Below are positions 1 through 38,623 of a stretch of 38,623 nucleotides of DNA, piece by piece (within the stretch, counting starts at the first letter, position 1; each line of letters begins with the position of its first letter). The stretch comes from a virus: the IMG/VR virus record IMGVR_UViG_3300046810_000372, positions 1 through 38,623 of that record, one strand, 5' to 3'. Both the position numbers and the translations under genes were made by a program. The notes beneath the pieces are model-generated. The model made no database searches and was not told the origin of the DNA. It was given only the letters and a program-made list of their open reading frames with translations.

Positions 1-1501
1 CGATCATCTTCATGAGCTTGGCAACGGGAACGTCGAGGGACTGCGCCAGAATCTGGACCGCACCCGGCAGGTGGTCACCGAGCTGACTCTTCAGCTCTTC
101 CATCTGGACCTGTCCCTTGGACAGAATCTGTTCGAGGGCGATGAACGCATACTTCTGTGAATCGGCCGACAGACCCATGGCCGAGAAGCCGGTCGAGAAA
201 TTCTCGAACACATCCTGCGTTTCCTTGACGGAAAGGCCGGACAGGCGAGCGGCGACGGCGAACTTGCGGTACGAGGTTGCCGCCGCTTCCAGCGAGATCG
301 GCATGCGGGTCGTCAGGTCGTTGATGAACTGGAGCTGGGACTTGACCTCTTCGCTGGACGAGGCGACCGAGGTGAGCGTGCGCGTCAGCGACTGCCATGC
401 GACACCGGTCTCGTAGACGCTCTTGGCGAAGCCGACCAGCGACAGACCGCCGACTGCGCCCTGCAACATGCTGAGCACCGTCGAGACGCCCTGCGAATGT
501 TGGTGCAGCATCTGCATTGCCCGGTTGGTCTGCTGGATCGAACGGGCAAAGCCGTTCATCGACTGCGCACCGCCAGCCCCGATCGAGCCGAGGGTGCGGC
601 CGATGTTGACCGACAGGCCGTTGAGCTTGTGCAGGGCAGTGGCGACCTGCGCGATCTGCGCCGGGTTCGCGCCCTTCATCGCCTGCAACAGCGAGGTCAG
701 GTTGGCCCCTGCCCGCGCGCCCGGTCCGGAGAACCCGGCGGTTGCGGCCTTGAGATTTGCGATATTATTGGCGAGCGACGGTGTCAGCTTCTGGGTGGTG
801 AGGGATTGCAGGAACTTCGGCAGCGCCAAGGCAGACTTCGCCGGTCCGACGAAGCCGCGCATCGCAAGCTTCAAGGACTCAAGCTGCTTCGGCAGACTGG
901 AGGAAATGGTCAGCGTCGAGAACGGCGTCAGCACCTTCGGCCAAGCGGCCATCGAGTTCGGAGGGCCGTTGAAGCCCTTGAGACTGGTCTTGAGGGTCTC
1001 GATGCTCTTGGCCAGTCCGGACGGGATGGTGACCTTGGAAAAGCCCGACATCGCCTTTGGCCACGACGACAGCGACTTCGGCGGGCCGGAGAAACCACGC
1101 ATCGCCGTCTTCAGCTCGGTCAGTCCCTTGACGATCGCCGGATTGAACTTGATGCTGTCCAGCTCGCGCAGTGCGCCCGGCAGTTTCTTGAGGCTGTCGG
1201 CACCGGTGAAACGGATGCCGTTCAGCGCCCGGCTGACGTTCTGGAGATTGGTGATGAGCTTGGTGGAGACCTTGACCTTGTTCAACTGGCCGACCGAGGT
1301 GGTGACCTGAGCGACAGCCCTGTTGAGGCCGGAACCGTTGACCTTGGAGAACTGGTCAAGCGCGATGAAGGCGCTCTTGGCCTTGGCGTCGAACTCGCGC
1401 AGCGCCTTGAAGCTCTGGTTGAGGGAGGACGTGAAGGCCTTGACGCCCTGCTCGCCGGAGCGGGAGTCCACACCAATCTTGATGTTATAGCCTTCACTCA
1501 T
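1..1501 (-). CDS. tape measure protein, N-terminal 500 residues (partial)
   Basis: Start of the tail tape measure protein, which sets tail length and occupies the tail tube lumen. The gene starts at ATG 1501 and is still open at base 1. The visible part has a basic helical N terminus, then a tandem repeat of 40 residues (GF-x-GP at the head of each unit; bases about 738-1218). After residue 340 it has the conserved tape-measure N domain, including TRMPISLEAAATSYRKFA-like sequence and, near the edge, GQVQMEELKSQLGDHLPGA and LDVPVAKLMK. It follows the tail assembly chaperone genes with 3 bp between stop and start, the usual order in siphoviruses. Family assignment is firm; total length is unknown because the gene leaves the window. 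Confidence 0.9.
   Translation of the reverse strand, partial: MSEGYNIKIGVDSRSGEQGVKAFTSSLNQSFKALREFDAKAKSAFIALDQFSKVNGSGLNRAVAQVTTSVGQLNKVKVSTKLITNLQNVSRALNGIRFTGADSLKKLPGALRELDSIKFNPAIVKGLTELKTAMRGFSGPPKSLSSWPKAMSGFSKVTIPSGLAKSIETLKTSLKGFNGPPNSMAAWPKVLTPFSTLTISSSLPKQLESLKLAMRGFVGPAKSALALPKFLQSLTTQKLTPSLANNIANLKAATAGFSGPGARAGANLTSLLQAMKGANPAQIAQVATALHKLNGLSVNIGRTLGSIGAGGAQSMNGFARSIQQTNRAMQMLHQHSQGVSTVLSMLQGAVGGLSLVGFAKSVYETGVAWQSLTRTLTSVASSSEEVKSQLQFINDLTTRMPISLEAAATSYRKFAVAARLSGLSVKETQDVFENFSTGFSAMGLSADSQKYAFIALEQILSKGQVQMEELKSQLGDHLPGAVQILAQSLDVPVAKLMKMI
738..1218 (-). repeat. 40-residue (120-bp) tandem repeat inside tape measure gene
   Basis: The motif GF(S/N/V)GP(P/A/G) recurs exactly every 40 codons, with its coding DNA near 1097, 977, 857 and 737. 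Each unit also contains a WPK or LPK motif and ends in an LK-rich helix. A more diverged unit of about 41 residues precedes the first clear copy. Confidence 0.8.
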
Positions 1502-1504
1502 CGC

Positions 1505-2343
1505 TTATCCTCGTCTGGGTGGTGATTTCCGCTTTGCCGCTTTCTCCGCCTCTTTCCTCGCGTCTTCCCGCGCCTTGCGGATGTTCTCGTGGGAGGTCCT
1601 GAGCCACTCGATGTCGAGGAGGGTGAGGTGATGGAGGAGGTTGCGGCGCTCGTCTTCGGACCAGATGCACTCAAGCGTGCAGTAGGAGTCGATTTCGAGA
1701 ATGGTGATCGGTTGAGGTCCGGCCTCGTTGACCAGTCGAGTGCGCGAGAGGATCGCAAAGGCACTCCAAATCCAGTCTAGGTGCGCGGGCAGGAAGAACG
1801 TCTGCTCTTCCTCGGCCGTCTCCTCCACCGGAGGGGGAAGCCCGCGCTGTTTCGCGAGCTTCGCTTTCATTTCCATGGCGAAGGTCTGGTTCCTGACCTT
1901 CTTCGGGATCGCTGGACTACCGAGCGTGTGCTCCAGCCAGCTTAGGAGTTTTTTGCATCTTCCTCGCGGTTGACCTTCTTGAAGGTCTCGTCGGCGATGA
2001 GGACGGCGATTACGTCGCGGGCGAAGCGTGGCTGCTCGCGCAACAACTGTTCAGCGGTGTCCGGGGAGAACGGGATCGGGCCGGTGTCGTCTTCGAGGTT
2101 CCAGTCAAGCAGCGAGGAATGGGCGACGAGCTTGACGTTGATCTCGGTTGCGTCGTCGTCGGGGATTTCCTTGCCGAGGCGCAGGACAGAGGCGAAGGGT
2201 TCCTGCAACTTCTTGCGGAGCGCCTTGGTGTGGGCCGATTCAAACGAGCGGACCTTGACCTTGAAGCCGTTGCCGATCGGCGTCCAGATGCCTTCCTCGG
2301 CTGCGGTCTTGTCGTGATTGTAGATGTCGGAGAACTTTGCCAT
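1505..2343 (-). CDS. tail assembly chaperone, long form made by -1 frameshift (gpGT-like)
   Basis: Predicted fusion of about 279 residues. It comprises the first 132 codons of the 1942-2343 gene, a -1 slip on A AAA AAC at 1948-1954, 24 codons starting at 1948 (LLSWLEHTLGSPAIPKKVRN...), then the frame whose first Met is at 1876 and whose stop is at 1505. The downstream frame stays open from the slip to 1505 and lies between the first frame and the tape measure gene, as in lambda G/GT and most siphoviruses. The C-terminal part is charged and ends in an Arg/Lys-rich helix. The downstream frame could be translated alone from ATG 1876, but I see no good ribosome binding site there. Frameshifting is inferred from sequence. 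Confidence 0.8.
1911..1954 (-). promoter_or_regulatory. programmed -1 ribosomal frameshift site with downstream stem-loop
   Basis: The slippery heptamer A AAA AAC (1948-1954) is in the correct phase of the upstream gene (GAT GCA AAA AAC TCC TAA). Six bases later, GCTGG (1937-1941) can pair with CCAGC (1911-1915), enclosing a GAGC-ACAC-GCTC hairpin (1922-1933). A stimulatory structure at this distance is typical of -1 sites. Confidence 0.85.
1942..2343 (-). CDS. tail assembly chaperone, short form (gpG-like)
   Basis: This 133-residue protein has the position, size and acidic/hydrophobic character of the G-type tail chaperone that coats the tape measure during tail assembly. It lies immediately after the tail tube gene and before the tape measure. 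The start is ATG 2343 (MAKFSDIYNHDK), preceded by a GGAAATT-type weak site. The stop TAA follows the slippery AAAAAAC by one codon, so most ribosomes stop here and a fraction make the long form. Function is inferred mainly from gene order and the frameshift signal. Confidence 0.8.
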   Translation of the reverse strand: MAKFSDIYNHDKTAAEEGIWTPIGNGFKVKVRSFESAHTKALRKKLQEPFASVLRLGKEIPDDDATEINVKLVAHSSLLDWNLEDDTGPIPFSPDTAEQLLREQPRFARDVIAVLIADETFKKVNREEDAKNS

Positions 2344-2387
2344 TTCAGAATTTCCTTCGGGGGAGTTTCGGGATCGGAGGGGGTGGA

Positions 2388-2412
2388 GAGGCAGGCCCCG
2401 ACAACCTGCCTC
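2388..2412 (-). other. leader hairpin upstream of tail chaperone gene
   Basis: GAGGCAGG and CCTGCCTC form an 8-bp stem in the untranslated region between the tail tube stop and the chaperone start. There is no T tract, so it is more likely an mRNA-stabilising or attenuating hairpin than a full terminator. Confidence 0.5.
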
Positions 2413-2494
2413 CCCGTTGCGCGCGCAAAGAGTGCGCCTTTCACCAGTCGGGGTGGTTTGGGATGACCGGCGGACCTGTCATCCCACTACTTTG

Positions 2495-2511
2495 GTCAAG
2501 CTTTTCTTGAC
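2495..2511. promoter_or_regulatory. late operator-like inverted repeat
   Basis: GTCAAG-CTTTT-CTTGAC, next to the tail tube stop codon. It matches the repeats that carry the -35 box at 4451, 6341, 11073 and 13336, but no convincing -10 is seen here at 16-18 bp. Confidence 0.6.
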
Positions 2512-2513
2512 AA

Positions 2514-4352
2514 TCAGGCCATGAAGCCGAGGGTCGAGGAGAAGCGGTCGATCTGGATCATGCAGGATGTTGCCGGATCGCGCTGTGCTTCCCATTCGAT
2601 ATTCTCGACCACGTCCTGATCGATGCCTTCCGGAGCCACAGGGTCCGAGGTCAGCTTGATCGCCGGGATCGTGAAATCGTAGCGGTTCAGGCCGAGGTCC
2701 TTGTAGTAGAAGGACAGCTTGATCGTGTCGTGGTTGACGAACTTGTCGAACAGTTCGCCGGTTTCGAAATAGGCCGAGAACGAGCCGGAGAGCTGGAAGC
2801 GTCCGACACCGATACCGACTGCGTACTTGTGGCCAACGGCGCGCTGCTCACGGAGCGATGCGTCGCCGGAAAGCGTGATGGACTGGATAAATGCGAGGTC
2901 CGAACGACCGTCCAGCGAAAGCTCGCCGACGTTCGAGGTCGCATTCATGATCTCGTGGGCCGGAGCAATCTTCGGCTTGTACGGCGCGTTGCGCAGCTTC
3001 GAGGTGTTGTCGATGCGGCGTTCCATGGCGCGACCCATCAACTGGATGTTGCCGGTGGAGATTTCGCCGGAGTTGACGTTGAGTTCGAACTGACCGACAC
3101 GCAGGCCGGTGGCGACGAAGTGACGGTCAACGTCCTCGAACGAGGTCTCGACCGTGAACGACTGGCGCACGAAGTCCTGAACCTTGGACGGGTTGCGGAT
3201 CATCGAGCCCTTGATGACGACCTTGGCAGCGCCAGTATTGGGGTTGGTGGTCGGTGCAGGGGTGATGCCGATCACGTCGTTGGCGATCGAGGTCACGGTG
3301 ACGACGCCGCGCAGCGTGTCATCACCGCCTGCGAAGTTGACCACCGTCATCACAGCGCCTGTGTCGACCTCTTCCACGATCGCACCACCGGAAAGGTCTG
3401 CGACATTGGTGAGGGTGACGACGCCGAGGGCCGAGGTCGCCTTGACCTTGAGGTTGCCGCGAACGGTTTCAAGCATGATGGCTGCGGCGAGGTTGGTTGC
3501 GGTGTTGGCAAGGGCAGCGCCCGGTGCAACATCGACATAACCCGGCAGGATAACGCCGCCGAACTGGAAGCCCTTGCGCTTCTCGCCATCGGAAATCGTG
3601 ATGCGCGTACCAGCCGCCGGGACACCCGTGAAGGTGACCGTGCCGGTCTCGCGGCCGAGACCGTCGATGTGGAGCTTCTGGCCGACAGAAATCTGCCCGG
3701 CAGCGATTGCCGCCGCGAACAGGTTGCCGCCGTTGGAGTCGATTGCGGATGCGCCAGCCGTGCCGAAGCGGATCGTCGTGGCGCGGACGAGAACGTCGTT
3801 GGCGTCGAGGATCGCGGCATAGTCGTTACCGGCTTCGACGGTCAGGACAGCGCCCGTGAGCGTGATGACGGTGTTGTTGCCGGTGGCGACGACGGCAGAG
3901 ACGGTGCCGTAGGTGTTGTTTGCGGCGGTCTTGAAGCCTTCGAGCTTAACGACGCGGCCGACCGTGAAGTAATAGTCGACAGGAGCATCGCTGGCGATCG
4001 TCACTTCGGCGGCTCCGGTGATCGACACGCCGATCCCCTTGAAGATGTCGAAGGACATCGGACGGGTCCAGAGGCCGTAGAGGAAGGCGGCGAGGAAGTC
4101 ATCGATCGATCCGGCGGAGAATTCGAAATTGATTTCGCCTTCAGCGGATGCGCCGACCTCGACAATGTTCGGAACCATGCGGTCGGAACGCAGCTCTTCC
4201 GAGGTGACGGTTTCCTTCTGGGCGGCGAGCTGAGAACCGGTGATGCGCATCTCGCGAGGCGCGCCGGTCGCCGGGGTCACGCCCCAAGCGTTCGCGTCCT
4301 CCAAGAGGTAGCGCAGGCTCGACCGATTGGAATCGGCAAAATTACCAGCCAT
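2514..4352 (-). CDS. tail tube (major tail) protein
   Basis: A protein of 612 residues with the N-terminal signature of the siphovirus tail tube family: SDRMVPNIVEVGASAEGEIN followed by FEFSAGSIDDFLAAFLYG. A long central insertion (about residues 130-390) is rich in Thr/Val/Gly beta strands and probably forms surface domains. The C-terminal part (VGKYAVGIGVGRFQLSGS-like, then YFETGELFDKF) returns to the tube fold. The start is ATG 4352, preceded by AAGGAG, rather than the upstream in-frame Met at 4418. It heads the tail operon, with its own promoter at 4427-4455. It is longer than simple tube proteins of 150-350 residues because of the insertion. Confidence 0.85.
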   Translation of the reverse strand: MAGNFADSNRSSLRYLLEDANAWGVTPATGAPREMRITGSQLAAQKETVTSEELRSDRMVPNIVEVGASAEGEINFEFSAGSIDDFLAAFLYGLWTRPMSFDIFKGIGVSITGAAEVTIASDAPVDYYFTVGRVVKLEGFKTAANNTYGTVSAVVATGNNTVITLTGAVLTVEAGNDYAAILDANDVLVRATTIRFGTAGASAIDSNGGNLFAAAIAAGQISVGQKLHIDGLGRETGTVTFTGVPAAGTRITISDGEKRKGFQFGGVILPGYVDVAPGAALANTATNLAAAIMLETVRGNLKVKATSALGVVTLTNVADLSGGAIVEEVDTGAVMTVVNFAGGDDTLRGVVTVTSIANDVIGITPAPTTNPNTGAAKVVIKGSMIRNPSKVQDFVRQSFTVETSFEDVDRHFVATGLRVGQFELNVNSGEISTGNIQLMGRAMERRIDNTSKLRNAPYKPKIAPAHEIMNATSNVGELSLDGRSDLAFIQSITLSGDASLREQRAVGHKYAVGIGVGRFQLSGSFSAYFETGELFDKFVNHDTIKLSFYYKDLGLNRYDFTIPAIKLTSDPVAPEGIDQDVVENIEWEAQRDPATSCMIQIDRFSSTLGFMA

Positions 4353-4392
4353 GATAGGCTTCTCCTTGAACTGGATTGTTGTGGGATCGTAC

Positions 4393-4411
4393 GGACGGGT
4401 CCCACCCATCC
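4393..4411 (-). other. leader hairpin of tail tube transcript
   Basis: GGATGGGT-GGG-ACCCGTCC gives an 8-bp stem with one G-U pair, between the predicted transcription start and the tail tube start codon. Confidence 0.45.
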
Positions 4412-4426
4412 TGCTCAATGTCTGGA

Positions 4427-4455
4427 ATGGTAGGTGATCGACAAATTTTCGTCAA
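4427..4455 (-). promoter_or_regulatory. promoter for tail genes with operator over -35
   Basis: TTGACG, 17 bp, TACCAT on the minus strand. The -35 is the distal arm of the inverted repeat GTCAAG-ATTTT-CTTGAC at 4451-4467, so a protein bound there would control the promoter. Confidence 0.75.
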
Positions 4456-4489
4456 GATTTTCTTGACAACGGCTCAAAAATATGAAGGT

Positions 4490-4936
4490 TCAGACGACGC
4501 TTTGAACCCCGCGCCGGGTGCGTTCGGCATCATAGATGAAGAATACCCGCGCCATGACCCGGCGGAACTCGCCGGACGCCGGAGCCGTATCGACGTGCTT
4601 CTCATCGAAGGAGGCGGAAACCACTGGACCCTTGAATTTCTCGTAGGCGAAGATGTCGGCGGCGAAGTTGGCGACGTTGCGCGCCTTGACGAGGAAGTGC
4701 TGCTCCTTCGGGAAGGTCACGTCGATCTGGACAAAGCCGGTGGTGCGGACGACGAAGGTGCGGCCGATGCTGACCTGCTTGGACGGGTTCTGCCTGAAGG
4801 TGAAGGCCACCCACATGTCGTGCGGCTGGTGGAACGGTACGTCGTCCCACTGGATCGGGATGTCAGGATACTCAAGCGAGAACTCGGTCATGAACCGGGT
4901 GTCGACAAGACGGCGGAACTCTTCGGTGAAATTCAT
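4490..4936 (-). CDS. tail terminator-like protein (DUF4128 type)
   Basis: A protein of 148 residues, alpha/beta, beginning MNFTEEFRRLVDTRF and containing the RTTGFVQIDVTFP strand region typical of tail terminator/tail completion proteins, which cap the tail tube before head joining. It lies after the HK97-gp10-like gene (1 bp between genes) and before the tail tube, the normal place for this protein. The assignment rests on position, length and general sequence character. Confidence 0.7.
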   Translation of the reverse strand: MNFTEEFRRLVDTRFMTEFSLEYPDIPIQWDDVPFHQPHDMWVAFTFRQNPSKQVSIGRTFVVRTTGFVQIDVTFPKEQHFLVKARNVANFAADIFAYEKFKGPVVSASFDEKHVDTAPASGEFRRVMARVFFIYDAERTRRGVQSVV

Positions 4937-4937
4937 C

Positions 4938-5387
4938 TCAGGCGCTCTTTCCGTTGCGGACCATTGCGTAAGTCAGTCCGAACATGCCGCCGGGCGGTAC
5001 GCGCGAGCGGTCCGGCGACGGTAGCTTGCCTGCTTCGAGATCGAAGATGTGACGCGAGGCATTCGACAAGTACCAGACTCCGTACGGATGGTTGAATTTC
5101 ATGACCGTGTCGCGGGTCCGGCGGGCGGCGGCGGCATTGGCGCTGCGGCGTCCCTCGTTCTCCACTTCCCCGGTCTCGATCGCCGCGAATTCTTGGGTGT
5201 TGGGCGCGCCGACCGTCCAGATCATATTGCGGATTGCCAGACCTGACCAGACCGGGGTCTTGTCATGGACGCTGATGTCGATCGTCATGATCAGGCGGCG
5301 CACCATGGCGCTCACCCTGCCCTCGATCCGGGCCGGGATTTGCTGCATGCGCGGGATGATGGATTCGATGTTCGAGCGGTAGCCCAT
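4938..5387 (-). CDS. HK97 gp10-like neck/head-tail joining protein
   Basis: A protein of 149 residues. ATG 5387 overlaps the stop of the previous gene (ATGA), so the earlier in-frame Met at 5456 is not used. The segment RLIMTIDISVHDKTPVWSG followed by GLAIRNMIWTVGAPN has the strand pattern of the HK97 gp10 family (the DxTPVxTGxLRxSW-type motif). These proteins form part of the neck between connector and tail. It is translationally coupled to its neighbours in the connector operon. Confidence 0.75.
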   Translation of the reverse strand: MGYRSNIESIIPRMQQIPARIEGRVSAMVRRLIMTIDISVHDKTPVWSGLAIRNMIWTVGAPNTQEFAAIETGEVENEGRRSANAAAARRTRDTVMKFNHPYGVWYLSNASRHIFDLEAGKLPSPDRSRVPPGGMFGLTYAMVRNGKSA

Positions 5388-5764
5388 CACGCCTCGCAGA
5401 CATAGAACTTGATCGACTGGTTCATCGAGCCATAGACGATCTTTTCGATCATCCACGCGATGCCGTCGATCAGGATGCGGTCATTGGTGTCTGGCAGCGT
5501 CGGCGATCCGGCCGCTTCGTAGTCGAGCATGGCGACCGTCGCGGAATGCGAGGTGGTGGTAAGCTTGAACTTTGCGACCTCGGCCTCGGAGACCTTGCCC
5601 AAGATCGCCCGGCCGATCGCCACCGTGATGTCGGTGCGGGTGTGCTCGCCGGTCACAGGATCGTAGGTGGCCGGACCAACGATCGTCAGGGTGACGGGCT
5701 TGGTGCCGTTGCCTGCGATCTGCACGGCCTTCTTCATCAGGTTGCGGGAGAGCGATCCGATCAT
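5387..5764 (-). CDS. head closure / stopper-like connector protein
   Basis: A protein of 125 residues with beta-rich sequence (KPVTLTIVGPATYDPVTGEH, then IDGIAWMIEKI) matching small head-completion stoppers that sit beneath the portal adaptor. It lies between the adaptor-like gene (stop 5768) and the gp10-like gene and overlaps the latter by ATGA. Assigned from gene order and sequence character. Confidence 0.65.
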   Translation of the reverse strand: MIGSLSRNLMKKAVQIAGNGTKPVTLTIVGPATYDPVTGEHTRTDITVAIGRAILGKVSEAEVAKFKLTTTSHSATVAMLDYEAAGSPTLPDTNDRILIDGIAWMIEKIVYGSMNQSIKFYVCEA

Positions 5765-5767
5765 GGC

Positions 5768-6283
5768 CTACTTCCGGGTGATCGGCTTGAAGCCGCGATC
5801 GTTGGGGCCGTAGCCGAAGCAGACCAGCAGCCGTGATAGGAACTCCGGCGCAGTGCGTCCGTAGTAGCCGTCCTGCCATTCGATTTCCAGATCGTCGGAA
5901 CGGAAACGGCGGATGCCTTCATTGTCCATCGCCTCGTTGCCGTCATTGGTGCGCAGCCAGACGGCGAGTTGTGCCGTGGCGCGCTTCAATTCCCTCGGAA
6001 TGATGCCCGGCGCGATGCAGTTGAATTCCTTGTCCTTCATACCGAAGCGCGGCCATGCCAGCGGCTGGTCGGCGGCGACGCGCGAACCGAGCCACAGATA
6101 GTTGTCTTCGAGATAGAGGGTCGCCGCCGACAACATCAATTCCTTGTCGGCTTCGGTCAGGGCGTTCCATTCCGGCGTCTTGCGGAAGTCAAGCGCGAGG
6201 ATGTCGTCAGCCTCCGCGACCGTGAGGTAAGAGTTCGCGCCCGGTACGATCGTCCCGTCCTCAACGGTAAATGTGAAAGCCAT
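5768..6283 (-). CDS. head-tail connector, DnaT-like (DnaT_2) family
   Basis: A protein of 171 residues, beginning MAFTFTVEDGTIVPGANSYL, with the motif AWPRFG and the helical YLEDNYLW region. These are typical of the family often annotated as putative DnaT-like ssDNA-binding protein, which in phages occupies the head-tail adaptor position. A role as the adaptor below the portal is more likely here than replication, since the stopper, neck and terminator genes follow directly. It starts at ATG 6283, with its own promoter at 6317-6345. Confidence 0.75.
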   Translation of the reverse strand: MAFTFTVEDGTIVPGANSYLTVAEADDILALDFRKTPEWNALTEADKELMLSAATLYLEDNYLWLGSRVAADQPLAWPRFGMKDKEFNCIAPGIIPRELKRATAQLAVWLRTNDGNEAMDNEGIRRFRSDDLEIEWQDGYYGRTAPEFLSRLLVCFGYGPNDRGFKPITRK

Positions 6284-6310
6284 GATCGTCTCCCGGACAA
6301 CAGAATGCAG

Positions 6311-6336
6311 GCCCGCATCTTAAAAGTGATGCGGGC
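6311..6336. other. hairpin/palindrome overlapping a promoter
   Basis: GCCCGCATC-N8-GATGCGGGC, a perfect 9-bp inverted repeat. Its loop contains the -10 TAAGAT of the connector promoter. It could terminate the phoH transcript or act as an operator; it has no T tract. Confidence 0.5.
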
Positions 6337-6345
6337 CTACGTCAA
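6317..6345 (-). promoter_or_regulatory. promoter for connector genes with operator over -35
   Basis: TTGACG, 17 bp, TAAGAT. The -35 lies in the inverted repeat GTCAAT-TTTTT-CTTGAC at 6341-6357. Confidence 0.7.
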
Positions 6346-6364
6346 TTTTTTCTTGACAAACGGC

Positions 6365-7126
6365 TCAGGCCGCGTTCAGCATTCCGATCCCATGCGACTG
6401 CTTGTGGCGCTTGTAGGCCTTGACCCATTCCGATGCGGTCTCGGAGCGCACGACATCGTTCTCATCGAACATGACGACGGCGGCGTTCAGTCCGTACATC
6501 TCGACCATCCGGATCGTCTCCTCCAGTCCGGAATCGATACCCGGCACGACCTGCTCATGGTCGCCGCAGATGATGAGCTGGGCGTCCTCACCGACACGGG
6601 TGATGAACATTTGCAGATCGCCGAAGGTGCAATTCTGGGCTTCGTCCAAGAGGAAGATGCCGTCCTTGATCGTCCGTCCCTGCATGTGTTCGAACGGCAG
6701 GATTTCCAGCCGCTTCTCGTTCTTCAGCTTCTCCAGTTCCTGCGGACCTGCACCATCTTGCAGGGCGCTTGTAATCGGCACCAACCACGGTGCCATCTTC
6801 TGGGCATCGTTCCCCGGAAGAAAACCCAGCTTGTGGCGGGGCGCTGTCGCCGTGGCGCGCGACATGACAAGTCGTCCGGCCTTCTTGGCAGCGAGCTGCT
6901 GTTGTGCGAAGCGCGCCGCCAGATAGGTCTTACCGGAGCCAGCGGCTCCGATAGCGAATACAACCGGATATGTCTTGAAGGCAGAAAGCAGGGCGGCTTG
7001 TTTGGCGTTGCGAGGGGTCAGAACACCTGATGGCGCATGTTTTGCCGCCTTGCGTTTTTCACGCGCTTGCGCTTTCGATGATTGCGAAATCGGTTCCAAG
7101 AACTGGTCCGGAGAAATAAATTCCAC
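6365..7126 (-). CDS. phoH: PhoH-like P-loop ATPase
   Basis: A protein of 253 residues with the PhoH ATPase core: Walker A GAAGSGKT (about residue 60), RATATAPRHKLGFLPG (the RP-x-G-LGFLPG-like motif), Walker B IFLLDEAQN, and the sensor segment ITRVGEDAQLIICGDHEQ. The PhoH family is common in phages; its precise role (RNA helicase/nuclease-associated ATPase) is not established. The N-terminal 45 residues are Lys/Ala-rich and lie outside the core. The gene start overlaps the upstream 87-residue gene by 68 bp. Confidence 0.9.
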   Translation of the reverse strand: MEFISPDQFLEPISQSSKAQAREKRKAAKHAPSGVLTPRNAKQAALLSAFKTYPVVFAIGAAGSGKTYLAARFAQQQLAAKKAGRLVMSRATATAPRHKLGFLPGNDAQKMAPWLVPITSALQDGAGPQELEKLKNEKRLEILPFEHMQGRTIKDGIFLLDEAQNCTFGDLQMFITRVGEDAQLIICGDHEQVVPGIDSGLEETIRMVEMYGLNAAVVMFDENDVVRSETASEWVKAYKRHKQSHGIGMLNAA

Positions 7127-7322
7127 TGCGAGGTCCTTCCAAGATGAGGGAATTGGAGAAGGCCTGCATGTCGGTGATCAGTTGATCCGTGGCGGCTTTC
7201 ACCGCCCGGACAGCCGCTTCGTTTTCAATTGGCTGGACGCTGATGCGTTCCAGCCGATCCTTGAAGCTTGTGGTTTTAAGAAACACGGAATTTTCGATGA
7301 TTTCGTAGGAAGTCTGCTGCAT
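7059..7322 (-). CDS. hypothetical protein upstream of phoH
   Basis: An 87-residue protein not recognised as any family. It is mixed alpha/beta with no membrane segment. ATG 7322 is preceded by GGGGATAG, a usable ribosome binding site. It overlaps phoH by 68 bp in another frame, an unusually long overlap, so either this gene or the phoH start may be shorter than drawn. Confidence 0.5.
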   Translation of the reverse strand: MQQTSYEIIENSVFLKTTSFKDRLERISVQPIENEAAVRAVKAATDQLITDMQAFSNSLILEGPRSGIYFSGPVLGTDFAIIESASA

Positions 7323-7491
7323 CTATCCCCGCTTTAGCGCCATAGTCGCTATCGATCGTCTGATATAATCAACCTATAGGTTCGCCAGATCGGTCGCAAG
7401 AGTAAGTTAGGAACAGTTAGAAACGATTGAAATCGGTTTGGATGAGGTTATTGCAACTTAGCAACACTGATATACTACGAAAAATACAATG
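7323..7491. other. intergenic region with palindrome
   Basis: AT-richer gap before the small gene upstream of phoH. It holds the perfect 12-bp palindrome AACCTATAGGTT at 7371-7382. A weak minus-strand promoter (TTGCGA, 17 bp, TAGGTT) would overlap the palindrome. Confidence 0.4.
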
Positions 7492-7812
7492 TTATCGCAA
7501 CTTTTTCGCAACCTCCGCGCGAAAGTCTTGCAAGAAGTCCTGCATTTTGTCGACTTTAGTATCGATCGCGTCCACGTGGTGTTCAAGCTGCGTCAAACGA
7601 TGCTGGTCAACCTTGCGGTCCGGCTCTTCAGACTCGATGTTGGACAGTCGACCGCCGATGTCGGTGATCTCGACGGCCATCGCCTTCTGGTCGGAGATCA
7701 GCGTATAGATATAGCCGACGCCCGTGAAAGAGGTGACCAACAAACCAATGACGAGACTCACCGTACGGAGAGTCTCGCCCAAATCCTTGAAGCTCGCGTG
7801 GAAGAAAGACAT
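7492..7812 (-). CDS. small membrane protein with coiled coil
   Basis: A 106-residue protein. Residues 17-40 form one hydrophobic membrane segment (VSLVIGLLVTSFTGVGYIYTL); the rest is a charged heptad-rich coiled coil. A single-pass protein with a long helical tail next to structural genes could be a lysis or membrane-associated factor, but no known family is evident. Confidence 0.65.
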   Translation of the reverse strand: MSFFHASFKDLGETLRTVSLVIGLLVTSFTGVGYIYTLISDQKAMAVEITDIGGRLSNIESEEPDRKVDQHRLTQLEHHVDAIDTKVDKMQDFLQDFRAEVAKKLR

Positions 7813-7825
7813 CGCCTTACTCGCT

Positions 7826-8053
7826 CTAGATGTCGACCTCGTCCTCGTGGACCGGCCGTTCAGCCTCCGATGTGTCTACTGCCGGAACGCTGTCGGTATC
7901 CGCCTGCCGGGTCTTTTTGCCCGTCTTGACGGTGATGTCTTTCTGCGGCGGTGTGTTGGACCAACCCTGATTGAGGATCAGTTCCGAGGCGCGCTCCGGG
8001 GAAACCTCGAAAGGCACCCCGTCCGGCGCATAGATGGTGTGGTACAGGGCCAT
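7826..8053 (-). CDS. hypothetical protein, 75 residues
   Basis: An N-terminal globular part (YAPDGVPFEVSPERASELILNQGW) resembles the short head-associated proteins often found after the capsid gene. The C-terminal half is charged and probably disordered. It starts 1 bp after the stop of the 8054-8494 gene. Confidence 0.6.
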   Translation of the reverse strand: MALYHTIYAPDGVPFEVSPERASELILNQGWSNTPPQKDITVKTGKKTRQADTDSVPAVDTSEAERPVHEDEVDI

Positions 8054-8494
8054 TTATTCATCCCCTTCCTGATGGGCGCGGATGGCGCTGATCAGGTTCT
8101 TGGTGCCGACGCGCTTGTCGACGGTCGCGCCGATCTGGGTGGCATAGGCCAGCAGCTCGTCGCGGTCCATGTCTTCCAGCGCCTCTTCGGTGACGACCTG
8201 TGTCGCCGCGATCTGCTGAACGGTCGGCGGCTTCGGTGCCTTCACGACCGGCGGTGCGATCTGGTTGTCGTCGTCATCATCATCGTCGCCGGTTTCCGGC
8301 GGCGTGCCGAGATGATCGAAACCTTCAGTCTGTGGATTGTTGCGGGCTTCACTCTGCGCCTTGCGGAATTCCTTCCGGCCGTCGCCTTTCGTCCACGTCC
8401 AGAAACCGTGGTTGACCAGTTCAAGGGCGTTCTGCCAGTCGCAAGTGATGACTGCGCCTGTTTCCTTGTTCGTGATGCTGTAAAGGGTGCTCAT
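8054..8494 (-). CDS. hypothetical protein with C-terminal HeH/SAP-like segment
   Basis: A protein of 146 residues with three parts: an N-terminal beta domain (TLYSITNKETGAVITCDWQN), an acidic linker with seven consecutive Asp, and a C-terminal DRDELLAYATQIGATVDKRV segment resembling the small HeH/LEM-type helix-extended-helix domains found in phage capsid-region proteins. ATG 8494 is chosen because TGAGG precedes it by 7 bases; in-frame Met codons upstream lack a site. Likely a head-associated accessory protein. Confidence 0.65.
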   Translation of the reverse strand: MSTLYSITNKETGAVITCDWQNALELVNHGFWTWTKGDGRKEFRKAQSEARNNPQTEGFDHLGTPPETGDDDDDDDNQIAPPVVKAPKPPTVQQIAATQVVTEEALEDMDRDELLAYATQIGATVDKRVGTKNLISAIRAHQEGDE

Positions 8495-8534
8495 CGGGTG
8501 CCTCATGGTTCGGGTTGAGAGCTGGAGATGCAGT

Positions 8535-8556
8535 CCGGGGACCCGAAGGTCCCCGG
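8535..8556 (-). terminator. UUCG tetraloop hairpin between cement-candidate gene and next gene
   Basis: CCGGGGACC-TTCG-GGTCCCCGG is a perfect 9-bp stem with a TTCG loop. It lacks a T tract, so it may act as an mRNA-stabilising or partial terminator element that raises capsid relative to downstream expression. Confidence 0.65.
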
Positions 8557-8577
8557 TCATGGTAGCGGCGTGGTGGC

Positions 8578-9003
8578 TTAGAGGCCGACCGGAGGCAGGA
8601 TGTAGGCTTCGATCGTGATCGACGGCGTGGTGCCGCCGGGGACGACGACGAGACCCCAGTACTTGGCGTCCGTGTCTTCCTTCAGCAGGGAGACCTGATC
8701 GACAAGGATGTCATACCAGCCAGCGGCCGGGATGGTCTTTTCGTAGGCGACCTGCGGAGCCGAGAGGTCGGCGAGCGCGGAGGTGACGATCTGGACCTTG
8801 TAGGTCTCGTCCGTCGCCTTATCGAGGGCCGAAGCCTTGAAGAAGACAACGACCTTGCCGTCCTTGACGGTGTCGTTCCACGGCGCACCGATCGGCGACA
8901 CGAGTTCGCCAGCGGAGATCGGAGTGGAGGCCACGATCGCAGCAGAGCCAGCCTTGCGGATGGCGTATGCAGCGTCGGGGACAAAGCGGTTTGCGGAATT
9001 CAT
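8578..9003 (-). CDS. capsid cement/decoration protein candidate (Bbp16-like)
   Basis: A protein of 141 residues, almost entirely beta-strand, Ala/Val-rich, with no Cys. It directly follows the major capsid gene, the usual position of head decoration proteins. The middle (KVQIVTSALADLSAPQVAY, then KTIPAAGWYDILVD) resembles Bbp16-type capsid cement proteins. ATG 9003 has AAAGGA upstream. Assigned by position and sequence character. Confidence 0.6.
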   Translation of the reverse strand: MNSANRFVPDAAYAIRKAGSAAIVASTPISAGELVSPIGAPWNDTVKDGKVVVFFKASALDKATDETYKVQIVTSALADLSAPQVAYEKTIPAAGWYDILVDQVSLLKEDTDAKYWGLVVVPGGTTPSITIEAYILPPVGL

Positions 9004-9040
9004 GATAGCTGGTCCTTTTCCAAATGATCCAAGGGAGAAA

Positions 9041-9059
9041 GGGGAGGAAAATCCTCCCC
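9041..9059 (-). terminator. hairpin after major capsid gene
   Basis: GGGGAGGA-TTT-TCCTCCCC followed by TTTC on the minus strand, directly after the capsid stop. Probably a partial terminator or 3' stabiliser. Confidence 0.6.
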
Positions 9060-9065
9060 AATTCC

Positions 9066-10007
9066 TTAGGCGACGAACGCTGCGTTGGTGATGCCCTGCA
9101 AGCGGGAAGCGGCGCGACCGTGCATGACGGCCAGACCGATGAGCCACTCGACGCGGGTACGGTAGGCAGGCTTGCTTTCCAGTTCGCCGAGATCACGGAC
9201 TTCCATGATGCCGTTCTGGAGACCTACGACCTTGCCGTCACCGAGGGAGACGACGTAGATCGAGGACGTGTTTGCCGTGCCGCCCGGACCGACTTCGTTG
9301 AAGTCGATGATACGCTGACCACGGTCGTTCACATCCGGCAGGAGGATCGGCAGGTCGTTGTACATCGTCACCTGACGGCCGAAGGAGTCGGTCGTGTAGG
9401 TGATTTCGCCAGCGATGGTCGTGTTCTTCGCAGCGCGGGTCAGGCGGCGGCGGAGAGCCTTGGACATCACGAGGTGCGTCGGACCATCGGTCTCATCGAT
9501 CGCCTCATCGAGGACGTCGATGGACAGCGGGCCGGACGTACCGGAACCGGCCTTGCCGGAACCGTTACCAGCGAAGAGCTGCTGGCCGACGATGCGCTTG
9601 CGGATGCCGTCGAACTCGCGAGGATCAGTCTCGGAGTCGCCGTTGATGAGGCGGTCGGCAAGGAACAGCGTCTTTGCCTTGACCTTCATCGCTTCCTGCG
9701 AGGAGCGGACGCCTTCGCCACGGGTCTTGATGATTGCCGTGTCGACGTCCAGCTCACCACCAGCGATGCGCAGGACTTCAGCTTCCGGATTGATGACGCC
9801 GAGGGACTCGGTGTAACCTTCGTTGAAGCCACGGAACGCGACGCCCGGCAGCTTGCCTTCACGGTTGTAGACGTATGCGCCGCCGGACACGTTGATGAAC
9901 TGCAAGGCAGCGAGCAGGTCGCTGTTGCGGGGGAACATCTCGATGATGGCGGAGCGCTTCACTTCGCCCGAAACGAGCTTGGAAGCTTCCAAAAGAGTAA
10001 CAGGCAT
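9066..10007 (-). CDS. major capsid protein (HK97 fold)
   Basis: A protein of 313 residues forming the icosahedral shell. It begins MPVTLLEASKL, with the N-terminal helix (KRSAIIEMFPRNSDLLAALQF) of the P22/HK97-like major capsid families. The central part carries the spine helix (SQEAMKVKAKTLFLADRLIN), and the end has YRTRVEWLIGLAVMHGRAA, a typical capsid C terminus. ATG 10007 follows TAAGGAG. The in-frame Met at 10088 has no site and lies in the leader. It is placed between scaffold and cement candidate. There is no protease gene between portal and capsid, which fits assembly with a separate scaffold. Confidence 0.88.
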   Translation of the reverse strand: MPVTLLEASKLVSGEVKRSAIIEMFPRNSDLLAALQFINVSGGAYVYNREGKLPGVAFRGFNEGYTESLGVINPEAEVLRIAGGELDVDTAIIKTRGEGVRSSQEAMKVKAKTLFLADRLINGDSETDPREFDGIRKRIVGQQLFAGNGSGKAGSGTSGPLSIDVLDEAIDETDGPTHLVMSKALRRRLTRAAKNTTIAGEITYTTDSFGRQVTMYNDLPILLPDVNDRGQRIIDFNEVGPGGTANTSSIYVVSLGDGKVVGLQNGIMEVRDLGELESKPAYRTRVEWLIGLAVMHGRAASRLQGITNAAFVA

Positions 10008-10022
10008 TGGGGTTCTCCTTAG

Positions 10023-10084
10023 ATGCCAATTCAGGACTGATCGCTTTTGCGAAGCTCCGGTCAGTCCTTCCGGAGCGGGATTGG
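10023..10084 (-). promoter_or_regulatory. capsid mRNA leader with two mutually exclusive hairpins
   Basis: GCTCCGG can pair with CCGGAGC, or AGGACTGA can pair with TCAGTCCT around an inner CGC-AAAA-GCG hairpin. The two structures share bases, so only one can form at a time. They lie just upstream of the capsid ribosome binding site. Confidence 0.45.
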
Positions 10085-10096
10085 CCAATCTGATCT

Positions 10097-10113
10097 GGCA
10101 AGATTATCTTGAC
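10097..10113. promoter_or_regulatory. late operator-like inverted repeat (imperfect)
   Basis: GGCAAG-ATTAT-CTTGAC, a one-base variant of the late operator, between the scaffold and capsid genes. No clear -10 accompanies it. Confidence 0.5.
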
Positions 10114-10178
10114 AGAACCTACGGACCGCCCTCGCTCCACCCCGTGGTGCTGCGGGCAAAAGGTAGTCTTGCGGGTGG

Positions 10179-10964
10179 TTAGCTCCGCTTGAATTCGCCG
10201 TTTGCGATCTGCAAACGCTGTTCCGGCGAGAGCTTGGCGATCTCGGCCGAGGTCATGCCGTAAGCGGTCTGACCTTCGGAACCGGACGACCCGCCGCCGG
10301 ATGAGCCCTTGAAGAAGTACGGAGCTTCTTCCTTGAGCGTATTGATCCACTCTTTCGGCGACATCGGCGAAGCGCCGTCTGCACCGTAGAGAACTGCTTC
10401 ACCGCGCTTGGCGGTCAGCTTGCCGTCGTCGGAGACCTCGAAGGTGCCATAGGCACGGCTGAGAATGTCTCCGAGAGCCTTGGAGTGCACGCCGCTGGCC
10501 TCATCGAGAACAACATCGGTAATCGCGCGATCGACATAGGTCCGGCGCAGCTTTGAATCGGTCTGGGTGTACTTGTCCTGCCAAGCTTTTGCCGCCTGAG
10601 CGTTGCGCTGGATTTCTCCCTGCAACTCTTCGCGCATCTTGCCAGTGCGTTCTGCCAGAGCATCTTCCAGCCCCTTGTTCTCGACCAACTGGCCGTCCTT
10701 GACGCGCTGGGCGACGGAACGGAGTTCGGTCAGCGAAGAGGTCGCAGCCTCGAAATCGTCGGTGCCGAGAATTTCCTTGGCCTTGCCGAGGGCAGCAGCG
10801 AAATCGTCGCGCTCCTTGGAAACCCGGATATTCGTGTCGCGAAACTCATCGAGCTTCGACTGCGGCACCACCTTCACGATGACCTTGCCTGTGGCGTCGG
10901 TCTTGGCAGCTTCCCGGAGACCCTCCGGCACTTCGTCTAGGGAGTTGTAAAAAATATCAGGCAT
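10179..10964 (-). CDS. capsid scaffold protein (GP20-like)
   Basis: A protein of 261 residues, strongly helical and charged. It has the KVVPQSKLDEFRDTNIRVSK region and a long coiled coil, as in phage minor structural/scaffold GP20 proteins, which guide procapsid assembly and leave before maturation. The end is Gly/Ser-rich (GSSGGGSSGSEG), then a short helix ending QRLQIANGEFKRS. The start ATG 10964 (MPDIFYNSLDEV) is preferred over the Met at 11099, which lies upstream of the promoter -10. Confidence 0.82.
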   Translation of the reverse strand: MPDIFYNSLDEVPEGLREAAKTDATGKVIVKVVPQSKLDEFRDTNIRVSKERDDFAAALGKAKEILGTDDFEAATSSLTELRSVAQRVKDGQLVENKGLEDALAERTGKMREELQGEIQRNAQAAKAWQDKYTQTDSKLRRTYVDRAITDVVLDEASGVHSKALGDILSRAYGTFEVSDDGKLTAKRGEAVLYGADGASPMSPKEWINTLKEEAPYFFKGSSGGGSSGSEGQTAYGMTSAEIAKLSPEQRLQIANGEFKRS

Positions 10965-11025
10965 GGAACACCCTGTGTCCTTTTCTGTGGTTTCTAGTGT
11001 CGGGAGAAGGCCAAAGCTGCGAACC

Positions 11026-11036
11026 TCGCATTTTGC
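11026..11036. promoter_or_regulatory. isolated partial match to cassette operator
   Basis: TCGCATTTTGC followed by CTCGA instead of GA, within the leader of the scaffold transcript. It matches 11 of 13 positions of the cassette-array palindrome. It could be chance or a weak site linking the two regulatory systems. Confidence 0.3.
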
Positions 11037-11048
11037 CTCGATGTGGGA

Positions 11049-11077
11049 ATGATAAAAATTCCAGTCCAAACTGTCAA
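11049..11077 (-). promoter_or_regulatory. promoter for scaffold/capsid genes with operator over -35
   Basis: TTGACA, 17 bp, TATCAT, a near-consensus sigma70 promoter. The -35 is one arm of GTCAAG-TTTTT-CTTGAC at 11073-11089. Confidence 0.8.
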
Positions 11078-11095
11078 GTTTTTCTTGACAACGGC

Positions 11096-11266
11096 TCAAA
11101 AATCGGGATTGATCTGCGGTTTCCTGCGGCGTCCGCCGTAGGACAGCGGCTCGAACTCGCTATCGCCTTCCTCAAGCTCTTCGAGGCTGACGAGATCGTC
11201 GTCAAACAGCTTGTCGTATTCCTCATTGCTGATCAGCGGATTGCGCGGCGGCTTGCGTTCGCTCAT
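11096..11266 (-). CDS. hypothetical acidic protein, 56 residues
   Basis: Begins MSERKPPRNPLISNEEYDKL and ends RRRKPQINPDF; the middle is rich in Asp/Glu. The ATG overlaps the stop of the preceding micro-gene (ATGA), so it is translated from the portal operon. Unknown function. Confidence 0.65.
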   Translation of the reverse strand: MSERKPPRNPLISNEEYDKLFDDDLVSLEELEEGDSEFEPLSYGGRRRKPQINPDF

Positions 11267-11385
11267 TCACCGCTCTCGTAATGATGGTCGCCGCCCGTGC
11301 GGGTCCGCGCCCGGCGGGCGTCGGCGATGATCACGCAGGCGATGATGACGGCTCCGAAGAGCCACGAGATCAGCTTAGCGGCCAC
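11263..11385 (-). CDS. 40-residue membrane micropeptide after portal
   Basis: The GTG start at 11385 overlaps the last codons of the portal gene, with GGAGG six bases upstream inside the portal sequence. The product has one membrane segment (LISWLFGAVIIACVIIA), then a basic and His-rich tail. Not recognised. Confidence 0.6.
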   Translation of the reverse strand: MAAKLISWLFGAVIIACVIIADARRARTRTGGDHHYESGE

Positions 11386-13246
11386 CGGAGCCTCCGGGCT
11401 TGCGCGGCGCTGCCGGGGCGGCTGGCGCGGCTGGTTTGTTCTGCGGGTTCTGGCCGGGTCCGCCAGCGACAGGTGCCGGGCGACTTGCCATGGCCTTGGC
11501 AGCGGCAGCGGCGGTCTTGGCGGCTTGGTCGGCCTTTTCCTTCTCAAGTTTGCGGTCCTTCTCGGCCTCGGCGGCGTCGGCCAGTCGCTGGCGTTCGGCC
11601 TCCTCGGCTTCATGGACGAGACGCTCGCGTTCGAGATCGGCCTGCGTCTGGACCTGTTCCCCGGTGATCGAGGTGATCTTCTCGTCGTTGCGCAACGTGC
11701 GGCGTTGCAGGCGGGCGTCAACGCGATCCTTGGCGGTGTTGTAGCCCTTCATCTTGGCGATCGCGTCCGGGTTGTTCTTGAACTCGGACTCGTCATCCAG
11801 CATCGACTTGAACAGGTCGACATCCAGCCATTCCGGAATGACCTCGGCCTTCTGGAGGTAGAAGTGCAGGACGGTGAGCGGCACGACGCCGTCCGTGTAC
11901 ATGGCGTAGACGGCGCGCAGTTCGCGGGCACCCAGCGTGTCGGTCAGGAATTCCTTGTTGAGTTCGACCTCGACATCCTTGGGATCATCAACGCCTGCCC
12001 ACCACAGCCACTGGCGCAGCAGCTCGGTCATGCCATCGGAGACCGAGAAGACGATGTTGAGCAGGATCGAGCGCTCGTTGCCTTCCTTCAGCTTCAGGGC
12101 GTTGTCGGATTCGGCGGTCGAGCGCGACTGGGCCGACATCAGGCGTCCGCCGAGCGCGGAAATCTGGTCTTCCTTCTGCTCGCAGGCATCGACCAGACCG
12201 TTGAGGCCGTGGCCGTTCATTTCCAGAATGCCCGGCTTCTCGCCCGGCGCGACTTCCCAGACCACCGAAGACCCGACGCGATAGGTCGGCTCGGCGGCAC
12301 CGGTCGGCACCTGCGCATAGAACACCGGCATGGCGGTGAAGAAGCGGCTGTGTTCGAGCTGGGCATAGGAACGGTAGTGGGCGATGTTCAGCGACGCGAT
12401 GTCAGCGACCGGGCTGCGGTCGATGTCGGGAGTGTTGTCGATAGCGCCCAGAAAAATGAATGGGATGCGGTTGAAAGGCACGCCGTTGCGAGTCGGGACA
12501 ATTCGCTTTGGAACCACATTCTCAACATCGATGGTGACACCTTCGACCTCATAGAGCCATTGCACGTAGATGAAATTGTTGCGCGCCGCCGACCATTCGA
12601 GGGCAAGGCGGCGGTAGGTGGTCTTGATGGTGCGGCCAGCACCGAAAGTGGCACCACGCACCTCGCGCACCTCACGCAGCACGACCTCGGTCGGCACCAA
12701 CCGGCCATCGATCACCGTCTCCTGCCAATCGAGAATGTGTTCGGCGGCGAAGCCGACGAAATAGGGAACGGCGTTCGGACCCGGCGCTGGGTCCATGTCG
12801 AGCAGGACGCCGTAGCGGCCCATGGCGATCAGCTCGCGGCAGACCTTCTTGAGGAAGGCGTTGAAGGAAATGTTGTTGCGGGTCGGCAGTCGGAAGGCTT
12901 TTTCCAGCTTCTTCGGGACACCGCCGATTTGCGGTGAGCGATTGAAGACGATGCCGGTCAGCGCGTTGACCGTGCGGCCGGTCATGTTGAAGAACACGGC
13001 CCGATCGAGGTAGGCGGCGTATTCCTTGGCGCTCATTTCATCGAGCGGACGCAGGTATTCGGTGCCATTGAGCTTGACGATGCGCTCACCGGCCACGCAG
13101 TCACGGATGGTCTGCCACTCCTGAGCGTTCTCCAGAACCTGCGGATGGGTCCACAGCGGATAGGACAGCTCGATCGGGATGCGACCATTGTTGATTTTGG
13201 CCCGGTTTGCGAGGCCCGGATCGGCATCGTAGGGATGGCTTGACAT
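11375..13246 (-). CDS. portal protein (DUF4055 type)
   Basis: A protein of 623 residues forming the dodecameric DNA gateway of the capsid. It has the DUF4055 portal layout. The N terminus has HPQVLENAQEWQTIRDCVAG and KEYAAYLDRAVFFNMTGRTV. The centre has IPFIFLGAIDNTPDIDRSPV and SLNIAHYRSYAQLEHSRFF. The stem region is GLVDACEQKEDQISALGGRL. After residue 520 there is a long charged coiled coil, then an Ala/Pro/Gly-rich tail that looks disordered. It starts at ATG 13246, preceded by AGAGAGAG. It is transcribed from the promoter at 13312-13340 through a leader terminator. Confidence 0.9.
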   Translation of the reverse strand: MSSHPYDADPGLANRAKINNGRIPIELSYPLWTHPQVLENAQEWQTIRDCVAGERIVKLNGTEYLRPLDEMSAKEYAAYLDRAVFFNMTGRTVNALTGIVFNRSPQIGGVPKKLEKAFRLPTRNNISFNAFLKKVCRELIAMGRYGVLLDMDPAPGPNAVPYFVGFAAEHILDWQETVIDGRLVPTEVVLREVREVRGATFGAGRTIKTTYRRLALEWSAARNNFIYVQWLYEVEGVTIDVENVVPKRIVPTRNGVPFNRIPFIFLGAIDNTPDIDRSPVADIASLNIAHYRSYAQLEHSRFFTAMPVFYAQVPTGAAEPTYRVGSSVVWEVAPGEKPGILEMNGHGLNGLVDACEQKEDQISALGGRLMSAQSRSTAESDNALKLKEGNERSILLNIVFSVSDGMTELLRQWLWWAGVDDPKDVEVELNKEFLTDTLGARELRAVYAMYTDGVVPLTVLHFYLQKAEVIPEWLDVDLFKSMLDDESEFKNNPDAIAKMKGYNTAKDRVDARLQRRTLRNDEKITSITGEQVQTQADLERERLVHEAEEAERQRLADAAEAEKDRKLEKEKADQAAKTAAAAAKAMASRPAPVAGGPGQNPQNKPAAPAAPAAPRKPGGSGGR

Positions 13247-13259
13247 GACTCTCTCTGGG

Positions 13260-13290
13260 AAAAAGACGACCGGCTCCGAAGAGACCGGTC
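13260..13290 (-). terminator. terminator-like hairpin in portal leader (possible attenuator)
   Basis: GACCGG plus CTC pair with GAG plus CCGGTC around a TTCG loop with one bulged base, followed by GTCTTTTT on the minus strand. It lies after the predicted transcription start and before the portal start codon, so it may attenuate the operon unless read-through occurs. Confidence 0.6.
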
Positions 13291-13311
13291 GTTCCGACAG
13301 CAGACGAGAGC

Positions 13312-13340
13312 ATGGTATGGGCAGGTCAGATGAGTGTCAA
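13312..13340 (-). promoter_or_regulatory. promoter for portal operon with operator over -35
   Basis: TTGACA, 17 bp, TACCAT. The -35 lies in GTCAAG-AAAAC-CTTGAC (13336-13352). Confidence 0.78.
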
Positions 13341-13359
13341 GAAAACCTTGACAAACGGC

Positions 13360-13698
13360 TCACACTGCGGCAGGCGTCGAGCGGGACTCAGCGAGCATCC
13401 GCTTGACCATGTTTTGGATGTCGAGGACGTGGTAGAGCGGCGAGCCGCGATCGTCCTTGATGATGATGTCGAGTTCGCACAGGCTGTCGATCGGCTTGAA
13501 CATCTGCTCGGCCAGATGTTCGAGGGCGATTTCCTGCAATACGAGCTTGCGATCGTCGGACAGGGCGTGGCCGAAATAGGTGCCGTAGATCGTCGCATCG
13601 ACATGGCCGTCGATGACCATCCTGACCTTGTCGGACAACTCCCCCAGCGTCTTGAAGAGCTGCCGGACATCCGCGAACTCGCTTGCGTCGAACCTCAT
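13360..13698 (-). CDS. hypothetical protein, 112 residues
   Basis: A soluble mixed alpha/beta protein beginning MRFDASEFADVRQLFKTLGE; not recognised. It follows the GapR-like gene with 4 bp between them and is followed by the portal promoter. Confidence 0.65.
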   Translation of the reverse strand: MRFDASEFADVRQLFKTLGELSDKVRMVIDGHVDATIYGTYFGHALSDDRKLVLQEIALEHLAEQMFKPIDSLCELDIIIKDDRGSPLYHVLDIQNMVKRMLAESRSTPAAV

Positions 13699-13702
13699 AG
13701 GA

Positions 13703-13960
13703 TCAGTCGTCCGCCGGGAGCATGCCGAGGGCGGCGAGGTAGGTGTCGAGGATGGACTCTTCTTCCATGCGCTCGTTTTCGTCCTTCTTGCGCAATCTGA
13801 TGATTGTTTTCATGGCCTTGGTGTCATAGCCCATGCCCTTGGCCTCACCGAAGACATCCTTGATGTCGTCGGCGATTTCCTGCTTCTGTTCTTCGAGTCG
13901 CTCGATGCGCTCGATAAACGAACGCAGTTGATCGCGCGCCACACCGTGTGCGTCACTCAT
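13703..13960 (-). CDS. GapR-like protein (DUF2312)
   Basis: An 85-residue protein with the complete DUF2312 signature: [40 protein letters not shown], then [20 protein letters not shown]. GapR of Caulobacter is a small coiled-coil protein that clamps AT-rich or overtwisted DNA and aids replication and topology. Homologues are spread through Alphaproteobacteria and their phages. Here it sits among small genes before the portal. A role in phage DNA replication or packaging is inference. Confidence 0.88.
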
Positions 13961-13995
13961 GATAGTTCCTTTCGGGTTTTCGTCGGGGGTTTGGA

Positions 13996-14232
13996 TTAAA
14001 TCCGCTCGCCTCTGATCTCGACCTTGCCGGTCAGAAATTCCGAGATGTAGCGGCCACCGGCATAGATCGGCTGAGCGCCGTTCATCTTGACCTGTTCGAT
14101 CTCGCCGGTTTCGTCGTCTGCCTCGACAACATAGTCGATGTCGACCTGTTTGCCGTCGAAGTAGATTTCCGGATCAGACCGGAAATGGTTGGCCCAGTAA
14201 TGGGGCGATGTGGGGTCAGCGTTGATGCGCAT
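13996..14232 (-). CDS. hypothetical protein, 78 residues
   Basis: An acidic beta-rich protein beginning [17 protein letters not shown]; not recognised. The ATG lies within the end of the preceding small membrane gene (17-bp overlap). Confidence 0.6.
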
Positions 14233-14368
14233 TGCGCTTCTCCGGTCTGGTCAGCATGCTGAAGGCGGTTCCCGACAGGAACAGCACCCACATGCTGAAG
14301 ATGATGCAGACCAAGACGGCCTGTAAAAGCGCGCCCTTGTCGGCCACTATCCTAGAAAGTAGGTCCAC
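14216..14368 (-). CDS. small membrane protein, 50 residues
   Basis: GTG 14368 follows GAGGAG located in the end of the zinc-ribbon gene. The product has one membrane segment (LLQAVLVCIIFSMWVLFLSG) and a basic C terminus. An ATG further upstream (14410) would lengthen it by 14 residues but lacks a site. Holin-like size, but no family is recognised. Confidence 0.55.
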   Translation of the reverse strand: MDLLSRIVADKGALLQAVLVCIIFSMWVLFLSGTAFSMLTRPEKRNAHQR

Positions 14369-14606
14369 GCAGGAACTCCTCGTCGTCGGTATCTGATAGG
14401 TCGTCATCATCTAGTCCGTCGTCGCATTTGTCAAGCGTATCTTGACAGAATTCGCACATGCCAGAGTCGTTTCCGACATCGAGCAGGTCGCCGCAGAGTT
14501 CGCACTCGGCGTCCGCGCCACCGCCCATCAGGCAATGGACGCAGACAGCCTCAGTGACGGCATCACCGGGGACGTTTCGATCGCAGCGTTCACAAAAATA
14601 AGACAT
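14352..14606 (-). CDS. zinc-ribbon-like protein, four CxxC pairs
   Basis: An 84-residue protein with CERC, CVHC, CELC and CEFC, enough to bind two zinc ions, followed by an acidic tail (DDGLDDDDLSDTDDEEFLRG). ATG 14606 follows GAGAAG. Unknown function; possibly nucleic-acid or protein binding. Confidence 0.7.
   Translation of the reverse strand: MSYFCERCDRNVPGDAVTEAVCVHCLMGGGADAECELCGDLLDVGNDSGMCEFCQDTLDKCDDGLDDDDLSDTDDEEFLRGPTF
14430..14446. promoter_or_regulatory. late operator-like inverted repeat inside zinc-ribbon gene
   Basis: GTCAAG... read as G-TCAAG-CGTAT-CTTGAC. TTGACA has a weak GATGAT at 17 bp on the minus strand. It lies in coding sequence, yet keeps the operator form, and could drive the next small genes. 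Confidence 0.45.
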
Positions 14607-14619
14607 GATACTTCTCAAC

Positions 14620-14970
14620 TCAATGTACGGTTTCGGTGTCGGGATCGGCGAACCAGTGGGCGCTATAAGGCGTCAGGTCGGTGTTGCCGAGGAAGGTGCG
14701 CAGCTTGGCGGCGACCATGTCGATGCCGATCGGCGACCAGTCCGGCCGCAGGACATCGAGGCACTGCATGGCGCGGACCATGACCTTGTCGCTCCCCTCC
14801 TGCACCGTCTTGTGGGTGAGGTCGATGGTGACCCACGTCGGGGTGATTGCCGGAACCTCGTCGTCGTCCCGGTCGTCGGTCGAGACATTGAGCGCCAAGG
14901 GGATCGACACGTAGTCGAGGTCGGTGAAGGGTTGGCCGATCGTGGCGCTGATGATGCTCTTCACCGTCAT
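14620..14970 (-). CDS. hypothetical protein, 116 residues
   Basis: A soluble protein of beta-rich character starting MTVKSIISATIGQPFTDLDY. Not recognised; it overlaps the previous gene's end by 4 bp (ATGA type), so it belongs to the same transcript. Confidence 0.65.
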   Translation of the reverse strand: MTVKSIISATIGQPFTDLDYVSIPLALNVSTDDRDDDEVPAITPTWVTIDLTHKTVQEGSDKVMVRAMQCLDVLRPDWSPIGIDMVAAKLRTFLGNTDLTPYSAHWFADPDTETVH

Positions 14971-15422
14971 CGTGTCGCCACCGCAAATACCTTGAACACC
15001 AGCCCGGCGATCTGCGCCGTGCCAAGCGTCGAGCCGTGCTGCTTGACCAGCTCGGTGACGAAGATGTTGCGATAGGCTTCGCTGGTCATTGCCAGTCCGG
15101 CATAATCCGCGTGGGTGTCGGCAAGCCGCCCGAAGCTCTGGCGTACCGCCTTGGCGTTGTCCCAGAACACGGGTGTCATGCCGGGAGGCGGCTCGGTTGA
15201 GTTCAGAACGGCGATCAGACGGTCGACATCGCTATAGGTGTGACGGTCGATCAGATCGCGGCGGGTGAACTGCTTGAGCGTCATGTCAGCTTCACCGGCA
15301 ATCTGCGAGCCGGTCGCAGCCCTGCGCAGAAGCTGGATGCACTCCGCCAGCGCATCCTGCAACACGGCCGATTCACGCGATGCCATCTGGAGCAGCTCGG
15401 AAACCTTGTCGGCGCGGCTCAT
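14967..15422 (-). CDS. hypothetical protein, 151 residues
   Basis: A mostly helical protein beginning MSRADKVSELLQMASRESAV. The start ATG 15422 overlaps the stop of the upstream gene. No family recognised. Confidence 0.65.
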   Translation of the reverse strand: MSRADKVSELLQMASRESAVLQDALAECIQLLRRAATGSQIAGEADMTLKQFTRRDLIDRHTYSDVDRLIAVLNSTEPPPGMTPVFWDNAKAVRQSFGRLADTHADYAGLAMTSEAYRNIFVTELVKQHGSTLGTAQIAGLVFKVFAVATR

Positions 15423-15832
15423 TGAAACGTCTCCATAATTTCCCCTGATGTCAGAGGCCGGTCGTAGATGCGTCCCCTGACGACAGCCGGAAGCGCCTTG
15501 AGCAGGATGGCGGCGGACTCCTCGCCGTAGCGCTCGATGAGCGTGTTTCGGTAGTTGTCGAGCAGCACCCCGGCGACGAAGCCGGGCGGTGCCGTGCCGT
15601 TGGTTCCGATCTCGAAGGTGAACACGAACATGTCGCCCCACCTGCCGTCCTCGGCCAGCCCCTTGCCGCCCAGCCACAGCATCGCCTTGTGCTCGGTCCC
15701 GGATATCGTCTTGGTGGTGACCGAGGCGGATGGCCCGAAATAGATCGGCGGCGTTTCTGTTTCCGGGGCGACCAGTGCCGTCGCCTGCGCGTCTGGTTTG
15801 TCCGGGTTGTCGAGGGTCAGGTAGATGCTCAA
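15419..15832 (-). CDS. hypothetical protein, 137 residues (TTG start)
   Basis: A beta-rich protein, SIYLTLDNPDKPDAQ onward. The only coupled start is TTG 15832, in TTGA overlap with the upstream stop and preceded by GAGAAG. Not recognised. Confidence 0.6.
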   Translation of the reverse strand: MSIYLTLDNPDKPDAQATALVAPETETPPIYFGPSASVTTKTISGTEHKAMLWLGGKGLAEDGRWGDMFVFTFEIGTNGTAPPGFVAGVLLDNYRNTLIERYGEESAAILLKALPAVVRGRIYDRPLTSGEIMETFQ

Positions 15833-16215
15833 GGCTTCTCTCCGCGATCGAGGCGCAGATAGGCCTCGGCCATCAGGTCCATGATGGCGTTGCGGATTTG
15901 CTTGCGCACGTCGAGGCTGATGTATTCGAGCTGGGTGTTGGCGACGGTGTCGTACAGCTCCTCGTACTTGGCGGTGAAGCGGGCGCGTCCGTAGGCGTCG
16001 AGATACTTGGCGTCGAGCGCGAACTCCTTCTCGATCGTTTCCAGCGCGCCGGTCAGCCGCGACAGGTAGTCGAGTTCGAGCTTGACCAGCCAGACCGGTC
16101 CGTCGATGTAGAGGCCGAGGTCGAAGTCGTCGTTCGGCGAGAAGTAGGTCGCGAACGGACCCTGCACCGGCATCAGTTCGCCGAGCATTGCATGCTTGAT
16201 GGTCTTGACGGTCAT
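15829..16215 (-). CDS. hypothetical protein, 128 residues
   Basis: A helical, acidic protein (MTVKTIKHAMLGELMPVQGP). ATG 16215 overlaps the stop of the membrane protein gene upstream. Not recognised. Confidence 0.65.
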   Translation of the reverse strand: MTVKTIKHAMLGELMPVQGPFATYFSPNDDFDLGLYIDGPVWLVKLELDYLSRLTGALETIEKEFALDAKYLDAYGRARFTAKYEELYDTVANTQLEYISLDVRKQIRNAIMDLMAEAYLRLDRGEKP

Positions 16216-16424
16216 GCCATTCTCCAAGGGCCTCCGGGCGGCGGACCAAACAGGTCGTCGTCGTCGCCGGAGGTGATGATCCAGAAATAGAGGAAGAGGA
16301 AAGCCGCGACGGCCAATGCGTATGCCGCGCCCTCGCCGCCGAAACAGATGAGATAGATCACAGCCAGTAGAACGGCGGTGCCTTTCGGCTGGTCTCGGAA
16401 GAATTTCAGGGCGGATGCGAACAT
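16212..16424 (-). CDS. small membrane protein, 70 residues, two membrane segments
   Basis: Two hydrophobic stretches (GTAVLLAVIYLICFGG and YALAVAAFLFLYFWIIT) and an acidic tail with four Asp. Size and topology would suit a holin, but no lytic enzyme gene is adjacent, so no function is claimed. It is first in the transcript from 16451-16478. Confidence 0.6.
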   Translation of the reverse strand: MFASALKFFRDQPKGTAVLLAVIYLICFGGEGAAYALAVAAFLFLYFWIITSGDDDDLFGPPPGGPWRMA

Positions 16425-16450
16425 CGGACTCTCTTATGGTTAATGTCGCG

Positions 16451-16478
16451 AGTTTAGATTTTCTTGACAACCTGTCAA
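16451..16478 (-). promoter_or_regulatory. promoter before small membrane gene
   Basis: TTGACA, 16 bp, TAAACT, overlapping the stop of the upstream gene. The spacer contains TTGTCAAGAAAA, half of the late operator. Confidence 0.6.
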
Positions 16479-16714
16479 TAGAAGCGGTGGCGCAGGCGGC
16501 TCAAAATCGGCAAGCACAGCTTGATTTCGATGGTCACGGCGAGCGCGATCGTCGGGTCCGAGTGATAGCTGTCGATGACGGCCTGTGCGGCTGCGCGGTT
16601 CCAGAACCGCTTGGCGCGGTGCTTCTCGTCGGTGGGGCTCAGCCAGTTATTGGTGTGGTCTCGCACCCACCAATATGCGCCATTGCTGCTGTACTGGGTA
16701 CGGATCGCAAACAT
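16475..16714 (-). CDS. hypothetical protein, 79 residues
   Basis: Starts MFAIRTQYSSNGAYWWVRDH; the segment RAKRFWNRAAAQAVID resembles small phage proteins that carry a degenerate KTRFWNRA-like helix. Basic C terminus. Unknown role. Confidence 0.6.
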   Translation of the reverse strand: MFAIRTQYSSNGAYWWVRDHTNNWLSPTDEKHRAKRFWNRAAAQAVIDSYHSDPTIALAVTIEIKLCLPILSRLRHRFY

Positions 16715-16716
16715 CG

Positions 16717-16878
16717 TCAGGAGTTCCTCGGCGTGCCGCGCTTCTCGACCATCGCCACGCAGGCGGCGATGATGCCGAAGATGAGACCGAGGATCAGGAC
16801 AAAGCCGAGCACCGGATCGGTGACGAAGGCTTGGTAGATCAGGTAGGCGGCGATCATGCATCCAGCAATGTATTTCAT
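16717..16878 (-). CDS. small membrane protein, 53 residues
   Basis: Two hydrophobic segments (YIAGCMIAAYLIYQAF and VLGFVLILGLIFGIIAACVA) with a short basic C terminus. Found by direct translation from ATG 16878. Unknown function. Confidence 0.6.
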   Translation of the reverse strand: MKYIAGCMIAAYLIYQAFVTDPVLGFVLILGLIFGIIAACVAMVEKRGTPRNS

Positions 16879-16881
16879 GGT

Positions 16882-17067
16882 TCAAATCTCCGTTCGGAAT
16901 TCATAGAGGTAGTCGGCGACCGCCTCAGCGTTCTGCATGGCCAAGACGCTCAGCGCCACCAACCACACCGTCACGAGCCCGGCAATGATCAGCACCAGCG
17001 GCCAACCTTGGAACAGGAAGATCGACAGGCAGACTGTCAGCGCGATGCCGATGGTTGCGGTTTTCAC
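16882..17067 (-). CDS. small membrane protein, 61 residues
   Basis: GTG 17067 follows GGAGG, which lies across the end of the upstream gene. Two membrane segments (TIGIALTVCLSIFLFQG and LVLIIAGLVTVWLVALSVL). An upstream ATG (17103) would add 12 residues without a site. Unknown function. Confidence 0.6.
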   Translation of the reverse strand: MKTATIGIALTVCLSIFLFQGWPLVLIIAGLVTVWLVALSVLAMQNAEAVADYLYEFRTEI

Positions 17068-17071
17068 GATC

Positions 17072-17323
17072 TCAGACCTCCATCGGCCGGAAGGTGTTGC
17101 CATCGGCGTCGCGCATGATGGCGTTCTGCGGATTGGCGAGCAGCATGCCGATCAGTTCGGTCCGGCCGTCCTCGTGGCGATATTCGGTGATGAACGGCAG
17201 GAAGTTCGGCGTCCAGACCGACTCGTCGTGCACCTCCCGCGTCGGGTCCGGAACGACCAGCTCGATGTCGCCATTGATCGCGGCCAGCGCGGTGAACAGC
17301 TCGATCAGTGTGTTGATCTTCAT
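17072..17323 (-). CDS. hypothetical protein, 83 residues
   Basis: MKINTLIELFTALAAINGDI, followed by a beta-rich part with PNFLPFITEYRHEDGR. This resembles a widespread small phage protein with an N-terminal helix and a GD-x-E-L/V strand, of unknown function. Confidence 0.6.
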   Translation of the reverse strand: MKINTLIELFTALAAINGDIELVVPDPTREVHDESVWTPNFLPFITEYRHEDGRTELIGMLLANPQNAIMRDADGNTFRPMEV

Positions 17324-17359
17324 GCTCTTTAATCCTTCAGGTGTTGTTGTGATGATCCA

Positions 17360-17827
17360 TCAGTCCCAGCGGGCCGCGTCGGGACCCATGAACATCTTGC
17401 CCTGATCGCCACCATCCCAATCGGCAGGGCTACGCGGCGTGTGGCGCACTGGAGCAGGCGGTTCTGGTGCGGGCGGCGGCGGTACCAACGTCGTATCGTC
17501 CCGGCCATGCTGGTGCCTGAACGTGTCGCGCGCCCGGACCGCATCGCTGTAGCCATCAAGCACGTCGAGCAGCAGCTTCGCCAGAATCCAGTCCGGCGTA
17601 TCCGACTGGTTTTCGATGCTGTGGATGTTGATCAGCTCTTCAAGTGCTCTGACGAAGGTCTTGCGCGGCGCTGGTGGTTGCGTGTCGATGGCGATCAGCT
17701 CGCGCAGGTACTTCATCGCCGCTGTCGGACCGCAGACCGGGCCATAGGGCGTGTTGGCGATCTCCAGCGTCACCTCGGACGGCGGCGTCACATGGGTCTC
17801 ATAGAAGGAGAGTTTCTTGTCGGTCAT
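17360..17827 (-). CDS. hypothetical protein, 155 residues
   Basis: Globular N-terminal 110 residues (MTDKKLSFYETHVTPPSEVT) and a Pro-rich tail (PPPPAPEPPAPVRHTP). The start ATG 17827 overlaps the end of the upstream gene. Not recognised. Confidence 0.6.
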   Translation of the reverse strand: MTDKKLSFYETHVTPPSEVTLEIANTPYGPVCGPTAAMKYLRELIAIDTQPPAPRKTFVRALEELINIHSIENQSDTPDWILAKLLLDVLDGYSDAVRARDTFRHQHGRDDTTLVPPPPAPEPPAPVRHTPRSPADWDGGDQGKMFMGPDAARWD

Positions 17828-17829
17828 CG

Positions 17830-18096
17830 TCACATTCCGATCAGCAAGCCGCCGGGAGGCAGGCGGGTGTGCAGGACGGCCAGCCATTCACGATCGAAGG
17901 GCGTCAGAATGAGCCCCGGCACGACGAAGATGATGTCGAAGCGCAGTCCGTAGGTGGCGTCGCCGAACGCGATGAAGCGTACGTTGACATTCTCGCGTCC
18001 GTCGTTGAAGGCGCGTACCTGCTTCAGTACGTTGGCGGTGTGGCCGTAGCCCGGCGGGCCGACGAGGGCGATCTGGGTGATCTTGGGGTCGGGCAT
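17830..18096 (-). CDS. hypothetical protein, 88 residues
   Basis: MPDPKITQIALVGPPGYGHT opens an alpha/beta protein with a Rossmann-like pattern. The glycine-rich GPPGYGHT recalls a P-loop but lacks GK(S/T). The start ATG 18096 follows GGAG. Not recognised. Confidence 0.6.
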   Translation of the reverse strand: MPDPKITQIALVGPPGYGHTANVLKQVRAFNDGRENVNVRFIAFGDATYGLRFDIIFVVPGLILTPFDREWLAVLHTRLPPGGLLIGM

Positions 18097-18119
18097 TTCG
18101 TTCTCCTGCACTATCAGGC

Positions 18120-18419
18120 TCAAGCCTTGATGGATAAAAGGATGAGCATGGTGACGATGGCGGTCAGGATCACGACGACCGCTGCCAGCGCCTGCGCGCC
18201 GAGGTCGGTCTTGCGTCGTGGTCTGCCGTCACCCAGCGCGGTTGCCAGCGTTGAGATGCCAGCGCCGGGCGCAAGCAGGGTGGCAAGAGCGGTCGGCCTG
18301 ATCTCCCCGGTCGCCCGGCCATCGCTGTCGCGCACCGCCTCGTAACCGGCGGGGACAGCAAACGTATGCCTGCGGCTGGTGGTGTCTGGACCATCTGTAT
18401 GGAATTTCTTGACAGTCAT
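18120..18419 (-). CDS. hypothetical protein with C-terminal membrane anchor, 99 residues
   Basis: The soluble N-terminal 75 residues are followed by a hydrophobic tail (LAAVVVILTAIVTMLILLSI), a tail-anchor arrangement. The start ATG 18419 lies 17 bp after the stop of the 18437 gene. Unknown. Confidence 0.6.
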   Translation of the reverse strand: MTVKKFHTDGPDTTSRRHTFAVPAGYEAVRDSDGRATGEIRPTALATLLAPGAGISTLATALGDGRPRRKTDLGAQALAAVVVILTAIVTMLILLSIKA

Positions 18420-18436
18420 GATAAAGTCCTAATCTG

Positions 18437-18667
18437 CTAGCGCTCGTACCAATCCATATATCGGTCGTGATGATTGTATGAATCGGTTCTCTTCTTGATG
18501 TCTTCCACCGACGCGGTCACCAAGATGTGGTTGCTGTCGTTGCAGACCGGGCACTTCCAATGGAAGGTTGCCTCCTCGCCCTGACGCCCATGCACCTTCT
18601 CGACCGCAGTATCGTCTGATCTGAACTCAACCTCGGTCGGGGCAATGCCTCGGTGGATGATCTTCAT
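18437..18667 (-). CDS. hypothetical protein with CPVC motif, 76 residues
   Basis: MKIIHRGIAPTEVEFRSDDT, then TFHWKCPVCND. One CxxC pair suggests a partial zinc knuckle. ATG 18667 follows AAGGA. First gene of the left-going late block. Confidence 0.6.
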   Translation of the reverse strand: MKIIHRGIAPTEVEFRSDDTAVEKVHGRQGEEATFHWKCPVCNDSNHILVTASVEDIKKRTDSYNHHDRYMDWYER

Positions 18668-18669
18668 GG

Positions 18670-18765
18670 TCCGTCCTTGGGTCGACGTGTCATCGGGTCG
18701 TCGGGTCGTCGGGTCAATGTGTCGTTGTGTCGTTGTGTCATCGGGTCGCTGGGTCAGCGCTACGC
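18670..18765. repeat. short tandem repeats of GTCGTCGGGTCGTCGGG type
   Basis: An imperfect 9-bp direct repeat (GTCATCGG / GTCGTCGG / GTCGTTGT) in the leader upstream of 18667. It reads as a low-complexity tract with no gene. Confidence 0.6.
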
Positions 18766-19065
18766 CGATACAATGTGGCAGTTGTTTCACCCCATCGGCA
18801 CGCACCGAGACAGTTGAGTGCAGAGAAAGGAATAAACCCTGACTCAACCGTCTCGGCACGATCCCCATCATCTCCCATACGGCTAAGGATAGGAGAGAGG
18901 GAATATTGTTCAGACTTCAGACTTCAGCCATCAACCTTTAAAGGGAGGTTGAGTGCAGACCCGGCCAGAGCTTGCCTTGGGAGGGGGAGAGACAGATTGC
19001 TCCAGCCGGGTCTTGGAACGAACCGGTTGGAGGGGCGGAGAGGCCGGTGCGTTCGTTGGAATAAG
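18766..19065. other. intergenic region, no gene seen
   Basis: No convincing gene. It contains purine-rich stretches and the leader of the left-going transcript from the promoter at 19066-19094. Confidence 0.4.
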
Positions 19066-19130
19066 TGTTAACCTTTTCTCAACAGCGGCGTCAAGCGTTC
19101 CTTGACAAAAAGTTAGAAACGCTGTCTGGT
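19066..19130. promoter_or_regulatory. divergent promoter pair around a shared operator
   Basis: The inverted repeat G-TCAAG-CGTTC-CTTGAC (19090-19106) supplies both -35 boxes. On the minus strand TTGACG, 17 bp, TTAACA; on the plus strand TTGACA, 17 bp, TCTGGT. One regulator could switch the late genes and the plus-strand gene together. Confidence 0.6.
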
Positions 19131-19151
19131 GGTGATAACAAGGAGACCAAG

Positions 19152-19460
19152 ATGCCAATGAAACCAGCAGAGCGCCATGAGTGGATCAGAGACTACCTGC
19201 GACAGTCACCCGGAGGCGGTCGCGGCACCGTCGATGTCTGCGATCGAGACTTCGTCGTCGCCTATCATGAGGTGACCGGCGTCGAAGTCCAATGGCTGGC
19301 GTACGGTGCGCCCCGGTGCCCGCAGCTCGGCCGCGATCTCGCCAAGATGCACAAGGACTATATCCTCAAGCGTAGCCGCTCCGGTATCGAAGGCATGAGC
19401 GGCATGGGCTTCCCGAAGTGGGTATGGATGTATTCCCTGCACCCGGTCTGGGTCCCCTGA
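19152..19460 (+). CDS. hypothetical protein, the only plus-strand gene
   Basis: A 102-residue, basic protein starting at ATG 19152 after AAGGAG (MPMKPAERHEWIRDYLRQSP). It has an N-terminal helical segment, then VDVCDRDFVVAYHEVTGVEV, which could be a helix-turn-helix-like unit. It is Trp/His-rich toward the end. It lies opposite in direction to everything else and shares an operator with the late block, so it may be a regulator. That role is inference from context only. Confidence 0.65.
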   Translation: MPMKPAERHEWIRDYLRQSPGGGRGTVDVCDRDFVVAYHEVTGVEVQWLAYGAPRCPQLGRDLAKMHKDYILKRSRSGIEGMSGMGFPKWVWMYSLHPVWVP

Positions 19461-19820
19461 CAGCCGTTATACTGTTTCTGTCAAAAACGTATAACCGATG
19501 CAGCCTTGTTCACTTGATTGGTCATAAGGACGTCTTGTGACCCGAATTCTTAGCAATCAATAGGTTCCTCCCCTATCCCGGCCCGTGGGTCCCCGTGCTT
19601 GGGTCCCCTCCCCCTATCCCGGCCCGTGGGTCCCCGGTGCTTTGGGTCCCCTATGGCCTCGCATTTTTCAAGCTAAAGATTGCTAAACCCTGACTTTAGG
19701 AATCATCCCCGGACGCTCTAAGGGGCCGCAAGGGGGGCCGGGGGGTACTCCCCGTTGGGTCCCCTTTGACTTAAATTTGCGACGAATTTTATTAAAATTT
19801 TAGGGGTGGGGTCGAAGGAA
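19461..19820. other. gene-free region with GGGTCCCC repeats
   Basis: No gene seen. It holds GGGTCCCC several times, including two about 41-bp copies at 19570-19609 and 19611-19652, a half cassette operator (CCTCGCATTTTT near 19663) and an AT-rich stretch near 19785. Confidence 0.5.
19570..19652. repeat. tandem about 41-bp duplication
   Basis: CCCCTATCCCGGCCCGTGGG followed by TCCCCG-TGCTT-GGGTCCCCT occurs twice in a row, with two single-base insertions in the second copy. Confidence 0.8.
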
Positions 19821-19841
19821 ACCCGCGACACTGTCGCGGGT
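19821..19841 (-). terminator. hairpin after first array gene
   Basis: ACCCGCGACA paired with TGTCGCGGGT, followed by TTCC on the minus strand. Confidence 0.6.
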
Positions 19842-19859
19842 TGTTTCTGGTTAACGTTT

Positions 19860-19886
19860 GGTTATCAGGCCTGATGCCTGATAACC
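19860..19886. repeat. perfect 11-bp inverted repeat over gene end
   Basis: GGTTATCAGGC-N5-GCCTGATAACC. It contains the stop codon of the 19865 gene and could fold as a second 3' hairpin. Confidence 0.6.
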
Positions 19887-20104
19887 TTTGCCATTTCCTT
19901 GATCTTTTCAACCACATGCTTTTCCAGAGAACCGTCGCAGCAAGGGCGATGAACCGACCAGTAGAAATCTTTGCCGTTGGTCTTGTAACGTTCGATCTTT
20001 GTGAGCTTAGGGAACGTGCCGCGCGCCGCGCGAAGGAAGGTAGCGCGATAAGTGCGAAAGCGCTGGTCTTCGAAAGTTACCGTGAATTCGTTTGCGTTGT
20101 TCAT
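19865..20104 (-). CDS. hypothetical basic protein, 79 residues
   Basis: MNNANEFTVTFEDQRFRTYR; basic, with a CC pair (RPCCDG) and a helical end. The last cassette of the array in transcription order. Not recognised. Confidence 0.7.
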   Translation of the reverse strand: MNNANEFTVTFEDQRFRTYRATFLRAARGTFPKLTKIERYKTNGKDFYWSVHRPCCDGSLEKHVVEKIKEMAKVIRHQA

Positions 20105-20130
20105 GTCCGTCTCTCCTTGTTGACATCCTC

Positions 20131-20158
20131 ACTATATCGCATTTTGCGAGGTATGTAA
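20131..20158 (-). promoter_or_regulatory. cassette promoter/operator 1
   Basis: TTACAT, 16 bp, TATAGT; operator TCGCA-TTT-TGCGA at 20137-20149. Drives the gene starting at 20104. Confidence 0.75.
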
Positions 20159-20202
20159 CAGTTTATTTTTAACCGTTTGGGGTATGGTTAACGAGAGGTT
20201 AA

Positions 20203-20224
20203 CAGGTGGACTATTGTCCACCTG
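20203..20224 (-). terminator. hairpin over stop codon of 20211 gene
   Basis: CAGGTGGAC-AATA-GTCCACCTG; the stop TAG lies at the loop. No T tract. Confidence 0.5.
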
Positions 20225-20390
20225 CCATCTTGCGGCGCATATTCATGACCAGCGTGTTACCTGTTACGCCGCGCGTCCATTCAGTCTCACGCGCCTTGCG
20301 GCGGCTTTCTTCCGTAGGTGTTTCACCTACAGGCAAGCAGATATCCTTGGACTGTGAAGCGTAGGAAGAACCGTTGAAGACGTTGAACAT
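20211..20390 (-). CDS. hypothetical protein, 59 residues
   Basis: MFNVFNGSSYASQSKDICLP with a basic second half (EESRRKARETEWTRG). The ATG is chosen because AAGGAG in the standard cassette leader precedes it. Unknown. Confidence 0.65.
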   Translation of the reverse strand: MFNVFNGSSYASQSKDICLPVGETPTEESRRKARETEWTRGVTGNTLVMNMRRKMAGGQ

Positions 20391-20416
20391 GTCCGTAACT
20401 CCTTGTTGACATGTCC

Positions 20417-20444
20417 ACAGTATCGCATTTTGCGAGGTATGCAA
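20417..20444 (-). promoter_or_regulatory. cassette promoter/operator 2
   Basis: TTGCAT, 16 bp, TACTGT; operator at 20423-20435. Drives the gene at 20390. Confidence 0.75.
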
Positions 20445-20523
20445 TACCAATCTTTCAGCCGTTGGCCTGATAGTTAACATGGTGTTAACAGGCCATGACC
20501 TGCCCTCCCATAGCAGCGGGCAT

Positions 20524-20547
20524 AGAAAAGCCCGGCATTTGCCGGGC
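20524..20547 (-). terminator. terminator after 20578 gene
   Basis: GCCCGGC-AAAT-GCCGGGC followed by TTTTCT. Confidence 0.8.
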
Positions 20548-20577
20548 CATAGGAAGGCATGGAAAGGCGTTTGCGCC

Positions 20578-20781
20578 CTACGCTAGCAGCCGTAAGGCGA
20601 ACCTGAATTCGTGCCCTACGGGCAGCATTTTGATCAGGTCGCGGGAAAAGCTGGAATAGTCCGGACCATGATTCCCGAAACGGAGAATTACCGTTTCATC
20701 GCAGGTGTAAACATCCTTTCCATCCAATCGGCCATGAAAGGAGCACGCGACGCAATCATGCGTGAATTTCGGCTTAAGCAT
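20578..20781 (-). CDS. hypothetical protein, 67 residues
   Basis: MLKPKFTHDCVACSFHGRLD with a CVAC pair and a further Cys (TCDE). The ATG follows GGGGAG. Second gene of a two-gene cassette. Unknown. Confidence 0.65.
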   Translation of the reverse strand: MLKPKFTHDCVACSFHGRLDGKDVYTCDETVILRFGNHGPDYSSFSRDLIKMLPVGHEFRFALRLLA

Positions 20782-20798
20782 TGTGGTAACTCCCCTTT

Positions 20799-20930
20799 TT
20801 ATCGATATGTGTTTTCAATCGCGGCGCATGCCTGCTGAATATTCAGGTAACAATCGACTCGATTTGTGACCGGCAGGGCAAAGACATAGGCCGAGATGAC
20901 AAGCAAAACCGCGCTTAGCAGATTGGACAT
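20799..20930 (-). CDS. putative exported or membrane micropeptide, 43 residues
   Basis: MSNLLSAVLLVISAYVFALP looks like a signal peptide with a possible cleavage after FA; the mature part has two Cys (DCYLNIQQACAA). First gene of the cassette. Confidence 0.6.
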   Translation of the reverse strand: MSNLLSAVLLVISAYVFALPVTNRVDCYLNIQQACAAIENTYR

Positions 20931-20958
20931 TTTCAGAAACTCCTTGTTGACTGCCCGA

Positions 20959-20986
20959 ACGATATCGCATTTTGCGAGGATGTAAA
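20959..20986 (-). promoter_or_regulatory. cassette promoter/operator 3
   Basis: TTTACA, 16 bp, TATCGT; operator at 20965-20977. Drives the genes at 20930 and 20781. Confidence 0.75.
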
Positions 20987-21055
20987 TCCGCAAAATTCAG
21001 CCGGTTGAAATATGGTTAACGCCGGGTAAACGCAATCGGCGCGCGGCAAGGCCGC

Positions 21056-21080
21056 GTTAACCTTAATTCGTAGGGTTAAC
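21056..21080. repeat. 25-bp GTTAAC dyad
   Basis: GTTAAC-CTTAATTCGTAGG-GTTAAC. Confidence 0.85.
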
Positions 21081-21134
21081 GCCTTGGCCATAAAATCCGA
21101 AAAATTTGAGTAAAATTTTATCGATCGGGGAAAG

Positions 21135-21158
21135 GAAAAAGAGGGGATTTCTCCCCTC
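21135..21158 (-). terminator. terminator after 21164 gene
   Basis: GAGGGGA-GAAA-TCCCCTC followed by TTTTTCC. Confidence 0.85.
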
Positions 21159-21163
21159 TCCTT

Positions 21164-21388
21164 TCAAGCCGCGTTTGCGGCCGGAGAATTGGCAACGATG
21201 AAATCGTGCAAGGCATCGGCCGCGCCCATGTAGTCGCGAGCGGTAAATTTCTTGCCAGTGATTTTTTCGGCCATCGCAATCATGTTCTTCGGCGTGTACG
21301 CCTTGTTAACGCGCATGCCGGTCTTTGCGTAGAAGCGAAGTGCATGCTTGATTGCGAGAGCCTGATAGAGCGAGACCTGAATTTCCAT
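21164..21388 (-). CDS. hypothetical protein, 74 residues
   Basis: MEIQVSLYQALAIKHALRFY, helical and basic, with TPKNMIAMAEKITGKKFTAR near the middle. It resembles small phage proteins of unknown function. The ATG follows AGGAG. Confidence 0.65.
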   Translation of the reverse strand: MEIQVSLYQALAIKHALRFYAKTGMRVNKAYTPKNMIAMAEKITGKKFTARDYMGAADALHDFIVANSPAANAA

Positions 21389-21421
21389 GTGAGCAACTCC
21401 TGTTTGCTTGTTGACCATTAC

Positions 21422-21449
21422 AGAATACAGCAAAATGCGAGGTGGTCAA
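21422..21449 (-). promoter_or_regulatory. cassette promoter/operator 4 (variant palindrome)
   Basis: TTGACC, 16 bp, TATTCT. The palindrome is imperfect: TCGCA-TTT-TGCTG read on the minus strand (21428-21440). Drives the gene at 21388. Confidence 0.7.
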
Positions 21450-21522
21450 CAGCTAAATTTCAGCCGTTTGGAAATTGGTTAACAGGCGGTTAAGAAACAT
21501 GGTTAACGGAATCGGCCGATTT

Positions 21523-21547
21523 GTTAACCCTACTCAGCAGGGTTAAC
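21523..21547. repeat. 25-bp GTTAAC dyad
   Basis: GTTAAC-CCTACTCAGCAGG-GTTAAC. Confidence 0.85.
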
Positions 21548-21561
21548 GCCCGGTTAACGGC

Positions 21562-21596
21562 CGATCGGGAGGATTTTAATCAAATCCTCCCGATCG
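21562..21596 (-). terminator. long hairpin after 21598 gene
   Basis: CGATCGGGAGGATTT pairs with AAATCCTCCCGATCG around a short loop, immediately after the stop codon. Confidence 0.75.
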
Positions 21597-21597
21597 C

Positions 21598-22182
21598 TCA
21601 GGCCTTGGCGAGGGCGGCGCGGCGGGGCCGGGCCTTGGCTGGCGCAGGCGTCTCGGCCTTGGCGGCGGGCTTCTTGGCCTGCCGGTCCGGTGCCGGTCCT
21701 GCCTTTCCGGTCCGGCCTTTCCGGTCCGGGCCGGTCCGGGCCGGGCCTTTCCCGGCGGTCGTTTCCACGGGCTCGGCGGCGGGCTCTGGCGGGCTTTCCG
21801 GCGGGGCCGGTGGTTCCGGGTCGTCGTCGCCGAACATGTCGATCAGCGGCGCGTCGCGACGTTCGCGCACGGGCTTGATCTTCTTTTCCGCTTGGAACTT
21901 GACCGCGACCGATGCCGATTGCTCGGCCTCGAAGGCTGAAACATCCGGCGGAGCCTTGCCGAGATCGCCGAGATCGCGCAAGCCGACAAGGGCGAGAACC
22001 ACGATTTTCGGTATCCGTTGGCCGTTGTAAACCGTCATGTAGCGATGGAGCTGGGAATAGCTGATACCGGTCCAATCACTGAACGCGGAGCGCCACCCCT
22101 CGCCCCATATTTCCTTGCAGAGCATTTCCAGCCCGGCGGGCGTGATGAATACCTTGCTGTCTGGGTCTTTCTTTGGTGCCAT
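21598..22182 (-). CDS. putative DNA-binding protein with basic Ala/Pro/Lys tail
   Basis: A 194-residue protein. Residues 10-75 (VFITPAGLEMLCKEIWGEGW, then AFSDWTGISYSQLHRYMTVY) read as a helix-turn-helix fold of the kind in small repressors. After an acidic linker (MFGDDDPEPPAPPES), the last 60 residues are Lys/Arg/Ala/Pro-rich, like a histone H1-type tail. It is the best candidate in the array for binding its own palindromes. This is inference. The coding DNA of the tail is built of GGTCCGG-like repeats, similar to the region at 35580-35710. Second gene of a cassette. Confidence 0.65.
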   Translation of the reverse strand: MAPKKDPDSKVFITPAGLEMLCKEIWGEGWRSAFSDWTGISYSQLHRYMTVYNGQRIPKIVVLALVGLRDLGDLGKAPPDVSAFEAEQSASVAVKFQAEKKIKPVRERRDAPLIDMFGDDDPEPPAPPESPPEPAAEPVETTAGKGPARTGPDRKGRTGKAGPAPDRQAKKPAAKAETPAPAKARPRRAALAKA

Positions 22183-22206
22183 ATTCTAAGTCTCCTTTAA
22201 TGGCTG

Positions 22207-22229
22207 GGACGGCGCTTAGCGCGCCGTCC
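22207..22229 (-). terminator. hairpin over stop of 22216 gene
   Basis: GGACGGCGC-GCTAA-GCGCCGTCC; the stop codon is in the loop. No T tract, so transcription probably continues into the 21598 gene. Confidence 0.6.
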
Positions 22230-22380
22230 GAAATGCAATCACCAGTGTTTCGTGCTCGGAGAACAAATCCATCAGCTTGGCGTTGACGGCCTTGCGGTTG
22301 AAATCGGAGATGATATCTGCGAGGTGCTGAACGCGGGACTCGATAACGATGAACCGCTTGAGAATTTCCTTTTTCGACAT
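22216..22380 (-). CDS. hypothetical protein, 54 residues
   Basis: MSKKEILKRFIVIESRVQHL, helical; the end is FSEHETLVIAFRTAR. First gene in the cassette that continues to the putative DNA-binding protein. Confidence 0.65.
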   Translation of the reverse strand: MSKKEILKRFIVIESRVQHLADIISDFNRKAVNAKLMDLFSEHETLVIAFRTAR

Positions 22381-22407
22381 TCTACGTACTCCTTGTTGAC
22401 ATCATGG

Positions 22408-22435
22408 AGCATATCGCAAAATGCGAGATTGTAAA
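22408..22435 (-). promoter_or_regulatory. cassette promoter/operator 5
   Basis: TTTACA, 16 bp, TATGCT; operator TCGCA-AAA-TGCGA at 22414-22426 (spacer bases inverted). Drives 22380 and 22182. Confidence 0.75.
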
Positions 22436-22484
22436 GCCCGGATTCGAAAATATGGTTAATGGAAAAGAATTTTCGAATTCAAAA

Positions 22485-22545
22485 ATTTCAAGGGTCCCCG
22501 GCTTTTTCCGTGGAAAAATTTAAAGGGTCCCCGGCTTGCGTGGGG
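22485..22545. repeat. two GGGGACCC elements
   Basis: On the minus strand GCCGGGGACCCTTTAAATTT and GCCGGGGACCCTTGAAATTT, 34 bp apart. They share form with the two copies inside the terminase gene (36401-36470). Confidence 0.65.
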
Positions 22546-22552
22546 GTGTGGC

Positions 22553-22577
22553 GTTAACCTTGATTGGCAGGGTTAAC
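22553..22577. repeat. 25-bp GTTAAC dyad
   Basis: GTTAAC-CTTGATTGGCAGG-GTTAAC. Confidence 0.85.
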
Positions 22578-22589
22578 GGCTGTGGGTGG

Positions 22590-22612
22590 AAAGAAAGGCC
22601 GGTTGCCCGGCC
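22590..22612 (-). terminator. terminator after 22618 gene
   Basis: GGCCGG-GCAA-CCGGCC followed by TTTCTTT. Confidence 0.85.
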
Positions 22613-22617
22613 TCCCC

Positions 22618-23067
22618 TCACCTGTGATAAATCCACCCCCTATAGGTTTCGACATAGGCCTCGCCCTGTCGGCGTGCCACGTCCTGCAAGCGTTTCAGGC
22701 AGGATGCGTCACCATCATCGGTAAAGCCAACGCCGTGACCCTGCCGCGCGAACCAAAAGAGATTTCCGAGGCGTGCGTCGCTCAATTCGAACTTGGCATA
22801 TCTGAAATCGTCGGAACCGGGTTCCAGTTCCTTGGCCGCTTCCAAATCGGCTTCGTTCTCTTTCCAGAACTTGACGCAGTCGGCGGCGATATCCTTGATC
22901 GCCTCTTTCGTCAGTCGCTCGACTCCGAGATTGTTGAGCTTGTGCTCATCGTCGTCGCCCGTATCGCCATTGGTGAAAAACATGGCCTCGACATAACCCT
23001 TGGCGAAATCGCCGAGTTCGTCATATTGCTTCGGCGCGGGTCGATCGTTCAAAATGAACTGTGGCAT
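22618..23067 (-). CDS. conserved phage protein of unknown function, 149 residues
   Basis: It belongs, by my recognition, to a family common in phages and plasmids: an N-terminal GYVEAMFFT segment, a middle helix (KEAIKDIAADCVKFWKENE), and a C-terminal LFWFARQGHGVGFTDDGDA motif corresponding to DFW-x-x-R-x-GHG-x-GF. No function is established. ATG 23067 is preceded by AGGAG-type leader sequence. Confidence 0.7.
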   Translation of the reverse strand: MPQFILNDRPAPKQYDELGDFAKGYVEAMFFTNGDTGDDDEHKLNNLGVERLTKEAIKDIAADCVKFWKENEADLEAAKELEPGSDDFRYAKFELSDARLGNLFWFARQGHGVGFTDDGDASCLKRLQDVARRQGEAYVETYRGWIYHR

Positions 23068-23097
23068 TACGTTAACTCCTTGACTGTTGACATCCTC

Positions 23098-23125
23098 ACA
23101 ATATCGCATTTTGCGAGATATACAA
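23098..23125 (-). promoter_or_regulatory. cassette promoter/operator 6
   Basis: TTGTAT, 16 bp, TATTGT; operator at 23104-23116. GTTAAC at 23144 lies 27 bp beyond it, next to TTGACA. Drives 23067. Confidence 0.8.
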
Positions 23126-23186
23126 GCGCCTTGTCAAGAAATGGTTAACACCGATCGGGCGGCGCGGCAAGCCCGGCCGAGCCGCT

Positions 23187-23211
23187 GTTAACCTTGCTGA
23201 TCAGGGTTAAC
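23187..23211. repeat. 25-bp GTTAAC dyad
   Basis: GTTAAC-CTTGCTGATCAGG-GTTAAC. Confidence 0.88.
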
Positions 23212-23222
23212 GGCGGGTGACC

Positions 23223-23249
23223 AAAAGAAAAGAGGCGCTTGCGCGCCTC
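23223..23249 (-). terminator. terminator after 23253 gene
   Basis: GAGGCGC-GCAA-GCGCCTC followed by TTTTCTTTT. The same hairpin recurs in many cassettes. Confidence 0.9.
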
Positions 23250-23252
23250 CCC

Positions 23253-23642
23253 TCATTCGCCGAAATAGAACACCGCGCAATAGGCCTCAAGGATTTCGGC
23301 CAAGTCGTCGGGCAGGTCAGCGCCATGCAAATCCGTCCAAGGCGTAAACCAGTCCTGATATTGCAGGCGCGGTTCAAACGCCTCATTGTGTTCTGTCAGC
23401 TCGCCGACGATCTGCACCGCCGGGCCTCCAGTGCACAATAGAATCCTGAATTCCAGAGGCTCCAGTGTCGCGCCGACTGAGGCCCAGCCGCTACGCACTT
23501 CGACGCTCAGCGCATCCTGTTCGATCGCCTCGCGGGCGGTATCGTCGTCGGTATCGTTTGCCGCTTTCAGGGCTTCGACCATTTCGCGAATCGAGGCGAA
23601 TTGCGCGAGGGCTTGGTTGCGGGCGTTTTCGAGGTTCGACAT
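23253..23642 (-). CDS. conserved phage/plasmid protein of unknown function, 129 residues
   Basis: Recognised family character: ASIREMVEALKAAND, SVEVRSGWASVGATLE, ILLCTGGPAVQIVGEL, LQYQDWFTPW and a C-terminal YFGE. This family is common in accessory regions of alphaproteobacterial phages and plasmids, with no known function. The start ATG 23642 follows the standard leader with CGGAG. Confidence 0.72.
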   Translation of the reverse strand: MSNLENARNQALAQFASIREMVEALKAANDTDDDTAREAIEQDALSVEVRSGWASVGATLEPLEFRILLCTGGPAVQIVGELTEHNEAFEPRLQYQDWFTPWTDLHGADLPDDLAEILEAYCAVFYFGE

Positions 23643-23671
23643 TTGTTTGCATCTCCGTTGTTGACATGATC

Positions 23672-23699
23672 AACATATCGCATTTTGCGAGAGACGCAA
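23672..23699 (-). promoter_or_regulatory. cassette promoter/operator 7
   Basis: TTGCGT, 16 bp, TATGTT; operator at 23678-23690. Drives 23642. Confidence 0.82.
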
Positions 23700-23749
23700 G
23701 CGCTTTGTCAAGAAATGGTTAACATTCGATCGGCGCGACGGCGGCAGGC

Positions 23750-23774
23750 GTTAACCTTGCTGATCAGGGTTAAC
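23750..23774. repeat. 25-bp GTTAAC dyad
   Basis: GTTAAC-CTTGCTGATCAGG-GTTAAC, identical in its core to those at 23187 and 28701. Confidence 0.88.
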
Positions 23775-23808
23775 GGCAGGCCACTTTCGGATCGAGGCGG
23801 GCCCGCGA

Positions 23809-23827
23809 GTTCCGGGAAACCCGGAAC
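23809..23827 (-). terminator. hairpin after 23840 gene
   Basis: GTTCCGGG-TTT-CCCGGAAC; no T tract after it. Confidence 0.6.
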
Positions 23828-23839
23828 CCGCTTTTTGGC

Positions 23840-24223
23840 TCAGGCCGCGCCCGCCTCGTCCTCCTTCTTGTCTGCATAGCAGTCATCCATCAGCACGGTG
23901 AGGAAGGCGAACGGCTTGGCGTCCCTGCGGGTGTCGTGCTCGCGCTCGCCAGTCCAGAGGATGGCGTGCATGCCGGGGCTCGGCTCGCGGCTCTTGGTCA
24001 TCACCTCAACGCCGCTGTCGTGATAGGAGATGTCGGCGCACTGCGGCGCAGCACCGTGGTTATAGGGCAGCAGCGCGATGGTCAGGCGCTTGCCTTCGCT
24101 GGTTTTCAGCGTCACCGTCGAAATGCCGTCCGGCACGTCGATGGCGTAGTGCGTGCAGTGATTGAAGGTGGCGTAGCCTGCGGCCTGCGCCTCTTCCTCG
24201 GTGGCGAATGTCTTGACTTCCAT
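23840..24223 (-). CDS. hypothetical protein, 127 residues
   Basis: MEVKTFATEEEAQAAGYATF, then beta strands (DGISTVTLKTSEGKRLTIAL) and an acidic C terminus. Not recognised; single-gene cassette. Confidence 0.68.
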   Translation of the reverse strand: MEVKTFATEEEAQAAGYATFNHCTHYAIDVPDGISTVTLKTSEGKRLTIALLPYNHGAAPQCADISYHDSGVEVMTKSREPSPGMHAILWTGEREHDTRRDAKPFAFLTVLMDDCYADKKEDEAGAA

Positions 24224-24252
24224 GACTTTGTATCTCCGTTGTTGACATGATC

Positions 24253-24280
24253 ACCATATCGCATTTTGCGAGAGATTCAA
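24253..24280 (-). promoter_or_regulatory. cassette promoter/operator 8
   Basis: TTGAAT, 16 bp, TATGGT; operator at 24259-24271. Drives 24223. Confidence 0.82.
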
Positions 24281-24330
24281 GCGCAATGCTGGATTATAGT
24301 TAACGGCGGCGACCGCTTTCATGCCCCGCC

Positions 24331-24355
24331 ATTAACCTTGCCAGTCAGGGTTAAC
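24331..24355. repeat. 25-bp GTTAAC-type dyad
   Basis: ATTAAC-CTTGCCAGTCAGG-GTTAAC. Confidence 0.82.
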
Positions 24356-24371
24356 GGCGGTGAAGGGAATC

Positions 24372-24398
24372 GAAAAGCCGCGCCTTGCGGGCGCGGCT
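24372..24398 (-). terminator. terminator after micropeptide
   Basis: AGCCGCGCC-CGCAA-GGCGCGGCT followed by TTTCG. Confidence 0.8.
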
Positions 24399-24403
24399 GT
24401 CGA

Positions 24404-24463
24404 TCACAATGGCCATATCACGTAGAGAATGGCAAGCCAGAGAAGCAGAGAGATCAGCGGCAT
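24404..24463 (-). CDS. 19-residue membrane micropeptide, copy 1
   Basis: MPLISLLLWLAILYVIWPL, a single hydrophobic segment. The ATG overlaps the stop of the 24463 gene (TGATG), giving translational coupling. A second copy in another cassette (30001-30060) ends in the same WLAILYVIWPL. Six of the differences between the copies are silent, evidence that the peptide itself is selected. A membrane role is inferred. Confidence 0.75.
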   Translation of the reverse strand: MPLISLLLWLAILYVIWPL

Positions 24464-24711
24464 CAGTATTGCTGCATGCCCGGAAAGTTCGGGTGGGCGT
24501 CGATCCATGCCTGCGCCTCGGCTGCGGTTTCGAACGGTTTGCGGCCGAGGCCGATGGTGCCGTCCGGGTGCTTGATGGTGAAGCCGGTGGTCACCATCGA
24601 CCAGTTGGCCTTGTCGGACTCGCCGCGCCACGGCAATGCGCCGTAGGGGCTGACAGTCAGGCCGCTGATGTTGTGGCGATAGTGCCGGGATTCGATTACG
24701 GTTGCCTTCAT
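24463..24711 (-). CDS. conserved small phage protein, 82 residues
   Basis: MKATVIESRHYRHNISGLTV, SPYGALPW, TTGFTIKHPDGTIGLGRKPF and AWIDAHPNFPG. The layout resembles small proteins of alphaproteobacterial phages of unknown function. The Met nine bases after AAGGAG is chosen over the Met touching it. Confidence 0.7.
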   Translation of the reverse strand: MKATVIESRHYRHNISGLTVSPYGALPWRGESDKANWSMVTTGFTIKHPDGTIGLGRKPFETAAEAQAWIDAHPNFPGMQQY

Positions 24712-24738
24712 GTGTTGCATCTCCTTGTTGACATCCAC

Positions 24739-24766
24739 AACATATCGCATTTTGCGATAGATGCAA
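24739..24766 (-). promoter_or_regulatory. cassette promoter/operator 9
   Basis: TTGCAT, 16 bp, TATGTT; operator at 24745-24757. Drives 24711 and the micropeptide. Confidence 0.82.
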
Positions 24767-24801
24767 GCAGGAAAACAGGAAATGGTTAACGGCGGCGCGC
24801 A

Positions 24802-24814
24802 TCGCATGTTGCGA
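24802..24814. promoter_or_regulatory. extra operator without a gene start
   Basis: TCGCA-TGT-TGCGA, next to the GTTAAC dyad and 45 bp upstream of operator 9. A second binding site that could allow cooperative binding. Confidence 0.65.
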
Positions 24815-24815
24815 T

Positions 24816-24840
24816 GTTAACCTTGATAGGTATGGTTAAC
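24816..24840. repeat. 25-bp GTTAAC dyad
   Basis: GTTAAC-CTTGATAGGTATG-GTTAAC, abutting the extra operator. Confidence 0.85.
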
Positions 24841-24850
24841 GCGGTCATCC

Positions 24851-24875
24851 AAAAGAAAAGAGGGCCTTAGCCCTC
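24851..24875 (-). terminator. terminator containing stop codon in loop
   Basis: GAGGGC-TAAG-GCCCTC followed by TTTTCTTTT; the TAA stop of the 24867 gene is in the loop. Confidence 0.85.
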
Positions 24876-25478
24876 CTCCCCTTCTTCTTGTTCCGGCAGG
24901 CGATACCAGACCACATAGTGGGCGTCGAACTGTCCGACATCGGTGATTTGATAGATCAGGTCAATCGCCTGCGGTTGCACCGCCTTAAGCCGCGCCGCCA
25001 CCGATTGCGGGGTGTCAGTCTGCCCGCTATGCAGGCCGCTTTCGGCTTCATAGTCGAACTTGATGAAACCGCGCTCGATCAATTGCTCGTCGCTAAGCCA
25101 GCGGTCGGAGGCAACCTCTTCATTCAGCAGACCTTCAATATAGGTGTCGGCGTTGTCGCGCGCCTCATCCTGCGACCATATGGTGCCGTCGCCGAAGACT
25201 TTGTAAGTCGCAATCTGCCCGTGATAACCGGGCTGCAATTCGTGCACCTTGCCATTATCATCGGTGATGACTTCATCATCAAAGCGCAACTGCATACCCT
25301 TTGATTCCATCGCGTCGCGCAATCTGTCCTGCCGCTTGGATTCAAGGCCTTTCGGGTCCGGCCAAATGCGCCACAAATCACCGGCATAGACCGTTTCACC
25401 GGACTGGTAATGCACGCCTTGAAAGCTGATCTTGTTGGACTCGCAAAGCGCATTCAGCAGAGAATTGACCGTAAACAT
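24867..25478 (-). CDS. hypothetical protein, 203 residues
   Basis: MFTVNSLLNALCESNKISFQ, GDLWRIWPDPKGLESKRQDR, and a C-terminal YQITDVGQFDAHYVVWYRLP. One of the larger array products; not recognised. ATG 25478 is set by the promoter and leader; the longer upstream frame would run through the promoter. Confidence 0.7.
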   Translation of the reverse strand: MFTVNSLLNALCESNKISFQGVHYQSGETVYAGDLWRIWPDPKGLESKRQDRLRDAMESKGMQLRFDDEVITDDNGKVHELQPGYHGQIATYKVFGDGTIWSQDEARDNADTYIEGLLNEEVASDRWLSDEQLIERGFIKFDYEAESGLHSGQTDTPQSVAARLKAVQPQAIDLIYQITDVGQFDAHYVVWYRLPEQEEGEEG

Positions 25479-25505
25479 CTGTGACTCCTTGTTGTTGACA
25501 GTCAC

Positions 25506-25533
25506 ACAATATCGCATTGTGCGAGATACGCAA
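25506..25533 (-). promoter_or_regulatory. cassette promoter/operator 10
   Basis: TTGCGT, 16 bp, TATTGT; operator TCGCA-TTG-TGCGA at 25512-25524. Drives 25478. Confidence 0.82.
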
Positions 25534-25595
25534 GAGGCTATTTCTGAAATGGTTAACGCCGATCGGCGGGCTTTTGGCCTGCCGCGCGCCCGGCC

Positions 25596-25620
25596 GTTAA
25601 CCTTGATCTGTAGGGTTAAC
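25596..25620. repeat. 25-bp GTTAAC dyad
   Basis: GTTAAC-CTTGATCTGTAGG-GTTAAC. Confidence 0.88.
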
Positions 25621-25630
25621 GCGGGCCGGG

Positions 25631-25664
25631 TAAAAAGAAAACCCGCGCCTTGCGGGCGCGGGTT
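25631..25664 (-). terminator. terminator after 25685 gene
   Basis: AACCCGCGCC-CGCAA-GGCGCGGGTT followed by TTCTTTTT. Confidence 0.88.
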
Positions 25665-25684
25665 CGGATCGCTGCGGGCTGGCG

Positions 25685-26071
25685 TCAAGCAGCCGCCTGA
25701 AGCGGCTGCTCGAAGTAGGACGACGCGAGGCCGTATTCCCACGCGGCGTAGCTCAGGCCGTAGTGCGCGACATCCTCGGCGAGGTCGTCGGCCTGAAACA
25801 GCCAGCGCAGCGCGGTGGCGCGGTCGCCTGCGCCTGCGGCACGCAGGTCGGCAACGCGGGCCTCGAAGCGGGCGGCGGCGCGGGCCTGCGCCTCGGCCTC
25901 GTGCGCCATCGAGCGATCCAGCTCGGCGCACAGGCCATCCCACTCGCGGGCGAGCGCGGCGGTCGGCATCGCCGCATAGGCGGCGTGACGATCCACGGAC
26001 GGGCGGAAACCGCGTGCGTCCTTGTGGAGGTCGGAAATCAGGCGAAGCATTTCTTCACGCGAGGCAGACAT
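25685..26071 (-). CDS. conserved phage protein of unknown function, 128 residues
   Basis: A helical protein: YAAMPTAALAREWDGLCAEL, EAEAQARAAARFEARVADL, GAGDRATALRWLFQADD and AAWEYGL. This follows a pattern common in accessory genes of alphaproteobacterial phages; no function known. The start ATG 26071 follows the standard leader. Confidence 0.7.
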   Translation of the reverse strand: MSASREEMLRLISDLHKDARGFRPSVDRHAAYAAMPTAALAREWDGLCAELDRSMAHEAEAQARAAARFEARVADLRAAGAGDRATALRWLFQADDLAEDVAHYGLSYAAWEYGLASSYFEQPLQAAA

Positions 26072-26102
26072 GTGCGTAACTCCTTGGCTTGTTGACATCA
26101 CC

Positions 26103-26130
26103 ACCATATCGCATTTTGCGATGAACGCAA
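26103..26130 (-). promoter_or_regulatory. cassette promoter/operator 11
   Basis: TTGCGT, 16 bp, TATGGT; operator at 26109-26121. Drives 26071. Confidence 0.82.
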
Positions 26131-26172
26131 GCGCAAATATTCAAATACTTTGGAGAAAATCGCCTCGCAAAA

Positions 26173-26197
26173 ATTAACCTTGATGAGTAGGGTTAAC
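26173..26197. repeat. 25-bp GTTAAC-type dyad
   Basis: ATTAAC-CTTGATGAGTAGG-GTTAAC. Confidence 0.82.
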
Positions 26198-26210
26198 GCG
26201 GGCCGGGCAA

Positions 26211-26237
26211 AGAAAAACGTCCCCTAGAAGGGGACGT
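26211..26237 (-). terminator. terminator containing stop codon in loop
   Basis: ACGTCCCC-TTCTA-GGGGACGT followed by TTTTC; the TAG stop of the 26224 gene starts in the loop. Confidence 0.85.
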
Positions 26238-26526
26238 CATCGCCATAATCGATGGCCACCTGCGCCGGAGGACGCGGCGCACGGCGGCGGGCAAGCTCGG
26301 CCTCGCCCCACGCCACAGGATCAGCCGCCCACGCCTCATAATCCTCGTCGTCCTCAGGATGAGGAACCGGCAGGCCCTCATAAAACGGATTGGCATACCA
26401 CACGTCGCGATCCGATAAAATCCAAGGGCGATCCGGATGAAACGAACCGATCTGACGCGCGCCTTCGCGATCCCATTCGGCGTCCGATGAATAATGAAAA
26501 CCGTCGTCGTCTGGATGAATTCGCAT
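26224..26526 (-). CDS. hypothetical acidic protein, 100 residues
   Basis: MRIHPDDDGFHYSSDAEWDR, rich in Asp/Trp/Pro, ending YGDDVPF. That acidic DDVPF-type tail recalls the C-terminal peptides by which SSB proteins recruit partners. The similarity is only suggestive. Single-gene cassette. Confidence 0.65.
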   Translation of the reverse strand: MRIHPDDDGFHYSSDAEWDREGARQIGSFHPDRPWILSDRDVWYANPFYEGLPVPHPEDDEDYEAWAADPVAWGEAELARRRAPRPPAQVAIDYGDDVPF

Positions 26527-26556
26527 TTTGGTAACTCCTTGCTTGTTGACGCCCTG

Positions 26557-26584
26557 ATCATATCGCAAAATAAAAGGCGGTCAA
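26557..26584 (-). promoter_or_regulatory. cassette promoter 12 with half operator
   Basis: TTGACC, 16 bp, TATGAT, a strong promoter, but only TCGCA of the palindrome is left (26563-26567). The other arm and the -35 lie in the terminator of the upstream gene. Drives 26526. Confidence 0.78.
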
Positions 26585-26597
26585 GAGGACCGCCTTT
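26565..26597 (-). terminator. terminator after 26622 gene, overlapping next promoter
   Basis: AAAGGCGGTC-CTCTT-GACCGCCTTT followed by TATTTT. Its descending arm contains the -35 TTGACC of cassette 12. Confidence 0.85.
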
Positions 26598-26621
26598 CGA
26601 TTTGTCAGGAATGGTTAACGC

Positions 26622-27722
26622 TCAGAATGCGATCTCCATCAGCTTGCCGGTTGCGGTTTCCAAGGTGGTGCGGTCGTCGGCGTGCACCATGTCGCGGGCG
26701 ATCTCGGTGAGACCACCGGCAAGGCCCCACATGGTGTTAGGCGCGCCATACCAGTCGACACGTTCGCTTGCCAGCTCATAGCCTGCGGTGACCATCTTGC
26801 GTGACAGGCCATGCTTGGACGACAGGCCCATGACGGTATCGAGGACCTCGTCCAAGTCCTTGCCAATGACATATTCCGTCATCTTCTTGATGCGCAGTTC
26901 GTCCTCCTTGGCCGATCCGTCCGCATAGGCCTTCAGCTCGGCCACCAGCTCGCCTTGGAAGGCGCGCTCGTCGGCGTTGCCGATATGCCTGATCTTCACC
27001 TCCTTGATGCCGCTCGCACCCCATACGTAGTGGTTGCCGCAGATGTAGTTGTAGAAGAACGTGGTGATCTTGAACGAGGCCGATCCGACTTCCGAATTCG
27101 AGACGAAAAAGCCGCGCGACAGTCCGCCACCGGGCAGGCTTTCGAAAATCCTGCGGTCATTGTCGACCATGAAGGCGAACATGTCGCGGTCGCCGAGATA
27201 GAGCCCGCGCGAACCGTCGAACGCGGCCGGAGCCGGTTGCCAAGGGCCTTGCGCTTCCAGCTCCAGCAGTCGCGAGGTGATGTCGGCGTTCCAGATGCGC
27301 GAATAGCGCGGCGAGGTCAGCGCCCTGAGTGTCACCATGCCGGACTCGGCGCGGGTGGCGGCGTCGCGCTCGGTGCGAAACAGCATCAGGTTGGCGCGAT
27401 CCCCTGCCCGGTTGAGGCCGTCGTTGAGGCAGTCGCGAGCAAGCTCGGCGGGCAGGCGTTGCAGGTAGCTGGCAGGTGCATCGGCAACCGCCGACAACTG
27501 CCCGAATGACCAGTTGGTCAGGTCGATCTTCAGGTCGTTCTTGGCCATCAGGTAGACATCGCCTGCATGCGCTTCGACGCGCAGTTTCGAAGTTGGAGCC
27601 TCGGCGCGGCGGGCGTCGTCCTTGTAGGAGGTGGCGGCGGCGTGCAGCTCGGCGACCGAATTGAATCGTTCATCGGCCGGGCGCATCATCCATTGTTTGC
27701 TTGCTGCTGAAAGAGTGGTCAT
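26622..27722 (-). CDS. DUF932-like phage/plasmid protein
   Basis: The largest array product, 366 residues. It has the features of the DUF932 (TIGR03299-type) phage/plasmid-like family: MLFRTERDAATRAESGMVTL, ALTSPRYSRIWNADI, RGLYLGDRDMFAFMVDNDRR, RGFFVSNSEVGSASFKITTF and YICGNHYVWGA. Family function is unknown; members lie in mobile elements near DNA-processing genes. ATG 27722 is set by the cassette promoter. The palindrome in front of it carries one mismatch. Confidence 0.82.
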   Translation of the reverse strand: MTTLSAASKQWMMRPADERFNSVAELHAAATSYKDDARRAEAPTSKLRVEAHAGDVYLMAKNDLKIDLTNWSFGQLSAVADAPASYLQRLPAELARDCLNDGLNRAGDRANLMLFRTERDAATRAESGMVTLRALTSPRYSRIWNADITSRLLELEAQGPWQPAPAAFDGSRGLYLGDRDMFAFMVDNDRRIFESLPGGGLSRGFFVSNSEVGSASFKITTFFYNYICGNHYVWGASGIKEVKIRHIGNADERAFQGELVAELKAYADGSAKEDELRIKKMTEYVIGKDLDEVLDTVMGLSSKHGLSRKMVTAGYELASERVDWYGAPNTMWGLAGGLTEIARDMVHADDRTTLETATGKLMEIAF

Positions 27723-27754
27723 GTCGTGTCGTCCTCTGTTTTGTTGACATCTCG

Positions 27755-27782
27755 ACCATATCGAATTTTGCGAGGAACGCAA
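27755..27782 (-). promoter_or_regulatory. cassette promoter/operator 13 (one mismatch)
   Basis: TTGCGT, 16 bp, TATGGT; operator TCGAA-TTT-TGCGA at 27761-27773. Drives 27722. Confidence 0.78.
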
Positions 27783-27877
27783 GCCGGAAAGTTTGAGACT
27801 TCCAGCTCCCCTTTTGCGAGGGTTAACGGCAATGGTAAGCGAAAAAGGTTAACGCCGGGTGACCTCGCCGAATCGCC

Positions 27878-27902
27878 GTTAACCCTGATCAATAGGGTTA
27901 AC
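27878..27902. repeat. 25-bp GTTAAC dyad
   Basis: GTTAAC-CCTGATCAATAGG-GTTAAC. Two single GTTAAC copies lie just upstream at 27825 and 27848. Confidence 0.86.
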
Positions 27903-27916
27903 GCGGGCGCGCGCTC

Positions 27917-27947
27917 AAAATGCGAGGGAGCAGTTCCCTCGCATTTT
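27917..27947 (-). terminator. terminator made of operator-like arms
   Basis: AAAATGCGAGGGA-ACTGC-TCCCTCGCATTTT. The arms contain TGCGAG/CTCGCATTTT, the cassette operator half-site, so it could also bind the operator protein. Confidence 0.75.
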
Positions 27948-27950
27948 AAT

Positions 27951-28586
27951 CTAATCCTCGCGGACGCCTGTTGCCGTGAAGGTGTATTCGTTGGCGGTCA
28001 GTGCATAATCGACCTGCTCATCTTCCATCAGCCACCAGTATTCGCTTTCGAGCTGGCGATAAATCCAGTCGGCAAAGTCGCGCATGAGCTGCGTCACCTC
28101 GCGTTCAACATCCTGAAATGCGTCGAAAGCGTCGCGGCCAGACGGTTGCGGTTCGACCTCGACGCTCATGCTCGCGGAATGCGTATAGCGGTCAGAATGG
28201 GTTATGTTCGCCGTCAAGCCATAGAAGTGCTTGCGCTGGATATCCTGCAACGCCGTGGCGATCCGCAGCAGCTCCTTGTCGCCTTTCGACTCTCCGCCGA
28301 TTTCCGTGGCCAAGGCCCGCAAACCGCCCTTGGCATAGGCATAGTCGCCTTTGAAGCACGCGCCGTCGCCTTGGCTTCCAAAGCCGTTGAAATAGATGGC
28401 CGGTGCCGATGAATCGCGGCGGACGGGGATTTCGATCCCGATCAGCGCGCCGATACGGACCGCGTCGTCAAACACGTGATCGGCCTCGAACTCCGAATAT
28501 TCACGCCACCAGTCGCGGGCGTTTTCCTTGGCGGCGTCGGCCAGTTCCTCGAAGGTGTAGAGGGTGATCGTTTTGGTGGTGGGCAT
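27951..28586 (-). CDS. conserved phage protein of unknown function, 211 residues
   Basis: MPTTKTITLYTFEELADAAK, KENARDWWREYSEF, IEIPVRRDSSAPAIYFNGFG, then SQGDGACFKGDY. The FEEL-x-x-x-AK-x-x-A and QGDG-x-CF pattern is a phage family sometimes annotated as antitoxin-like, with no verified role. Single-gene cassette. Confidence 0.72.
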   Translation of the reverse strand: MPTTKTITLYTFEELADAAKENARDWWREYSEFEADHVFDDAVRIGALIGIEIPVRRDSSAPAIYFNGFGSQGDGACFKGDYAYAKGGLRALATEIGGESKGDKELLRIATALQDIQRKHFYGLTANITHSDRYTHSASMSVEVEPQPSGRDAFDAFQDVEREVTQLMRDFADWIYRQLESEYWWLMEDEQVDYALTANEYTFTATGVRED

Positions 28587-28613
28587 GTTTGTTTCTCCGC
28601 TGTTGACGAGATA

Positions 28614-28641
28614 ACCATATCGCAATGTGCGAGGAACACAA
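28614..28641 (-). promoter_or_regulatory. cassette promoter/operator 14
   Basis: TTGTGT, 16 bp, TATGGT; operator TCGCA-ATG-TGCGA at 28620-28632. Drives 28586. Confidence 0.82.
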
Positions 28642-28700
28642 GCAGTTTGTCAAGAAATGGTTAACAGCCGCGCGGCGGTTTGGCAAGACAGGACGGCGGC

Positions 28701-28725
28701 GTTAACCTTGCTGATCAGGGTTAAC
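28701..28725. repeat. 25-bp GTTAAC dyad
   Basis: GTTAAC-CTTGCTGATCAGG-GTTAAC. Confidence 0.88.
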
Positions 28726-28737
28726 GCTGGCCTCGCA

Positions 28738-28759
28738 GAAAAAGAGGGCGCTAGCCCTC
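28738..28759 (-). terminator. terminator containing stop codon
   Basis: GAGGGC-TAGC-GCCCTC followed by TTTTTCT; the TAG stop of the 28751 gene is in the loop. Confidence 0.86.
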
Positions 28760-28927
28760 CCCTTCCTCGATCAGTGTGACGCTGGCGCGATGCATCCAGC
28801 GACCGCTTGTGAGAAACACGATGGAACCATCGGACGACAGCCGCTCGATGGTTCCGCTCTTTTCCTTGCCGTAATGCAGGAAGGTAACCTGCCGTCCGGC
28901 AAGAACGTAGCGCTGGTCACCGGTCAC
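28751..28927 (-). CDS. hypothetical protein, 58 residues (GTG start)
   Basis: GTG 28927 overlaps the stop of the 28924 gene (GTGA) with AAGGAGG eight bases upstream. The product (TGDQRYVLAGRQVTFLHYG) is a small beta-rich, barrel-like protein. Unknown function. Confidence 0.7.
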   Translation of the reverse strand: MTGDQRYVLAGRQVTFLHYGKEKSGTIERLSSDGSIVFLTSGRWMHRASVTLIEEGEG

Positions 28928-29151
28928 GGGCTTGCCTCCTTGCGGCAGGCGGCGATGAACCGGGCGCGATCGAAGCGCTCGTTGGTGCCTGCCAGCTCGT
29001 CGGTGAAATGCCGGATGACGTGCGACAGTGCCGGTTCCTTGAGCTGCAAGGTCGCGATGATGGCGGCGACGGTCGCGAAATGCCGGTGCTGCATTGCGGA
29101 CTTGGCGTTGCGGGCGTCCTTGCGTTGAGCTGCGAGAAATGCGAGTGCCAT
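28924..29151 (-). CDS. hypothetical protein, 75 residues
   Basis: MALAFLAAQRKDARNAKSAM, basic and helical, with HRHFATVAAIIATL and RFDRARFIAACRKE. Resembles small phage proteins of unknown role. First gene of a two-gene cassette. Confidence 0.7.
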   Translation of the reverse strand: MALAFLAAQRKDARNAKSAMQHRHFATVAAIIATLQLKEPALSHVIRHFTDELAGTNERFDRARFIAACRKEASP

Positions 29152-29180
29152 GTGGAAGTCTCCTTGTTGTTGACCTTCAC

Positions 29181-29208
29181 AGAATATCGCATTTTGCGAG
29201 TAACACAA
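29181..29208 (-). promoter_or_regulatory. cassette promoter/operator 15
   Basis: TTGTGT, 16 bp, TATTCT; operator at 29187-29199. Drives 29151 and 28927. Confidence 0.82.
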
Positions 29209-29258
29209 GCGTTTTGTCAAGAAATGGTTAACACAGCGCACAGGCCTCGGCCTGTGGC

Positions 29259-29283
29259 GTTTACCTTGATGATCAAGGTTAAT
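29259..29283. repeat. 25-bp GTTAAC-type dyad
   Basis: GTTTAC-CTTGATGATCAAG-GTTAAT, one change in each arm. Confidence 0.78.
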
Positions 29284-29293
29284 GCAGGCGGGC

Positions 29294-29321
29294 CAAAACA
29301 AAAGAGGCGCTTGCGCGCCTC
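29294..29321 (-). terminator. terminator after 29320 gene
   Basis: GAGGCGC-GCAA-GCGCCTC followed by TTTTGTTTT; the hairpin begins in the stop codon. Confidence 0.88.
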
Positions 29322-29502
29322 AGTCGTCGTCAATCGCCTCGTCGGCCCAATAGTTGCTGTCGCTCAGCACGTCCGGACGGTAATGGCGCATCTTCTCGTC
29401 ATGGCACTTGGTGCAGGTACGCGCCAGCGGGATGCCGCGCGCGTCGTGTTGCCAATAGGAGTCACGGCCGGAACCGCACGGGCATGGTCTACGGTCTGCC
29501 AT
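29320..29502 (-). CDS. small zinc-binding protein, 60 residues
   Basis: CPCGSG near the start and TCTKCHDEKMRHYRPDVLSD after it give four Cys in a C-x-C...C-x-x-C knuckle. A family of short phage/plasmid proteins with this arrangement exists; function unknown. ATG 29502 follows AGGGAGG-like sequence at the end of the upstream gene. Confidence 0.72.
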   Translation of the reverse strand: MADRRPCPCGSGRDSYWQHDARGIPLARTCTKCHDEKMRHYRPDVLSDSNYWADEAIDDD

Positions 29503-29503
29503 T

Positions 29504-29806
29504 TCAGACCTCCCTCTTTTGCAGGACGACGATGCTGGTGGTGCCAGTTTCGAGGCAGGATTGCAAGGCGCGGATTACGGCATCGAGCGTGCTTTCCTCC
29601 GGCTTGCGGCTGATCCCTTCGATGAACACGCGCGCCGCAGTCATCACATTGCGCTTCTTGGTGAACGCGGCAAACTGCTTGTGGGCGTAACCCGGCCGTT
29701 GCAGATACCAGTAATTGCGGGCGGTCGATTCGACCAAGAAGCCGGTCGGCGCTCCGTTGAACAGGATGTGACCGTCGCGGGTTGAGGTCAGCGTGAAATT
29801 TTCCAT
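29504..29806 (-). CDS. hypothetical protein, 100 residues
   Basis: MENFTLTSTRDGHILFNGAP, a strand-rich start, then helical and basic (YAHKQFAAFTKKRNVMTAAR). First gene of a two-gene cassette, 1 bp from the zinc protein gene. Confidence 0.68.
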   Translation of the reverse strand: MENFTLTSTRDGHILFNGAPTGFLVESTARNYWYLQRPGYAHKQFAAFTKKRNVMTAARVFIEGISRKPEESTLDAVIRALQSCLETGTTSIVVLQKREV

Positions 29807-29832
29807 GTCGCGTCTCCGTTGTTGACATGATC

Positions 29833-29860
29833 ACCATATCGCAATCTGCGAGGAACACAA
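29833..29860 (-). promoter_or_regulatory. cassette promoter/operator 16
   Basis: TTGTGT, 16 bp, TATGGT; operator TCGCA-ATC-TGCGA at 29839-29851. Drives 29806 and 29502. Confidence 0.82.
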
Positions 29861-29910
29861 GCGTCTTGTCAAGAAATGGTTAACACCGATCGCGTGGCGC
29901 GGCAAGGTCC

Positions 29911-29935
29911 GTTTACCTTGATTGTCATGGTTAAC
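29911..29935. repeat. 25-bp GTTAAC-type dyad
   Basis: GTTTAC-CTTGATTGTCATG-GTTAAC. Confidence 0.82.
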
Positions 29936-29964
29936 AGGTGGATCACTCCACCGAGAGGGCCAAA

Positions 29965-29994
29965 CGGCAAAGGCCGCACCTTGTGGGTGCGGCC
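29965..29994 (-). terminator. terminator after micropeptide copy 2
   Basis: GGCCGCACC-CACAA-GGTGCGGCC followed by TTTGCC. Same layout as the terminator after micropeptide copy 1. Confidence 0.75.
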
Positions 29995-30000
29995 TGCCGT

Positions 30001-30060
30001 TCAGAGTGGCCAGATGACGTAGAGGATGGCCAGCCAGATGACGAGAGCGATGACCGGCAT
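30001..30060 (-). CDS. 19-residue membrane micropeptide, copy 2
   Basis: MPVIALVIWLAILYVIWPL, starting at ATG 30060, 3 bp after the stop of the 30064 gene. It differs from copy 1 only by four conservative substitutions. Same position at the end of its cassette and just before the terminator. Confidence 0.75.
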   Translation of the reverse strand: MPVIALVIWLAILYVIWPL

Positions 30061-30063
30061 CGC

Positions 30064-30348
30064 TCAGACCTTCATGGCCTCCACGATGTCTTCCTCTTCC
30101 CAGTCTGCCGTCTCAAACTGGATCGTCAAGGCGTCGCAGTCGTTCAGTATGTAGCCAAACAGTTGCGCCTCGCGGGCCTGTACCTCGAACTGCTTGGCCA
30201 GCGCCTTGGCGGCGTCGACGCTCACCAGACCGTTGCCACCTGTGGCCGCGACCTTGGTCATCATCTTGGCGTTCTCGCGGAACCGCTCGGTGGCGACTTG
30301 GCAGATGTTGGCCAGCGTCGAGGTGTCGTTGATCGTCTTGGTCTTCAT
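30064..30348 (-). CDS. hypothetical helical protein, 94 residues
   Basis: MKTKTINDTSTLANICQVAT, with long helices and an acidic end (WEEEDIVEAMKV). Not recognised. Its cassette ends with micropeptide copy 2. Confidence 0.68.
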   Translation of the reverse strand: MKTKTINDTSTLANICQVATERFRENAKMMTKVAATGGNGLVSVDAAKALAKQFEVQAREAQLFGYILNDCDALTIQFETADWEEEDIVEAMKV

Positions 30349-30375
30349 GTCCGTTTCTCCGTTGTTGACATGACA

Positions 30376-30403
30376 ACCATATCGCATTGTGCGAGGAACG
30401 CAA
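30376..30403 (-). promoter_or_regulatory. cassette promoter/operator 17
   Basis: TTGCGT, 16 bp, TATGGT; operator TCGCA-TTG-TGCGA at 30382-30394. Drives 30348. Confidence 0.82.
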
Positions 30404-30454
30404 GCGACAAGTTGTGAAATGGTTAACGCCGATCAGGCTGGCGGGCTCGCCTGA

Positions 30455-30479
30455 ATTAACCTTGATTGCTATGGTTAAT
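30455..30479. repeat. 25-bp GTTAAC-type dyad
   Basis: ATTAAC-CTTGATTGCTATG-GTTAAT. Confidence 0.8.
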
Positions 30480-30490
30480 GGCGAGCGGCT

Positions 30491-30518
30491 GAAAAGAAAA
30501 GAGGCGCTGGCGCGCCTC
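30491..30518 (-). terminator. terminator after 30521 gene
   Basis: GAGGCGC-GCCA-GCGCCTC followed by TTTTCTTTT. Confidence 0.88.
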
Positions 30519-30520
30519 CT

Positions 30521-30658
30521 CTATCGATATGCTATGCCGCTCTGGGCGGTCTCTTCGATGTGCCAGCCGCCGGGCAGCGCTGCCCGCAGCTCGTCGGCAG
30601 AGCAGAACACAAGCCCGATGCCGACGACGCGAAACCATTTCTGCCTTACATCCACCAC
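30521..30658 (-). CDS. hypothetical protein, 45 residues (GTG start)
   Basis: A frame overlapping the end of the 30646 gene: GTG 30658 after GGGGGA. The product (QKWFRVVGIGLVFCSADELR) is compact and mixed alpha/beta. Assigned because it is open up to the terminator and coupled to the upstream gene. Confidence 0.55.
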   Translation of the reverse strand: MVDVRQKWFRVVGIGLVFCSADELRAALPGGWHIEETAQSGIAYR

Positions 30659-30891
30659 GGTTCCCCCGCCTCGTTGACCGCCGGGCGCAACGCCTCGCCT
30701 CGGCTGTCGAAGCGGTCGTCGGGGCTGATGCGATAGCGGCGCTCGATGGCGGCGTCGCTATCGTCCTCGGCGTCGGCGGCGAGACTGTCGAAATGGTCCT
30801 GCTCCTCCTCAGCGAGGATTTCCTGCACCAGCTCGACGCTCATGCCTTCGTTGAGCATGGTGGCAATGCGTTCGATCAAATCCTTGTTCAT
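30646..30891 (-). CDS. hypothetical acidic protein, 81 residues
   Basis: MNKDLIERIATMLNEGMSVE, with helices and an acidic stretch, ending GEPWWM. The N-terminal part looks like a small dimerising helix pair. First gene of a two-gene cassette. Confidence 0.68.
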   Translation of the reverse strand: MNKDLIERIATMLNEGMSVELVQEILAEEEQDHFDSLAADAEDDSDAAIERRYRISPDDRFDSRGEALRPAVNEAGEPWWM

Positions 30892-30917
30892 CTGCGTTCT
30901 CCGTTGTTGACATGATC

Positions 30918-30945
30918 AGAGTATCGCATTTTGCGAGAGATGCAA
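30918..30945 (-). promoter_or_regulatory. cassette promoter/operator 18
   Basis: TTGCAT, 16 bp, TACTCT; operator at 30924-30936. GTTAAC at 30964 is 27 bp beyond. Drives 30891. Confidence 0.82.
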
Positions 30946-30984
30946 GCGCGAAAGTCTGGAATAGTTAACAGCGACGCCGCGTCC

Positions 30985-31009
30985 GTTTACCTTGATGATC
31001 AGGGTTAAC
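30985..31009. repeat. 25-bp GTTAAC-type dyad
   Basis: GTTTAC-CTTGATGATCAGG-GTTAAC. Confidence 0.84.
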
Positions 31010-31025
31010 GACGCGGCACAGGAGA

Positions 31026-31072
31026 GAGGCGCTGGTGCGCCTCCTCCGGGAAAAGAGGCGCTTGCGCGCCTC
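31026..31072 (-). terminator. two tandem terminators after 31071 gene
   Basis: Two copies of the GAGGCGC/GCGCCTC hairpin (31026-31043 and 31055-31072), the second followed by TTTTCCC. A duplicated terminator. Confidence 0.85.
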
Positions 31073-31505
31073 AGGCCAGCCATCCCTGTTCGTTGTAGAA
31101 GGCAAACTGCTTCTCGGCATCGTCCCAGACGCAATCGATCCTTCCCTTGAGCGTATCGCTGAAGACGTCGGCGATGTAGTCCTTGATCTGATTGCGATCA
31201 CGGCCGGAAATCTTCAGGTCGAAGCCGTCATGTTCGGCGATCACGGTGACGCGGTGCTGCGTCCAGCCATCGTACATCCCGGCATCGTTCATGTGATGGT
31301 ATGCCGTTTCGAACACCAGCTTGGCAGGAGTCGATCTGTCGATATCCAGAGTGGAGCCGCTATCGAAGCCGGAGCCCGATGGCAGGAAGGCTTTGCACAG
31401 CCGGACGATCTCGTCACTGTTACGCTCGTGCACTTCAAGCACATTGGCGTTCTGCATGGTGCGTATCCGCGCGGCAAAGGTATGGATCAGGGAATGTGTC
31501 GGCAT
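31071..31505 (-). CDS. hypothetical protein, 144 residues
   Basis: MPTHSLIHTFAARIRTMQNA, then RNSDEIVRLCKAFLPSGSGF, DIDRSTPAKLVFETAYHHMN and a basic strand (DLKISGRDRNQIKDYIADVF). Not recognised. Single-gene cassette. Confidence 0.68.
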   Translation of the reverse strand: MPTHSLIHTFAARIRTMQNANVLEVHERNSDEIVRLCKAFLPSGSGFDSGSTLDIDRSTPAKLVFETAYHHMNDAGMYDGWTQHRVTVIAEHDGFDLKISGRDRNQIKDYIADVFSDTLKGRIDCVWDDAEKQFAFYNEQGWLA

Positions 31506-31533
31506 GGTGTTTTCTCCAGTTGTTGACCACTCG

Positions 31534-31561
31534 ACACTATCGCATTTTGCGAGGAACACAA
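31534..31561 (-). promoter_or_regulatory. cassette promoter/operator 19
   Basis: TTGTGT, 16 bp, TAGTGT; operator at 31540-31552. GTTAAC at 31580 is 27 bp beyond. Drives 31505. Confidence 0.82.
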
Positions 31562-31622
31562 GCAGTTTGTCAAGAAATGGTTAACAGCCGCGAGCCGGTT
31601 TGGCAAGCCTGCGCTGCCGGAA

Positions 31623-31647
31623 ATTAACCCTGATGATCAGGGTTAAC
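31623..31647. repeat. 25-bp GTTAAC-type dyad
   Basis: ATTAAC-CCTGATGATCAGG-GTTAAC. Confidence 0.86.
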
Positions 31648-31656
31648 GCGGGCATC

Positions 31657-31684
31657 CAAAAGTAAAGAGGCGCTGGCGCGCCTC
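31657..31684 (-). terminator. terminator after 31683 gene
   Basis: GAGGCGC-GCCA-GCGCCTC followed by TTTACTTTT. Confidence 0.87.
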
Positions 31685-31901
31685 AATATCCGTAGGGATC
31701 GGCCTTGGCGTATCTCACCTTGCCGTCATCGACGTAGAGGCCGGTCTCGTGGTGGCCGTCGTTCCTGACGTAGCGGTGCGCCTCCTGCTTGGTGACGCGG
31801 CGCAGCGCATAGCCTGCGGCTCGCAGCGCCTGCTCCTCCTTGGGGCTGGCGATCTCGACCAGCGTCGTCGTGTAGGCGGTCTCGCGTAGGGCGTAAAACA
31901 T
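31683..31901 (-). CDS. hypothetical protein, 72 residues
   Basis: MFYALRETAYTTTLVEIASP, then EEQALRAAGYALRRVTKQEA, HRYVRNDGHHETGLYVDDGK. A small alpha/beta protein; not recognised. Confidence 0.66.
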   Translation of the reverse strand: MFYALRETAYTTTLVEIASPKEEQALRAAGYALRRVTKQEAHRYVRNDGHHETGLYVDDGKVRYAKADPYGY

Positions 31902-31929
31902 TGTGGTGTTCTCCGTTGTTGACATCCCA

Positions 31930-31957
31930 ACAATATCGCATTTTGCGAGATGTGCAA
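31930..31957 (-). promoter_or_regulatory. cassette promoter/operator 20
   Basis: TTGCAC, 16 bp, TATTGT; operator at 31936-31948. Drives 31901. Confidence 0.82.
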
Positions 31958-31992
31958 GCGGAAATGTTGTGAATGGTTAACACTGGAGACTA

Positions 31993-32005
31993 TCGCATAT
32001 TGCGA
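31993..32005. promoter_or_regulatory. extra operator without a gene start
   Basis: TCGCA-TAT-TGCGA, touching the GTTAAC dyad, 45 bp upstream of operator 20. The same arrangement occurs at 24802. Confidence 0.65.
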
Positions 32006-32006
32006 T

Positions 32007-32031
32007 GTTAACCCTAATGATCAGGGTTAAC
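32007..32031. repeat. 25-bp GTTAAC dyad
   Basis: GTTAAC-CCTAATGATCAGG-GTTAAC. Confidence 0.88.
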
Positions 32032-32050
32032 GGACATCGCCATAAGGAGA

Positions 32051-32093
32051 GAGGCGCTGGCGCGCCTCCTCCGGAAAGGCCGCTCGTGCGGCC
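32051..32093 (-). terminator. two tandem hairpins after 32099 gene
   Basis: GGCCGC-ACGA-GCGGCC (followed by TTTCC) then GAGGCGC-GCCA-GCGCCTC (followed by TCTCC). Confidence 0.8.
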
Positions 32094-32098
32094 TCCCC

Positions 32099-32278
32099 TC
32101 AAAGCGCCTCGGAGGCCACGAACCGTGGCACGCGCACCGGACTAGGGTCACGCACCCAGACACTGTCCGGGTTGACGCCATAGTCGCGCGACGCAGCCAG
32201 CAGGCGGGCGCTGGCGAGATCGGGCGCGCGCACCTCGTCAAAGGGAACCGCGCCAATCATGATGGTGAACGTCTTCAT
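32099..32278 (-). CDS. hypothetical protein, 59 residues
   Basis: MKTFTIMIGAVPFDEVRAPD, with a helical ASARLLAASRDYGVNPDSVW part. Similar in size to small phage proteins of unknown role. Found by direct translation after the cassette leader. Confidence 0.66.
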   Translation of the reverse strand: MKTFTIMIGAVPFDEVRAPDLASARLLAASRDYGVNPDSVWVRDPSPVRVPRFVASEAL

Positions 32279-32304
32279 GTCTCTCTCCTGTTGTTGACCA
32301 GATC

Positions 32305-32332
32305 ACCATATCGCATTTTGCGAGATACGCAA
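32305..32332 (-). promoter_or_regulatory. cassette promoter/operator 21
   Basis: TTGCGT, 16 bp, TATGGT; operator at 32311-32323. The dyad follows only 21 bp beyond. Drives 32278. Confidence 0.82.
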
Positions 32333-32344
32333 GCAACAATCGGG

Positions 32345-32369
32345 ATTAACCTTGATGATCAGGGTTAAC
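32345..32369. repeat. 25-bp GTTAAC-type dyad
   Basis: ATTAAC-CTTGATGATCAGG-GTTAAC. Confidence 0.86.
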
Positions 32370-32385
32370 GCCGAGCGGGTGGAGT

Positions 32386-32405
32386 GGGGCGGATCACGCC
32401 GCCCC
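32386..32405 (-). terminator. hairpin over stop of 32394 gene
   Basis: GGGGCGG-CGTGAT-CCGCCCC; the TGA stop lies in the loop. No T tract. Confidence 0.6.
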
Positions 32406-32660
32406 TTCCCGCTCTGCCATGATGTCGATGATCTGCTGCTCGCCTTCGATGCCGGTGCCGGTCTCGCCGTCGTGGTAGATGATGCGGTCGGCCATGTTCA
32501 TGGTCGCCGCGTTGCGGGCCAGCTCGATGGTGAGGACGCGGCCAAGATGTCCACCGCAAATCTCGGCCAGCGTGGTGATGCCTTTTTCGAGACCGGCGGT
32601 CTTGTGGCGGCTGACGCTGAAGCCGGTCGGCGACTTGTGGATGAAGATGGTGGTGGTCAT
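32394..32660 (-). CDS. hypothetical protein, 88 residues
   Basis: MTTTIFIHKSPTGFSVSRHK, then ITTLAEICGGHLGRVLTIEL and IIYHDGETGTGIEGEQQIID. Not recognised. Single-gene cassette. Confidence 0.66.
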   Translation of the reverse strand: MTTTIFIHKSPTGFSVSRHKTAGLEKGITTLAEICGGHLGRVLTIELARNAATMNMADRIIYHDGETGTGIEGEQQIIDIMAEREGAA

Positions 32661-32685
32661 GTCGATCTCCGTTGTTGACATGATC

Positions 32686-32713
32686 AGAGTATCGCATTTT
32701 GCGAGGAACGCAA
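32686..32713 (-). promoter_or_regulatory. cassette promoter/operator 22
   Basis: TTGCGT, 16 bp, TACTCT; operator at 32692-32704. Drives 32660. This interval has a single GTTAAC but no dyad. Confidence 0.82.
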
Positions 32714-32746
32714 GCGCCGAGTTCTGGAATGGTTAACGCGACGGGC

Positions 32747-32772
32747 AAAAGAAAGAGGCGCTTGCGCGCCTC
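32747..32772 (-). terminator. terminator after 32776 gene
   Basis: GAGGCGC-GCAA-GCGCCTC followed by TTTCTTTT. Confidence 0.88.
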
Positions 32773-32775
32773 GCC

Positions 32776-33126
32776 TTACTTCTTGCCGTGTTCCATTGCC
32801 ACCCGGACGGCGCTTTTCACGAGGTCAGCCGGTCGCGTGTGCTCGCGCGGGCGGTCGGCCAGCGTCTTGGACTTGGGCTGCTCGCCCAGCTCCTCGACAC
32901 GGGTATGGAACACCGGCAGGCCGATCGCACTGCGGGCCAGCGTCCAGCCCTCGGTGACGCCATTGCCGAAGGCGATCAACTGCTCATACTTGGCGCTCTT
33001 GTCGGCCTCATCGCCGGGCGTATAGAAGGCGGTCTGGATCACATGGCCCGGCCCGTGCACCGCGCCATCGGTATCGACCAGCGAGAAACAGCCGGTGACG
33101 TGGACAATCTTCATTTTCAACTGCAT
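32776..33126 (-). CDS. hypothetical protein, 116 residues
   Basis: MQLKMKIVHVTGCFSLVDTD, VIQTAFYTPGDEADKSAKYE, a basic C terminus (RPADLVKSAVRVAMEHGKK). Not recognised. Confidence 0.66.
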   Translation of the reverse strand: MQLKMKIVHVTGCFSLVDTDGAVHGPGHVIQTAFYTPGDEADKSAKYEQLIAFGNGVTEGWTLARSAIGLPVFHTRVEELGEQPKSKTLADRPREHTRPADLVKSAVRVAMEHGKK

Positions 33127-33157
33127 GGTGGGTGTCTCCTTCGTTGTTGACAGATCG

Positions 33158-33185
33158 ATGGTATCGCATTTTGCGAGAGATGCAA
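33158..33185 (-). promoter_or_regulatory. cassette promoter/operator 23
   Basis: TTGCAT, 16 bp, TACCAT; operator at 33164-33176. Drives 33126. Confidence 0.82.
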
Positions 33186-33189
33186 GCGG

Positions 33190-33372
33190 AAAAGAGCCGC
33201 AAAAGCTGCATCGACAAAAACAGCATTGCAATGGTTAATACAGGAATTTCAAGGTGTTGCAAGGGTCGTGCTGGCTTGTGTCAAAAGCAGCATCAGCCGA
33301 TTCAGCATCGAGCCGATGTCAGAAAATCGCGTGACTTTTTGGCCACAGGCGGGCTGCGCCGACCGCGCCTGC
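33190..33372. other. gene-free segment with GCAGCATC-type motifs
   Basis: No gene. It contains GCTGCATC, CAGCATTG, GCAGCATC and TCAGCATC within 120 bp, and CAGCATTGG follows at 33510. The same motif clusters again at 35273-35390. Confidence 0.5.
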
Positions 33373-33397
33373 GTTAACCTTAATTGATATGGTTAAC
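33373..33397. repeat. 25-bp GTTAAC dyad
   Basis: GTTAAC-CTTAATTGATATG-GTTAAC. Confidence 0.87.
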
Positions 33398-33429
33398 GGC
33401 GTGGCCCGGCGATGCAGCTTTTGCGCGGC

Positions 33430-33468
33430 CAAAATAAAACCCGCCAAGGCTCATAAGCACTTGGCGGG
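33430..33468 (-). terminator. terminator after 33538 gene
   Basis: CCCGCCAAG-N11-CTTGGCGGG followed by TTTTATTTT. It is 70 bp beyond the stop codon, farther than in other cassettes. Confidence 0.85.
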
Positions 33469-33537
33469 CCTGCGTTTTGTCAACAGCGCAGGAAACTGGT
33501 CTTAGCAGCATTGGAATCAGGCGGGTTCGAGCGTGGT

Positions 33538-33729
33538 CTAAAGCCACGCCCACGCGCCTTGATCGTGGTAGGTCTGCCGGGCCTTCTCTGCCATCCAGTC
33601 GGTGCCGTCCGGGTGGATGACATGGTCGACATTGGGATAGTCCTCGCAGCGCTTCAGCGCGGCGATGTAGGTCAGGCCTGCCTCGATGAAGGTGTTGTCG
33701 AAGCGGCGGGTGATGGTGTAGGTCTGCAT
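33538..33729 (-). CDS. hypothetical protein, 63 residues
   Basis: MQTYTITRRFDNTFIEAGLT, then AALKRCEDYPNVDHVIHPDG and WMAEKARQTYHDQGAWAWL. A small alpha/beta fold; not recognised. Confidence 0.67.
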   Translation of the reverse strand: MQTYTITRRFDNTFIEAGLTYIAALKRCEDYPNVDHVIHPDGTDWMAEKARQTYHDQGAWAWL

Positions 33730-33754
33730 GGCTGTTCTCCTTGTTGACGCTTAC

Positions 33755-33782
33755 ATCATATCGCATTTTGCGAGGAACGCAA
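33755..33782 (-). promoter_or_regulatory. cassette promoter/operator 24
   Basis: TTGCGT, 16 bp, TATGAT; operator at 33761-33773. Drives 33729. No dyad in this interval. Confidence 0.83.
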
Positions 33783-33810
33783 GCGCCAACTTCTGGAATG
33801 GTTAACAGCA

Positions 33811-33984
33811 TCAATCTGGGTCGGAAATCGCCACGTGCGCGGCGATGTTACATTTCTCGGCTTCACGCTCGGCGGCTGCAATCGCCGCCTTGGCGATGCG
33901 CTCCAAGATCGCCTCGCGATCCGGGAACCTTACAGGCACGTCGCGCCAGTCGGCGACGTAGACGCGAATCAGGATGTCATCCAT
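33811..33984 (-). CDS. hypothetical protein, 57 residues
   Basis: MDDILIRVYVADWRDVPVRF, then an Ala/Glu/Lys helix (KAAIAAAEREAEKCNIAAH). The ATG lies 8 bp inside the upstream gene. Second gene of its cassette; no terminator hairpin follows. Confidence 0.65.
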   Translation of the reverse strand: MDDILIRVYVADWRDVPVRFPDREAILERIAKAAIAAAEREAEKCNIAAHVAISDPD

Positions 33985-34297
33985 GGTCTACGTCCTCGCT
34001 ATCGTCGTCGTCCTCCTCCTCGCTATCGTCGTCGTCCGGCAGTTCGTCTTCCAGATCGGCGCGGGTTGCTTCGGCGTAGACGGTGATGGCGGGCGACATC
34101 GAGATATCCGGGAAATCCGGGTGATCGAACGACGCGCCGGATACCGGCAGGCCATCGATGAATTCATCACCCGTGCGCAGCTCGCCGCCATCCATGTGGA
34201 AGGCCTTGACCTGCTCGACGGCCTCGGCCTCGGATGCGGCGACGACATAGACGGTCGCCGCAATCGTGATTTCGACACTGTAGATTGATTTTGACAT
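33977..34297 (-). CDS. hypothetical protein with acidic tail, 106 residues
   Basis: MSKSIYSVEITIAATVYVVA, a strand-helix start, then FHMDGGELRTGDEFIDGLPV and a tail of Asp/Glu (DDDDSEEEDDDDSED). Acidic tails of this kind can mimic DNA, as in phage inhibitor proteins; here that is only a possibility. Confidence 0.66.
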   Translation of the reverse strand: MSKSIYSVEITIAATVYVVAASEAEAVEQVKAFHMDGGELRTGDEFIDGLPVSGASFDHPDFPDISMSPAITVYAEATRADLEDELPDDDDSEEEDDDDSEDVDHG

Positions 34298-34324
34298 TTG
34301 CGGTTACTCCTTGTTGACGCCCTG

Positions 34325-34352
34325 ACACTATCGCATTTTGCGAGACGGTCAA
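34325..34352 (-). promoter_or_regulatory. cassette promoter/operator 25
   Basis: TTGACC, 16 bp, TAGTGT; operator at 34331-34343. Drives 34297 and 33984. Confidence 0.82.
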
Positions 34353-34423
34353 GCATCTTGTCAAGAAATGGTTAACAGTCGCGAGCCGGTTTGGCAACCC
34401 CGGCGGAGACGTGCTCCGCCTGT

Positions 34424-34448
34424 GTTAACCTTAATTCGTATGGTTAAC
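34424..34448. repeat. 25-bp GTTAAC dyad
   Basis: GTTAAC-CTTAATTCGTATG-GTTAAC. Confidence 0.87.
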
Positions 34449-34461
34449 GGGGATCGGCCGG

Positions 34462-34484
34462 GCAAAGAGGCGCTGGCGCGCCTC
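34462..34484 (-). terminator. terminator after 34487 gene
   Basis: GAGGCGC-GCCA-GCGCCTC followed by TTTGCC. Confidence 0.8.
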
Positions 34485-34486
34485 CC

Positions 34487-34702
34487 CTACTCGGCCTTCC
34501 TGACGCGGTCGTGGAACGCCTTGATGGCGGCGGTCTCGGTATCGCCGTGAAAGGTGCCGGAGCCGCTATCGTCGCACCACTCGGCGGATCGCGTGTAGAT
34601 GAAAACGCCGTCTTCGCCTTCGATGGAAAGACCGGTCACCCGGTCTTTCTCCTTGGCAAGGAACGCCTGCATCGCCTTGGTCTTCGGACGATCAAAGCGC
34701 AT
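34487..34702 (-). CDS. hypothetical protein, 71 residues
   Basis: MRFDRPKTKAMQAFLAKEKD, DGVFIYTRSAEWCDDSGSGT, ETAAIKAFHDRVRKAE. Second gene of its cassette, 3 bp after the upstream stop. Confidence 0.66.
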   Translation of the reverse strand: MRFDRPKTKAMQAFLAKEKDRVTGLSIEGEDGVFIYTRSAEWCDDSGSGTFHGDTETAAIKAFHDRVRKAE

Positions 34703-34705
34703 GAT

Positions 34706-35005
34706 TCAGACCCTCGCGTTGAAGGCGGCGTTCAGCCTGCCGGTCGGATCGTAGCGGGTGCACTTGACGTTGAAGGCCTCCTCGGCCTCCGCCAGCGTCT
34801 TGCAGTAATCGCCGTTGTGGGTGCCTCCGCTCTGGGTGTTGGCGAACCACACCACATAAGGATGGTTCTTGTTCGAACGCAGGAAGGCAATGACGATGGC
34901 ACCGGGTGCCTGCATGCCGTCGCCGTCCATGCCATAGAAGCGGTCGGCGCGCATGCGGTAGTCGGCAACCAGTTCCGGATTGCCCTTGACGAATTGTTCT
35001 GACAT
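34706..35005 (-). CDS. hypothetical protein, 99 residues
   Basis: MSEQFVKGNPELVADYRMRA, GAIVIAFLRSNKNHPYVVWF, THNGDYCKTLAEAEEAFNVK. Resembles small phage proteins of unknown role. First gene of the first cassette transcribed in the array. Confidence 0.67.
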   Translation of the reverse strand: MSEQFVKGNPELVADYRMRADRFYGMDGDGMQAPGAIVIAFLRSNKNHPYVVWFANTQSGGTHNGDYCKTLAEAEEAFNVKCTRYDPTGRLNAAFNARV

Positions 35006-35030
35006 TGTCGTTCTCCTTGTTGACGCCCTC

Positions 35031-35058
35031 ACTTTATCGCATTTTGCGAGATACGCAA
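35031..35058 (-). promoter_or_regulatory. cassette promoter/operator 26
   Basis: TTGCGT, 16 bp, TAAAGT; operator at 35037-35049. Drives 35005 and 34702. Right-hand end of the array. Confidence 0.82.
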
Positions 35059-35127
35059 GCGCCTTGTCAAGAAATGGTTAACGGCGGGTGCCGGTCGGCG
35101 CGGTCGGCGGAGAAGTGCTCCGCCTGC

Positions 35128-35152
35128 GTTAACCTTAATTAGTATGGTTAAC
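35128..35152. repeat. 25-bp GTTAAC dyad
   Basis: GTTAAC-CTTAATTAGTATG-GTTAAC. Confidence 0.87.
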
Positions 35153-35178
35153 GCGGCGGGTCCCGACTGCTTGCCAGC

Positions 35179-35203
35179 CTTTACCTTAATAGTTATGGTT
35201 AAC
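35179..35203. repeat. 25-bp GTTAAC-type dyad
   Basis: CTTTAC-CTTAATAGTTATG-GTTAAC; one arm degraded. Confidence 0.75.
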
Positions 35204-35272
35204 GCCGAGGGGCTGGTGGCAGGGTTAACGGTCCGCCCCGTTAACCCTAACACCTCGCATTTTAAGAGATGG

Positions 35273-35390
35273 CGCGATGCTGCTAACAAGGCAAAGCAGC
35301 ACTAGGGCGAAAATCCAACAAAATCAATGACTTAGCAGGTGCAAAAGCAGCATCGCAGGGTGGATTCCGATGCTGCGATGCTGGATTTGC
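35273..35390. repeat. GATGCTGC / GCAGCATC motif cluster
   Basis: GATGCTGC (35274), GCAGCAC (35297), GCAGCATCGCAGG (35346) and GATGCTGCGATGCTGG (35369) in both orientations, with intervening AT-rich sequence. Confidence 0.6.
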
Positions 35391-35435
35391 CCGGTTCCCG
35401 GCTGCGGTTAAGGTTAACGCGGGGCTGGTATCGGC

Positions 35436-35460
35436 GTTAACCATTAAAATTAAGGTTAAC
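35436..35460. repeat. 25-bp GTTAAC dyad with AT core
   Basis: GTTAAC-CATTAAAATTAAG-GTTAAC; the core orientation is the reverse of the array dyads. Confidence 0.85.
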
Positions 35461-35478
35461 AGCGGCTTGGGCGGCGGC

Positions 35479-35503
35479 GTTAACCATTATAATTAAGGTT
35501 AAC
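35479..35503. repeat. 25-bp GTTAAC dyad with AT core
   Basis: GTTAAC-CATTATAATTAAG-GTTAAC; 43 bp from the previous one. Confidence 0.85.
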
Positions 35504-35579
35504 GGCGGGCCGGGCGGTCGGCGGCATTTGAGTAAAATTTTAATCGTCGCTCCAGTCGGAAACCCAGCCGGGCTCGATC

Positions 35580-35710
35580 GCCCCTCGCCTGTCCTGCCCC
35601 TGTCCTGTCCTGCCCCGGTCCTGTCCTGCCCCGGTCCTGTCCCTGTCCTGTCCTGCCCCGGTCCGGTCCCAATTGTGCTCCGGTCCGGTCCTGCCCCGGT
35701 CCGGTCGCGA
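35580..35710. repeat. 16-bp tandem repeats (AGGACAGGACCGGGGC type)
   Basis: On the minus strand, AGGACAGGACCGGGGC and close variants recur in tandem (35596, 35612, 35628, 35655 on the plus strand), built of 5-base GGACA/GGACC units, then degenerate GGTCCGG. Adjacent to the end of the terminase gene. Confidence 0.7.
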
Positions 35711-35846
35711 AAACGACCCCGGTCAGGCGAGATCGAGGCCGTTCGTTGTCGTCAGCGACGATCGCTTCAGGCTTGAGTGGTCCGGGGGCCTTGGCGGTCG
35801 TGATTCGCTGACGACCCCTCCGGGGTAAATCGCTTGGGCGCAGCGG

Positions 35847-38623
35847 TCAAGTCGAAAGCTTGCGGACGCCGCGCTTCCAGCCGCCATCGGCGCGCGACCA
35901 GTTGAGGTACTGCGAGGTGGCGTCGACATCATCGTCGTTCTTGCCCTGCGGGAAGCGCAGCAACTGGTCGATATAGGCCTCCAGCCACGGGGCGCGCTCC
36001 GGCAGCAACACCTCGCCTGCCTGCCACATCACCATGGTGCCCTCGAAGCGGATCACCTTGTCGTCGCGGCCGGGATTGTAGCCGATGATCGAGCACGGTG
36101 CCTTGCCGGTCCGGGCCTGCACATACTGGTTGCCAGCACCCTTGGTTTCGCAAAGGATGATGTCGGCGTTCCACTTCGCCGCCATGTTCTCGATCTGCGT
36201 CACCAGCGCCGGGAACTCGAACTTCATCCGCACCGAATCCATCAGATAATGCTTGTAATCGGACGCCATGATCCAGCACTGGATCGCCGAGTAGTCGGCC
36301 CGCACCGTGTCCCTTTCCGCCGAGTCGACGGAAATCACCGTGCGAATCCGGTGGAACGGATTTTTGGTCTGAGGATTCGAAAGTTCCGGCGAAGGATTCT
36401 TAGGGTCCCCTGCCCTTCGCAAATAGGCTGGCAGATTCGTAAACTTGAAAGATGAATTTTGAGGGTCCCCCGCTTTCAACCTTGGCGGGTCCTGATAGTA
36501 CTTAATCCACTTACGCTGGAGAATGTTGCCTTCCGACGCCACAGGCGACCCTTGGTAGAGGGATTCCCAGCGGCTCGCAACCATGGGTGCTTTAATGTCG
36601 TTTAGGAACCTTTTGGTGAATAATTCGGGCCAAAGCACCTCGCCTTTTTTTCGCTTCAATTGATCGACGTCCTCGCCTTGCGAAAAAGCAGGCAGGTTGA
36701 TGATCGTCCACGGCTCCATCTCGCCCTCGGCGATCATCTCCTCCAGCCGCCCGACGATGTCGTCGGAATGCCAGCGGGTGACGATGATCAGCTCGCCGGA
36801 GCCCGGCAGGCGTCGGGTGCGAAAGTCGTTGGTCCACCAGTGCCACACCGTCTCGCGGGTGACCGGCGACTGCGCCGCCTTCTCGGTCGGATACGGGTCA
36901 TCGATATTGTTGAAGTTCGAGCGGTAGCCGGAGATGCCCTGCCCGACGCCCTTGACGACGTAGGAGGTGTCGTTGGTGAGGATGATCTCGTCCTGCGAGG
37001 CGGTCCTGACGGCGACGTTCGGGAATACCTTCTGGTAGGCGGCGCGATCGAGAATCTGGTCGCGGGTCTTCTTGCCGAATTCCTTCTCGGCGAATTTCTG
37101 GGTGTGGCCCGCTTGCAGCCACTTCTTGTTTTCGCGCTTGCCCATCCACCATGCCGGGAACAGCCGCGAGCCATAGGTGGAGTTGTGGACGGCGATGCCA
37201 TCGGCAAGGAACGAGTGGTCGGTGTCGACCGTCAGGCAGCGGGTCTCTGTCGGCTCCGCCTTGGTGATGTTGACGATCGGGTCCTCGCCATAGCGGTTGT
37301 CGAAGAACCGGCGGACCGCGATCGGCGCGTCCCAGAAGCGGCGTCCGGTGCCGATGATCCTCAGCGCCTTGCGCAGGAAGGCGATGTCCTCGTCGTGCTG
37401 GATCGCCAGCGTCCAGAAGATCGTCGGCTCGTAATTGTAGCAACGGTCGGTATGGGCGTGCAGGTGCGAGCGGACGCCGAGCCGCATCAGCAACCGGCGC
37501 ATGTCCTTCATCAGCCCGGCGTTGCGGAGCCGGATCAGCATCTGCCGCTGCGCGCCCGTGTGCTTCGAGCGGCGCGGCCGGAGATAGGCATCCATCGAGA
37601 AGATCGCCCCGACGAACGCGCCGATTTCGGTGTAGGAGCCCTTGAACACCCATTCCGGGATTCGCATTTCGTGCCGCGACGCACCCCACAGCCCTTGGTT
37701 CTTCAGCCAGAACTGGAAGGTCTCGGTGAAGGTGAGCGTCCGGACCTCCTCGCCGTAGCTCATGCCCATGGCGATGCGGCCGGTGTAGCCGAGCCGCTTG
37801 GCGATCTCGACCACGTCCTCCATGATCACCGGGTCGTCGGTGCGGAAGCGGGTGTCGATGTTGCGGATGCGCGAATAGCTGCGGTTGCGAACGAAGCCGT
37901 AGGCCATCATGTAGCCTGCCAGCGCGAACTCGTCTCGCGTCCTGCCGGAGGAATTGGCGATCGAGAATTCCCGCTGCTGCGCCAGTACATCGCCTTTTGC
38001 GAGGTCCTTGGCCGGAATCCAGCCAGCCGGGGTCAGGAACGGGTGATCGGGATGCGGGCGGATGACCCGGCCGGAGAAGGTGTGGATGATGATGGTGTCG
38101 CGCACCCCCTGCTCGTGGACTTCGAGCACTTCCTTGGCAGCACCGGTATGGGTGATGACGAAGTCACCGACCTCGATATCGCCGAGCCGCTTGCTGGTGC
38201 CGTCGCCCATCAGCACCGGGGTGGTGACGCACAGGTCCTTGGCGTGGCCGGGCGGCATCGAGATCGCCGTGCGGCGGTCGGGCTCCTCCTCCATCGCCAT
38301 CAACTGCTCGCCGAGGAAGCGGTGCACCCGCGAGCGGCACGGCTCGTCGGGGTTGATCGCCTCGACAAAGCAGGTGAAATCCTTGGACGCCGCGTCGATG
38401 ATCCGCTTGGTGTGGGTGTCCTTGATCTTCGCCAGCAGGTAGGCCAGCGACTCGTGCTGGCGGTTGAGGTCGGACGCACCGGTCATCGTGGCGATCGCCG
38501 CCTGCAAGTCGGGATTGGCCTCCTCGCGGCCGGAGCCGATCTTCTCGACCATGGCGACCAAGGTCTCGGTCTGGGAAATCAGCGCATAGGCCTTGTCGCG
38601 ATCGGCGTAGGAATAGCTGGTCA
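35847..38623 (-). CDS. terL: terminase large subunit with intein (5' end outside window)
   Basis: ATPase/nuclease that packages DNA into the prohead through the portal. The frame is open through the right edge (residues TSYSYADRDKAYALISQTET precede the first alternative start, TTG 38561). Numbering below counts from that TTG; 904 codons are visible. Walker A is PPGHAK...STYGSRLFP, split by an intein. Next come Walker B FNNIDDPYP, the coupling motif IIVTRWHSDDIVGRL, and the RNase H-like nuclease with VISVDSAERDTVRADYSAIQ (first Asp) and ADIILCETKGAGNQ. The linker between ATPase and nuclease holds a 20-residue tandem repeat made from GGGGACCC elements. No small terminase subunit gene is seen in the window. 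Confidence 0.92.
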   Translation of the reverse strand, partial: TSYSYADRDKAYALISQTETLVAMVEKIGSGREEANPDLQAAIATMTGASDLNRQHESLAYLLAKIKDTHTKRIIDAASKDFTCFVEAINPDEPCRSRVHRFLGEQLMAMEEEPDRRTAISMPPGHAKDLCVTTPVLMGDGTSKRLGDIEVGDFVITHTGAAKEVLEVHEQGVRDTIIIHTFSGRVIRPHPDHPFLTPAGWIPAKDLAKGDVLAQQREFSIANSSGRTRDEFALAGYMMAYGFVRNRSYSRIRNIDTRFRTDDPVIMEDVVEIAKRLGYTGRIAMGMSYGEEVRTLTFTETFQFWLKNQGLWGASRHEMRIPEWVFKGSYTEIGAFVGAIFSMDAYLRPRRSKHTGAQRQMLIRLRNAGLMKDMRRLLMRLGVRSHLHAHTDRCYNYEPTIFWTLAIQHDEDIAFLRKALRIIGTGRRFWDAPIAVRRFFDNRYGEDPIVNITKAEPTETRCLTVDTDHSFLADGIAVHNSTYGSRLFPAWWMGKRENKKWLQAGHTQKFAEKEFGKKTRDQILDRAAYQKVFPNVAVRTASQDEIILTNDTSYVVKGVGQGISGYRSNFNNIDDPYPTEKAAQSPVTRETVWHWWTNDFRTRRLPGSGELIIVTRWHSDDIVGRLEEMIAEGEMEPWTIINLPAFSQGEDVDQLKRKKGEVLWPELFTKRFLNDIKAPMVASRWESLYQGSPVASEGNILQRKWIKYYQDPPRLKAGDPQNSSFKFTNLPAYLRRAGDPKNPSPELSNPQTKNPFHRIRTVISVDSAERDTVRADYSAIQCWIMASDYKHYLMDSVRMKFEFPALVTQIENMAAKWNADIILCETKGAGNQYVQARTGKAPCSIIGYNPGRDDKVIRFEGTMVMWQAGEVLLPERAPWLEAYIDQLLRFPQGKNDDDVDATSQYLNWSRADGGWKRGVRKLST
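36350..36475 (-). repeat. 60-bp tandem repeat inside terminase linker
   Basis: Two copies 60 bp apart of GGGGACCCT-x-A-x-AAT-x-C-x-TC, encoding AGDPQNSSFKFTNLPAYLRR and AGDPKNPSPELSNPQTKNPF. The same GGGGACCCT head occurs in gene-free DNA at 22485-22545. Confidence 0.7.
37182..38237 (-). mobile_element. intein with LAGLIDADG-type endonuclease region in terL
   Basis: An insertion of 352 codons in the Walker A loop. It has Hint-domain block A (TPVLMGDGTSKRLGDIEVGD), block B with HPDHPFLTPAGW, an endonuclease region with LAGYMMAYG (residues 214-222), RIPEWVF and GAIFSMDAY (318-326), then block F CLTVDTDHSFLADG and block G HN followed by Ser+1. The first endonuclease motif has Tyr where the catalytic Asp belongs; the second keeps Asp324. 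Exact joining of Walker A (PPGHAK/STYG) makes the intein start at Asp109; starting at Cys111 would leave two extra residues, Asp-Leu, in the P-loop. A Cys at block F (Cys442) fits the class of inteins that use a block F nucleophile, but the Trp and Thr of that class are Phe and Val here. Confidence 0.85.

Follow-up and report, generated by a model that had tools for sequence, protein, structure and literature searches.

Why would a phage place nearly the same promoter in front of dozens of unrelated small genes, and what acts on it? This question is raised by a 38.6-kb viral fragment (38,623 nucleotides of IMG/VR record IMGVR_UViG_3300046810_000372, hereafter the window). Judged by its proteins, the virus is a phiCbK-like siphophage related to Caulobacter phage phiCbK: its MCP matched that of Mesorhizobium phage Cp1R7A-A1 at 78% and those of phiCbK-type phages at 55–57%, and its terminase matched that of Cp1R7A-A1 at 59%. 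Within this fragment the gene array adjoins the terminase gene on the downstream side, the place occupied by terminal-repeat genes in relatives.

Scanning both strands of the window, we found 25 promoters consisting of a -35, a 16-bp gap and a -10, plus one half-site promoter, all on the minus strand between 20131 and 35058 (Table 1). This confirmed the array of 26 cassettes reported by the initial annotation at the same coordinates; its figure of about 35 genes was close to the approximately 33 found here, with the correction that they lie on the minus strand. The 16-bp gap was present in 25 of 25 promoters, and the pattern TTGNNT-N-TANNNT occurred 19 times at a spacing of 16, once each at 14 and 20, and never at the remaining spacings from 10 to 22. 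The -10 always read TANNNT (25/25), and the -35 was TTGNNT in 19 promoters, the others being TTGACC, TTGCAC, TTTACA and TTACAT. The palindrome TCGCA-N3-TGCGA, also as first described, fills 13 of the 16 gap bases and abuts the -10, always at the same place within the RNA polymerase footprint. It was exact in 23 of the 25 promoters, with one mismatch at 27773 and two at 21440, and the 26th promoter carried the right arm alone (TTTTGCGA). Chance or a general occurrence at unrelated DNA, against which the annotation had cautioned, did not explain it: the array held 25 exact palindromes against 0.06 expected per shuffle (maximum 2 in 300 shuffles) and the rest of the window none. Twenty-three of these symmetric sites sit within promoters, and the other two lie upstream of a primary palindrome. 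The arms were nearly invariant and the flanking bases variable.

Each promoter is followed by a constant 5' leader (GTCAACAA..GGAG). Clear terminators were seen after some cassettes only, less regularly than first stated. In six cassettes TTGACA-N18-CAAAAT could serve as an alternative promoter, which we do not favour: the downstream TANNNT never varies and stands at a fixed distance from the leader. Identical promoter DNA of up to 45 bp preceded unrelated genes, and no paralogues were detectable among the array proteins, which supports the earlier suggestion that promoter units move.

Table 1. Features of the promoter array, in window coordinates.
Feature	Position	Strand	Sequence or remark
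Promoter + operator	35031..35058	-	TTGCGT-ATC-TCGCAAAATGCGA-TAAAGT
Promoter + operator	34325..34352	-	-35 TTGACC
Promoter + operator	33755..33782	-	
Promoter + operator	33158..33185	-	
Promoter + operator	32686..32713	-	
Promoter + operator	32305..32332	-	
Secondary operator	31993..32005	-	57 bp upstream of primary
Promoter + operator	31930..31957	-	-35 TTGCAC
Promoter + operator	31534..31561	-	
Promoter + operator	30918..30945	-	
Promoter + operator	30376..30403	-	
Promoter + operator	29833..29860	-	
Promoter + operator	29181..29208	-	
Promoter + operator	28614..28641	-	
Promoter + operator, ahead of DUF932 gene	27755..27782	-	1 mismatch (TCGCAAAATTCGA)
DUF932 gene	26622-27722	-	sole large array gene recognised by Pfam
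Half-operator promoter	26557..26584	-	TTGACC-N16-TATGAT, right arm only
Promoter + operator	26103..26130	-	
Promoter + operator	25506..25533	-	
Secondary operator	24802..24814	-	57 bp upstream of primary
Promoter + operator	24739..24766	-	
Promoter + operator	24253..24280	-	
Promoter + operator	23672..23699	-	
Promoter + operator	23098..23125	-	
Promoter + operator, HTH-gene operon	22408..22435	-	TTTACA-ATC-TCGCATTTTGCGA-TATGCT
54-aa ORF, first gene of HTH operon	22216..22380	-	
Candidate regulator, 194 aa	21598..22182	-	N-terminal HTH-like domain + Pro/Lys/Ala-rich tail
Promoter + operator	21422..21449	-	2 mismatches
Promoter + operator	20959..20986	-	-35 TTTACA
Promoter + operator	20417..20444	-	
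Promoter + operator	20131..20158	-	-35 TTACAT
CtrA-type boxes	20184..35082	-	GTTAACCAT + TTAAC(C/T)AT
Upstream dyads	20987..35152	-	GTTAACCNT-N7-AAGGTTAAC, helically phased distances to promoter
Small array genes, ~33	19865..35005	-	

A second element, GTTAAC, was present 65 times in the array against 1.7 expected. It had been taken for a dyad that follows genes; the element is real, but by their sequence these are CtrA-type sites (TTAACCAT box) at fixed distances from the promoter. In 16 of the 25 promoters TTAAC(C/T)AT begins exactly 23 nt before the -35; the distance of the box is 24 nt in one other promoter and 33 nt in four. GTTAACCAT occurred 26 times (0.07 expected) and TTAA-N7-TTAA, with at most one mismatch, 20 times (2.3 expected), with enrichment in intergenic promoter DNA. 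The upstream dyads were phased at the helical repeat of ~10.5 bp (R=0.64, n=16, Rayleigh p ~0.001), and the distances from box to promoter stayed in phase despite unlike intervening DNA. For phiCbK-like phages, CtrA sites ahead of early genes have been published with binding and reporter data, which in the accessible part of the report cover phiCbK gp005 and gp018 and the homologous promoter of Cp1R7A-A1 gene 019, bound by CtrA and with reporter activity that drops in a ctrA-ts strain (PMC9437464). The phage group, the place relative to the terminase and the clustered intergenic TTAA-type sites are the same, and by analogy CtrA probably activates the array of the window phage as well. That accessible part describes CtrA sites only, with no spacer palindrome, fixed 16-bp gap, helical phasing or array regulator. 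The CtrA half of an architecture that the initial annotation could not place among described phages was known, whereas the spacer dyad, the fixed gap and the phasing go beyond the available account. Since half of it had been described, the "one regulon" of the annotation becomes two superimposed inputs; its common DNA-binding protein and mobile units found support, and the CtrA input had been missed.

With near-identical promoters that join a CtrA site to a spacer palindrome, the array looks like one switch in 26 copies. We propose that each cassette is a composite promoter of an early-gene array, in which a CtrA-type half-site lies ~23 bp, or at least one helical turn more, upstream of a sigma-70-type -35/-10 and the dyad serves as operator. 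The promoters would be switched on by host CtrA. Their repressor would be an HTH protein encoded by the phage, with the 194-aa candidate regulator the likeliest one; bound to the dyad as a dimer, it would block RNA polymerase and turn off the entire array, its own gene included. Either a brief pulse of early expression or a silent state resembling that of an episome would result. We give this scheme, on by host CtrA and off by an HTH dimer at the dyad, an even chance of being correct. That the dyad binds a dedicated common protein is well supported by the 5-3-5 symmetry, the fixed position, the confinement to the array, the chance-level occurrence in bacteria and archaea, and the finding that relatives differ in the palindrome but share the layout; such binding would presumably repress.

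In each of the three array regions available in full, the HTH gene lay within the regulon, and its operon bore the operator in the window, in Cp1R7A-A1 and in a viral contig, G001, the sole match of an HTH search of viral contigs. This points to the HTH protein as the probable dyad binder, although the co-occurrence of gene and palindrome is weak evidence because the sequences compared are few and related to one another. The window protein alone matched no PHROG and its HTH domain stayed below Pfam cut-offs; AlphaFold modelled it with modest confidence (pLDDT 53 and 71), and no significant fold match turned up in the PDB. However, homologues were detectable by alignment in Cp1R7A-A1 (gene 016), G001 and Mwe-JY26 (annotated "immunity repressor"; hhalign 97.1%), and through these three the protein connects to phrog_3626, an XRE-like HTH "immunity repressor" family whose members would be expected to bind palindromes as dimers and to repress. 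Promoters neighbouring the Mwe-JY26 homologue carry another spacer palindrome, CTAGNGC-N5-GCNCTAG. In phiCbK the protein matching the HTH profile was gp149, and TgrL (gp216) was rejected as orthologue. A Ros/MucR protein was likewise set aside as binder: Cp1R7A-A1 encodes one (gene 042), with no homologue in the other relatives compared. Because the window is a fragment, a further regulator may lie outside it.

Comparison with relatives showed constant geometry and changing operators. G001, Cp1R7A-A1, L010 and L012 (the last the sole match of a terminase search) had the same box distances of 23, 33 or 44 nt and mostly 16-bp gaps, with altered palindromes: TGCGA arms became TGCA(A/C), and the promoter layout was kept. 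Spacer symmetry exceeded that of shuffles in G001, L010 and L012; in Cp1R7A-A1 it was not significant overall, and most array promoters there were without the dyad. A motif search of the near-complete G001 (129 kb) and Cp1R7A-A1 (131 kb) placed the operators in the array only. A DUF932-based hunt for further arrays gave 20 loci, of which the distant L038–L054 were without arrays of this type. The roseophages DSS3P8 and MD18 have GCTTSAAGC immediately next to the -10 of the promoter that serves the HTH gene itself. Their array regions hold 16 and 18 copies of this palindrome, respectively, against ~0.2 expected, its position in those arrays being upstream of the -35. It is possible, though we hold it only tentatively, that an early module common to phiCbK-like phages lets a single family of HTH repressors act on dozens of cassette promoters, each lineage with its own palindrome, and that this is superimposed on control by the host cell cycle (CtrA here, perhaps CcrM/GcrA where GANTC adjoins the -35).

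Several other explanations were considered. A different repressor, the CI-like HTH_3 (partly S24-like) regulator encoded near the replication module (Cp1R7AA1_198), may bind the dyad and keep the phage episomal and silent, which we regard as unlikely. This protein has an HTH_3 domain (E 1e-12) as well as similarity to PHROG families of repressors, and G001 (64% identity), Mwe-JY26 and the roseophages encode homologues of it; such a repressor would fit the report of phiCbK relatives as episomal pseudolysogens (PMC12195562). However, its own promoter in Cp1R7A-A1 is without a dyad of this kind, and its gene is distant from the array, in a region whose counterpart falls outside the window. Less likely still, the dyad may be an activator or promoter-specificity element by which an activator of the phage, or an RNA polymerase that the phage has modified, turns the array on. 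The dyad is nearly invariant and accompanies non-consensus -35s (TTGCGT, TTTACA), and the related roseophage palindrome has an activator-like position; but the array gap is a normal 16 bp in 25 of 25 promoters, which excluded MerR-type activation with its 19–20 bp, -35 TTG and -10 TANNNT are kept as for host sigma-70, and a dyad covering the spacer occupies the classical repressor position. A host-encoded binder, for which it could be said that host CtrA already works on such promoters (PMC9437464, available part), was rejected as improbable: the full promoter pattern gave 38 scattered single matches across 257 Gb of genomes from bacteria and archaea, where chance predicts ~30; they were not concentrated in Rhizobiales, and the dyad varies among phages of one group. 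We consider it slightly more improbable that recent recombinational copying of promoter DNA alone made the cassettes alike around a dyad that binds nothing; this would account for the identical stretches before unrelated genes, but not for arms that hold while flanks vary, symmetry that survives sequence change in relatives, or helical phase kept across unlike DNA. N4-type virion RNA polymerases use single-stranded hairpin promoters with a stem of 5 and a loop of 3, the geometry of the array dyad, but this origin is very improbable and was rejected because -35 and -10 are intact at fixed spacing (25/25), and the annotation of the complete close relative Cp1R7A-A1 lists no RNA polymerase, the window itself being a fragment.

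The preferred reading, an HTH repressor acting on CtrA-driven promoters, has partial parallels. Phage P1 C1 (PMC8546580) is also one phage repressor with some 20 operators (22 in P1) at many separate promoters and autoregulation; however, the P1 sites are 17-mers without symmetry and are spread through the genome, whereas the window has symmetric 13-mers in one array with host cell-cycle input. Similarly, the SPBRE of SPbeta is repeated at many intergenic promoters of one phage and later proved to be the site of a master repressor, MrpR (PMC10516654); unlike the window array it is a 15-bp motif at about ten promoters, with a tyrosine-recombinase-fold binder that serves prophage maintenance. 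Mycobacteriophage cluster A stoperators, named initially among the nearest ideas, occur in 20–30 copies whose consensus drifts with the repressor between related phages (PMC6550527), but resemble the array poorly: stoperators are 13–14 bp sites without symmetry, bound by monomers, that lie mostly outside promoters and block elongation, whereas the array sites are symmetric and within promoters. TgrL, an XRE protein of phiCbK, is likewise an HTH regulator from this phage group, expressed early and forming homomers, but unlike the window candidate it has been studied for host genes (PMC10688885).

If phiCbK-like phages do share an early module under one HTH repressor family, phages seen as strictly lytic would own an immunity-like switch capable of pseudolysogeny, with an operator specificity that diversifies between lineages. 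Early regions of phiCbK-like phages are rich in genes without function, and persistence without integration is an open question, which a palindrome at every early promoter, a candidate repressor within the regulon and a cell-cycle input would make directly testable. The variable operators on a constant promoter geometry would also offer a natural series for operator-repressor co-evolution. The half-operator promoter has its -35 within the stem of the terminator hairpin 3' of the DUF932 gene, and a similar promoter precedes, in L010, a homologue of the gene behind it.

Scans of both strands of the window, a 38,623-base virus record that does not belong to a longer parent, bore out the stereotyped promoter array proposed in the initial annotation: 25 promoters and one half-site were found, all on the minus strand. 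As had been claimed, the gap between -35 and -10 was exactly 16 bp and the -10 read TANNNT in 25 of 25 promoters, the -35 was mostly TTGNNT (19 of 25), and TCGCA-N3-TGCGA formed the last 13 of the 16 gap bases (23 exact, one with one mismatch, one with two). The array contained 25 exact palindromes against 0.06 expected from dinucleotide shuffles, and the exact palindrome was absent from both strands of the window outside the array. For two of the primary palindromes, an additional copy lay 57 bp upstream. The leader GTCAACA began 6 bases past the -10 (7 in two cases) and, because of this spacing, is probably the mRNA 5' end. In the 26th promoter the -35 was embedded in the hairpin stem of the terminator that follows the DUF932 gene; the short contig L010 carried a similar promoter ahead of a gene homologous to the one behind it.

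Coordinates of array features, associated genes and compared loci
Feature	Genome	Position	Strand	Remark
Promoter array	window	20131-35058	-	
26th promoter	window	26557-26584	-	right palindrome arm only
26th promoter with overlapping terminator hairpin	window	26557-26605		
DUF932 gene	window	26622-27722		
Terminator-like hairpin	window	27909-27945		AAAATGCGAGGGA..TCCCTCGCATTTT, includes both operator half-sites
Candidate regulator gene	window	21598-22182	-	194 aa, HTH-like N-terminal domain
HTH-gene operon promoter	window	22408-22435		spacer operator
HTH-gene operon promoter	G001	84481	-	spacer operator
HTH-gene operon promoter	Cp1R7A-A1	~5043		spacer operator
19-residue hydrophobic ORF	window	30060 (start codon)	-	MPVIALVIWLAILYVIWPL
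19-residue hydrophobic ORF	window	24463 (start codon)	-	MPLISLLLWLAILYVIWPL
Terminase large subunit	window	35847-38561		long in-frame insert, intein-like ends (CVTTPV... to ...VVHNS)
GapR-like DNA-binding protein	window	13703-13960		PF10073, E 5e-34
Ros/MucR regulator	Cp1R7A-A1	21527-21976		E 5e-50
Array region	Lacusarx	119400-130138		

By its capsid and terminase, the window phage is related to Cp1R7A-A1, a Mesorhizobium phage, and, at a greater distance, to phiCbK-like phages. We compared it with Cp1R7A-A1, G001 (IMG/VR 2920292642_000002, 128,860 bp) and the short contigs L010 and L012, and found a common layout in which gaps were mostly N16 and the distance between TTAA box and -35 was commonly 23, 33 or 44 nt. 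TCGCA-N3-TGCGA and its variants were kept in L010 and L012; part of the G001 and Cp1R7A-A1 promoters carried the identically centred NTGCA-N3-TGCA(A/C), the remainder other sequences. Spacer symmetry exceeded that of within-site shuffles in G001 (0/5000), L010 (0/5000) and L012 (11/5000); it did not for Cp1R7A-A1 promoters as a whole. Matches to an operator matrix in G001 and Cp1R7A-A1 were confined to the arrays, and none was found in Lacusarx, Mwe-JY26 or the phiCbK stretch examined. Across bacterial and archaeal genomes totalling 257 Gb, the full promoter pattern gave 38 single scattered matches, against a chance expectation of ~30 computed from 17 fixed bases. These observations indicate that the spacer element belongs to the phage, its position constant while its sequence drifts.

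The GTTAAC elements are, by sequence, CtrA-type sites: GTTAACCAT occurred in 26 copies, where 0.07 were expected, and TTAA-N7-TTAA, allowing up to one mismatch, in 20 (2.3 expected). In 16 of 25 promoters the start of TTAAC(C/T)AT was exactly 23 nt upstream of the -35, in one it was at 24 nt and in three at 33 nt; a fourth box at 33 nt was TTAACCAA, and one other promoter had a CtrA-type box at 53 nt. Upstream dyads, GTTAACCNT-N7-AAGGTTAAC, lay at distances near 65, 74, 86 and 95 nt, with phase coherence maximal at a 10.5 bp period (R=0.64, n=16, Rayleigh p ~0.001, the cassettes being not fully independent). Such regular phasing points to a factor that binds DNA on the promoter face. For gene 019 of Cp1R7A-A1 and two promoters of phiCbK, Mascolo et al. 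(PMC9437464) showed that CtrA binds and that reporter expression depends on it, and from the homology we infer that CtrA acts on the window phage.

Homologues of the window HTH protein were Cp1R7AA1_016 and a 114-aa G001 protein, both with weak HTH_31 matches. The operon promoter of the HTH gene carried the spacer operator in all three phages, even in G001, where this gene has the opposite orientation. The segment SLI(Y/W)RYMT occurs in G001 and Cp1R7A-A1 (arms TGCAA), whereas the window has SQLHRYMT (arms TGCGA), a difference compatible, across these three sequences, with changed specificity. The Mwe-JY26 (PP438418) homologue (hhalign probability 97.1%) bears the annotation ‘immunity repressor’ and adjoins several small genes with stereotyped promoters, whose gap palindrome, CTAGNGC-N5-GCNCTAG, is unlike that of the window. 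The HTH gene was also found in the roseophages RcXuper, DSS3P8 and MD18, where array regions held 22, 16 and 18 copies of GCTT(G/C)AAGC against 0.2-0.3 expected. The usual position of this palindrome is 11-13 bp upstream of the -35; at the HTH gene's own promoter in DSS3P8 and MD18 it abuts the -10, as in the window. A distant match in phiCbK, gp149, lies outside the terminal repeat, and in Lacusarx no HTH homologue could be detected and no spacer palindrome was present.

We consider it highly probable that the dyad is bound by one protein common to the array, and likely that this protein represses; whether it is the HTH protein appears evenly balanced, the main rival being the CI-like regulator Cp198 (Cp1R7AA1_198), encoded elsewhere in relatives. 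Most likely, host CtrA would activate each array promoter of the window phage, and a dimer of the candidate HTH protein in the spacer dyad would exclude RNA polymerase; the position of the HTH gene within its own regulon would then produce negative feedback, early shut-off or a silent state. Separately, the Ros/MucR regulator of Cp1R7A-A1 had no homologue in the other relatives compared. Many-operator phage regulons are already known from P1 C1 (PMC8546580), SPbeta SPBRE/MrpR (PMC10516654) and cluster A stoperators (PMC6550527), as are CtrA sites in the phiCbK-like group (PMC9437464). What appears new is the second, palindromic input and the fixed composite promoter, of which no description was found in those parts of the literature searched.

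The array adjoins the terminase gene, and in Lacusarx a terminal-repeat region occupies the corresponding place (PMC5648845). It encodes ~33 small proteins; most of those searched lacked a known family, and no paralogues were detected among the array proteins. Promoters of unrelated genes nevertheless share stretches of identical DNA as long as 45 bp, and L010, L012 and G001 carry the homologous genes in a partly different order. The proposal of gene gain by recombination between cassettes thus held in part: the data support exchange of promoter-bearing cassettes and do not reveal its mechanism. The two near-identical hydrophobic ORFs, each last in a different cassette, possibly encode a membrane microprotein. 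The terminase insert is also present in Cp1R7A-A1 and partly visible in L012, and the phage-encoded GapR-like protein is 63-65% identical to the Cp1R7A-A1 and G001 copies.

Lacusarx array promoters read TTGACGAATC, with a CcrM-type GANTC site immediately past the -35, and GANTC occurs at 4.5 per kb in this region versus 1.9 elsewhere; these promoters may be coupled to CcrM/GcrA. The parallel small-gene cassette arrays with GCTT(G/C)AAGC palindromes in the three roseophages have GAATC in many promoter spacers and a constant leader with ACCGAAACG. The capsid, terminase and early region of ‘Microcystis phage’ Mwe-JY26 are phiCbK-like, and its assigned cyanobacterial host may merit checking, since alphaproteobacteria are frequent companions in cyanobacterial cultures.
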